In this document: positions 1 to 29,125 of the stretch, piece by piece
Layout of the letters: each line of letters starts with the position of its first letter
Numbering within the stretch: position 1 is the stretch's first letter
IMG/VR virus record: IMGVR_UViG_3300050821_018095
Coordinates: 1 to 29,125 of that record
DNA from: a virus
Length of the DNA stretch: 29,125 bases
Direction: 5' to 3' (one strand)
Program-made: the position numbers and the translations under genes
Notes under the pieces: model-generated
Seen by the model: only the letters and a program-made list of their open reading frames with translations
Database searches by the model: none
What the model was told of the DNA's origin: nothing

Positions 1-461
1 TGCCGTGGAACGCGGGAGAGAGCCCGCAGGACGCGGATCGGCCGGTGATTCCCGGCGACCGCGACTCGCCGCTGTGGGGCGACTTCGCGGCGAACCTCAA
101 GGCGCAGGGATGGTGGAGCCTGAGGCGGAGGTTCGAGCTCACGCACTCCGCCGTCACTCTCGACGCCAGGCGCGGCGAGGGCGGCGTGTGGAGAGCGGAC
201 GGCTTCTCCTGCGTGGAGGATGACCTGATCTCGCTGCCGTCGGGTCTGCCGCTCATCTGGCGTCTCGTCAAGGAGCTGAGCCAGCCGACCATGACGCAGA
301 GCACGCGACTGAAGCTCCTGATCGAGAAGACGCCAGACGGAAGCCGGTCGCCGAATCTGGCGGACGCGCTGATGATGTGTTATTTTCCAGTTCGGGTCGC
401 GACGCCGATGGTGGTGACGAGCAGCATACTGCGAAGGGCGGCGACGGAGAGAAGGCGATGA
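1..461 (+). CDS. terL: Phage terminase large subunit, C-terminal part (partial)
   Basis: The reading frame enters from the left edge (first full codon at base 3) and gives 152 residues. The terminase large subunit is the ATP-driven DNA packaging motor and its C-terminal domain is the nuclease that cuts concatemers. The visible part carries the end of that domain: the segment KTPDGSRSPNLADALMM matches the usual 'K..G.KSPDLADAL' ending, where the Asp is one of the metal-binding acids. The ATPase domain lies outside the window. The stop overlaps the next start (ATGA). Position just before small genes and the portal fits standard phage order. Family assignment rests on this motif and context. Confidence 0.8.
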   Translation, partial: PWNAGESPQDADRPVIPGDRDSPLWGDFAANLKAQGWWSLRRRFELTHSAVTLDARRGEGGVWRADGFSCVEDDLISLPSGLPLIWRLVKELSQPTMTQSTRLKLLIEKTPDGSRSPNLADALMMCYFPVRVATPMVVTSSILRRAATERRR

Positions 462-658
462 CGACGTACGCCACTCGCTCCCTCCACTGGACCACCGTGG
501 CGGACGACTGCGCCTTCGAGGAGGCGCGGGCGCCGATCGCCACGATGACCGTGACGGAGGCGGAGTCGCCGAGGCTGATCGAGACAGGGCTGCTGGACGC
601 GGGCGGAGAGAGGATCTACCGCGTGCGCGAGATTGTCAGGATGGGGTTCATTAGGTGA
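458..658 (+). CDS. Small hypothetical phage protein (66 aa)
   Basis: A 66-residue protein whose ATG overlaps the terminase stop codon. I do not recognise the family. It has a Trp in the N-terminal part, a central acidic stretch and a basic C-terminus (YRVREIVRMGFIR), with no signal peptide or membrane segment. Its own stop overlaps the GTG start of the next gene, so it sits inside a coupled string of tiny genes between terminase and portal. No function can be given. Confidence 0.6.
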   Translation: MTTYATRSLHWTTVADDCAFEEARAPIATMTVTEAESPRLIETGLLDAGGERIYRVREIVRMGFIR

Positions 659-885
659 CCGGCCGCTGGGGCACCGACCGAGGCGAGACTCGCCGGTCCT
701 CCGCCGATTCGGCGCGCGCTCCGTTCGCGCCGACGGACGGAGGGCAGACCGAGTCGAGGAGACTCGGTCTGGAGCTTCGCGGCTTCTTCGGCCGCGGATC
801 CGGCCGCAGAAGGCCGAGCGACATAGCGAGAGAGCTGAGCGACGCGATGTCGGCGTCGGGACCGTTTCCGAGGAGGCAGACATGA
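655..885 (+). CDS. M[S/T]GR[F/W]G-tagged small protein 1 (76 aa)
   Basis: This gene starts at GTG in a GTGA overlap with the previous stop. It encodes MTGRWG followed by a low-complexity, Arg/Ser/Gly-rich, strongly basic chain without a recognisable domain. The first six residues are shared with ten other small genes in the window; the rest matches none of them. The shared start supports the GTG as the real initiation codon. Apart from the tag it looks disordered. Function unknown. Confidence 0.65.
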   Translation: MTGRWGTDRGETRRSSADSARAPFAPTDGGQTESRRLGLELRGFFGRGSGRRRPSDIARELSDAMSASGPFPRRQT

Positions 886-1106
886 CACCCGAGGAGGCCG
901 CGGTTCTCGCGAGAACTCTGGATCACAGGGCCACGAGAAGTGCTCTCTGCTGTCTCGGCGAGCCATTGTCGGCTGCTCGGGAGAGATTCATGTTCGGCGG
1001 CGGCTCGCTGATCGGCGGTGGTTACTTGACGACGAGCGTCGAGCTGGACGTGACGACGAGAGCCGGAACGTTTCGCGCTGGTCAGATTGTCGTGGTGATC
1101 GGGTGA
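882..1106 (+). CDS. Small hypothetical protein (74 aa)
   Basis: The ATG start overlaps the stop of the preceding tagged gene. The 74 residues begin with an acidic helical stretch (MTPEEAAVLARTL). They continue into a Gly-rich segment (MFGGGSLIGGGYL) and end in a probable beta-rich section. There are adjacent Cys residues (CC) near residue 25. No signal peptide or known domain is recognised. Context is the string of tiny genes between terminase and portal. Confidence 0.55.
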   Translation: MTPEEAAVLARTLDHRATRSALCCLGEPLSAARERFMFGGGSLIGGGYLTTSVELDVTTRAGTFRAGQIVVVIG

Positions 1107-1110
1107 AGAG

Positions 1111-1320
1111 ATGAGCGGAAGATTCGGACGAATATCTGCTGACTCATCTCGCAAATTTGTCGAAAAGTACGCCGGTTACAGCATCTACGATGATGACGGT
1201 GCGTATGTCGTCGAGGAAAGTGGCACTATTCGCGGCAAACCTGATGGCTACAGCAGCGTAGAGGACGCACGCAGAAAGATCGATCAGATGCTTGGTCGAC
1301 GTCCGGGAAAGTTCAGATGA
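1111..1320 (+). CDS. M[S/T]GR[F/W]G-tagged small protein 2 (69 aa)
   Basis: A 69-residue protein starting MSGRFG. After the tag comes a short Ser-rich linker, then about 50 residues with a likely beta-beta-alpha pattern (SIYDDDGAYVVEE, then YSSVEDARRKIDQML). A similar pattern of strands followed by an S-x-E-x-EA-type helix is seen in the tagged proteins at 1707 and 20519, so these may share a mini-domain. The 3' end overlaps the next tagged gene. Base composition is more AT-rich than the flanking genes, suggesting separate origin. Confidence 0.7.
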   Translation: MSGRFGRISADSSRKFVEKYAGYSIYDDDGAYVVEESGTIRGKPDGYSSVEDARRKIDQMLGRRPGKFR

Positions 1321-1505
1321 CCGGCCGCTGGGGCGGTCGCCCCGCCGAGGACGACCTGGAGTCGAGAATTCAGTCCGCCGTGCGCCTCTACGAGCGACCC
1401 GGCACGCCGGGCGAGCGCGACGCGGCGGCAGAGGCGCTGCGGAGAATGGGAGTGGATCCTGACAAGCTGGATCCTAGGAAGTTCATGAGAGGACTACGGT
1501 CATGA
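1317..1505 (+). CDS. M[S/T]GR[F/W]G-tagged small protein 3 (62 aa)
   Basis: The ATG overlaps the preceding stop. The 62-residue protein begins MTGRWGG and is then mostly helical and charged (EDDLESRIQSAVRLYE, then ERDAAAEALRRMGVDPDKL). It is soluble, with no signal peptide. Its first 20 bases closely resemble the start of the tagged gene at 655 (same ACC-GGC-CGC-TGG codons), so these two form a W-type subgroup. The stop overlaps the following membrane protein gene. Function unknown. Confidence 0.7.
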   Translation: MTGRWGGRPAEDDLESRIQSAVRLYERPGTPGERDAAAEALRRMGVDPDKLDPRKFMRGLRS

Positions 1506-1684
1506 CGAGAGGACTCATCTTCTGGGTGCTGATGCTGATCTGGTTCGTGTTCGCGCTGTTTCTCAACTTCGGCGGAGCGCAGCTCGGCATCGGCCACTAT
1601 GGCGGAATCGCGAACTCGTTTCTGGAGTTCGTGCTCTTCCTTCTTCTGGGATGGCAGGTGTACGGACCTCCGGTGCACGGATGA
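1502..1684 (+). CDS. Small membrane protein (60 aa)
   Basis: A 60-residue hydrophobic protein with two probable membrane helices (roughly residues 5-22 and 38-53) and short ends. It overlaps the preceding gene by ATGA. It could be a holin-like or other inner-membrane protein, but there is no adjacent lysin, so no lysis role can be claimed. Confidence 0.6.
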   Translation: MTRGLIFWVLMLIWFVFALFLNFGGAQLGIGHYGGIANSFLEFVLFLLLGWQVYGPPVHG

Positions 1685-1706
1685 GATCTCGGTTCTTTCG
1701 CTGGCG

Positions 1707-1902
1707 ATGAGTGGTAGGTTCGGTCAGGACGCTCGATACAGTGAGATCGCTCGCTACGGGCAAGATCGTAGTGGAGGAGGATCCCGACCGTCGAATCTAC
1801 TATGTGCGGCCACCGAACGAGCGACGTGTTCGTTTCTCATCCGAGACGGAGGCGAGGCACTACGCCAAGAGTCTCTACGAGATAATTGAACGATACCGAT
1901 GA
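1707..1902 (+). CDS. M[S/T]GR[F/W]G-tagged small protein 4, needs a +1 frameshift
   Basis: The ATG at 1707 opens a frame beginning MSGRFGQDAR, which fits the extended tag seen elsewhere (MSGRFG-x-DA). That frame continues into low-quality sequence, while the +1 frame carries a convincing C-terminal half ending at 1902. It contains RRIYYVRP, then VRFSSETEARHYAKSLYE, and resembles the IYYV...VPSESEAHAASRAL segment of the tagged protein at 20519. The two halves are therefore one gene split by a frame change between about 1735 and 1790. A GTG at 1711 could start the second frame alone, but would lack the tag. Either a recent indel, a sequencing error or programmed shifting explains it. The stop overlaps the portal start. 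Confidence 0.6.
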
Positions 1903-3698
1903 CGCGCTCGTCCGCCGCCGACGCAGACCTCTCCGTCCCAGCGCTGCTCGCCCGCGCGCGAGCGCGCCGAGGCGGGAGCGCTTCGCGTCTCGCGCACATC
2001 TCCGCGTCGATGCTCGCGCTCGCGCGTCAGCGTCTCACCCCCCGGTCCCCGCTGCCCGGCTCGCAGCACGATCCGTTCAAGCCCGCGACTCCGTTCCCGG
2101 GCGCGATACCGAGAGGTCACACTCTCGCGATGGACGAGAGTGTGACTTTCCAGGCCGAGTGGGCCGCCGCGTCCTACTCGGCGGGCGCCGCCGCCTTCTC
2201 CTCCGCGTGGCAGGAGGGGACCGTGTTCCCCGGCTATCCGTTTCTCGCGTCTCTGGCCCAGCGTCCCGAGTACCGACGCCTGAGCGAGGTGATCGGCACC
2301 GAGATGACGCGGCGCTGGATCCGGTTCGGGTCCTCCGGCGGCGACGACAAGACCGAGCGCATCGCGGAGCTGACCGACGAGCTCGACCGCCTCGAGACGC
2401 GCGATCGCTTCCGGGCGCTCGCCGAGATCGACGGATACTTCGGCCGCTCGCACCTGTATCTGGACACGGGATCCACCGACGACCGGGACGAGCTGCGAAC
2501 GCCGATAGGCGACGGGCGCGGACAGGTGAGCCGGGCGAAGTTCGGAGGTCGCAGGGGATTCCTCAGAGCTCTGAGATCGGTGGAGCCGTACTGGGTCTAT
2601 CCGACGAACTACGACTCGAACGATCCGCTGCGGGGCGCGTGGTACGAGCCCGAGCAGTGGTACGTGATGGGCAAGGAGGTGCACGCGTCGCGCCTTCTGC
2701 GCTTCGTCGGGCGCGAGGTGCCGGACATGCTGAAGCCGGCCTACAGCTTCGGCGGTCTGAGCATGAGCCAGATGGCGCTGCCGTACGTCAACAACTGGCT
2801 GCGCACGCGGCAGAGCGTGGCGGACATCGTGCACGCGTTCTCGGTCTTCGTGCTCGCGACGAACATGAGCGAGACGCTCGGGCCGGATGGGGATCAGCTC
2901 TTCGCGCGTCTCGAGCTCTTCAATCTATGCCGCGACAATCGCGGCGTGATGGCGATAGACAAGGACGCGGAGGCGTTCCAGAACGTGAGCGCGCCGCTGG
3001 GCGGGCTGCACGAGCTCCAGGCGCAGACGCAGGAGCACATGTCGAGCGTCTCTGGCATCCCGGTTGTGAAGCTGCTCGGCATTACTCCGTCCGGCCTGAA
3101 CGCCAGCAGCGACGGCGAGATGCGCGCGTTCTACGACTGGGTGCACGCCTTCCAGGAGAAGCTCTTCCGGCCGAACCTGACGCGCGTGATCGACTTCGCG
3201 ATGCTCTCGCTCTGGGGCGAGGTGGACCAGGACATCACGTTCGAGTTCGAGCCGCTCTGGGCGCTGGACGAGAAAGGCGAGGCCGAGGTGAACCAGATCA
3301 AGGCGACCACCGGCGCGGCCTTAGTCGAGGGCGGCATCGTGTCGCAGGAGGAGGAGCGCCGTCGCGTCGCGAGCGACCCGAGCTCCGGATACGACTCGCT
3401 GGACGCGGAGGCGCTGCCGGATCTTCGCGAGGAGGAGGAGGGCGGCCTGGTGCCGGAGGGCGGCGGACGCGTGTCCGCCGAGCTGGCGGGTGGTCGCGCC
3501 GAGAAGGAGGGCGAGATCGACGACCCGAGAGGTGGAACGCCGGCGGAGAGCGGGGGCGGCGAGGACGACGGCCCGCTGCACAGGAACTTTCTCAAGGGCA
3601 AGAATCCGCTGTCGCCTGATCACCTGAAGGGGAAGAACCCGTTGAAGAAGGACTTCCTGAAGAACCGGGTCGCAGAGAAAGAGGACGCAGACGCGTGA
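1899..3698 (+). CDS. Phage portal protein (DUF1073 type)
   Basis: The 599-residue portal forms the dodecameric ring at one capsid vertex through which DNA is packaged and ejected. Family signs are the middle and C-terminal core, including the SVSGIPVVKLLGITPSGLNA segment (about residues 383-402), followed by GEMRAFYDWV. This is typical of DUF1073 portals. An unusual N-terminal extension of about 80 residues is Arg/Ala/Ser-rich and probably disordered. After about residue 500 there is an acidic Gly/Glu-rich tail, ending in tandem copies of a LKGKNPL motif (about 562-588). It starts by ATGA overlap with the frameshifted tagged gene. Order after terminase fits. The tail repeats are outside the known core. 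Confidence 0.88.
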   Translation: MTRSSAADADLSVPALLARARARRGGSASRLAHISASMLALARQRLTPRSPLPGSQHDPFKPATPFPGAIPRGHTLAMDESVTFQAEWAAASYSAGAAAFSSAWQEGTVFPGYPFLASLAQRPEYRRLSEVIGTEMTRRWIRFGSSGGDDKTERIAELTDELDRLETRDRFRALAEIDGYFGRSHLYLDTGSTDDRDELRTPIGDGRGQVSRAKFGGRRGFLRALRSVEPYWVYPTNYDSNDPLRGAWYEPEQWYVMGKEVHASRLLRFVGREVPDMLKPAYSFGGLSMSQMALPYVNNWLRTRQSVADIVHAFSVFVLATNMSETLGPDGDQLFARLELFNLCRDNRGVMAIDKDAEAFQNVSAPLGGLHELQAQTQEHMSSVSGIPVVKLLGITPSGLNASSDGEMRAFYDWVHAFQEKLFRPNLTRVIDFAMLSLWGEVDQDITFEFEPLWALDEKGEAEVNQIKATTGAALVEGGIVSQEEERRRVASDPSSGYDSLDAEALPDLREEEEGGLVPEGGGRVSAELAGGRAEKEGEIDDPRGGTPAESGGGEDDGPLHRNFLKGKNPLSPDHLKGKNPLKKDFLKNRVAEKEDADA

Positions 3699-3727
3699 TC
3701 CACTCGCAGCGCAGATCGAGCTGGCAC

Positions 3728-3757
3728 GTCTGCTTCTTCGGAGACGAAGGAGCAGAC
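3728..3757 (+). promoter_or_regulatory. RNA hairpin that includes the ribosome binding site of the next gene
   Basis: Arms 3728-3740 and 3745-3757 pair over 13 positions (one G-U pair) around a GAGA tetraloop. The only good Shine-Dalgarno sequence for the ATG at 3763, AAGGAG at 3747-3752, lies inside the 3' arm. Folding would hide it, so the hairpin probably limits translation of the small coiled-coil gene relative to the portal. No T-run follows, so it is not a standard terminator. Confidence 0.55.
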
Positions 3758-3762
3758 TGAGA

Positions 3763-4053
3763 ATGCCGCCTCTCTTCGCCGGCGCCTCCGACGTCGCGCA
3801 GGGCATCGCGCGCCTCCGAGCTCGCGTGGCCGAGCGCAGCGCGGCGTCCGTGGTCAAGATGGAGCGCGCGTTCGTGGACTACGAGGATCGGCTGACGAAG
3901 GCAGAGGCGAAGCTCGCGGGCGAGCTCGATCGGCACGCTCTCGAGGCCGAGGGCGCCATGCAGGAGCTGACCAACGCGGGGGAGCAGGTCTTCAACGATT
4001 CGTCGACCGGCTCGTCGGTCGAGGGATCGCCCTTTCGTCGGGCAGCCGAGTGA
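3763..4053 (+). CDS. Small coiled-coil protein (96 aa)
   Basis: A 96-residue, mostly helical protein. Residues about 10-80 have heptad-like spacing of Ala/Leu/Val (GIARLRARVAERSAASV, then RLTKAEAKLAGELDRHAL), suggesting a coiled coil. The end is Ser/Thr/Gly-rich. It lies between the portal and the head morphogenesis gene, so a minor head or scaffold-associated role is possible but not shown. Its ribosome binding site is in the hairpin just upstream. Confidence 0.6.
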   Translation: MPPLFAGASDVAQGIARLRARVAERSAASVVKMERAFVDYEDRLTKAEAKLAGELDRHALEAEGAMQELTNAGEQVFNDSSTGSSVEGSPFRRAAE

Positions 4054-4054
4054 G

Positions 4055-4201
4055 ATGCGCGTGACCGAGCCCATGATCACCGCCGCTCTCGCCGCGCTGC
4101 GGCGAGAGATGCGCGAGGGCACGCCGGTCCACGACTACGACGGCCGCGTGCTGCGGCGCATAGTTAGGGACGTGTTGAGAGAAGCCCTGGGGCATGCGTG
4201 A
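4055..4201 (+). CDS. Very small hypothetical protein (48 aa)
   Basis: The ATG lies one base beyond the preceding stop. The 48 residues (starting MRVTEPMITAALAALRREMR) form a predicted helix, a short turn and a second basic helix (VLRRIVRDVLREALGHA). The stop overlaps the GTG start of the next gene (GTGA), which supports it as a real, coupled gene despite its size. No family recognised. Confidence 0.5.
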   Translation: MRVTEPMITAALAALRREMREGTPVHDYDGRVLRRIVRDVLREALGHA

Positions 4202-4392
4202 GCGACAAGAGGCTGGAGGCGCTGGACGGAGCCTACGCGGCGCACGTCGCGAGTATATTCGAAGTTCTGTGCGTCTCGCTCGGCAGCGGAACGGGGGACA
4301 CCGCGAAGATGGCGCCGGAGCGATTCAGGCGGGCGCTCGCGAACGCGGACCGAGCGAGAGCGATCGCGGCGGAGGCGATGGAGAACAAGTGA
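4198..4392 (+). CDS. Small hypothetical helical protein (64 aa)
   Basis: It starts at GTG in a GTGA overlap and ends in another GTGA overlap. The 64 residues are largely helical and Ala-rich (FRRALANADRARAIAAEAME). One Cys is present, with no membrane segment and no tag hexapeptide. It looks like the small helical proteins common between portal and morphogenesis genes of alphaproteobacterial phages. Function unknown. Confidence 0.6.
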   Translation: MSDKRLEALDGAYAAHVASIFEVLCVSLGSGTGDTAKMAPERFRRALANADRARAIAAEAMENK

Positions 4393-4613
4393 TCAGCGGT
4401 GTGCCCATGATCCCCGTGATCTCCTCCAATGTCGAGGCTCTCGGCCACGACGAGGCGGGACGGAGACTGATAGTCAAGTACAGAGGCGGCGTGCTCTGGG
4501 AGTACGACGGGGTGGACCGGGCGAAAGTGGACGCGCTGCTGGCGGCGGACTCGGTCGGGAGTTTTCTGCATCGGGAGATCAGGGGGAAACACGACGGGAG
4601 ACGTGTCCAATGA
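4389..4613 (+). CDS. KTSC domain protein (74 aa)
   Basis: The 74-residue product matches the small KTSC domain found in many phage and bacterial proteins. It has SSNVEALGHDEAGRRLIVKY, then GGVLWEYDGV, then a helix and the ending SVGSFLHREIRGKH, equivalent to the 'S.GsyfN..Ir' end of the family. KTSC domains are small beta-rich folds, sometimes fused to other proteins, with no settled function. The start is GTG at 4389 (a later ATG at 4407 is possible). Its 3' end forms the left arm of the hairpin around the next start codon. Confidence 0.75.
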   Translation: MISGVPMIPVISSNVEALGHDEAGRRLIVKYRGGVLWEYDGVDRAKVDALLAADSVGSFLHREIRGKHDGRRVQ

Positions 4614-4621
4614 CACGTCTC
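4598..4621 (+). promoter_or_regulatory. Perfect hairpin over the start codon of the head morphogenesis gene
   Basis: GAGACGTGTC (4598-4607) and GACACGTCTC (4612-4621) are perfect 10-base inverted repeats around a 4-base loop. The loop contains the A and T of the ATG at 4610, and the left arm takes part of the only Shine-Dalgarno-like run (GGGAG, 4596-4600). In RNA this would mask both ribosome binding site and start codon, a layout used in translational operators. Whether a protein binds it is unknown. Confidence 0.55.
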
Positions 4622-6418
4622 GGCAAGAACGACCGCGTCCTCGGCTCCGTCCGCCCCTGCTGCGGCACCGAGGCCGAGTACCGACGCCGTCTGCGCCTCC
4701 TGATCGACGATCTGCACGCGAGCGTGACCTACTGGATCCGCGCCGCGTGGCGCGCGAACGAGCCGGAGCTGCTGGACTCCATAGAGGAGATGCCGGAGGG
4801 CAGGCTCGCTTTCGACGCGCAAGTTTCACAGAGGCCGGAAGGCCACCCCGACGACTCCGCTGGGCTATCGGGCCTGAGGGGCGGACGACAGGGGCAGATT
4901 AGGCAGGCCCGACAGAGCGGGGGGACAACGAGGCCCCCGAGCCCCCCTCTCGAAGATTCGGCGGCGCCCCCCGGTCTCGCGCTCGATGCGATTCCGGCCG
5001 CCGCCCTCCAGGCCGCGATCCGCAGGCTGACGCGCCGTTGGCAGCGCAACTTCAACGCGGCGGCCGAGGATCTGGCAGATTGGTTCGGGCAGAGCGTGGG
5101 AAAGCGAAGCGACCGAGTGCTCGCTTCGCATCTCAAGAAGGCCGGCGTCACCGTCAAGTTCCGGTTGTCCCGTGCTCAACGCGACGTGCTCCGCGCCACG
5201 ATCGAGCAGAACGTTTCGCTCATTCGCTCGATACCGCAGAAGTATCTCCACGACGTGGAGGGCATGGTCATGCGCAGCGTGCAGACGGGGCGGGACCTGG
5301 GGCAGCTCACCAAGTCCCTGGAGCGCACGTACAAGACGACGAGGAAGCGCGCCGCGTTCATCGCGCGCGACCAGTCGAACAAGGCTACGTCCGCCTTGAA
5401 CCGCTCGCGCCTGATCGAGCTCGGCATCTCCGAGGCGATCTGGGTTCATAGTCACGCCGGCAAGGTGCCGAGGCCGACGCATCTGAAGATGCACGGCAAG
5501 AAGTTCGACGTCGCGGTCGGCATGTGGGATCCGGCCGAGGGCGAGCACGTTCACCCTGGCGAACTCATCAACTGTTTTCCTGGGTCAACTGATATACAGA
5601 TCGCTGACGGTGTGGAAAAAGCGTATCGGCATTGGTACAGCGGTGATCTGACCGAGCTTGTTACGAACACGGGTAAAACTGTGCGAGTTACACCTAATCA
5701 CCCGATTCTTACGCCGAGAGGGTGGGTCGCTGCAGGTCTTTTTGATGAGGGCGACGATATCGTCGAGATTGCCGATGAGGTCTTTCTTTCTGTGAAAGAT
5801 AACGCAGATCAGCGTGTACCCACTCTTGAAAAGATATTTGATGCGACGCTGCGAGCCGGGACCCTCAGGATGGAAGTTGCGCGGAGTGTACAGTTCCACG
5901 GCGACGGTTCCGGCAGCCATGTCGATATTGTATCTGCCGCACGGGCGCTGTCCTTCGGGATTGAGTCCCTCTTGTCGAAGGGCCGTTTCCATCTCGATCT
6001 CGCCGAGTCCGACAATGCGGCATTTTCTCTGAGCCTTGCGACGCATCTCTGTCGCCGAAGCCTTGGCACCGCGTCTCGCTTCATTCGCGGCCTTGGTAAG
6101 GCGCTGACGCCCCTTCTTACCTTCCCTCTTCATGCGCAAGATGTTTGCTTCGCTTCTACCTCGCAGTTTTCCACCAGCCTTCTTGATGCGCCTCTCGATG
6201 ACAGGTCTATTTGTATTGAACTCTTCAGCGAGAGCGAGGAGACTCGTTCCTCTCTCATGCTTCCTACGAAGCATGCGACAATATCTCGGATTCATCGGAA
6301 GGTATTTTCTGGCCACGTGTTTAATCTCCAGACTCGTGGTGGATGGTATGTATGCAATGGCATTGTAGCGCATAATTGCCGTTGCACAAGCCGCGCCGTC
6401 GTTCCGGGCTTCGCGTGA
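4610..6418 (+). CDS. Head morphogenesis protein (SPP1 gp7/Mu F-like) with in-frame intein
   Basis: A 602-residue precursor. The N-extein (1-321) is a phage minor head protein. It has a Pro/Gly-rich linker near 90-120, then a helical core, then the family end-motif around residues 270-321 (FIARDQSNKATSALNRSRL, RPTHLKMHGK, HPGELIN). The C-extein (590-602) begins CRCTSRAV. Joining 321 to 590 restores the classic HPGELINCRC motif, so splicing must rebuild the domain's most conserved, metal-site-like Cys segment. Mature length would be about 334 residues, normal for the family. Such proteins sit on the portal and assist DNA entry or capsid assembly. Its translation start is inside a hairpin. Confidence 0.88.
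   Translation: MTRLGKNDRVLGSVRPCCGTEAEYRRRLRLLIDDLHASVTYWIRAAWRANEPELLDSIEEMPEGRLAFDAQVSQRPEGHPDDSAGLSGLRGGRQGQIRQARQSGGTTRPPSPPLEDSAAPPGLALDAIPAAALQAAIRRLTRRWQRNFNAAAEDLADWFGQSVGKRSDRVLASHLKKAGVTVKFRLSRAQRDVLRATIEQNVSLIRSIPQKYLHDVEGMVMRSVQTGRDLGQLTKSLERTYKTTRKRAAFIARDQSNKATSALNRSRLIELGISEAIWVHSHAGKVPRPTHLKMHGKKFDVAVGMWDPAEGEHVHPGELINCFPGSTDIQIADGVEKAYRHWYSGDLTELVTNTGKTVRVTPNHPILTPRGWVAAGLFDEGDDIVEIADEVFLSVKDNADQRVPTLEKIFDATLRAGTLRMEVARSVQFHGDGSGSHVDIVSAARALSFGIESLLSKGRFHLDLAESDNAAFSLSLATHLCRRSLGTASRFIRGLGKALTPLLTFPLHAQDVCFASTSQFSTSLLDAPLDDRSICIELFSESEETRSSLMLPTKHATISRIHRKVFSGHVFNLQTRGGWYVCNGIVAHNCRCTSRAVVPGFA
5573..6376 (+). mobile_element. Intein in the head morphogenesis gene (268 aa)
   Basis: The intein begins at Cys (residue 322 of the precursor; CFPGSTDIQIADG) and ends HN before the +1 Cys. 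Splicing blocks are clear: block A at the start, block B TPNHPILTPRGWV, block F GHVFNLQTRGGWYVCNG, block G IVAHN followed by C. All nucleophiles (C1, block-B His, terminal His-Asn, C+1) are present, so it should be active. No LAGLIDADG or HNH domain is seen in the sense frame. The centre contains FHGDG...VDIV, which I associate, from memory, with other phage inteins. It is AT-richer than the surrounding exteins, a sign of transfer. The opposite strand codes for an endonuclease. Confidence 0.9.
5585..6295 (-). CDS. Vsr-like homing endonuclease encoded antisense within the intein
   Basis: On the minus strand a frame stays open across almost the whole intein (6373 down to 5585); the ATG at 6295 gives 236 residues and is the likeliest start. 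The order of parts is that of HTH-plus-nuclease homing enzymes. First is a resolvase-like helix-turn-helix (GTSLLALAEEFNTNRPVIER, then RIKKAGGKLRGRSEAN). A basic helical linker follows (KGRQRLTKAANEARRGAK). Then comes a Vsr/PD-(D/E)XK-like core with GEIEMETALRQEGL, GRYNIDMAAGTVAVEL, a downstream NFH, and RRIKYLFKSGYTLICVIF. A C-terminal segment with PPSRRKNRVIRC ends it. Candidate catalytic residues are the Glu in GEIE, the Asp in NID, the Glu in VAVE and the His in NFH. It is the only minus-strand gene I support here. No clear ribosome binding site was found. Confidence 0.78.
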   Translation of the reverse strand: MNPRYCRMLRRKHERGTSLLALAEEFNTNRPVIERRIKKAGGKLRGRSEANILRMKREGKKGRQRLTKAANEARRGAKASATEMRRKAQRKCRIVGLGEIEMETALRQEGLNPEGQRPCGRYNIDMAAGTVAVELYTPRNFHPEGPGSQRRIKYLFKSGYTLICVIFHRKKDLIGNLDDIVALIKKTCSDPPSRRKNRVIRCNSHSFTRVRNKLGQITAVPMPIRFFHTVSDLYIS

Positions 6419-6501
6419 GTTTCTTCAGACACGGGCACCGCGTCGTTCTCTTCGTCGACGGTGTCGGCGTTCTTCTCGACCAGCAGCAGAGGACTTGTCT
6501 C

Positions 6502-6813
6502 ATGACAACCGTGACAGTAGGCCACACGATCGCGATGTCGATCGTCTATCTCGACCAGAACGGCAACCCCATGCTGACGACGCCGAAGGCCGACACGGCT
6601 CCGACGTGGTCGAACACCACGCCGGCGACCGAGACGCTGAAGCCGTCGGCCGACGGGCTGACGTGCGAGGCGGACGCCGTGGCGGCCGGCAGCGACGTGG
6701 TCAGTCTGAGCATCTCGGTCGGCGGCGCGGCATTTGCGGCCTCGCTGTCGGTCACGGTCGAGGCAGCGCCGCAGATTCTCACGTCGGTGCAGATCGCGGC
6801 GACCGTGTCGTAG
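6502..6813 (+). CDS. Small Ig-like domain phage protein (103 aa)
   Basis: A 103-residue, beta-rich protein with an Ig-like (Big_2 style) pattern. It has YLDQNGNPM, then WSNTTPATETLKPSADGLTC, then VVSLSISVGGAAFAASLSVTV, and a C-terminal strand. Such single-domain proteins are common near capsid genes of alphaproteobacterial phages and could decorate the head; that role is inferred. The true start is the ATG at 6502, because the frame upstream overlaps the end of the intein gene and lacks similarity. A strong hairpin pair follows the stop. Confidence 0.7.
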   Translation: MTTVTVGHTIAMSIVYLDQNGNPMLTTPKADTAPTWSNTTPATETLKPSADGLTCEADAVAAGSDVVSLSISVGGAAFAASLSVTVEAAPQILTSVQIAATVS

Positions 6814-6824
6814 ATCTCTCGGAT

Positions 6825-6903
6825 CCGCTCCCGCGAGGGAGCGGCCAGCGTCCCGCGCTCTTCCTCCTGGCCCCTCAGCCGTCCCCACGGGAGCGCGGGA
6901 CGC
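6825..6903 (+). terminator. Two strong hairpins between genes, possible terminator or processing site
   Basis: Hairpin 1 at 6825-6844 is a perfect 8-bp GC stem (CCGCTCCC / GGGAGCGG) with a GCGA loop. Hairpin 2 pairs 6848-6860 with 6891-6903 over 13 perfect bases around a 30-base loop. A short TTTT lies at 6911-6914. This is the longest gap in the head region (6814-6926). The weak T-run makes intrinsic termination uncertain; an mRNA stabiliser or processing site is also possible. Confidence 0.5.
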
Positions 6904-6926
6904 GCCAATCTTTTCGAAGGACATCC

Positions 6927-7295
6927 ATGCTCAGGTCTCTCGCGATCGTCTTCCTGTCTCTTGTCTCGTTCGCCTCTGCCCGCGAGCTCTACCCAGGTCA
7001 GTGGGCGAGCGTTGATCCGGCGACCGGCGAGTGGTTTCGCTCGCAGCGGAACCCGACGACGAAGGTGCCGTGCTGCTCCGAGGCGGACGGCTCGTACGTC
7101 GAGGAGGACATCCGCGACGGACACTACTGGGTCCGGTTCGACAGGACTGGGGGCGAGTGGCGCGAAGTGCCGGACGAGATCGTGATCCGCGACCCGAATC
7201 GCAACGGGGCGCCCGTGGTGTGGTTCTACTACGAGGTGAGAGTCGGGTCCAGCGTGCTGAAGTTTCGGTGCTACTCGCCGGGGGCAGGGCTGTGA
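6927..7295 (+). CDS. Secreted small protein with paired-Cys motif (122 aa)
   Basis: The 122-residue product begins with a Sec signal peptide (MLRSLAIVFLSLVSFASA, cleavage probably after residue 18). The mature part follows a pattern I know from small alphaproteobacterial and phage periplasmic proteins. It shows WFRSQRNPTTKVPCCSEADG, then DGHYWVRF, then a VPDE segment, and ends with a RCYSPG box. Two Cys in the centre and one near the end could make a disulfide. A GAAGGA ribosome site precedes the ATG. The stop overlaps the GTG of the next secreted protein. Biochemical function unknown. Confidence 0.7.
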   Translation: MLRSLAIVFLSLVSFASARELYPGQWASVDPATGEWFRSQRNPTTKVPCCSEADGSYVEEDIRDGHYWVRFDRTGGEWREVPDEIVIRDPNRNGAPVVWFYYEVRVGSSVLKFRCYSPGAGL

Positions 7296-7525
7296 AAGTT
7301 CTTCTCGCCTCGCTTCTTCTCTCGACCTGGTCTCTCGCTGCCGACATGCCGACGCAGCCGCCGTCGGCCGTCGTCTCCGCGTGCGCGAGCGACGCGCTGC
7401 GGCTGTGCGCCGCGGAGGCGCTGGCCGGCGATCACGTGCGCATCGGCGCGTGCATGAGAAGGCAGGCCGGCAGGGTGAGCGAGACGTGTCGCGTGGCGGT
7501 GGCGGAGTGGAGAAGAGGCAGGTGA
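7292..7525 (+). CDS. Secreted small cysteine protein (77 aa)
   Basis: It starts at GTG in a GTGA overlap. A Sec signal peptide (MKVLLASLLLSTWSLAADM) is followed by about 60 residues with four Cys arranged as ACASDALRLC, then ACMRRQAGRVSETC. This four-Cys pattern is typical of small periplasmic proteins of Hyphomicrobiales and their phages. Being coupled with the preceding secreted protein, the two probably act together in the periplasm. A lysis-accessory (spanin-like) role is conceivable, but no endolysin or holin is next to it. Confidence 0.65.
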   Translation: MKVLLASLLLSTWSLAADMPTQPPSAVVSACASDALRLCAAEALAGDHVRIGACMRRQAGRVSETCRVAVAEWRRGR

Positions 7526-9975
7526 CCGTCGCCGCGATCAGCACCGCGCCGAACGGAGGGGTGCCCGTCGGAAAGATCCGACGAGCAGATGACGCGAAAC
7601 TTCGCGCAGCCGGCCTCCTGCTCCAGACGCCCGACGGCCTCGCGCTGTTTCTGCGGCGCTCCGACGTCGGCGACCACGCCGGCGAGTGGTGTATCCCTGG
7701 GGGAAAGTTGGAAGCTGACGAGCAGCCGCTCGAGGCGGCTACTCGTGAAGCACGAGAAGAAATAGGCTGGATCCGCCCCGACGACGTGGACGAGCCCGAA
7801 CTCCTCGACGAGCGCACGAGCGATGAGGACGTGGAGTTCACGACGTACGCCGTCGGGGTCAACAATCCGTTCGTTCCAGAACTGGACGACGAGCACGACG
7901 GATGGGCGTGGGCGCCCGTGGACTCGCCGCCGCTGCCGCTGCACCCGGGAGTGGAGGCGACGATTCGGGAGAGACTAGCGAGCGACGCCGCCGAGTCCGG
8001 CGCCAGCCGCGCCCTGCTGCGCAGCACGATCAAGTATCCGCCCGACTCTGCCGGCAAGACCGGCGTGCGCGCTATCAACGTGGCGATGGCGGAGGGTGGA
8101 GTCGAGGGGAGCCTGAAGTACGCGCCGAAGGCGCAGGAGTTCGAGAACAGCGGCGGTCGCATCACGCACGCGGGCGACGAGGCCGAGGATGCCCCCAGCC
8201 TCTCCAAGCGCGACGCGCGCTACTCCGATGGTCCAGTCTCCAGCGAGCCGTGCGAGGCGTGCTCGATGTTTCGCCCCGGGCAGTCGCAGGACGTCAATCA
8301 CTGCTCGCTCGTGCAGGGAGTCATCAGGGCGAGAGGCCATTGCTCCAAGTGGAGATCCGGGACTGGCGACGAGGCTCGCCCCCTGGTCGCGGCGGACTCG
8401 ATCGCGCTGGACGAGAAGTCTGCTCGCGAGTTCGACCTGGACGGCAGGATGCGCGTCGCGCAGGTCAATATCTCGAAGGCGAACGTCTGTCCCTACCTGG
8501 GCAGCGAGATTCCCGGGTACGAGGAGCTCGGTCTGCGGGCAGACAAGATCTACAAGCTGCTTCGCGATCCGGACGAGCTCGAGAAGGCGGCGCCGACGTT
8601 CAACGGAATTCAGCTTCTCATGCGCCACGTGCCCGTGAGCGCCGACGACCCGAAGCAGTGGGATGTCGTCGGCTCGGTCGGCACGGAGGCCGCGTTCGAG
8701 AGGCCCTACCTGAAGAACTCTCTGACCGTGTGGACTCAGCCGGCGATAGACGCCATCGAGTCCGACGAGCAGAAGGAGTTGTCGAGCGCCTATCACTACA
8801 GGCCCGACATGACCCCTGGCGTATACGAGGGGGAAGATTTCGACGGTGTCATGCGGGACATAGTCGGAAACCACCTCGCTCTCGTCCGCGAAGGACGAGT
8901 TGGGGCCGACGTCGTCGTCGGCGACAGCAAGGAGATGCTGAACATGAGTGCAAGGAAGGATGGACTGTCGCGTCGAGCCGGCATCGCTCTGCTCGCCACG
9001 GCGGCCTGGATTCGGCCGAGGCTGGCGCAGGACGCCGTGCTCGACCTGCGACCCGCGTTCCGCGGAGTGACCGCGAAGAACTTCGCGGACCAGAAGGGGA
9101 GCATCGTCGCCCGCCTCGGGGACCTGACCAAGGGCAAGCTCGCGAAGGACGCCACGATCGGCGAGGTCGCCGAGCTGCTCGACATGATCGAGTCGCACGG
9201 CACCGAGGGCGACGAGGACGACATGCCCGAGCCCATGGCGGACGCGGCGGAGAACATCGGCGAGAAGTTTGCCGAGAGAGACGCCATGGACGCCGAGCCT
9301 CTGGCCGCCGTGGAGGAGTTCCTTCGCGGCAAGCTGTCCGACGAGGATCTCGAGCGAGCCTGCGCGATGCTGCGAGGCGGAGGCGAGGACGAGGACCCGA
9401 AGCTGAGAGAGCTCGGAGCGGCCGACGACGCCGAGAACGAGGAGGAGCGCTCCAGCAATGCGCGCACCGACCGCGAGACGAACGAGGACGAGCCGGCCGA
9501 GCGCGAGGAGATGGCGGCCGCCATCAAGGCCGAGGAGGCGAAGGGCAAGAAGAAACCCGGCGCGAAGGACGAGCCGCCGCCGTTCAAGGGACGGCCGAGG
9601 CCAGGAGGAGCGATGGACGGCATGGTCACGAAGACGGCGATGGACGCGGCGCTGCGGAAGGTGGCCGAGGACACCCGCACGGCTGTGCTCCGCACTCAGC
9701 GCGAGATCTCGGACGCTCTGCGCACCGTGCGGCCGTGGGTGGGCGACATCACCGTCGCCTGCGACTCGGCCGACGACGTGTATCGGCACGCGCTTCGCGC
9801 TCTCAGAGTGCCGAAGATCGACCAGATCCATCCGTCGGCCTTTCCGCACATTCTGGCGGCGCAGCCGCTGCCCGGGACTCGCGCTCGCGAGACTCGGCCG
9901 GGGGCGGCCGACGCGGCCAGCCACAGCAGCTTCGCAGAGCGATTCCCGGACGCCGCGCGCGTTCGGGTCGCGTGA
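7522..9975 (+). CDS. Nudix hydrolase / four-Cys cluster / DUF2213 / scaffold-like fusion protein
   Basis: An 817-residue fusion starting at GTG in a GTGA overlap. Residues about 25-160 are a Nudix domain with a perfect Nudix box at 61-83 ([20 protein letters not shown] plus IGW), which hydrolyses nucleoside-diphosphate-linked compounds. Residues 244-274 hold a CX2CX13CX12C cluster resembling high-potential iron-sulfur proteins. Residues about 310-480 match DUF2213, the phage prohead protease/scaffold-associated domain ([20 protein letters not shown], then [14 protein letters not shown]). The rest (about 500-817) is acidic, Glu/Ala-rich and helical like a scaffold, with basic and Pro stretches. 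Place just before cement and capsid genes supports a head-maturation role. Nudix and Cys parts may act inside the prohead or be released by cleavage; that is inference. Confidence 0.75.
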
Positions 9976-9988
9976 GGAGGACAGAGAC

Positions 9989-11047
9989 ATGAAGCGACAC
10001 TACTCGACCAGGGGGCGACTCCTGGACTCCGTCGCCGCTCCGTCCTCCATGGACAGCGGCGACTTCTCGGTGATGATGATCCAGACGGGCGGCTTCCCGA
10101 CTCAGGTCAACGTTCAGCCGGGCGTCGCGGTGGCCGGCGACTTCGCGTCCACCAATCCGCGGCACGTCGTGCTCGCGGGCGCGGGCGGCCTCGTGGCCGG
10201 CGCGGCCGGCGTCACGGTCGGTCGCTTCGCGTGGCTGTCGACCGCCGCCGTGGACGACGTCGGCGCGCCGACTATCGTCAACAACTTCGGGTCGGGACCC
10301 GACGCGGGCTTCGTGCACCGGGAGCAGCAGGGCCTGATCACGATCTTCCTGCAGGACGCGAGCATGCTCGTGCCGACGGGCTTCCCGGTCACGCTGTTCG
10401 ACGCCGGCGACTTCTGGGTGAAGAACGACGGGACGACGCAGGCCCAGATCGGGCAGTTCGCCTTCGCCAACTTCGCCGACGGACGCGCGACCTTCGGGGC
10501 GGGCGGCACCATCGGCGTCACGGGGCTCAACGGCGCCACCGTCACCGGCAGCATCGGGCCGCAGACCGCGACGTTCAACGCGTCGATCAGCGGCGCGGTG
10601 ATGACGGTCACGGGCACCGTGAGCGGCGCCATCGTCGTCGGCGGCTCGCTCTCGGGCGGCACCGGCATCGTGGCGGGCACCAGCATCGTGTCGCAGCTCT
10701 CCGGGACGACCGGAGGCGTGGGCACCTACGCGGTGAGCGTTGGCGAGCAGACGGTCGCGTCGGCTCTGCTTACGGAGAGCTACGGACTTCTAACGACGTC
10801 CGTGGTCACGGGCACTCTCGGCGTCGGGGACGGACTGTCGGGGACCGCGAGCGGCACCGTGCCGACCACGATCACCGCGCTCGGAACCGGGACCGGCGGA
10901 ACCGGCACGTACTACGTCGGCGCGACCCAGACGGTCGGCGTCGGGTCGGTCTTCACGGCGGCCACGAACGTTCAGACGAAGTGGATCTGCCGATCCACGG
11001 GTCTGGCGGGCGAGCTCGTCAAGATCTCGCAGACCGGGATCGGGTAA
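9989..11047 (+). CDS. Structural (cement/decoration-like) virion protein
   Basis: A 352-residue protein with a good ribosome site (GAGGAGG) upstream. The N-terminal ~170 residues look like phage cement proteins located just before the capsid gene ([40 protein letters not shown]). The middle (about 170-330) is Gly/Thr/Val-rich with beta repeats ([34 protein letters not shown]), a pattern typical of phage virion surface domains. The end ([20 protein letters not shown]) resumes the cement fold, so the repeats look like an insertion. It probably coats or stabilises the head. Assignment rests on pattern and position. Confidence 0.7.
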
Positions 11048-11059
11048 GGAGCCATCAGC

Positions 11060-12151
11060 ATGAACATTCAGGAAGCAAGGGCGGCCTGGGCCGCCGACTC
11101 GGCTCACTTCTCCGCTCGCGGCGTGACGCTGCCGACGGTGACGAGCTATCTGCCCGAGGAGTTCAAGCGCGACTTCGGTCTCGCCATGGACGCGGTGCCC
11201 GCCATCAGCGGGGACCCGAACTCGGGGGTGCCGTCGTTCCTCACGACGATGATCGACCCCGCCGTCTTCAAGATCCTGTTCGCCCCGAACCGGGCGGCCG
11301 TGATCGCGGGCGAGGTGCGCAAGGGCACGTGGCTGGACCAGACGGCCATGTTCCCGACCGTCGAGCACACCGGCGAGGTGAGCAGCTACGGCGACTTCTC
11401 GGAGAACGGCCGGGCCGGCGTGAACACGAACTGGCCCCAGCGTCAGGCGTATCTGTTTCAGGCCATCAAGGAGTACGGCGACCTGGAGCTGGAGCGGGCG
11501 GGCCTCGCGCGCATCAACTGGGTCTCCGAGATCGATCAGGCGGCGGCCACGGTGCTCAACAAGTACAGCAATCTCACGTACTTCTTCGGCGTGGCGGGAC
11601 TGCAGAACTACGGGCTGCTCAACGACCCGAACCTGTCGGCGTCCCTGACTCCGGCGACCAAGGCGGCGGGCGGCACGCGGTGGATCACCTCGGGCGGCGT
11701 GATGAACGCCACCGCGAACGAGGTCTACGCCGACATCCAGTCCATCTACTACCAGCTCGTCTCGCAGGCCAACGGCCTCGTCGAGGCGGACACGAAGATG
11801 GTTCTCGCGATGTCGCCGCAGTCCGAGGTCGCGCTGACGATCACGAACTCGTTCAACGTGAACGTGTTCGACCTGCTGAAGAAGAACTACCCGAACATTC
11901 GCTTCGAGACCGCCGTTCAGTACGGCGTGACCTCGACGTCGAATCCGCAGGGGCAGGCCTCGGGCAACCTCGTGCAGCTCATCGCCGAGGACATCGAGGG
12001 GCAGTCCACCGTGTACTGCGCGTTCAACGAGAAGATGCACGCGCAGCCGATCGTTCGCCAGCTCTCCAGCTTCCGCCAGAAGGTTCTGGCCGGCACCTGG
12101 GGCGCCATCATGCGTCAGCCGTTCGGCATCGCGTCGATGATCGGCGTGTGA
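11060..12151 (+). CDS. Major capsid protein (DUF2184, HK97 fold)
   Basis: A 363-residue protein preceded by AAGGAG. It matches the DUF2184 capsid family. Features are [20 protein letters not shown], then [20 protein letters not shown] at residues 124-143, then [13 protein letters not shown], then [13 protein letters not shown], and a C-terminal [20 protein letters not shown]. It forms the shell. No N-terminal scaffold extension is present, consistent with a separate scaffold upstream. A short stretch of it (124-145) recurs in the small gene at 14455, differing mostly at third codon positions. Confidence 0.9.
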
Positions 12152-12158
12152 TTCTCAT

Positions 12159-12181
12159 CGTGGTCGAAGCTCTCGACCACG
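12159..12181 (+). promoter_or_regulatory. Hairpin after the capsid gene
   Basis: CGTGGTCGA (12159-12167) and TCGACCACG (12173-12181) form a perfect 9-bp stem with a 5-base loop, eight bases past the capsid stop. There is no following T-run. It leaves the AGGAG of the next gene (12193-12197) free. A likely role is protecting the 3' end of capsid mRNA or partial attenuation. Confidence 0.45.
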
Positions 12182-12207
12182 ACCAACACTCTCAGGAGAA
12201 GACGCAC

Positions 12208-12726
12208 ATGGCGAAGAAGGACAAGACAGCCGAGACCACCGCCGATCAGGACGTCGACGACGGTCCCGACGGCGCGGTCTCCGCGCGCGAGACCGTCACC
12301 GTGGCGAGCAAGTGGCCGACCGGCCTCTGGCTCCAGCTCTTCCGCATGGAGGAGTCGCACGAGCAGATGATGGGCGGCGGCTTCCGGAAGATCGAGAAGG
12401 CCGTGAGGGACGGCGCGCCGATTCGCGTCAACGGGCCGGCCGTCGCGTTCGGCGCTTCGCCGCCGTATCCGGTGATCTGCGGCTTCGCGCTCACGCACAA
12501 CGTTCCCCGCGATCACTGGGAGCGCTGGCGCGAGGCGAACAAGGACTCGGACCTCGTGCGCAACGGTCTCATCTCGGCCTACGCCACGCGGGACGACGCC
12601 GAGGCCTACGCGCGCGACAACGCGAAGGTTCTCTCAGGCATGGAGCCGGTCGATCCCTCGCGGCCGCCCCCCGGTCTGCGCGGCGTGAGGATCGAGAAGT
12701 TCGACGGGAACGCGGCGTCGGCCTGA
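12208..12726 (+). CDS. Hypothetical head-region protein (172 aa)
   Basis: A 172-residue protein with AGGAG upstream. The N-terminal 30 residues are charged and disordered ([19 protein letters not shown]). The rest is an alpha/beta domain with [20 protein letters not shown], then [20 protein letters not shown], then a helical segment and a basic end ([12 protein letters not shown]). It lies between the major capsid gene and the DUF4054 connector. I recognise the arrangement from alphaproteobacterial phages but no function. Stop overlaps the next ATG. Confidence 0.65.
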
Positions 12727-13169
12727 TGGGCGTCGCCGTCTCCTTCGACTACGCGACCTGGGTCGCTCTCTTTCCTCAGTTCGCGTATCTGAGCCAGAAC
12801 CAGGCCACGGGCTACTTCGAGCTCGCGGGTCAGTTTTGCCGAAACGACGGCGGCGGACCCGTGAGCTCGGCGGCGATACAGTCGAACCTGATGCTGCTCG
12901 CCACGGCGCACGTCGCGCAGCTCTTCGCGCCGACGAGCGGGGGGCAGGCGCCGCCCACGATCGTTGGGCGGATATCGAACGCGAGCGAGGGGAGCGTGTC
13001 GGTGGCGACGCAGTACGACGCGCCACAGGCCGCTGCGTGGTGGCTGCAGACGCCGTACGGCGCGGCGTGGTGGGAGAGCACTCGGGTCTATCGCACCATG
13101 CGGTACGTGCCGGGGCCGCAGCGGAGGTTCAACTGGCCGTGGACCGGGAACTCGTGGGGTGTGCGGTAG
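12726..13169 (+). CDS. Head-tail connector protein (DUF4054 type)
   Basis: A 147-residue protein overlapping the previous stop by ATGA. It shows the DUF4054 pattern: [20 protein letters not shown] at the N-terminus (the usual 'F...FP.F......'), a helical [20 protein letters not shown], then [18 protein letters not shown], and a Tyr/Trp-rich end ([14 protein letters not shown]). DUF4054 proteins are thought to complete the head or act as adaptor at the head-tail joint. The position after capsid supports this. It is the last clear virion gene before the sugar cassette. Confidence 0.8.
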
Positions 13170-13193
13170 TTTACTTCGCCGCGAGGACGATGT

Positions 13194-13871
13194 ATGCGTG
13201 ATCAGGTGCCCGAGAGTATGCGAGGAGGCGGCGGAGTGAACGAGCAGACGGTGACGTTTGGGGAGGCTGTCTATGAGAAGAAGCCTCAGCGTAAGTTTCT
13301 TCCGACGCTGTCGGACCTCGTCGACAGGCTCACGATCGTTCAGCAGAAGGCCATCTTCATCTCCGACAAGCGCGACGAGTACGTCGCCGAGATGAACTTG
13401 ATCCTGCACGACATTGATCTCATCCTGTCGGAGCTCGAGAGCAGAGGCAGACGGCTGGGTGCGCGCGAGGTGCGGGCCATAGCGGTCATCATGCTGACCA
13501 ACAGGTTCATCTGGGAGAACGAGTCGCTCGCGCGGCTCGGCGGTCCGGAGCACGATCGTCGCCTGAAGCTCACCCACTCCGTGAACGGAGTTCGCAACAC
13601 GGCGAAGAACGTGCTGGCCGAGATCGACGGCGGACGTCACGACCACAAGATCGACTGCTTCGCCGCCGAATTGGTAGAGGACTTCGGCGATTGGAACGTG
13701 TTCGGGGCGAATGGTGGGTCGCATCTGGAAACAGACGCTGAATTCCGCGCGCGTCTTGAGAAGAGACCGGGCTTCGGACTCGCGACCCACAGTAGGCTCT
13801 TTACGGCCTCTGGTGATGAGCTCGACACGCTGGCATCCTCCTTCTTCTCAGAGAGACGCCGCCCGTGCTGA
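13194..13871 (+). CDS. Conserved phage protein of unknown function at the start of the sugar cassette
   Basis: A 225-residue soluble, mainly helical protein. Key parts are LPTLSDLVDRLTIVQQKAIF, then EMNLILHDIDLILSELESRG, a conserved HSVNGVRNTAKN, and HKIDCFAAELVEDFGDWNVF. From memory, similar 'DRL.IVQ.K...HDIDL' proteins occur in marine T4-like phages near sugar genes; this needs a search. Starts could be the ATG at 13194 (GAGGA upstream) or GTG at 13236 with a stronger AGGAGG. Its end overlaps the thiamine enzyme gene by a few bases, so they are coupled. Beyond residue 180 it is Ser/Arg-rich and less conserved-looking. Confidence 0.65.
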   Translation: MRDQVPESMRGGGGVNEQTVTFGEAVYEKKPQRKFLPTLSDLVDRLTIVQQKAIFISDKRDEYVAEMNLILHDIDLILSELESRGRRLGAREVRAIAVIMLTNRFIWENESLARLGGPEHDRRLKLTHSVNGVRNTAKNVLAEIDGGRHDHKIDCFAAELVEDFGDWNVFGANGGSHLETDAEFRARLEKRPGFGLATHSRLFTASGDELDTLASSFFSERRRPC

Positions 13872-14455
13872 CCGCCTCCGACCTGATCGCCTTCGAGCGC
13901 GACATAGCCGACGCCTTCAACGCCGGCCAGATTCGCGCCCCCGTCCATCTCTCCGGCGGAGGCGAGGAGACTCTCATCGAGATCTTCAGGGAGGTCGGTC
14001 CGCGGGACTGGGTGCTGACGACCTGGCGCAGCCACTACCACGCACTCCTTCGCGGCGTGCCGCCCGCGCAGCTCAAGGCCGATATCCTAGCCGGCCGCTC
14101 CATAACTCTCTGCTACCCCGAGCACCGAGTTCTCTCCTCCGCCATCGTCGGCGGGATCCTGCCGATCGCGGTCGGCATCGCGTGGGCGATCAGGCGAGCG
14201 AACCTGCCCGAGCGCGTCTGGGCTTTCGTCGGCGACATGACCTCGATGACCGGCGTCTTCACCGAGTGCGCCAAGTACGCGCGCGGACACGACCTGCCGA
14301 TCCGCCTCGTGGTCGAGGACAACGGGCGGTCGGTGTGCACGCCGACGCAGGAAGTCTGGGGCAGCGAGAGAAGGAAGAACGAGGGGAAGACGCGGCACTA
14401 TCGCTACGAGAGTTCGTGGCCGCATTCTGGAGCCGGAGTGAGAGTGAACTTTTGA
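13865..14455 (+). CDS. Thiamine diphosphate-dependent enzyme, alpha (cofactor-binding) part
   Basis: A 196-residue protein like the alpha subunit of 2-oxoacid dehydrogenase E1/transketolase N-terminal domains. It contains the ThDP motif as GDM at 123-125 through EDN ending at residue 153 (GDMTSMTGVFTECAKYARGH, then LPIRLVVEDN). Upstream are WRSHYHALLRGVP and SAIVGGILPIAVGIAWAI, which fit the fold. Canonical GDG is GDM here. It should pair with the beta part at 14944 to form an active carbanion-forming (decarboxylating or ketol-transfer) enzyme. It is shorter than cellular E1-alpha but seems complete. GC-rich and coupled to the gene before. Substrate not known; context suggests sugar biosynthesis. 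Confidence 0.8.
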   Translation: MLTASDLIAFERDIADAFNAGQIRAPVHLSGGGEETLIEIFREVGPRDWVLTTWRSHYHALLRGVPPAQLKADILAGRSITLCYPEHRVLSSAIVGGILPIAVGIAWAIRRANLPERVWAFVGDMTSMTGVFTECAKYARGHDLPIRLVVEDNGRSVCTPTQEVWGSERRKNEGKTRHYRYESSWPHSGAGVRVNF

Positions 14456-14652
14456 TGAGCGATATGAATAGACGTAGTCTGTTTCTTGGTGCGACCGCGG
14501 TAATTGGCGCGACAGTTTTGCCGAAGATAAATATTGCTGCTTATGATATAGCGATGCGTCCAATTACAAATTGGCCCCAAACGCAGTCATACATTTTTCA
14601 GGCCATCAAGGAATACGGTGACCTGGAATTGGAGCATATGTTCCTGAGATGA
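14455..14652 (+). CDS. Tat-signal/capsid-fragment chimeric small protein (65 aa)
   Basis: The ATG overlaps the stop of the thiamine enzyme gene. The first ~30 residues form a twin-arginine-like signal (MNRRSLFLGATAVIGATVLP, starting at residue 4) with an RR motif and hydrophobic core. After a short linker comes [20 protein letters not shown] (LE follows), matching 19 of 22 residues of the major capsid protein at 124-145. The protein stops seven codons after this. It is markedly AT-richer than neighbours. It could be recombination debris, or a functional exported or decoy peptide. The gene separates the two halves of the thiamine enzyme. Confidence 0.6.
   Translation: MSDMNRRSLFLGATAVIGATVLPKINIAAYDIAMRPITNWPQTQSYIFQAIKEYGDLELEHMFLR
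14569..14634 (+). repeat. Diverged copy of a capsid gene segment
   Basis: These 66 bases correspond codon for codon to 11429-11494 of the major capsid gene. Of 22 codons, three change the amino acid (R/T, A/S, L/I) and seven differ silently, nearly all at third positions. This suggests an origin in a related, AT-richer capsid gene, or long divergence with the peptide preserved. Confidence 0.75.
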
Positions 14653-14804
14653 GCACCGAGCGCAAGTGCCTGAACTGCGGGAAGCCGATACACCCGGTTC
14701 GCTACAAGTCCGCGAAGTTCTGCGCGAGCTCGTGCCGCGAGGCGTACAACAACGGCAAGCAGCGCGCTATCAGGCTCGGCGCGAAGAGGAGAACGGCGCG
14801 GTGA
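14649..14804 (+). CDS. Small zinc-ribbon protein (51 aa)
   Basis: A 51-residue protein with ERKCLNCGKPIHPVRYKSAK and then FCASSCREAYNNGKQR: two Cys pairs (CX2C...CX3C) that would bind one zinc. The C-terminus is basic (RLGAKRRTAR). Small treble-clef proteins like this are frequent in phages and may bind DNA or RNA. The same kind of paired-Cys module occurs in the HNH remnant at 17208-17447. It overlaps the genes before and after it. Confidence 0.6.
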   Translation: MSTERKCLNCGKPIHPVRYKSAKFCASSCREAYNNGKQRAIRLGAKRRTAR

Positions 14805-14947
14805 CGTTCGTGGTGGGGTTTCTCGTGATCGCGAGTGTCGGCGTCATCATCGCTGCAATGGCAGTCAGGCAGATAGAGGTCAACTCAGTCGAGAAGATGT
14901 GGAGCGATTGCGTTGACAAAGCGCGCGATCGCACGGGCAAGTCGTGA
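14801..14947 (+). CDS. Small single-pass membrane protein (48 aa)
   Basis: GTG start in a GTGA overlap. The first ~22 residues are a membrane helix (MTFVVGFLVIASVGVIIAAM), followed by a charged tail of about 25 residues with one Cys. It may be an N-anchored inner membrane peptide or have an uncleaved signal. Stop overlaps the GTG of the thiamine enzyme beta gene. Unknown role. Confidence 0.5.
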   Translation: MTFVVGFLVIASVGVIIAAMAVRQIEVNSVEKMWSDCVDKARDRTGKS

Positions 14948-15471
14948 GCGCGTACTACGACGAGCTCCGCCGCGTTATGACCGCGCTGTCCGAGGATCCG
15001 CGGATCATCTTCATGGGTCAGTCGGTCGCGTGCGAGGGGACCGCGATGCGCGGCACCCTGACGAGAGTTCCGGCGGACAGACTCCTGGAGCTGCCAGTGT
15101 TCGAGGATACTCAACTCGGCATGGCGCTCGGCATGTCGCTGACAGGGCTGCTGCCGATCTGCATGTATCCGCGAATCAACTTCCTGCTGCTCGCGATGTC
15201 TCAGCTCGCGCTGCATCTCGACAAGTTGTCGCTCTACTCGCGGGGCGGCTACCGCCCGCGCGTCATAGTGCGGACGGCGATCGGGACGGATCGGCCGCTG
15301 GACCCGGGCGTTCAGCATCTCGGCAACTACGCGGACGCGCTGTCGCAGATGCTCAGCGTGGTGCGCGTGGTGCGGCTCGAGAGCGCGAAGATGATCGAGG
15401 AGCAGTATCACGCCGCGACGCGGCGCGAGCACTCGACGGTGCTCGTTGAGGACATGGGGCTGTACGCATGA
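14944..15471 (+). CDS. Thiamine diphosphate-dependent enzyme, beta (pyrimidine-binding) part
   Basis: A 175-residue protein like the pyrimidine-binding domain of transketolase/E1-beta. It has DPRIIFMGQSVACEGT near the start. The Glu of LLELPVFEDTQLGMALGMSL around residue 55 is in the place of the catalytic Glu that activates thiamine. ICMYPRINFLLLAMSQL and VIVRTAIGTDRPLDPGVQHL follow. The usual C-terminal transketolase domain is absent, as expected for compact phage forms. It should assemble with the alpha part at 13865, though three tiny genes lie between them. GTG start, coupled at both ends. Reaction unknown; probably makes a keto-sugar or acyl precursor in the cassette. Confidence 0.78.
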   Translation: MSAYYDELRRVMTALSEDPRIIFMGQSVACEGTAMRGTLTRVPADRLLELPVFEDTQLGMALGMSLTGLLPICMYPRINFLLLAMSQLALHLDKLSLYSRGGYRPRVIVRTAIGTDRPLDPGVQHLGNYADALSQMLSVVRVVRLESAKMIEEQYHAATRREHSTVLVEDMGLYA

Positions 15472-15731
15472 GCGGTCGATTCGGCTCAGACGCGTCGCCA
15501 GCGGCCGAGGGAAATCGCAACACGGCTCAGCGGATGGTGAACGCTGAGAACGGCTTCGTAGACAACTTGATGCAGCTCGGCGGTATCACGAGAGCAGATG
15601 CCGTCAAGGTCCTCGGCGTGTATCGCAAATTGAAGATCGTCAAGATGGACGCGGTGGGCGGACGGATGACCGTGAAACACGGATCCTATCTGGACCGCGA
15701 CGTGATCCAGAGAGCTCTCAGGCAGGCGTGA
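15468..15731 (+). CDS. M[S/T]GR[F/W]G-tagged small protein 5 (87 aa)
   Basis: It starts MSGRFGSDAS in an ATGA overlap. After a Ser/Ala/Asn-rich linker, residues about 28-87 form a helix-rich domain (NGFVDNLMQLGGITRADAVK, then VLGVYRKLKIVKMDAVGGR, then MTVKHGSYLDRDVIQRAL). This pattern is familiar from small phage proteins that lack the tag, and may be a winged-helix-like module. Its stop overlaps the GTG of the PLP enzyme, so the pair is coupled. Function unknown. Confidence 0.72.
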   Translation: MSGRFGSDASPAAEGNRNTAQRMVNAENGFVDNLMQLGGITRADAVKVLGVYRKLKIVKMDAVGGRMTVKHGSYLDRDVIQRALRQA

Positions 15732-16873
15732 CAGGTATGCTTGACTCGACGAGGCGACCCGACTACGACCACCCGACCGCCTTCTCCCTGTGGGGCGACG
15801 AGGAGCGAGCCGCGATCGATCGCGTGCTGACCTCGGGACGTCTGACGATGGGGATAGAGTGCGAACTCTTCGAAGAAGAATTTGCACTCTATCACAATCG
15901 GGCACACGCGATCGCCGTGAACTCCGGCTCGTCCGCCAACCTGATCGCGACCGCCGCGCTGTTCGAGCGCTCTGTCCGTCCCCTGCGAAGGGGATATCGC
16001 GCTGCCGTCCCCGCCCTGGCCTGGAGCACGACGTACGCGCCTCTCGTCCAGCGTGGGATGGATCTCGTACTCGCCGACTGCGACGCGTCGTGGTGCGCGA
16101 GCGACGTGGAGTTCTCGGACGTTCAGCTCGTGGTCGGGTGCTCGATTCTCGGGCGGTCGGCGCGGCTGAGCGATTTAAGAGACACGGCACGCCGAAGAGG
16201 CGTACCGATGCTGGAGGACAACTGCGAGAGTCTCGGAGCGATGTCTCCGCACGGCCTCGCCGGCACCTTCGGCGACCTGAGCACCTTCTCGCTGTTCTAC
16301 TCGCACCAGATCTCGGCGGTCGAGGGCGGCGTGATACTGACGGACGACGACGAGCTCGCGACTCTGTGTCGCATGCTCCGGGCGCACGGCTGGACGCGCG
16401 GGCTGACCGAGCCAACCTCGATCGACGACGAGTACGACTTTCGGGTGATGGGATACAACGTTCGGCCGCTCGAGATGCACTGCGCGATAGCTCGCGCGCA
16501 GTTGAGGAGACTGCCCGAGATGATCGCAGCGAGGCGGGCGAACCTCGAGACGTTCGAGCGGCTCGCGAGCGACCTGCCGATCATCCTGCCGCGCGGCGAC
16601 GGACAGCCGAGTCCGTTCGGTCTTCAGTTCTGCGTCGCGGCGCCAGAAACGCGTCGGAGGCTCGCCGACGCGTTGCGTTCAGCAGGGATCGACTGCCGGC
16701 CGCCGACCGGCGGATCGCTCAGGCTCCACGAGTACGGCGCGCGGTGGCGCGACCAGCGCACGCCGACCGCCGACAGGATACACAGGACCGGCATGTTTCT
16801 GGGCTGCGCGCCGTGGGACATCGGCGACAAGATCGAGCGCGCGGTTCAGGTGATGAGGGAAGTATTGACTTAA
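15728..16873 (+). CDS. DegT/DnrJ/EryC1-fold PLP enzyme with His at the lysine position (sugar 3-dehydratase-like)
   Basis: A 381-residue PLP-fold enzyme. NSGSSANLIATAAL (about 60-73) binds cofactor phosphate. PMLEDNCESLGAM (near 158-170) carries the Asp that contacts the pyridine N. YNVRPLEMHCAIARAQL matches the family. In aminotransferases the internal Lys lies in a 'SF...K...GEGG' box. Here the box reads TFSLFYSHQISAVEGG, with His193 at the Lys place. Replacement by His is known for ColD and the E1/DdhC-type dehydratases, which remove a 3-hydroxyl from nucleotide-4-keto sugars. A dehydratase is therefore likelier than an aminotransferase. No iron-sulfur Cys set is evident, as in ColD. Starts at GTG, coupled to the tagged gene upstream. 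Confidence 0.82.
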   Translation: MTGMLDSTRRPDYDHPTAFSLWGDEERAAIDRVLTSGRLTMGIECELFEEEFALYHNRAHAIAVNSGSSANLIATAALFERSVRPLRRGYRAAVPALAWSTTYAPLVQRGMDLVLADCDASWCASDVEFSDVQLVVGCSILGRSARLSDLRDTARRRGVPMLEDNCESLGAMSPHGLAGTFGDLSTFSLFYSHQISAVEGGVILTDDDELATLCRMLRAHGWTRGLTEPTSIDDEYDFRVMGYNVRPLEMHCAIARAQLRRLPEMIAARRANLETFERLASDLPIILPRGDGQPSPFGLQFCVAAPETRRRLADALRSAGIDCRPPTGGSLRLHEYGARWRDQRTPTADRIHRTGMFLGCAPWDIGDKIERAVQVMREVLT

Positions 16874-16915
16874 GAATGCTTGTCACAGGTGTTATCATGT
16901 GCTACACGTCACGGC

Positions 16916-17447
16916 ATGATAGGAAAAGTAGATAGAAAGACAATCAGATTAGCGAAGGCTATTCAGATTGACATCACTCGTGGGTCAATTAACAAGGGCG
17001 ATGGCCGTGTTCGGTTTGTTAGAAGAGGCAGATTCCTAGGCGGAAGTGCGCTGCGATCTCGCGTAGTGTGGTGGCTGAATACTGGTGAAGTTTTAGACCC
17101 ATCAGTAGCACAAGAACACTGTAAGGACTGATGATAGATTTTCTAATTTAGAGAAAATCGATCATCTCGAACATGCGCAGCATCATAACCCTAAGACTGC
17201 GGCGTATGCGACAAGAAAATGTCTGACATGTAAAAAGACATTTGAGATAGTTGCTTGGCGTTTGAACGATAAATCAAGAGGACAGTTCTGCGGGCAGACG
17301 TGCTATCACGCAAAAGAAAAGGTCTTAGCTAGAATTAAGAAAAAGTGTGAGTGTTGCGGTGATGAGTTCATCTGTACGCCGTCTCGAGCAAAGAAAAGAA
17401 GATTTTGTTCGCCGACATGTTCAGCCTTAAAAAGGTGGCACCCTTGA
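16916..17447 (+). pseudogene. HNH homing endonuclease, frameshifted, with C-terminal zinc ribbons
   Basis: An AT-rich stretch between two sugar genes. The first frame (16916-17131; TTG at 16880 possible) reads like the N-terminal half of a phage HNH endonuclease, ending LRSRVVWWLNTGEVLDPSVA then QEHCKD. The next frame (+1) continues with DDRFSNLEKIDHLEHAQHHN, the normal second half of the HNH motif. A Cys-rich end follows: KCLTCKKTF...QFCGQTC and KCECCGDEF...RFCSPTC, two zinc ribbons. The break at about 17128-17132 lies inside the active-site loop (usual 'H.DGN..NDR..NL'), with several residues missing, so the enzyme is probably dead. Composition unlike its neighbours marks it as a mobile insertion. 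Stop overlaps the SDR start. Confidence 0.72.
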
Positions 17448-18376
17448 GGATTTTAATTACTGGATGTGCGGGATATATAGGCTCTGTCCTCTGCCCCCAC
17501 CTACTGTCCCTCGGCCACTCGGTCGTCGCCCTGGACAGCTTCGCGCACGGCGTCCCGAGCCTCGCCGCGTGCTGCGCGCGCGAGCGCTTCGATCTAGTAA
17601 GAGGGGATGCCCGCGATTCGCGGACATTAGCGCCTCTGCTGCGCGAGGCGGACGTCCTGATTCCGCTGGCCGCGATCGTCGGCGCTCCGGCGTGCGACGC
17701 GGATCAGCACGCGGCCGAGAGTGTCAACGTAGACGCGATCGCGACCGCGCTTCGTCTCATGACCGGCAGTCAGGCCGTGATCGCGCCGATATCCAACAGC
17801 GGATACGGAGTGGGAGAGAAGAACACCGAGTGCACCGAGGACACGCCGATGCGCCCGATCAGCCTCTACGGCCGAACCAAGGTGCAGGCCGAGCGCCTGA
17901 TACTCGGTCGAGGAAACGCGATCAGCCTCCGTCTCGCCACTGTCTTCGGGATGTCCCCCCGGCTGCGGCTCGATCTCCTGGTGAACGACTTCGTCTGGCG
18001 AGCCGCGACTGATGGCGCGATCGTGCTGTTCGAGGGGCATTTCAGGCGGAACTACGTGCACGTCAGGGACGTGTCCAGAGCATTCTCTCACTCTATCGAT
18101 CATCTGTCTCAGATGGTCGACAAGTCTTTCAACGTCGGCCTCTCCGACGCGAACCTCACCAAGCGTCAGCTCTGCGAGCGAATCGCGAAGCACGTGCCGG
18201 GGCTGCAGATTCTCGAGGCGCCGCTCGGCGTCGATCCCGACAGGAGAGACTACGTGGTCTCGAACAGGAGGATCGAGGCGACCGGCTTTCGGTGCCACCA
18301 CTCTCTGGACGACGGGATCGCCGAGCTGCTGAAGGGCTATCGGATGCTGCGTCGGACACAACATGGGAACGCGTGA
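17444..18376 (+). CDS. NAD-dependent epimerase/dehydratase (extended SDR)
   Basis: About 310 residues with an N-terminal Rossmann motif (RILITGCAGYIGS, GxxGxxG), the Ser of ISNSGYGVG and a YGRTK catalytic Tyr142/Lys146 pair. RLATVFGMSPRLRLDLL and a YVHVRDVSRAF segment are typical of nucleotide-sugar epimerases/dehydratases. The most likely start is TTG at 17444 in a TTGA overlap, with AAGGTGG upstream; an ATG at 17417 would add nine residues. The product would act on the nucleotide-sugar used by the PLP enzyme and glycosyltransferases nearby. Precise reaction cannot be given. GC content returns to the phage norm here after the HNH region. Confidence 0.82.
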   Translation: MRILITGCAGYIGSVLCPHLLSLGHSVVALDSFAHGVPSLAACCARERFDLVRGDARDSRTLAPLLREADVLIPLAAIVGAPACDADQHAAESVNVDAIATALRLMTGSQAVIAPISNSGYGVGEKNTECTEDTPMRPISLYGRTKVQAERLILGRGNAISLRLATVFGMSPRLRLDLLVNDFVWRAATDGAIVLFEGHFRRNYVHVRDVSRAFSHSIDHLSQMVDKSFNVGLSDANLTKRQLCERIAKHVPGLQILEAPLGVDPDRRDYVVSNRRIEATGFRCHHSLDDGIAELLKGYRMLRRTQHGNA

Positions 18377-18377
18377 C

Positions 18378-18671
18378 ATGAGCGGACGATTTGGAAAATT
18401 GACGAAAGATGCTGTTGGGAGTTACGCTGAACGAGCTGAACTCGCGCGTCTGAACGATAAGAGGCTAAGTGGGAAGGGATTCCAGATCGGACAACGTTGG
18501 TGTCGCGACAACTACGGCAAGACTAAAGATCAGTGCAGAACGTGGGCTAAGAGTCAAGGTTACGGCACTGCAGAAGTGGCTGAGATCCTCAGAGGATACG
18601 CCGAAGAGCGCACTATGATGCATGAGATGGGAGTTCGCAACAAGAACACAAACAGGGGGTTTTTAGATTAG
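18378..18671 (+). CDS. M[S/T]GR[F/W]G-tagged small protein 6 (97 aa)
   Basis: The ATG lies one base past the SDR stop. The protein begins MSGRFGKLTKDAVG and then forms a basic, helical chain (ELARLNDKRLSGKGFQIGQR, YGKTKDQCRTWAKSQGYG, TAEVAEILRGYAEERTMM). Two Cys and several Trp suggest a compact fold. No known family. It is AT-richer than the enzyme genes around it. Confidence 0.7.
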   Translation: MSGRFGKLTKDAVGSYAERAELARLNDKRLSGKGFQIGQRWCRDNYGKTKDQCRTWAKSQGYGTAEVAEILRGYAEERTMMHEMGVRNKNTNRGFLD

Positions 18672-18806
18672 ATGCATCTGGATCTCCTCATAGTCCACCC
18701 CTGGGGAATGCGTGACCATGACACTGCTTCTGCTGCCGCGCGAGTTTCGCTGGAAGCAACTTCGACTATGGATGCGCATGCATGTCTGGCCTTGATCTTC
18801 TCATAA
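18672..18806 (+). pseudogene. Truncated 5' remnant resembling the radical SAM gene
   Basis: A 44-codon frame directly after the tagged gene begins MHLDLLIVHPWG, which matches the start of the radical SAM protein at 19062 (MSLDLLIVHPG). After about 12 residues similarity stops and the rest looks non-coding-like (ARVSLEATSTMDAHACLALI). This could be the remains of an earlier or duplicated radical SAM or glycosyltransferase gene. The segment 18672-18819 otherwise holds nothing I recognise. Confidence 0.4.
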
Positions 18807-18819
18807 ATACGAGTGTCGC

Positions 18820-19065
18820 ATGAGCGGACGGTTCGGCAAGGACGCGAAGAAGCCCGACTATGACTTTTCAACCGCTGCGGGGCAGAAGCGCATGATGGAA
18901 GAGAACCGCCCCGGCAGCAGTGGATACGTAGATCCTAATCGCCGCGTTGATCTTCAAAAGAAGGGAGACTATGGCGCAGATCCTCTTGGGAATGGAAAAT
19001 TCAGAATGGTCCCGAGCGGTGATATCGTCGACTTCGAAGAACGAAATCGGAGACTGAAGAAGTGA
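18820..19065 (+). CDS. M[S/T]GR[F/W]G-tagged small protein 7 (81 aa)
   Basis: It starts MSGRFGKDAKKPDYDF. The rest is hydrophilic and basic (AAGQKRMMEENRPGSSGY, then DPNRRVDLQKKGDYGADPLG) and ends in a strand-rich part with FRMVPSGDIVDFEERNRRL. It has no Cys, signal or membrane segment. Stop overlaps the GTG of the radical SAM gene, so the two are translationally coupled. No clear Shine-Dalgarno sequence precedes it. Confidence 0.7.
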   Translation: MSGRFGKDAKKPDYDFSTAAGQKRMMEENRPGSSGYVDPNRRVDLQKKGDYGADPLGNGKFRMVPSGDIVDFEERNRRLKK

Positions 19066-20522
19066 GCCTCGACCTGCTGATCGTCCACCCCGGCGCCGCT
19101 CACGGCATCTACGGCGCTCTCGGCGACACGCTCGTCGCCGTGGAGTCGCCGCTGTGGGCGAGGCTGATCGCCGGGTACTGCCGGGACCGGGGGTGGAGTG
19201 TTCGCATTCTGGACGCAGAGGCGAGTCGCGTCGGCCCCGAAGCCGTGGCCGCCGTGGCAGAACAGGAGCGTCCCCGACTCGTCTGTCTCGCCGTCTACGG
19301 TCATCAGCCGTCGGCGTCCACGCAGCAGATGCACGGGGCGGGGCTGACGGCGCGGGCGATCAGGAGCATCTGGCCCGAGGCGAAGATCATCATGCTCGGC
19401 GGGCATCCGTCGGCGCTGCCGGGCAGAACTATGGTCGATGAAGACATTGATTATGTCTGCGTCGGCGAGGGACCGATCACCGTGGACACGCTGCTTCGAG
19501 GCGAGCAACTTGAGAGAGTGCCTGGACTCGTCTACAAAGTGAATAGCGTGATCGCCATGAACGAGCGAGCACCTCTGATCGAGGACATCGGTCAGCTTCG
19601 CGGCGACGCGTGGGATCTGCTGCCGATGAGCGCGTACCGCGCCCACAACTGGCAATGCTTCGGCGACATGAGCAGGCGTCAGCCGTACGCCAGCATCTAC
19701 ACGTCGCTCGGCTGTCCGATGAGCTGCTCGTTCTGCTGCATCAACGCTCCGTTCGGCGAGCGCCGCTACCGCACGCGCCCCCCGGGCGACGTGGTCGCCG
19801 AGGTGCGAGTGCTGCGCGAGCGATACGGCGTCAGCACTCTCAAGATCACGGACGAGATGTTCGTGCTCAATCCTCGGCACTACGGCGCGATCTGCGAGGG
19901 CCTCGCCGCGCTGCCGCACGCCGACGAGCTGAATATCTGGTCCTACAGCCGGATCGACACGGTGAAGCCTGACAAGCTGAGTCTGCTGCGTCGCGCTGGC
20001 GTCAGATGGCTCGCGCTCGGCATCGAGTCGGGCTCGGCGTACGTGCGGGATGGCGCGAGGAAGGACTTCCGGAACTCGGACATCGAGGGCGTCGTTCGCG
20101 CCATTCAGGCGGCGGGCATCAACGTGATCGGGAACTATATCTTCGGACTGCCGGACGATGACATTGCCTCCATGTGCGCGACCCTGTCGCTGGCGCAGGA
20201 GCTCAACACTGAGTTCGCCAACTTCTACTGCGCGATGTCGTATCCCGGCTCGCCGCTGTATGACGAGGCAGTTCGCGAGGGCTGGACGCTGCCGAGCTCG
20301 TGGAGAGCCTACAGTCAGCACAACAGCGAAAGTAGACCACTGGACACGCGACACGTGAGCGCGGCGCACGTTCTCAGATTCAGGGACGAAGCGTTCATTC
20401 AGTACTTCTCCTCATCCCGCTACCAGGACATGATCGGCGCGAAATTCGGCGAGGAGACGCTCGCGCACGTTCGCAGCATGACGGAGTATAAACTGGAGCG
20501 AAAGCTTCTGGAGGCAGCATGA
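19062..20522 (+). CDS. B12-binding-type radical SAM protein
   Basis: A 486-residue protein starting at GTG. The N-terminal ~160 residues form a cobalamin-binding-like Rossmann domain (LDLLIVHPG, VCLAVYGHQPSAS, AKIIMLGGHPSALPG, YVCVGEGP). The radical SAM domain follows with CPMSCSFC (Cys218, 222, 225) for the 4Fe-4S cluster, then ALGIESGSAYVRDG and GNYIFGLPDDD. Such enzymes methylate or rearrange unreactive carbons. In this cassette a modified sugar or lipid is the likely substrate, but that is inference. The C-terminal ~80 residues are a helical extension. Coupled to tagged genes at both ends. Confidence 0.85.
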   Translation: MSLDLLIVHPGAAHGIYGALGDTLVAVESPLWARLIAGYCRDRGWSVRILDAEASRVGPEAVAAVAEQERPRLVCLAVYGHQPSASTQQMHGAGLTARAIRSIWPEAKIIMLGGHPSALPGRTMVDEDIDYVCVGEGPITVDTLLRGEQLERVPGLVYKVNSVIAMNERAPLIEDIGQLRGDAWDLLPMSAYRAHNWQCFGDMSRRQPYASIYTSLGCPMSCSFCCINAPFGERRYRTRPPGDVVAEVRVLRERYGVSTLKITDEMFVLNPRHYGAICEGLAALPHADELNIWSYSRIDTVKPDKLSLLRRAGVRWLALGIESGSAYVRDGARKDFRNSDIEGVVRAIQAAGINVIGNYIFGLPDDDIASMCATLSLAQELNTEFANFYCAMSYPGSPLYDEAVREGWTLPSSWRAYSQHNSESRPLDTRHVSAAHVLRFRDEAFIQYFSSSRYQDMIGAKFGEETLAHVRSMTEYKLERKLLEAA

Positions 20523-20581
20523 GCGGACGATTCGGCGGCAGGGCGAGCGAGAAAGCCGGGGCGCGAGACATGGCGATGGAC
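20519..20581 (+). repeat. 63-base tag block, copy 1 (copy 2 at 21630-21692)
   Basis: Comparing 20519-20581 with 21630-21692 gives 57 of 63 identical bases. The six differences alter one residue (Met/Leu). Downstream the two genes diverge completely. The block therefore looks like an exchangeable N-terminal module that was copied and joined to different partners. Confidence 0.85.
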
Positions 20582-20743
20582 ACTGGGATCTATTATGTCT
20601 CCTATAAGAACAAGAAAACTGGACAAGTGAAAAGAATTCGAGTTCCATCGGAGAGCGAGGCGCATGCGGCCTCCCGTGCTCTTGGGTATCTCCCAAAGGA
20701 GAACCGCGAGGACTGGGAGCATCTGAAGACAGAGCAACCGTGA
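20519..20743 (+). CDS. M[S/T]GR[F/W]G-tagged small protein 8 (74 aa)
   Basis: The ATG overlaps the radical SAM stop. The first 21 residues (MSGRFGGRASEKAGARDMAM plus D) are nearly identical to those of the tagged protein at 21630, but the rest is different. It has a compact beta-beta-alpha pattern: IYYVSYKNKKTGQVKRIRV, then SESEAHAASRALGYLPKE. That part resembles the C-terminal half of the tagged protein at 1707. Stop overlaps the GTG of the next glycosyltransferase-like gene. Function unknown. Confidence 0.73.
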   Translation: MSGRFGGRASEKAGARDMAMDTGIYYVSYKNKKTGQVKRIRVPSESEAHAASRALGYLPKENREDWEHLKTEQP

Positions 20744-21633
20744 CACGCGTCGTAGTTCTCCGCACCTTCACGAGCTCCTGCGTTCCGATCTTCTCGCCGC
20801 TGCGACGCCTCGGTCACGAGGTCTCCGAGATAACGTACGATCTGCGCGGCGTCGACTTCGGCGCGCTGCCGGCTCGGGTCGCCGAGCTGCGACCCGACTG
20901 GGTCCTGCTGATGGGCTGCGCGGACGACCAGCCGACGGCATTAGTTCCCACGGTCGATGTCCTCTCCGACATCGGCCGCGTCTTCCCTCTAGTGCACTTG
21001 TGTTGCGACGGCTCCGAGCCCGTGTGGTGGCCGCAGCTCGAGAGATACCGGGACAGCGGCGCGTTCGCGCTGCAGATCAACGTGGACGGCGTGCGCGTCG
21101 GCCCGATCGCGGAGGACGGAATCACCTGCCTCTGCCCGATCGATCCGGCGTCTCTGCCGGATCCGCCGAGACCGCACGCCGAGCGGACGGTGCGACTCGG
21201 GTTCTGCGGGAGCAGCGGCGGCGACCATCCGCGGACGCGCGCCTTAGAAAGCATCATGGACGTATTGACCATACGTCCACGAGACCACGACTCTCCGGCC
21301 GGCTATCTCGACTTCCTCTCGTCGTGCCGATGCGCGTGGAACCACGCGGCGACGGGCACGGGCGACAGGTCGCACGTCAAGGCGAGAGTGATAGAGGCCG
21401 CCCTGGCGGGCGCGCTCGTGCTCGAGACGGCCGGATCGCCGACGCGGCGGTGGTTCGCGCCGGGCGAGGATTATCTGGAGTACAACAGCGCGGACGAGGT
21501 GAGAGAGCACCTCGCCTGGGCCGACGTCCGACCTGAGGAGGCCGAGGCGATGGCGCTGCGAATGCGAAGAAAGATAGTCGAGAGCCACTCGCCCGCGTTG
21601 CTGTGGGACGAGGTGATCAGGAAAATCACATGA
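20740..21633 (+). CDS. Glycosyltransferase-like protein (CgeB/GT4-like), paralog A
   Basis: A 297-residue protein starting at GTG. It has two Rossmann-like halves as in GT-B enzymes: VVVLRTFTSSCVPIFSPLRR with LGHEV, and a C-terminal half with HVKARVIEAALAGALVLETA and RWFAPGEDYLEYNSADEV. This is the donor-binding motif of Glyco_trans_1_2 (CgeB-like) proteins. The first half also contains WVLLMGCADDQP and PLVHLCCDGSEPVW, both paralleled in the protein at 22818, so these are paralogs. It presumably transfers a nucleotide-activated sugar; acceptor unknown. Confidence 0.75.
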   Translation: MTRVVVLRTFTSSCVPIFSPLRRLGHEVSEITYDLRGVDFGALPARVAELRPDWVLLMGCADDQPTALVPTVDVLSDIGRVFPLVHLCCDGSEPVWWPQLERYRDSGAFALQINVDGVRVGPIAEDGITCLCPIDPASLPDPPRPHAERTVRLGFCGSSGGDHPRTRALESIMDVLTIRPRDHDSPAGYLDFLSSCRCAWNHAATGTGDRSHVKARVIEAALAGALVLETAGSPTRRWFAPGEDYLEYNSADEVREHLAWADVRPEEAEAMALRMRRKIVESHSPALLWDEVIRKIT

Positions 21634-21863
21634 GCGGACGATTCGGTGGCAGGGCGAGCGAGAAGGCCGGGGCGCGGGATCTCGCGATGGACGCTTCCGA
21701 GTTCAGGGTCGGCGACAAGGTGCACCTTGGCTTCGGCGTTAAAGGTGGAGCAGGGTTTTACGGCGTCGTGACGAAGATCGATGATCGCATGGTCAAGATT
21801 CGCAATCCCGAGGGAAAGACGTACACGGGGCCGGTCAGTCGACTGACGAGTGACGATCGCTGA
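21630..21863 (+). CDS. M[S/T]GR[F/W]G-tagged small protein 9 (77 aa), SH3-like
   Basis: It starts at ATG in an ATGA overlap. The first 21 residues duplicate those of the gene at 20519. The rest, about residues 23-77, is a small beta-barrel-like module (EFRVGDKVHLGFGVKGGAG, FYGVVTKIDDRMVKIRNPEG, then KTYTGPVSRLTS). That module is familiar, from memory, as a stand-alone small protein in other phages without the tag. Such folds often bind nucleic acid or protein. The stop overlaps the next tagged gene. Confidence 0.73.
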   Translation: MSGRFGGRASEKAGARDLAMDASEFRVGDKVHLGFGVKGGAGFYGVVTKIDDRMVKIRNPEGKTYTGPVSRLTSDDR

Positions 21864-22153
21864 TGTCTGGTCGCTGGGGCGCGAGCGACGCGAAGCCTCT
21901 CGCGGAGATGCCGAGAGCTGAGCTACTGCGTCGCATCGCGAAGCTGGACGCTGAGTCCAGTGACCTCAACAAACAGTTGATCCAGGCGGGACATGGTCTC
22001 ACCAAGATCCAGGACATTTTGAAGATGTCCGATCCTCTGTCGCAGAAGTACAAGAAGAACCACGAGGAGCAGATGGAGCTGAGAGCCGAGCGCGAGCATC
22101 GAATGCGTTATCAGGGCACCGAGCATCCGGTAAAGAAGAGCAAGTGGCTGTGA
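21863..22153 (+). CDS. M[S/T]GR[F/W]G-tagged small protein 10 (96 aa), coiled coil
   Basis: It starts MSGRWGASDAK (with TCT for Ser and TGG for Trp). Most of the chain is helical and charged, probably a coiled coil (RAELLRRIAKLDAESSDLNK, QLIQAGHGLTKIQDIL, KKNHEEQMELRAEREHRM). It ends in a basic tail (HPVKKSKWL). It could oligomerise. The stop overlaps the start of the glycosyltransferase gene. Confidence 0.72.
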   Translation: MSGRWGASDAKPLAEMPRAELLRRIAKLDAESSDLNKQLIQAGHGLTKIQDILKMSDPLSQKYKKNHEEQMELRAEREHRMRYQGTEHPVKKSKWL

Positions 22154-22821
22154 TCTCTATCACGCTTCCGTCGATCAGGCCGATCGCTCTGACCCACGCG
22201 CTGCGTAACCTTCTGTCCGCGACGCGAGGCGACCTGCAGATCGTGGTCGTCTCGCCCTTCCGCCCCCCGGTCCTCGACGACCGAGTCGAGTGGATTCGCG
22301 AGCACGAGCCGCGCGGCCCCAACGCGGCGCACGCGGCGGCGATGGAGCGAGTGCGAGGCGACGTGGTCGCGGCGTGGGTCGACGATCACCTGCTGATGGA
22401 CGGGTGGGACGCGGGAATAGAAAGAGAGATCGGCGAGCTGGAGCAGCGCGGAAGACCCGCGTTGCTCGGACTGCGACACGCCGACCGCGATCAGATCGGC
22501 ACGGTGTTTGGTCTCTACTATCCCTATTTCCCCGTCATGCGAGCAGACGATGCTCGCGAGATTGGCTGGTTCGACGGCGCGTACCGGCGCGGCTTCGCGG
22601 ACGCGGACCTCGCCATGCGCGTGATCGCGGCGGGCGGCGCGACGGGCTGGACGGCGCGGGGCGTGGCGACGCGCTGCGCGGAGGACGAGGAGAAGGGCGA
22701 GACGGTGAGCTGCGACGCGGCGGACGAGAATCTGTTTCTGCGGCGCTGGAGCGCGGGGCCGGGGGCCGGATGGCGGACCGACTCGCTGCGCGAGTACAAC
22801 AGGGACATGGCGACAGCGTGA
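22150..22821 (+). CDS. Family 2-like glycosyltransferase
   Basis: About 223 residues in the GT-A (GT2) style. The opening is ISITLPSIRPIALTHALRNL, then LQIVVVSPF. The metal/nucleotide motif appears as AAWVDDHLLMDGWD (DDH in the place of DXD). An acceptor-side motif PYFPVMRADDAREIGWFD and FADADLAMRVIAAG fits the usual 'G..De.f...EDvDl..R' region. The start could be GTG at 22150 (GTGA overlap, the local rule) or GTG at 22144. Coupled to tagged gene 10 and to the next glycosyltransferase. Acceptor unknown. Confidence 0.75.
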   Translation: MISITLPSIRPIALTHALRNLLSATRGDLQIVVVSPFRPPVLDDRVEWIREHEPRGPNAAHAAAMERVRGDVVAAWVDDHLLMDGWDAGIEREIGELEQRGRPALLGLRHADRDQIGTVFGLYYPYFPVMRADDAREIGWFDGAYRRGFADADLAMRVIAAGGATGWTARGVATRCAEDEEKGETVSCDAADENLFLRRWSAGPGAGWRTDSLREYNRDMATA

Positions 22822-23705
22822 GATTCCTAGTCCTCACGACTGGCACGCCAGACACCGAGAAGCTCGTCCGCTCCGTGACGTGCCTCGGTCACGAGACCCG
22901 CGTGGTGCAGTACGACGTCGTGGGCGTGGACGTGCCGGGCGTGGTCGAGGAGACGCGAGCGGACGCGACGATCTACGTCGGCGCGTGCGACGACTTTCAC
23001 AACGGAGCGCCCGTGCCGTCGGTCGACGCGCTGTGCCGCATGAATCGCGCGTCGCCGATGATTCACATCTGCTCCGACGCGGCCGATCCGCCGTGGCATT
23101 CTCTTCTCGAGAGCTACCATGCTGCGGGCGCCTTCAGACTTCAGGTCGCGATCGACGGCGTTCGCTCGTCGCCGATTGGACGATTCGGGCGGGTCGCTCT
23201 CACTCCGGTCGACCCGTCGCAGTACGTCGAGCGACCCTGGAGCGAGCGAAGCGTGCCGTGCGGCTTCGCCGGCGGAGGCGGCGCCCGCGTCGACTGGATT
23301 CGTCCCATGATCGATCGCGGCGCGCTTCAGTGGTGGAACGAGAGCGGCTTCGCGCCGTACGCCGAGCTCTGCGAGTTCTACGGGCGCTGCCAGCTCGTCG
23401 TGAACGACGCGCGAAGCGGCAGCGGCGCGGCGCGGCACGTGAAGGGCAGGTTCGTCGAGGCGTCGCTGGCCGGCGCCGTGATCGTGGAGCCGCGCGACTC
23501 GCCGGCCCGCGAGTGGTTCGAGCCCGGCGTGGACTTCCTGGAGTGGGGCTCGGTGGACGAGGCGACCGAGCACGCGCGGCAGGCTTCGAGCAGATCCGCA
23601 GAGAACGAGAAGATGGCGAGCAGGATGCGAGCCGGCATGCTGGAGCGCCACGCGGCCGGGCCGTTCTGGCGCGGCGTGCTGGAGCAGGCGGGCATATCGT
23701 GCTGA
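22818..23705 (+). CDS. Glycosyltransferase-like protein (CgeB/GT4-like), paralog B
   Basis: A 295-residue protein with the same plan as the gene at 20740. It opens with RFLVLTTGTPDTEKLVRSVT then CLGHE. ATIYVGACDDF and PMIHICSDAADPPWHSLLES follow. The donor-binding region is HVKGRFVEASLAGAVIVEPR, then REWFEPGVDFLEWGSVDEA. The two proteins probably arose by duplication and may add sugars in sequence. Start is GTG in a GTGA overlap. It is the last gene before a 151-base non-coding gap, so it may end the cassette transcript. Confidence 0.75.
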   Translation: MRFLVLTTGTPDTEKLVRSVTCLGHETRVVQYDVVGVDVPGVVEETRADATIYVGACDDFHNGAPVPSVDALCRMNRASPMIHICSDAADPPWHSLLESYHAAGAFRLQVAIDGVRSSPIGRFGRVALTPVDPSQYVERPWSERSVPCGFAGGGGARVDWIRPMIDRGALQWWNESGFAPYAELCEFYGRCQLVVNDARSGSGAARHVKGRFVEASLAGAVIVEPRDSPAREWFEPGVDFLEWGSVDEATEHARQASSRSAENEKMASRMRAGMLERHAAGPFWRGVLEQAGISC

Positions 23706-23856
23706 TACAACTTGTGGTAGCCGCAACAGGCCGTTTCTGGGACGCTTTTGGGCTCTGGGCTACTAGGGTAGCGCCCGGCGCCGAAAAACGCACGGGCGGA
23801 GCCTCCAGGCGTCGTTTTTGGGCTGATTCTGCCCCCTGTCAGGGGCCGTCTTAGCC
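23706..23856 (+). terminator. Non-coding boundary between sugar cassette and tail genes, with inverted repeats
   Basis: This is the longest gap without any reading frame that makes sense. It contains CGAAAAACG (23782-23790) facing CGTTTTT (23813-23819), and a CCCCTG/CAGGGG palindrome around 23833-23845. GC-rich arms and a T-run point to a terminator. A promoter for the tail genes may also be here, but no good -10/-35 pair can be defended. A short repeat GGG[AC]..CTTTTGGGCT / CGTTTTTGGGCT occurs twice (about 23738-23751 and 23813-23824). Confidence 0.45.
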
Positions 23857-24300
23857 GTGGCGACCACGCGGGGCGGCAGCAAGGCCGCCAAGGTGCTGGA
23901 GCGCATCGCCGTGGCCGCCAAGAGAGCGCAGCGCGTGCGGGTCGGCTTCCTATCGGACGCCACGTATCCGGACGGCACGTCGGTCGCCATGGTCGCGGCG
24001 ATACAGGACTTCGGCGCGCCGCGCGCGGGCATTCCGCCTCGTCCGTTCTTCCGGAACATGATCGCGGCGAAGTCTAAGGACTGGCCCGAGGCGGTCGGCA
24101 GGTTGCTGATCGCGAATAACTTCGACGCTCAGCGGACATTGGAGCAGGCCGGCGAGGCGATAGCCGGTCAGCTTCGACAGTCGATTCACGACACGAACTC
24201 GCCGCCGCTCAAGCCGGCGACGATCAGGGGCAAGGGATTCGCGAAGCCACTCATCGACACGTCGGTGATGATCAACAGCGTGAGCAGCGAGGTGGAGTGA
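23857..24300 (+). CDS. Tail-completion/virion morphogenesis protein (HK97 gp10/Mu gpG-like)
   Basis: A 147-residue protein starting at GTG. The pattern [20 protein letters not shown], then [20 protein letters not shown], then a helical section ([11 protein letters not shown]) and [20 protein letters not shown] is that of phage neck or tail-completion proteins. The 'VA...EFG......PPRPF' and 'PLIDTG.M..S' boxes are typical. It would sit at the head-tail or tail-tube joint. Its stop overlaps a tagged gene. The upstream gap suggests this may begin a new transcript. Confidence 0.75.
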
Positions 24301-24629
24301 TGAGCGGGCGGTTTGGACAGATGGCTGCTGATGCTAATGTTGAACCAAAGTCTGTATTGGAAGGAATGAAGTTCCTGCCGACAAGAATTCAGGAGCAGGT
24401 GAGGCGAATCGGTAAGCCTGAAAATCTGAAGATGTCAGATCTTCCTCCAAGAATTCAAGAGATTATTCGACGACAGGGTGGAAGTGGAAGAGACTCCGAT
24501 CTCGCCACCGATCCTCCAGTCTCCGAAGCTCAGCGCCGCGCGATGTTCGCCGCGAAGGCGGGGCGCAGCACGCTCGGCATACCGAAGAGCGTCGGCGAGA
24601 AGTTCGTGGGCAAGGGGCACGACAAGTAG
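24300..24629 (+). CDS. M[S/T]GR[F/W]G-tagged small protein 11 with DUF3008-like end (109 aa)
   Basis: The ATG overlaps the previous stop. It begins [18 protein letters not shown] helical middle contains a repeated RIQE motif ([22 protein letters not shown]). The end, [20 protein letters not shown] followed by [11 protein letters not shown], matches the DUF3008 motif found in many phage proteins. This shows the tag can be joined to a known phage mini-domain. The first two thirds are AT-rich and the DUF3008 part is GC-rich, so the gene is itself a composite. It abuts the next glycosyltransferase-like gene. Confidence 0.75.
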
Positions 24630-24630
24630 C

Positions 24631-25566
24631 ATGGGCCAAACATTCTTATTTTCTCTCTGCAATCACAACGACGCCGGCCAGCGCTCGCTGGAGGACGTGA
24701 TCGGCATCTTCGGCCATCAGCTCCGCGCTCTGGGCCACGAGGCCGTCTGGGTTCCGTCGCAGCGGGACAAGTTTCTCACGCGCGAGGCGGGGATCAATGT
24801 CGTGGTCGAGGGCTTCACGGACTGGAGCGTGAGCTGGATGAGCGAGGCGGCGGCGCGCGGCGCCAGGTTCGTGATACTGGCGACCGAGGAGCCGACTGAC
24901 CAGGGCTTCAATCACGGGCAGAGTCCCGAGATGATTCAGAGACAGAAGAAGTTTCCGGAGGCCGCTCGCCACGCCGAGGCCATCCTGCATCTCGTGCCCG
25001 GCGAGCGCGTCAACGCGTGGTACGCGCAGCACGCGCCGTCGGCGTACGTCGAGCTCGGCTACGCGCCGAGCCTGATCCGCGCGGCGGACGGGCGCGAGCC
25101 CGAGTACGACTACGGCTTCTTTGGGTCGCTGTCTCGTCGCCGCCTGAAGATCCTGAAGGAGCTGGCGCGCACCGTGCCGGGGCACCAGAAGGCCGTGCGA
25201 ATCGAGGCGACGTTCCCGACGCAGGCCGAGCGCGACCGCGTGATGCGACAGGCGAAGGTCATAGTCCAGATAAGGAAGGACGACCGCATGGGGCTCGTGT
25301 CCTCGTCGCGCTGCAACACGGCGCTGCATCTCGGCCGTCCGGTCGTGGCCGAGCCGCACGACCTGTCGCGGCCGTGGGACGAGGTGATCAAGTTCTCGTC
25401 CTCGCTCGACGCGTTCTACAACGACTGCCTGCTGGCCCGCAGCGCGTGGCGCGGCGTGCACGCGGCGCAGATGGAGAAGTTTCGCGAGAAGATGTCCCCC
25501 GAGATCTGCGTCGGTCGGCCGCTGCGGTCGGTCGGCGTGCTCGACGAGAGAAGGAGCGCGGCATGA
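24631..25566 (+). CDS. Glycosyltransferase-like protein within the tail genes
   Basis: A 311-residue GT-B-like protein. It begins TFLFSLCNHNDAGQRSLEDV and has a Rossmann-like first half (HQLRALGHEAVWVPSQRD, ARFVILATEEPTDQG). A linker with DYGFFGSLSRRRLKILKELA follows, as in CgeB-like enzymes. The second half has AKVIVQIRKDDRMGLVSSSR, then CNTALHLGRPVVAEPHD. It is less close to the two paralogs in the cassette. Being set among tail genes, it may glycosylate a tail or fiber protein, but this is inference. Stop overlaps the next secreted protein gene. Confidence 0.7.
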   Translation: MGQTFLFSLCNHNDAGQRSLEDVIGIFGHQLRALGHEAVWVPSQRDKFLTREAGINVVVEGFTDWSVSWMSEAAARGARFVILATEEPTDQGFNHGQSPEMIQRQKKFPEAARHAEAILHLVPGERVNAWYAQHAPSAYVELGYAPSLIRAADGREPEYDYGFFGSLSRRRLKILKELARTVPGHQKAVRIEATFPTQAERDRVMRQAKVIVQIRKDDRMGLVSSSRCNTALHLGRPVVAEPHDLSRPWDEVIKFSSSLDAFYNDCLLARSAWRGVHAAQMEKFREKMSPEICVGRPLRSVGVLDERRSAA

Positions 25567-25949
25567 GACGAGTGCTGATCGCCGCGTTCGCGCTGCTGCT
25601 CGCGTGCGGCGCGGCGCGGTCGCAGGCTCTGCGCACCACGCCGCTCGGCGTGTGCGTGCTGTCGTCGCTCTCCGCGGCGACGAGCCTGACGCCGACCACG
25701 TGCGTCAGTCAGGGCGGCGCGTATCAGGGCGGCGTACCGCCGAGAGCGAACTACGCCGTGATCTGCGCGTACGCGCAGAACGTGGTCTACCGCGACGACG
25801 GCGTGGCGCCGACCGCGACGGCGGGCACGGGCGGCACTCTTCTTCAGGCGAACTTCTGCCTGCCGTTCGCCGGCAACTTCCAGCAGTTTCAGGTGATTCA
25901 GCAGGCGAGCGGCGCGATCGTGATTGTCGACTTCAAGCTTCAGCAGTGA
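25563..25949 (+). CDS. Secreted small protein (128 aa)
   Basis: The ATG overlaps the previous stop. A Sec signal peptide (MRRVLIAAFALLLACGAARS, cleavage near residue 20-22) precedes a Gly/Thr/Ala-rich mature part. It has PLGVCVLSSLSAATSLTPTT, a CAYAQNVVYRDDG stretch and FQQFQVIQQASGAIVIVDF, predicted as beta strands. Four Cys are left after cleavage (besides any lipobox-like Cys16 in the signal). Similar beta-sandwich proteins accompany phage tail genes. Function unknown. Coupled to the next gene by GTGA. Confidence 0.6.
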   Translation: MRRVLIAAFALLLACGAARSQALRTTPLGVCVLSSLSAATSLTPTTCVSQGGAYQGGVPPRANYAVICAYAQNVVYRDDGVAPTATAGTGGTLLQANFCLPFAGNFQQFQVIQQASGAIVIVDFKLQQ

Positions 25950-26320
25950 ACCTTCACCAGATCGTCAGCGGCAGCATCGCGGCCGTGAACCCGAACGTGC
26001 TCGCGACTCTCCGCGCCTCGACCGGCAGCACGACGAATCCGGACGGCAGCGCGTCCCCCGGCTACGCGCCTCCCGTCGCCGTGATCGCTCAGGTGCAGGA
26101 GTTGACGACCGAGGATCTTCGCCAGCTCGACTATCTCAACATTCAGGGGTCGGATCACTCCATCTATCTCAACGGATCTGTGCAGGCTGTCACGCGCGCG
26201 ACGCAGCGCGGTGGCGATCTCGTGACGTTGCAGGACGGCTCTGTCTACCTGACCACGCACGTCTTCGAGCAGTGGCCCGACTGGTGCCGAGTGGCCGCGA
26301 CGCTGCAGGACGGATCGTGA
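25946..26320 (+). CDS. Tail-region structural protein (124 aa)
   Basis: A 124-residue protein starting at GTG (GTGA overlap). It opens NLHQIVSGSIAAVNPNVLAT and has a linker with Asn/Gly/Ser/Pro (STTNPDGSASPGY). The second part is PVAVIAQVQELTTEDLRQLD, then SDHSIYLNGSVQAVTRATQR, then YLTTHVFEQWPDWCRVAATL. This pattern is familiar from small virion proteins before the neck/tail terminator in alphaproteobacterial phages. Likely a head-tail joining piece; not proven. Confidence 0.65.
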   Translation: MNLHQIVSGSIAAVNPNVLATLRASTGSTTNPDGSASPGYAPPVAVIAQVQELTTEDLRQLDYLNIQGSDHSIYLNGSVQAVTRATQRGGDLVTLQDGSVYLTTHVFEQWPDWCRVAATLQDGS

Positions 26321-26949
26321 CGCTCGCTCTCTCGCCGACGCAGTCGGACGCCCAGGTCGCGCTGCGCTCGTTTCTTCTGTCGGTGCTGCCGGCGACGGGC
26401 AGCGACGGTCGCCCCGTGTCGGTGATCGAGGGACAGGACAATCGCGTGGCGGAGCCGCTCGGTGCGGACTTCGTCACGATGACCACGATTCGGCGAACGC
26501 GGCTCGCGACCAACGAGCACGTCTACGACGCTCTCGGCGGGACGACAACCACGACTCAGGAGACCGAGGTCGTCGTTCAGCTCGACGTGCACGGCGCGAA
26601 CATGCGGGACGCGAGCGACATGGCGCAGACCATATCGACTATGATGCGCGATCCGTACGCGACGACGTTCTTCTCCGCGCTCGGCTCCTCGATTTCTCCG
26701 TTGCACGCCGACGATCCGCGACAGGTCGCGTTCGTCAACGCCGAGAAGCAGTACGAGACGCGCTACGTGGTGGAGGCGCTTCTGCAGGTGGATCAGGCGG
26801 TCGCGGGTCTGCCGCAGCAGTTCGCGGACGTCGCGGAGATCACGCTGATAGACGCCGAGATCCCCGGGCTCGCGCCGTTCCTGACCAACCCCGCGACCGG
26901 ACAGTTTCTTCTGAATCCAAGCACCGGAGCACCGCTGAGATCGCGATGA
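26317..26949 (+). CDS. Neck/tail terminator protein (LIC_12616 type)
   Basis: A 210-residue protein starting at GTG. It matches the LIC_12616 family, often called gp12-like neck protein. Features are ALRSFLLSVLPATGSDGRPV, FVTMTTIRRTRLATNEHVY, a poly-Thr segment, ETEVVVQLDVHGANMRDASD, then MAQTISTMMRDPYATTFF. ITLIDAEIPGLAPF follows near the end. It would cap the tail tube or join it to the neck. Neighbour order (upstream small tail proteins, downstream fiber-like and sheath-like genes) agrees. Stop overlaps the next ATG. Confidence 0.8.
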   Translation: MTLALSPTQSDAQVALRSFLLSVLPATGSDGRPVSVIEGQDNRVAEPLGADFVTMTTIRRTRLATNEHVYDALGGTTTTTQETEVVVQLDVHGANMRDASDMAQTISTMMRDPYATTFFSALGSSISPLHADDPRQVAFVNAEKQYETRYVVEALLQVDQAVAGLPQQFADVAEITLIDAEIPGLAPFLTNPATGQFLLNPSTGAPLRSR

Positions 26950-28388
26950 TCAGAGTTCTTCTCCTTCTTCTCGCGCTGACGGGCGTCGCGGAGGCGCAGC
27001 CGTTCGATCAGTTCGTGGCTGCGCAGCCTCTCGCCGCGCTGCCGCTCGCGGGATCTGAGACCGGACTGTGTCTTCAGAGCGGTGCTCTCAGACGATGTCC
27101 GCAGACCGCCGTGGCGGGGGCGTCGACGGCGGGTGATCTGCTCGTGTCGGGGGCCGGCGTTAGCGGTCCCGTGGTGCAGGACTCTCAGCAGCTCGCGTCG
27201 CAGGGCTACGCCAACATGCCGGTGAACATCCAGTTCACCAGCAGCGTCGTCCTGAGCGGCGTCGGCGTCGGTCAGCCGCGACCCGCCGACTCGCTCGTCA
27301 GCTTCAACGGGACGACCACCGGCACCTGCGACAACGCGGGGCAGAACTGTCCTCTGGTCGATATCGTGACGAACGTCGGGGTCGTAAGCGTCGGCGCCAG
27401 CATCGCGGAGGGCTACCGCACGCTGTCCTACTTGAGGGCGGCTCACAACGGATCGTACGTCGGCGCCGACTTCATCGTGGATCTGCTGCAGACCACGGCC
27501 GGATCGGCGACGAACAAGAACTACATCGGCGGCAACTTCGGATTCATCGCCTCCGCGAGCGATCTGGGCAACGGCTTCGCGGCGGGGTTCAACTGCGTCG
27601 TGCTCGGCGTCTCCGTGACGACGTGCTCCGGGTCCGAGACCGACATATCCGTCGAGTCGGCGTCGAGCGTGTTCAACTCATACGGACACGCCGTACTGCT
27701 GACGGCCGCTAACAGGGTGGCGGCGACGAACAGCGCGGCGTTCGCGCTCGGCGCGGCGGCGGGGGGCACGTCGACGCTCGGCTGCGCGCTGTGCGACGGC
27801 TACGGCGGCAACAACTCCGCGCTCGCCACCAATGCGGATTTCATCGGCTTTCACGGCGCCGGCACCGCGCCGAATATCGCTAACGGCTTCAACGCGAGCG
27901 GATGGACGATCTCGGGATATCTCGTCAAGGCGCCGGACGGCATAAGCGGCATCACCGGGTTCGGCAACTTCGTTCTGGACTCCTTTCGGCAGCTCTATCT
28001 CAATGCCAATCAGACGGCGCTCGGGTCGTACGCGCCGAACACCTTCAACTGGGGCGGCATCGACTCGGCGACTCCCCAGGCGCAGACGTTCCAGAACAAC
28101 AGCGTCGTCGCCGGCACGCCGAACGGAAACGGCGTCAACCTCACGATCGTCGGGTCGCTCTCGACCGGCAGCGGAACGCCTGGGGATCTGATTCTTCAGA
28201 CGGGGACGACGGGCGGCAGCGGCACGTCTCAGAACGCCGCTGCGACCGCACTGACGGTCAAGGGTGGAACGCGTCAGGTCGTCGTCGCCGCCGGACTGAG
28301 TGTCCCCGCCGCGACCGGGGGAACCGCGACGAAGTACGTCTGCTCGGACGCGAGCAACAACTGGTTTGCTCAGACGGGAGCTTGTTGA
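26946..28388 (+). CDS. Fiber-like beta-rich protein with a Sec signal peptide
   Basis: A 480-residue protein. The first ~18 residues (MIRVLLLLLALTGVAEAQ) form a clear signal peptide. Next is PLAALPLAGSETGLCLQSG, which resembles the 'LPLTG.E.v...G' start of phage tail-fiber/spike proteins. The long middle is Gly/Ala/Asn/Ser-rich and beta-structured (SYLRAAHNGSYVGADFIVDL, FGFIASASDLGNGFAAGF), like a beta-helix or fiber shaft. The C-terminus has VKGGTRQVVVAAGLSVPA and KYVCSDASNNWFAQTGAC. A signal peptide is unexpected for a virion protein that assembles in the cytoplasm. It may be exported to the cell surface, or the leader may be kept. Six or more Cys suggest disulfides. Confidence 0.65.
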   Translation: MIRVLLLLLALTGVAEAQPFDQFVAAQPLAALPLAGSETGLCLQSGALRRCPQTAVAGASTAGDLLVSGAGVSGPVVQDSQQLASQGYANMPVNIQFTSSVVLSGVGVGQPRPADSLVSFNGTTTGTCDNAGQNCPLVDIVTNVGVVSVGASIAEGYRTLSYLRAAHNGSYVGADFIVDLLQTTAGSATNKNYIGGNFGFIASASDLGNGFAAGFNCVVLGVSVTTCSGSETDISVESASSVFNSYGHAVLLTAANRVAATNSAAFALGAAAGGTSTLGCALCDGYGGNNSALATNADFIGFHGAGTAPNIANGFNASGWTISGYLVKAPDGISGITGFGNFVLDSFRQLYLNANQTALGSYAPNTFNWGGIDSATPQAQTFQNNSVVAGTPNGNGVNLTIVGSLSTGSGTPGDLILQTGTTGGSGTSQNAAATALTVKGGTRQVVVAAGLSVPAATGGTATKYVCSDASNNWFAQTGAC

Positions 28389-28867
28389 TGAGGTTCGTTG
28401 TCGACGCGGCTGCTGGACTCGTACTCGGGGCGCTCTGCTGCGTCCTGGCCGAGGCCGACGACGCCAAGCCCTGGACCGTAGACATGACCGTCCCACTCGT
28501 CGTGGATGGCGCCACGATTCCAGACGCGCGCACGCACGACCCGGCCGACTTCCAGCCCGACGCTTCCGGCAGGTATCTGGACGCCGACCCGCTGTGCCGC
28601 AAGTGTCGGCCCCACACGCTCGGCTCGTACGTCCACCTCGCCCTCACCTCCGTCATGGAGAGCGAGCGTCAGGGCCTCGACATGCGGGCGCGCGAGGGCT
28701 GGGTCGCCTTCGCCGACCAGATCAGGAACGAGAAGGAGTGCCACCTCACGGCCAAGCAGATCGCCCTGATCGAGGACCGCATCCGCAGGACCACGATCTC
28801 GCCGGCTGCTGCCCTGGCCGCGATGCGGCTGCTGGAGCCGAACTACAAGCCGCAGCTTCCAGAGTAG
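28388..28867 (+). CDS. Secreted or membrane-anchored protein of unknown function (159 aa)
   Basis: The ATG overlaps the previous stop. An N-terminal hydrophobic stretch (FVVDAAAGLVLGALCCVLAE) is a signal peptide or anchor with two Cys. The mature part includes PLVVDGATIPDARTHD, then DADPLCRKCRPHTLGSYVHL (a CX2C), and a helical end (EKECHLTAKQIALIEDRIR). The middle could bind a metal or form disulfides. No family is recognised. It lies just upstream of the sheath-like gene and is the sixth product here with an export-type leader. Confidence 0.6.
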   Translation: MRFVVDAAAGLVLGALCCVLAEADDAKPWTVDMTVPLVVDGATIPDARTHDPADFQPDASGRYLDADPLCRKCRPHTLGSYVHLALTSVMESERQGLDMRAREGWVAFADQIRNEKECHLTAKQIALIEDRIRRTTISPAAALAAMRLLEPNYKPQLPE

Positions 28868-28885
28868 ACCGGAGACACCCGAGAC

Positions 28886-29125
28886 ATGAGCACAATCCCC
28901 GCCTCACAGATCGTCAGCGTACTTCCGAGCGTGCTCGGCGCGGGCGGCAGCGCGCTCGATCTCAACGGTCTTGTGCTCACCGAGAGCACGCAGCCGCCGA
29001 TCGGCTCGGTCCTGTCGTTCCCGACGGCGCTCGCCGTCGCGTCGTACTTCGGCGCGTCGTCCAAGGAGGCGACGATCGCGAGTCGGTACTTCGCCGGCTT
29101 CGCGGGCGCCACGGCGACGCCGGGC
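28886..29125 (+). CDS. Tail sheath-like protein (DUF3383), N-terminal part (partial)
   Basis: The first 80 residues of a gene that runs off the right edge. [20 protein letters not shown], then [20 protein letters not shown], then [20 protein letters not shown] and AGFAG match the start of DUF3383 proteins. These are thought to be tail sheath proteins of some contractile-tailed phages. The gene follows neck-type genes, as expected. The upstream ribosome site is weak (GGAGACACCCGAGAC). A contractile tail is implied, not proven. Confidence 0.8.

Follow-up and report, generated by a model that had tools for sequence, protein, structure and literature searches.

A probable capsid-targeting propeptide shared by small accessory proteins in a clade of DUF2213-protease phages

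The window analysed here is a 29,125-base IMG/VR record of an uncultivated phage; the record is incomplete, i.e. it covers a fragment of the genome. An earlier note on this DNA had pointed to eleven small genes with a common M[S/T]GR[F/W]G start. Translation of the window gave this hexapeptide at 11 of 11 of the noted starts, every one on the plus strand, compared to only 0.02 (order-3) or 0.005 (order-5) such starts expected in six frames from Markov models of the window. Codons 2 to 6 of the tag copies differ by 149 synonymous versus 42 non-synonymous codon-pair differences, whereas the five codons after the tag show 23 versus 226. This mostly synonymous variation in the tag means that selection acts on the peptide, and the earlier claim that the peptide rather than the DNA is under selection could thereby be confirmed. 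A literature search for the hexapeptide yielded no match. In addition, 68 matches of the literal hexapeptide DNA pattern were obtained in viral contigs, which we rejected as chance because few of them lie at plausible gene starts and none continues like the tag.

The window also contains the head genes of the phage, all on the plus strand, namely the portal protein (1899..3698), a minor head (Mu F-like) protein (4610..6418), the head maturation protease (7513..9975), a cement protein of the E217 gp24 / XM1 gp53 type (9983..11047) and the major capsid protein (11060..12151). The protease combines a NUDIX and a DUF2213 domain (PF09979, E 9e-44) and matches phrog_2229 (E 4e-117), which assigns it to the PHROG head maturation proteases; the DUF2213 protein is presumed to act as processing enzyme and scaffold. 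Starting from the capsid protein of the window, we found 63 related loci. Capsid proteins of nearly all these relatives carry [LIM]A[MIL]D-A approximately 40 residues from the start, and their portals show the same kind of site inside an otherwise variable N-terminal region. The consensus of this maturation site is [LIMV][AV]xD↓[AST], the arrow marking the cut. It is found in the window as LAMD↓A in the capsid protein (residues 41-45), LAMD↓E in the portal (residues 76-80), LAFD↓A (66) and LALD↓A (123) in the minor head protein and in several copies in the protease, while the cement protein is without a site and serves as negative control. A position model trained only on the relatives' capsid and portal proteins (75 distinct sites) also matched 54 of 61 proteases and 22 of 43 minor head proteins of the relatives, compared to 1 of 66 cement proteins, 1 of 45 DUF4054 proteins and none of the sugar enzymes.

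The tagged genes differ in what follows the tag. The gene at 655..885 encodes MTGRWGTDRGE with a weak site (SSAD↓S); its tag is present as described before, but its start codon is GTG. A counterpart in the related phage G011 (MTGRWNTQRGE) also lies immediately after the terminase gene. The gene at 1111..1320 (MSGRFGRISAD↓SS) has a weak site, and that at 1317..1505 (MTGRWGGRPAED) no clear one. At 1707..1902, the tag reported earlier is present in the 1707 frame, but the likely body, a beta-beta-alpha domain, is encoded in the +1 frame (1711-1902). Further downstream follow 15468..15731 (MSGRFGSD↓AS) with a helical, winged-helix-like body, 18378..18671 (MSGRFGKLTKD↓AV) with a weak site, 18820..19065 (MSGRFGKDAKK) without a strong site, 20519..20743 (MSGRFGGRASEKAGARDMAMD↓TG) with a strong site, 21630..21863 (MSGRFGGRASEKAGARDLAMD↓AS) with a strong site and an SH3-like body, 21863..22153 (MSGRWGASD↓AK) with a coiled-coil-like body and no strong site, and 24300..24629 with a strong site and a so-called LGIP module at its C-terminal end. 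Searches of the tagged proteins against Pfam and PHROG were largely unproductive; only the 21630 product was matched (SH3-like). The bodies were previously described as unrelated, which is true for most of them, but the 1707 body, the 20519 protein and perhaps the 1111 protein are mutually alike small beta-beta-alpha domains (1711 body versus 20519: blastp E 0.009). A fold model of this group was too poor for use. The 15468 protein has an untagged homologue in an Alicyclobacillus phage; only the first residues are missing there. The structure model of the 15468 protein shows a helical body (pLDDT 77) that bears a small wing, preceded by a disordered tag; a fold search with this model gave no match at E <= 0.001.

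A separation of tag and body into different frames (+1) was observed in two phages, in the window at 1707-1902 and in the phage represented by the contigs G011/G012 (L167 4201-4414 and L193 4626-4840). In the latter case the split may be real, since two contigs from different samples agree. It may represent a pseudogene, slippage or a programmed frameshift.

Maturation sites accumulate directly behind the tags. A strong site (score >=7, within approximately 25 residues after the tag) is present in 8 of 24 tagged proteins, i.e. in 20519, 21630 and 24300 of the window, in G001 74729 and 92646, in G006 53553 and in G011 2447 and 4626, the last entry relying on an inferred frame junction. Residue shuffles of the tagged proteins gave on average 0.23 strong sites and never more than 3 in 2000 rounds, and among other small ORFs of the same genomes only 22 of 2315 have one. 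The Fisher test for the association of site and tag resulted in p ~1e-10, a value that overstates independence because the tags share descent. Moreover, members from G004, found after the model was built, carry LAMD↓SN (score 16.2) and LALD↓AD (score 11.5). The remaining tags are followed by a weak site (1111, 18378, 655), by a bare D-A (15468, 18820, 21863) or by no site. About two thirds of the tagged proteins are without a strong site, with none in 1317, 18820, 21863 and several members of G006 and G022. In phage T4 targeting and cleavage are separable (PMC9026906), hence siteless tags do not in themselves speak against a targeting function, but they limit the claim.

The boundary of the conserved unit is most evident from the genes at 20519 and 21630. 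These were noted to have the hexapeptide in common, which is correct, but their actual common leader has 21 residues with at most two differences rather than six residues. At the DNA level 59 of 66 positions are identical in the stretch that begins with the ATG and includes the predicted P1 aspartate codon and one more codon after it, while the flanking DNA is at chance level (18 of 60 identical before, 16 of 55 after) and the bodies differ. Since the identity stops at the cut site, the copied unit is the leader up to this site.

The hexapeptide belongs to a longer element, of which it is the core and which occurs in two forms. The first, GR[FWYRH]GGR-x-S-x2-4-AG-x-RD, stands mostly directly behind M, MS, MT, MA or MTM; the second reads M[SA]GR[FY]G[RKQ][LMVI][ATS]xD[AS], also given as MSGRFG-x-[LM]Ax-D-A. 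The narrow tag pattern detected two close relatives, the extended patterns added G011/G012 (two contigs of one phage) and G022, and a fuller reading of G002 and G004 revealed tags in both. In the capsid-protein tree, the window, G011, G002, G001, G006 and G004 form one clade with a support of 0.995. All 6 of 6 phages of this clade bear the element, as does a seventh relative, G022, which has no capsid gene in its record and a portal that is 56% identical. The clade sequence (524 kb) contains the extended element 14 times, whereas the other relatives (971 kb) have 0 copies. Regarding the question whether related phages share the tag at all, on which the earlier note had made its proposal depend, it is present throughout one clade and was not found outside. 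The tag-bearing phages are a little-known group of soil phages. A search of the 23-residue leader against 50,697 phage records gave no match, short queries being weak in such searches, and 10 matches of the extended element in the scanned bacterial genomes included no full element at a plausible gene start. The strictly N-terminal position described earlier holds within the window, but in relatives the element is also found internally and in tandem. In G011 it occurs both at the start of and within one protein; one G002 protein has two copies and one G004 protein three, with predicted cut sites between the copies. Two such proteins (L206 5486-6490 and L202 10866-11675), with two to three elements and predicted cut sites in between, resemble polyproteins of tagged cargo.

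Additional evidence comes from the LGIP module. In 19 of 19 outgroup loci with this module, it shares an ORF with the maturation protease, or with the NUDIX portion of the protease if the ORF is truncated, whereas in 4 of 4 tag-clade phages in which it was found it is separate and tagged (Fisher 1e-4). The simplest reading of this exchange is that fusion and tag both lead to the prohead interior. The gene context is conserved, too: the window, G001 and G006 are syntenic for portal, minor head protein, protease, cement, capsid, DUF4054 and sugar genes, the latter comprising two TPP-enzyme halves, a DegT aminotransferase, an epimerase and a B12-radical-SAM gene. The junctions occupied by the tagged genes differ from phage to phage, and these genes have the appearance of insertions in the late operon.

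The site has been placed by experiment in homologous phages. The capsid protein of E217, a distant homologue, contains SGSAMD↓SNFTAPV, and its structural model starts at residue 66 (PMC10329688). In virions of the PB1-like phage KPP12 the sequenced N-terminus of the capsid protein begins exactly after the AMD↓ site (PMC3474789). The E217 protease also belongs to DUF2213, and for this protease group the position of the site thus has an experimental basis. In Pa193 the inside of the capsid is bound by a scaffold fragment derived from gp24, which lines the five-fold vertices there (PMC11042391); from gene order and length we infer that this gp24 is the DUF2213 protein. The window phage and these Pbunavirus members (E217, Pa193, KPP12) are homologous in capsid protein, cement protein and DUF2213 protease, and in the latter phages the capsid N-terminus is removed after AMD↓S. 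In contrast, a search with the tag leader in a phage collection containing these three gave no match.

Taking the element, its restriction to one clade, its co-occurrence with the site, the module boundary and the tag-or-fusion exchange as they are read from the sequences, we infer packaging, a docking partner, cleavage of tagged proteins and ejection. The shared peptide is probably a capsid-targeting propeptide, similar in its working to the capsid-targeting sequence (CTS) of T4 and unrelated to it in sequence. The GR[FWYRH]G-centred element would dock small accessory proteins inside the assembling prohead, with the scaffold/protease core or the inner shell as the probable partner. In part of the tagged proteins the DUF2213 protease would then cut at the [LIMV][AV]xD↓[AST] site behind the tag and free the mature body within the head; the body could then enter the host along with the DNA. 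A T4-like cargo signal for the capsid had been named before as one candidate, and it gains support from the head-maturation site behind part of the tags, from the experimental placement of this site in homologous phage, from the duplicated leader that stops exactly there and from the module that is fused to the head protease in relatives and tagged when standing alone.

In T4 the internal proteins IPI, IPII and IPIII carry such a CTS, a short N-terminal propeptide ending at the prohead protease site, and IPII and IPIII have identical propeptides with differing mature parts (PMC9026906). A short N-terminal peptide common to otherwise different small proteins, presumably head proteins in our case, is thus found in both systems. 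As to the ending at a cleavage site, strong sites are present in the 8 of 24 proteins and the later-found members, and weak or absent sites in the others; many tags lack a strong site. Furthermore, cleavage occurs behind D preceded by [LIMV][AV]x, compared to E after L/I-x in T4 (PMC9026906), the protease is of the DUF2213 type rather than gp21, and there are more tagged genes, internal and tandem copies and the exchange with a protease fusion. Judged by sequence, site and known protease, the tag is not a member of the T4 CTS family. Head proteins of giant phages (gp45 and gp225 of SPN3US; phiKZ) likewise have N-terminal propeptides of approximately 20-24 residues cut by the prohead protease (PMC10052503), comparable to the removal predicted for the tags. 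However, protease and site are different, and the part of that paper considered here describes no shared sequence tag.

Other explanations need to be weighed against the capsid-targeting propeptide. A short shared N-terminal strand can also attach different proteins to the outside of a capsid, as it does for the linking proteins LP1 and LP2 of Agrobacterium phage Milano, the remainders of which differ or are disordered (PMC10491603). The small-domain nature of several bodies and the modelled disorder of the 15468 tag are compatible with such an anchor. However, the Milano proteins are external and disulfide-linked to an external minor capsid protein, with no adjacent maturation site described (PMC10491603), whereas the tags are free of cysteine and part of them precede strong maturation sites, which occur in prohead-internal proteins and not in the external cement protein. 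Moreover, the LGIP module that is tagged is one found in the internal protease, and we regard external anchoring as unlikely. Docking to the protease itself or to another phage or host factor, without packaging into the head, would agree with the tag preceding a protease site, but the capsid and portal proteins have the same site without any tag. Cleavage by a prohead protease normally occurs within the prohead, and therefore most versions of this idea collapse into the main explanation; what is left of it appears quite improbable, and for the docking to a host factor suggested in the earlier note we found no support.

The composition of the element (GRFGGR, GRRGGR, GRWGGR), rich in Gly, Arg and aromatic residues, also resembles RGG-like nucleic-acid binding sequences, which could bring proteins into the head together with the DNA or retain them on host nucleic acid, and at least one body is winged-helix-like. 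Yet the six-residue tag forms have a single Arg, and neither the adjacent head-protease site nor the exact module boundary is explained in this way, making it very improbable. Finally, the common start could be a functionless by-product of repeated small-gene duplication or recombination at a DNA hotspot. The near-identity of the 20519 and 21630 DNA at the start only and the different junctions of tagged genes in different phages fit to this assumption. It is nevertheless hardly credible, given that most tag copies differ synonymously in contrast to the five codons behind them and that independent members retain the tag.

On a broader level, we lean towards the view that a capsid-targeting code arose independently of T4 in a clade of phages with a DUF2213 protease, and that in this code the propeptide is interchangeable with protease fusion. 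To the same cautious degree we favour that this propeptide is modular and can stand before, or in tandem between, arbitrary small domains. If so, these phages would possess an open platform for loading proteins that are injected into the host as infection begins, and another large group of phages would have an independent equivalent of the loading of internal proteins in T4. With the [LIMV][AV]xD↓[AST] rule, proteins processed in the head could then be predicted for DUF2213 phages, many Pseudomonas, Acinetobacter and Klebsiella phages among them, and likely injected proteins, i.e. candidate host-takeover or counter-defence factors, could be listed from sequence alone.

Some further observations were made at this locus. 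A conserved sugar-synthesis cluster (13865-25566) with split TPP E1 alpha/beta, DegT, epimerase, B12-radical SAM and several glycosyltransferase genes is placed within the head/tail operon, and G001 and G006 show synteny for the core of this cluster. A peptide-modification (RiPP) system formed by the radical-SAM gene and the tags was dropped as an explanation, because the G001 radical-SAM gene is syntenic without an adjacent tagged gene and the bodies are unrelated. A tagged protein of G004 and a part of the window protease are both Cys-rich, but the relationship expected between the two gained no support from alignment. The minor head gene is interrupted by an intein-like segment, across which an antisense ORF of 262 codons (5585-6373, minus strand) extends that gave no Pfam match. 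Outside the tag clade, two small proteins without a tag, L008 1381 (TAMD↓AA) and L015 5767 (LAMD↓ES), have a strong site near their start and are possible internal head proteins with other leaders. In the window protease, a self-cleavage site is predicted behind the N-terminal NUDIX domain (LASD↓AA at residue 155), hence the NUDIX enzyme may be a cargo released in its own right; a NUDIX domain is found at this position of the protease in many relatives.

Follow-up and report, generated by a model that had tools for sequence, protein, structure and literature searches.

A phage head-gene intein with a putative homing endonuclease gene written through it on the opposite strand

The window analysed here, a viral record of 29,125 bases (IMGVR_UViG_3300050821_018095, positions 1 to 29,125), carries in its MuF-like head morphogenesis gene what we take, with a probability of roughly 0.88, to be a mobile intein through which a separate gene, that of its homing endonuclease, runs on the other strand; expression of this enzyme, its DNA cleavage and cut site, and the splicing of the intein enter this reading as predictions. 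According to the mechanism we propose, translation of the sense strand would yield a MuF precursor from which the intein would excise itself by splicing. Transcription of the other strand, in many relatives from a putative promoter located within the C-terminal splicing blocks, would provide the endonuclease with its own mRNA, whose own Shine-Dalgarno sequence and start codon would lie opposite block F and whose product would end opposite block A. MuF alleles that lack the intein would then presumably be cleaved by the nuclease at their NCRC codons and acquire a copy of the intein during repair. Such an arrangement is feasible because the three codons that turn into stops when reverse-complemented, TTA, CTA and TCA, always have synonyms, so that the intein frame can stay open even with an enzyme encoded antisense to it. 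The most conservative reading of the data is that of a genuine, conserved antisense nuclease gene in a genuine intein.

The intein and the gene opposite it

The MuF-like gene (SPP1 gp7/Mu F type; 4610..6418, plus strand) matches PF04233 within its extein (Pfam, E=7.8e-10) as well as phrog_324 (E=3.8e-69), and is split by the intein into an N-extein (4610-5572) and a C-extein (6377-6418). The intein itself (5573..6376, plus strand; 268 aa, Cys1 to Asn268) is open and in frame with its host gene, and displays Cys1, block B TPNHPILTPRGWV (TPNH), block F GHVFNL and the terminal HN, followed by Cys+1 (6377-6379) as the first C-extein residue; its C-terminal splicing blocks, F (VFNL) and G (GIVAHN), occupy positions 6317..6376. 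PF14890 (Intein_splicing, Pfam) covers intein residues 11-268 with E=1.8e-6, below the gathering cut-off, and TIGR01445 (intein_Nterm) is matched with E=1.3e-4, likewise below its cut-off. In the AF2 model of the sense product, blocks A-B and F-G reach a pLDDT of about 95 and nearly all of residues 129-227 fall below 50, i.e. a mostly disordered middle is predicted; a Foldseek search with this model returned intein splicing domains as its top matches, headed by the Mtu RecA intein. Motifs and predicted fold thus bear out the sequence-only reading, which had taken 5573-6376 for an intact intein, and confirm the segment as an intein in a MuF-like head gene that would be expected to splice. Its middle yielded no Pfam endonuclease domain, and it is therefore not an intein of the kind that contains its endonuclease in frame. 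Could it nevertheless be a passive wrapper around a real antisense gene, its own splicing lost? The sub-threshold PF14890 match and the predicted disorder of the middle would suit that idea, but Cys1, the block B His (H43) and N268 are invariant across 45 intein sequences, blocks A and F-G accumulate substitutions of the sense type (see below), and the host is a head gene, which is expected to be essential; we consider loss of splicing very unlikely.

On the minus strand, the 262-codon frame described earlier (6373-5585) is indeed present, but the start that it had been assigned, ATG 6373, does not stand, since relatives point to GTG 6316 instead. As delimited by a start and stop conserved in relatives, the putative homing endonuclease gene (5585..6316, minus strand) runs from GTG 6316 to TGA 5587-5585 and would encode 243 aa. 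It fills almost the whole intein, beginning opposite block F and ending opposite block A. It is in codon-for-codon register with the intein, each of its codons being the exact reverse complement of a sense codon, so that position 1 of the sense codon pairs with position 3 of the antisense one.

The AF2 model of the minus-strand protein has a mean pLDDT of 87.7 and a pTM of 0.67, and contains helices at residues 10-21, 26-32 and 37-46, in agreement with the helix-turn-helix (HTH) that had been claimed from the letters alone; this region (residues 10-43; 6188..6289, minus strand) matches HTH families of Pfam in most relatives. The further claim of a Vsr-like core was also upheld, although the window protein by itself has no Pfam match, so that its class is assigned from the family profile and from the fold: the profile matched I-Bth0305I (3r3p) with E=6.4e-7, as well as 3hrl, and Foldseek placed 3hrl first and 3r3p third, both with a probability of 1.00, albeit with modest E-values (2.5e-3 and 5.5e-3). 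In addition, 40 of the 56 family members match MTES_1575. The PD-(D/E)XK core spans residues 106-196 (5729..6001, minus strand) and includes E106 (6001-5999), the motif YNID with D132 (5923-5921) and the motif VAVE with E141 (5896-5894). In the alignment of 56 sequences, Y129, D132 and E141 are invariant, E106 is kept in over 90%, and N130, A139 and V140 are, like E106, nearly invariant. The C-terminal tail carries a VIRG/VIRC motif and lies opposite block B. Taken together, alignment and model support an antisense product composed of an HTH and a Vsr-like PD-(D/E)XK nuclease, which would be catalytically active.

The DNA of blocks F and G appears to double as the start region of this gene. 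A Shine-Dalgarno-like GGAG (6329-6326, minus strand) lies inside block F, and a GAGG or GGAG box closely precedes the start in most relatives; the block F Leu codon that relates to this box is CTC in 43 of 53 loci, compared with 23% in exteins. The GTG start codon (6314..6316, minus strand) is the complement of the block F His codon CAC, and across loci the sense residue at this place is either His (CAT in 47, CAC in 6) or, in two loci, Gln (CAA), these three codons being the complements of the start codons ATG, GTG and TTG; one of them is found in most loci. A TTGACA-17/18-TATAAT element lies antisense over blocks G and F, with all 12 of 12 hexamer bases in seven relatives, and antisense promoter scores of at least 10 occur in 27% of loci versus 0.25% of control windows. 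One relative (L032) has the layout TTGACA-17-TATAAT, 26 nt, ATG, with TGGAGG in between, and a second (L072) is laid out identically. These signals suggest that the splicing blocks serve the antisense gene as Shine-Dalgarno box, start codon and, in many relatives, promoter, from which it would be expressed. In the window, positions 6317-6420 contain no strong antisense promoter (score 6 against the sigma-70 consensus), and GGAG and GTG are kept despite the weak score. It is conceivable that the lack of a strong promoter marks a decaying system, in which an enzyme that was once active is now inherited only vertically; we find this unlikely, if still worth bearing in mind, given that the frame, start, Shine-Dalgarno box and catalytic residues are all intact.

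Distribution and mobility of the family

The sequence-only reading would have fallen had the minus-strand protein lacked homologs, or had relatives carried stops in one of the two frames; both conditions were checked, and neither refuted it. A tblastn search with this protein retrieved 120 phage records (best E=2e-35), with hosts including Klebsiella, Edwardsiella, Salmonella, Pseudomonas, Vibrio, Aggregatibacter and Gordonia. We examined 117 loci (about 77 non-redundant) from phage records and from viral and bacterial contigs; all were searched for with the antisense protein, the presence of a sense ORF not being a condition, and in 117/117 an opposite-strand ORF spans 100% of the endonuclease in the same register. 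These ORFs carry intein blocks wherever the contig is long enough, and a single contiguous sense ORF runs across the endonuclease in every locus, as opposed to the layout of a split intein or fractured gene, with its free-standing endonuclease gene between the two halves. Weaker similarity extends to Kagunavirus KMB36 and Idiomarinaceae phage 1N2-2, whose enzyme is also antisense. In 398 Pseudomonadota genomes, two members were complete, each of them antisense, and other matches were short domains of the DUF559 type without the tail; full-length free-standing homologs were not found. When viral contigs were searched by pattern with the window enzyme as the single query, no matches resulted, and searches by subgroup did find loci. 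The antisense-endonuclease intein is thus a widespread family of well over a hundred phage sequences. The annotation of the first 19 phage loci retrieved lists the MuF (or other host) gene alone and omits the antisense one, which implies that standard gene callers miss such genes.

Family members differ in where they sit. Apart from MuF, their exteins resemble a terminase large subunit (weakly), a dCMP deaminase and an XkdF-like protease (weakly). In Virus Rctr197k (KX853510; L015), the gene with the dCMP deaminase extein (PF00383) is annotated as head morphogenesis, probably because the intein is shared. In Escherichia phage vB-Eco-KMB36 (L149) a related intein occupies a second MuF position, after TSTT and not before NCRS, and in two loci (L102 and L103) one sense ORF, 784-6546, holds two antisense Vsr-like frames, apparently in two inteins.

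Are these inteins mobile? The joined exteins of Salmonella phage BPS11Q3 are covered to at least 80% in one place in 304 of 367 Salmonella and E. coli phage records, and such single unbroken matches, among the matches listed, mean that those records are intein-free. Moreover, the inteins of E. coli phage Snoke and BPS11Q3 are 95% identical, as against 65% for their N-exteins and 83% for their C-exteins. Intein-free alleles, together with inteins far more alike than the exteins around them, indicate mobility in these relatives, from which we infer that the window intein is mobile as well. The antisense protein might instead be a DNA-binding regulator, or a nuclease directed against competitor phages, with no part in intein homing, a proposal that could draw on its HTH and on a cleavage target that is so far a prediction. 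However, its PD-(D/E)XK residues are invariant, full-length members reside only in inteins, and the intein is patchily distributed at one and the same site and has moved between phages with diverged exteins, all of which leaves such a role improbable.

Selection on the two strands

If both strands are genes, substitutions should betray it, and a test of changes in both frames had been suggested at the outset. Codons were compared one by one within groups of relatives, some of which share members. Sense position 3 takes most of the substitutions in exteins, block A and blocks F-G, whereas the maximum in the intein middle lies at sense position 1, which is position 3 of the antisense codon; the ratio of position 1 to position 3 is 1.2-2.5 there in every group versus 0.08-0.7 in N-exteins. 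Single-base codon differences that are silent in the antisense frame only make up 64% in the middle and 4.8% in exteins, and those silent in the sense frame only 17% and 74%, respectively. Among these differences, antisense stops arose 68 times in exteins and never in the middle. A separate tally of antisense stops across nuclease regions is zero by construction; its unbiased counterpart is the choice of Leu and Ser codons in the nuclease frames, where TTA or CTA, which would stop the intein frame, accounts for 0 of 1781 Leu codons and TCA, which would do the same, for 0 of 1577 Ser codons. The relatives thus show antisense coding selection in the intein middle.

These data bear directly on the suspicion that the minus-strand frame is a chance ORF, a mere shadow of conserved intein sequence. 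A conserved sense frame does, in this register, force some conservation on the opposite strand, and GC-rich DNA often keeps the opposite frame open; judged by the rate in its own exteins, the window taken alone had a chance of about 0.5 of an open frame. Yet it is the antisense frame, not the sense one, in which changes in the middle are silent; the antisense model attains its mean pLDDT of 87.7 where most of sense residues 129-227 stay below 50; Shine-Dalgarno box, start and promoters are conserved; and AT-rich relatives, such as Aaphi23, retain the frame. We regard a chance ORF as practically negligible in probability, the flip in codon position, seen in independent groups, having refuted it.

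The two genes do not share the overlap evenly. Block A is constrained in the sense frame only, most of the middle in the antisense frame only, with the sense frame just kept open there, and double constraint concentrates at block B, at the nuclease active site and in the C-terminal blocks with the antisense start signals. The earlier proposal that the endonuclease overlaps the splicing domain, block B included, stands, the stretch through block B being under two-frame constraint, with the refinement that double constraint is not uniform along the overlap. Block B TPNHP (5690..5704, plus strand) is complementary to antisense RVIRC, the VIRG/VIRC motif, and over 8 groups 5 changes fall in the TPNHPx bin, whereas an extein bin collects roughly 40-60. 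Totals are low throughout the stretch that begins 24 codons ahead of block B and closes 11 codons past it, and constraint acts on both positions there. Within block B, bases that are silent in the sense frame keep antisense VIR(G/C), with CCC in 1/43, ACG in 1/43 and AAT in 31/43. At the active site, sense FHGD (5894..5905, plus strand), conserved on both strands, lies opposite VAVE, whose Ala is encoded by GCC in 81/84 cases (42% elsewhere in the same genes) and whose second Val by GTG in 75/80 (16% elsewhere in the same genes), a skew which argues that sense FHGD is also selected; p-values for such codon choices are inflated by kinship of the loci, though many loci are just 25-35% identical in protein. 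A longer sense stretch opposite the active site, DFHGDG...VDIV (window 5890-5935, plus strand; A6 consensus), is conserved beyond antisense demands.

Recurrence, precedents and significance

A second enzyme class occurs in the same arrangement. In Gordonia phage Nordenberg (L150), where the same MuF site is taken by a different intein, an antisense LAGLIDADG-type enzyme is encoded in the same register (2486-3196 of that locus, minus strand), with the motif AAFIDGEG and matches to phrog_5046 (E=3.6e-15) and I-MsoI (E=6e-4). Between Nordenberg and Barsten, differences at sense positions 1/2/3 number 43/4/10 in the middle and 3/1/23 in the N-extein, showing antisense selection here too. Given that this enzyme is unrelated to the Vsr-like one, the antisense-in-intein architecture appears to have evolved more than once. 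We think it likely that these inteins form a recurrent mobile class, in which an autonomous antisense endonuclease gene is overprinted on the intein with embedded promoter, Shine-Dalgarno box and start codon, in which constraint acts on both strands at block B and the active site, and which arose at least two times, with Vsr-like and with LAGLIDADG enzymes, because the codon-aligned register lets any enzyme be written without closing the intein frame.

How does this class compare with known systems? Inteins with in-frame endonucleases, such as PI-MtuI, PI-PfuI and PI-PkoII, are alike in their splicing blocks, in occupying a conserved site of an important gene and in holding the endonuclease within the intein; here, by contrast, the endonuclease lies outside the sense polypeptide, as an antisense gene with start signals of its own. 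With I-Bth0305I (3r3p) the antisense family shares the Vsr-like PD-(D/E)XK core and a tie to phage introns and inteins, but it adds the N-terminal HTH and the C-terminal VIRG tail, and whereas Vsr-like homing endonucleases are known as free-standing or intron-borne enzymes, here they are always antisense in a contiguous intein. Dassa and colleagues reportedly described, in 2009, a fractured-gene family of Vsr-like homing endonucleases. Antisense homing endonuclease genes are known in nuclear group I introns, where I-DsqI is likewise antisense to its host gene and has its own transcript but sits in a loop of ribozyme RNA, so that the same bases encode no second protein (PMC9548176). In the ShiLan domain, a hidden, out-of-frame HNH endonuclease of a phage methylase, the homing enzyme similarly overlaps an open host frame of a phage gene, but on the same strand in a shifted frame, and its authors detected no splicing element (PMC11855218). 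Our literature search brought up no account of an intein with an antisense endonuclease, and priority is uncertain, as a preprint on actinobacteriophage inteins of 'non-canonical architecture' may overlap (Gosselin et al. 2025; bioRxiv 10.1101/2025.01.02.630785).

What is the significance of placing the enzyme on the other strand? In such an intein, expression of the endonuclease would be uncoupled from translation of the host gene. One and the same segment would serve protein splicing from one strand and DNA cutting from the other, with regulatory signals on top, which makes it a testable case of antisense overprinting, and avoidance of TTA, CTA and TCA offers a route by which a large second protein may be written antisense to a first. 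The architecture thereby bears on the question of how overlapping genes originate and on that of how inteins acquire and retain their endonucleases.

Follow-up and report, generated by a model that had tools for sequence, protein, structure and literature searches.

A candidate pathway for remodelling GDP-heptose encoded between the head and tail genes of a phage

The window analysed here is a 29,125-nucleotide stretch of viral DNA (IMG/VR record IMGVR_UViG_3300050821_018095, positions 1 to 29,125). Positions 13194-23705 form a contiguous plus-strand block, with overlapping stop and start codons at many gene joints, that lies between head and tail genes. The original prediction had placed a sugar-biosynthesis and glycosylation block here, and every gene that it named was found as an open frame on the plus strand. 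The genes of the block and its flanks were assigned as follows:

12726..13169, +, DUF4054 head/connector protein, left flank (PF13262 7.3e-12; PHROG 302 1.8e-23)
13194..13871, +, module partner, predicted helical bundle, weakly DUF4254/DUF6165-like (family alignment)
13865..14455, +, alpha subunit of the ThDP enzyme, PP domain with GDM...DN motif (E1_dh 1e-9; PHROG 34187 columns 7-195)
14649..14804, +, small ORF, predicted treble-clef zinc-binding protein (DUF2116 1.3e-5, slightly below its cut-off)
14801..14947, +, small ORF with an N-terminal hydrophobic stretch (ORF list, translation)
14944..15471, +, beta subunit of the ThDP enzyme, with a PYR domain but without transketolase_C (Transket_pyr 1.1e-7; PHROG 34187 columns 238-401)
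15468..15731, +, MSGRFG-tagged small protein
15728..16873, +, ColD-type PMP/PLP C3-dehydratase with catalytic His, by sequence (DegT profile 1.7e-52; ColD 2gms 6.5e-66)
17262..17447, +, second small Cys-rich ORF
17405..18376, +, SDR, Cj1427-like NDP-heptose C4-dehydrogenase (SDR profile 2.8e-29; 6vo6/6vo8 4.9e-99)
18378..18671, +, MSGRFG-tagged small protein
18820..19065, +, MSGRFG-tagged small protein
19062..20522, +, B12-binding-domain radical SAM enzyme (PF02310 5e-19; PF04055 1e-15)
20519..20743, +, MSGRFG-tagged small protein
20740..21633, +, glycosyltransferase (Glyco_trans_1_2), paralogue of 22818-23705 (PF13524 4e-13)
21630..21863, +, MSGRFG-tagged small protein
21863..22153, +, MSGRWG-tagged small protein
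22144..22821, +, GT2-like glycosyltransferase (PF00535 0.0076, below its cut-off)
22818..23705, +, glycosyltransferase (Glyco_trans_1_2; PF13524 9.5e-11)
23857..24300, +, tail completion/Neck1 protein, right flank (PHROG 222 2.7e-44)
24300..24629, +, MSGRFG-tagged small protein
24631..25566, +, fourth glycosyltransferase, of GT-B fold but without a sequence family (AlphaFold pLDDT 73; Foldseek GT-B 1.9e-6)

Elsewhere in the window, the gene at 1899-3698 was considered as TerL and dropped, being a portal protein, and 4610-6418 encodes a Mu F-like head protein. An Rfam search at the gathering score returned zero matches, so no B12 riboswitch was found, and promoter and terminator scans remained close to chance level. 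The small genes described beforehand as tagged do share a tag, the pattern ATGAGYGGNMGNTTYGG being matched eight times in the window against 0.00 expected; when the MSGRFG DNA pattern was searched in viral contigs, only one match per stretch was obtained. The protein encoded at 13194, whose homologues begin near RKFLPTLSDLVDR, belongs to a family in which 7 of 18 members matched DUF4254 (best 0.0046), and it had no match at E <= 0.001 in a structural search of viral structure models. Its gene was present in 31/76 and 13/22 related viral loci and in 0/80 bacterial loci.

The ThDP alpha and beta subunits correspond to the two halves of a single PHROG, 34187. In the family alignment G123 and D124 of the alpha subunit are invariant and D152 and N153 near-invariant, while the invariant E54 of the beta subunit aligns with a conserved Glu of PDH E1-beta, which we take to be the catalytic Glu; the pair thus has both the ThDP/Mg motif and the Glu of E1 alpha/beta-like pairs. 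At 196 and 175 amino acids the subunits are not full-length, each being without the C-terminal part of its E1 counterpart; in the beta subunit Transket_pyr was the only match and transketolase_C is missing. What had been called a split thiamine enzyme is encoded by two genes as proposed, but it is two-subunit by nature rather than broken, since the relatives examined have a gene for each subunit and two cyanophages have them fused. The best matches of the pair were to PDH/2-oxo acid dehydrogenase E1 and not to transketolase, although a weak match to the split-chain transketolase 6yak (0.0089) was recorded. The alpha subunit is rare and not a housekeeping protein: it was present in 5 of 399 genomes of one bacterial order, that of Trinickia caryophylli (a species possibly outside the sample), and a plasmid search with the alpha subunit of one bacterial locus (L085) gave no match.

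The DegT-fold protein is, by sequence, a ColD-type 3-dehydratase. It shares 41% identity with ColD over 293 aligned residues, ColD (2gms) is its nearest solved structure, with the next non-ColD chain at 1.4e-28, and 69 of the 71 rows in the homologue alignment, phage and bacterial ones alike and that of the window among them, have His in place of the PLP-binding Lys. A viral scan with this protein alone confirmed no relative, probably because the short patterns used were too specific. The SDR, expected to be an epimerase, does belong to the SDR family but resembles a C4-dehydrogenase rather than a generic epimerase, with 49.7% identity over 306 amino acids to 6vo6/6vo8. The PDB record of 6VO6 says only putative sugar-nucleotide epimerase/dehydratase; with the cited structure paper we take it to be Cj1427, the GDP-heptose C4-dehydrogenase. 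The SDR of L085 likewise had 6vo6/6vo8 as its top match; some assignments in the SDR tree are doubtful.

The radical SAM enzyme is predicted from its domains and its CxxxCxxC motif to be of the B12-dependent type and to bind cobalamin, and CxxxCxFC is invariant in the family alignment. Its best NCBIfam matches were HpnJ (4.8e-44) and then BchE (4.1e-34), both far under the family cut-offs (151 against 577.6 bits and 118.3 against 481.35, respectively). HpnJ and BchE are classed with the ring-forming or ring-rearranging enzymes that are not methylases (PMC13142503).

The three glycosyltransferases anticipated in the block are present, and a fourth lies outside it. The protein encoded at 20740-21633 is 37% identical to its paralogue at 22818-23705, and the GT2-like protein has homologues in L020 and L023, two loci that also hold other module genes. 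The model of the fourth glycosyltransferase aligned with a GT-B enzyme (VIA-align Z 16.2, rmsd 3.8 over 268 residues), and the protein shares 56-63% identity with homologues in related viral loci. Searches with 20740-21630 and 24628-25563 found no match among phage records.

The combination of these enzymes in one phage had been regarded as unusual, which was not borne out: the ThDP alpha subunit is encoded in at least 564 viral stretches, and all five core genes occur together in 30 of 64 dereplicated viral loci. Absence of the cassette from all close relatives is excluded. Eighty control viral stretches gave zero matches to any module profile. Among 80 bacterial loci found via ThDP alpha, DegT was present in 72, an HddA-like kinase in 67, the radical SAM enzyme in 61, and the SDR and an HddC-like protein in 58 each, mostly within 5 kb and on the same strand. 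The neighbours in L085 had HddA, HddC, GmhA and GmhB as best profile matches. Of the 64 dereplicated viral loci, 40 carried a heptose kinase resembling either HddA or HldE. Neither HddA nor HddC was found in the window or in its nearest relatives, the records searched being those of L020, L021, L025, L107, L108, L115 and L133, of which three besides L108 exceed 70 kb, and GDP-heptose would therefore come from the host. The five-gene set is thus recurrent, being common to hundreds of uncultured phages and to scattered bacteria of several phyla, and the literature search found no product assigned to it.

The favoured interpretation of these data, to which we give a probability of about 0.55, is that the block encodes a pathway that remodels a GDP-linked heptose and then transfers it. 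Gene content, family assignments, conserved catalytic residues and co-occurrence with GDP-heptose genes were computed; the substrate, reaction order, branching reaction, radical SAM reaction and acceptor we infer. Host-supplied GDP-heptose would first be oxidized at C4 by the SDR, and the ColD-type enzyme would take off the C3 oxygen to give GDP-3-deoxy-4-keto-heptose. The two-subunit ThDP enzyme would then decarboxylate pyruvate and place the two-carbon unit on the ketone at C4 as a 4-C-acetyl branch, after which the radical SAM enzyme may make a further carbon change, either ring closure or rearrangement or C-methylation. The product is probably GDP-heptose-derived, 3-deoxy and C4-branched, and up to four glycosyltransferases would carry it to an acceptor, for which a virion protein is the likeliest candidate. 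The original prediction, in which the phage produces an unusual deoxy or branched sugar and transfers it, is well supported as far as gene content goes.

The branch itself depends on the ThDP pair. If the pair instead worked like a transketolase and supplied sedoheptulose-7-phosphate, with which the GDP-heptose pathway starts (PMC10680097), the sugar would be a plain 3-deoxy (or C-methyl) heptose. The weak 6yak match fits such a role, but the preference for E1 enzymes argues against it, as do the lack of GmhA and HddA in the window and one locus (L013) that has a separate split transketolase beside its E1 pair, and we consider it unlikely. Likewise unlikely is a hexose substrate, in which a GDP-mannose-derived 4-keto sugar would become a colitose-like or yersiniose-like branched dideoxyhexose. 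The substrate of ColD is indeed GDP-4-keto-6-deoxymannose (PMC10440746), dehydratase-like SDRs occur in some viral relatives and the window is without hdd genes; however, no 4,6-dehydratase was recognized in the cassette, the nearest solved relative of the SDR is 6vo6, and heptose genes stand beside the bacterial and many of the viral copies.

The next alternative concerns only where the sugar goes. The same sugar might be made for the host envelope, in receptor masking or serotype conversion, and the related bacterial clusters do sit among polysaccharide-looking genes; but the cassette, whose genes sit inside the head/tail module, showed no recognizable flippase, polymerase or lipid-carrier transferase, and we consider this acceptor less probable than a virion protein. 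DNA hypermodification by the glycosyltransferases is very unlikely. T4 AGT gave the top structural rows for the fourth glycosyltransferase (Z 16.2), but non-AGT GT-B enzymes with other acceptors reach Z 15.4 and below, many within 1-2 of AGT, so that the match reflects the fold, and no base-modifying enzyme was recognized in the 29 kb fragment.

The proposed heptose pathway can be set beside several described systems. In Campylobacter jejuni, GDP-heptose modification involves a homologous C4-dehydrogenase (Cj1427) and a ColD-type C3-dehydratase, and the two enzymes joined in vitro give GDP-3-deoxy-4-keto-heptose, for which m/z 616.08 is reported (PMC10680097); the published C3-dehydratase route there begins, however, with a 4,6-dehydratase, the C4-dehydrogenase pairing being in vitro only, and no ThDP or radical SAM step was found described for that heptose pathway (PMC10680097, PMC10440746). 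In the yersiniose pathway a 3-deoxygenated 4-ketosugar likewise undergoes ThDP-dependent two-carbon branching, although YerE belongs to the decarboxylase superfamily and acts on a CDP-hexose, whereas the phage has an E1-type pair and probably GDP-heptose (PMC12247030). PDH-E1-like ThDP pairs (AviB1/B2, Pau11/12 and EvdU5/S3) have been assigned to two-carbon branching of ketosugars, and KbDH has been assayed with ketones in vitro (PMC4425429, PMC10338323, PMC12247030). Like these alpha-KADH2 enzymes, of which AviB1/B2 and Pau11/12 were compared by description only, the phage enzyme is a two-subunit PDH-E1-like ThDP enzyme, but Pau11 and Pau12 are 325 and 345 amino acids long and alpha-KADH2 enzymes sit in antibiotic clusters; the phage pair may work by analogy with them and is not classed as a member. 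Cyanophages S-SM2 and P-TIM68 carry the same ThDP family, fused, beside an annotated phosphoheptose isomerase and heptose kinase/adenylyltransferase, and tblastn (1e-4) of their 18.6 kb stretches found no DegT, SDR or radical SAM homologues.

A more specific product can be suggested tentatively. Caryose (4,8-cyclo-3,9-dideoxy-nonose), from Pseudomonas (Trinickia) caryophylli, has a 3-deoxy C7 chain with a two-carbon unit on C4 and a cyclopentane, and the likeness is a structural match on paper only; the literature search found no caryose biosynthetic genes. It is conceivable, at rather long odds, that the cassette product is such a carbocyclic sugar: GDP-3-deoxy-4-keto-heptose would gain an acetyl group on C4, and the radical SAM enzyme would then bond a carbon of this group (C8) to C7 to form a cyclopentane. 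As the predicted branched intermediate and caryose share the formula C9H16O7, this last step would be a redox-neutral isomerization.

Where there had been a list of sugar genes, the analysis gives a pathway whose substrate and intermediates are named and which can be tested, and the phage has a dehydrogenase and dehydratase pairing that was previously assembled only in vitro in the cited work (PMC10680097). If the caryose-like reading were true, a virus would encode the synthesis of a carbocyclic monosaccharide, and closure of the ring by the radical SAM enzyme would suggest enzymes for caryose-type sugars.

The sugar-biosynthesis and glycosylation cassette that the original prediction had placed at 13194-23705 proved to be real and intact, with its plus-strand frames open and many of them joined by overlapping stop and start codons. 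The virus record is a single contig of 29,125 bases, in which the block is flanked on the left by a DUF4054 protein (12726-13169) and on the right by a tail-completion protein (23857-24300), and portal, Mu F-like head, NUDIX/DUF2213, cement-like and major head proteins are encoded upstream. The N-terminal part of ORF 7381-9975 matched NUDIX hydrolase and its later part DUF2213/head-maturation protease, while the Mu F-like head gene (4610-6418) carries a candidate intein at residues 332-589 (PF14890, 1.3e-5, below cut-off). The genes considered here are:

13194-13871, + strand, predicted helical-bundle module partner
13865-14455, + strand, ThDP alpha subunit
14944-15471, + strand, ThDP beta subunit
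15728-16873, + strand, DegT protein
17405-18376, + strand, SDR
19062-20522, + strand, radical SAM protein

The SDR matched structure 6vo6/6vo8 (4.9e-99, 49.7% identity), which we take to be Cj1427; its database record bears a generic name alone, and a structure study of Cj1427 is cited in a paper on that enzyme. In published work Cj1427 oxidises C4 of GDP-heptose using alpha-ketoglutarate and C3 is deoxygenated by a PLP enzyme; combined in vitro, the two gave GDP-3-deoxy-4-keto-heptose (PMC10680097, PMC10440746). The DegT protein is 41% identical to ColD, which it matched at 6.5e-66 (the best chain other than ColD scored 1.4e-28), and carries a His at the aminotransferase Lys position, as do 69 of 71 homologue rows.

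The ThDP subunits matched E1_dh and Transket_pyr, together with both halves of PHROG 34187, and both are without the C-terminal regions of classical E1. Alignments of 16 homologues showed that the alpha motif GD(M/G)...DN is kept with few exceptions, and that beta has an invariant Glu aligned with PDH E1-beta. Two-carbon branching of ketosugars has been assigned to PDH-E1-like ThDP pairs, and for some of them feeding experiments, knockouts or in vitro studies support pyruvate as the donor (PMC4425429, PMC10338323, PMC12247030). C4 oxidation, C3 deoxygenation and two-carbon branching would together yield 3-deoxy-4-C-acetyl-heptose, C9H16O7.

This formula is also that of caryose, 4,8-cyclo-3,9-dideoxy-nonose, for which the literature searched gave the structure only (PMC9026286). 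A C7-C8 bond in the branched heptose would give caryose, a match on paper rather than evidence of production, and a carbocyclic, caryose-like product is a less probable reading of the cassette. In the radical SAM protein a B12-binding domain accompanies the radical SAM domain, and HpnJ and BchE are its best profile matches; both profiles matched all nine aligned members, and HpnJ ranked top in four further proteins (one already among the nine), with every score under cut-off. Most B12-dependent radical SAM enzymes act as methylases, but some, HpnJ, BchE and OxsB included, catalyse ring formation or rearrangement (PMC13142503). Intein-like in-frame inserts were seen in homologues from three related loci (L022:1560-2600, L023:420-1010 and L025:10600-11700), at two different CxxxCxxC positions. 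A 44-aa ORF (18672-18806) starting MHLDLLIVHP, compared with MSLDLLIVHP at the start of the radical SAM protein (19062), is a possible remnant.

IMG/VR scans with single proteins returned 10 and 12 relatives, and a scan with the ThDP alpha alignment at least 564. The alpha subunit is rare, occurring in 5 of 399 genomes within one order. Eighty control viral stretches (708 kb) gave zero matches to any module profile. The bacterial loci came from Nitrospirota, Verrucomicrobiota, Planctomycetota, Pseudomonadota, Cyanobacteriota and others.

Gene content of related loci
76 loci of the largest viral scan: beta 76, DegT 60, radical SAM 60, SDR 54, HddA 31, HldE-type kinase 22, 13194-type protein 31
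80 loci of the bacterial scan: HddA-like kinase 67, HddC-like 58, GmhA 20, GmhB 11
All five core genes, dereplicated: 30 of 64 viral, 28 of 55 bacterial

In one bacterial locus (L085) the order is radical SAM, HddA, alpha, beta, DegT, HddC, GmhA, SDR, with a GmhB-like gene farther along; HddA, HddC and GmhA were the top NCBIfam matches there, with scores under curated cut-offs. Viruses and bacteria were interspersed in the SDR tree, where starred branches forced at least four changes and parsimony eight, a few rows being doubtful. The cassette is a defined, recurrent module, and GDP-heptose is its likely substrate.

Three glycosyltransferases lie inside the block, two of them paralogues (37% identical), and a fourth at 24631-25566 has a GT-B fold without a family match. 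The 13194 protein is predicted to fold as a helical bundle and is weakly related to DUF4254. Ten small ORFs begin with MSGRFG or a close variant (starts 1111, 1317, 1707, 15468, 18378, 18820, 20519, 21630, 21863 and 24300) and mostly diverge after it; the tag is written with differing synonymous codons, which suggests that conservation is at the level of the peptide and not of the DNA. The tag was not seen in the scanned related viral module loci. Two tagged genes share 67 nt at their starts (20518-20584 and 21629-21695, 90% identity) and differ in the remainder, and Cys-rich small ORFs at 14649-14804 and 17262-17447 are weakly alike (BLASTP 0.002).

HddA and HddC were absent from the window and from most related viral records searched, though present in two others, and the heptose precursor is therefore probably made by the host. 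Since the cassette genes sit in the structural module and include no recognisable flippase, polymerase or lipid-carrier transferase, the virion is favoured as the putative acceptor of the sugar.
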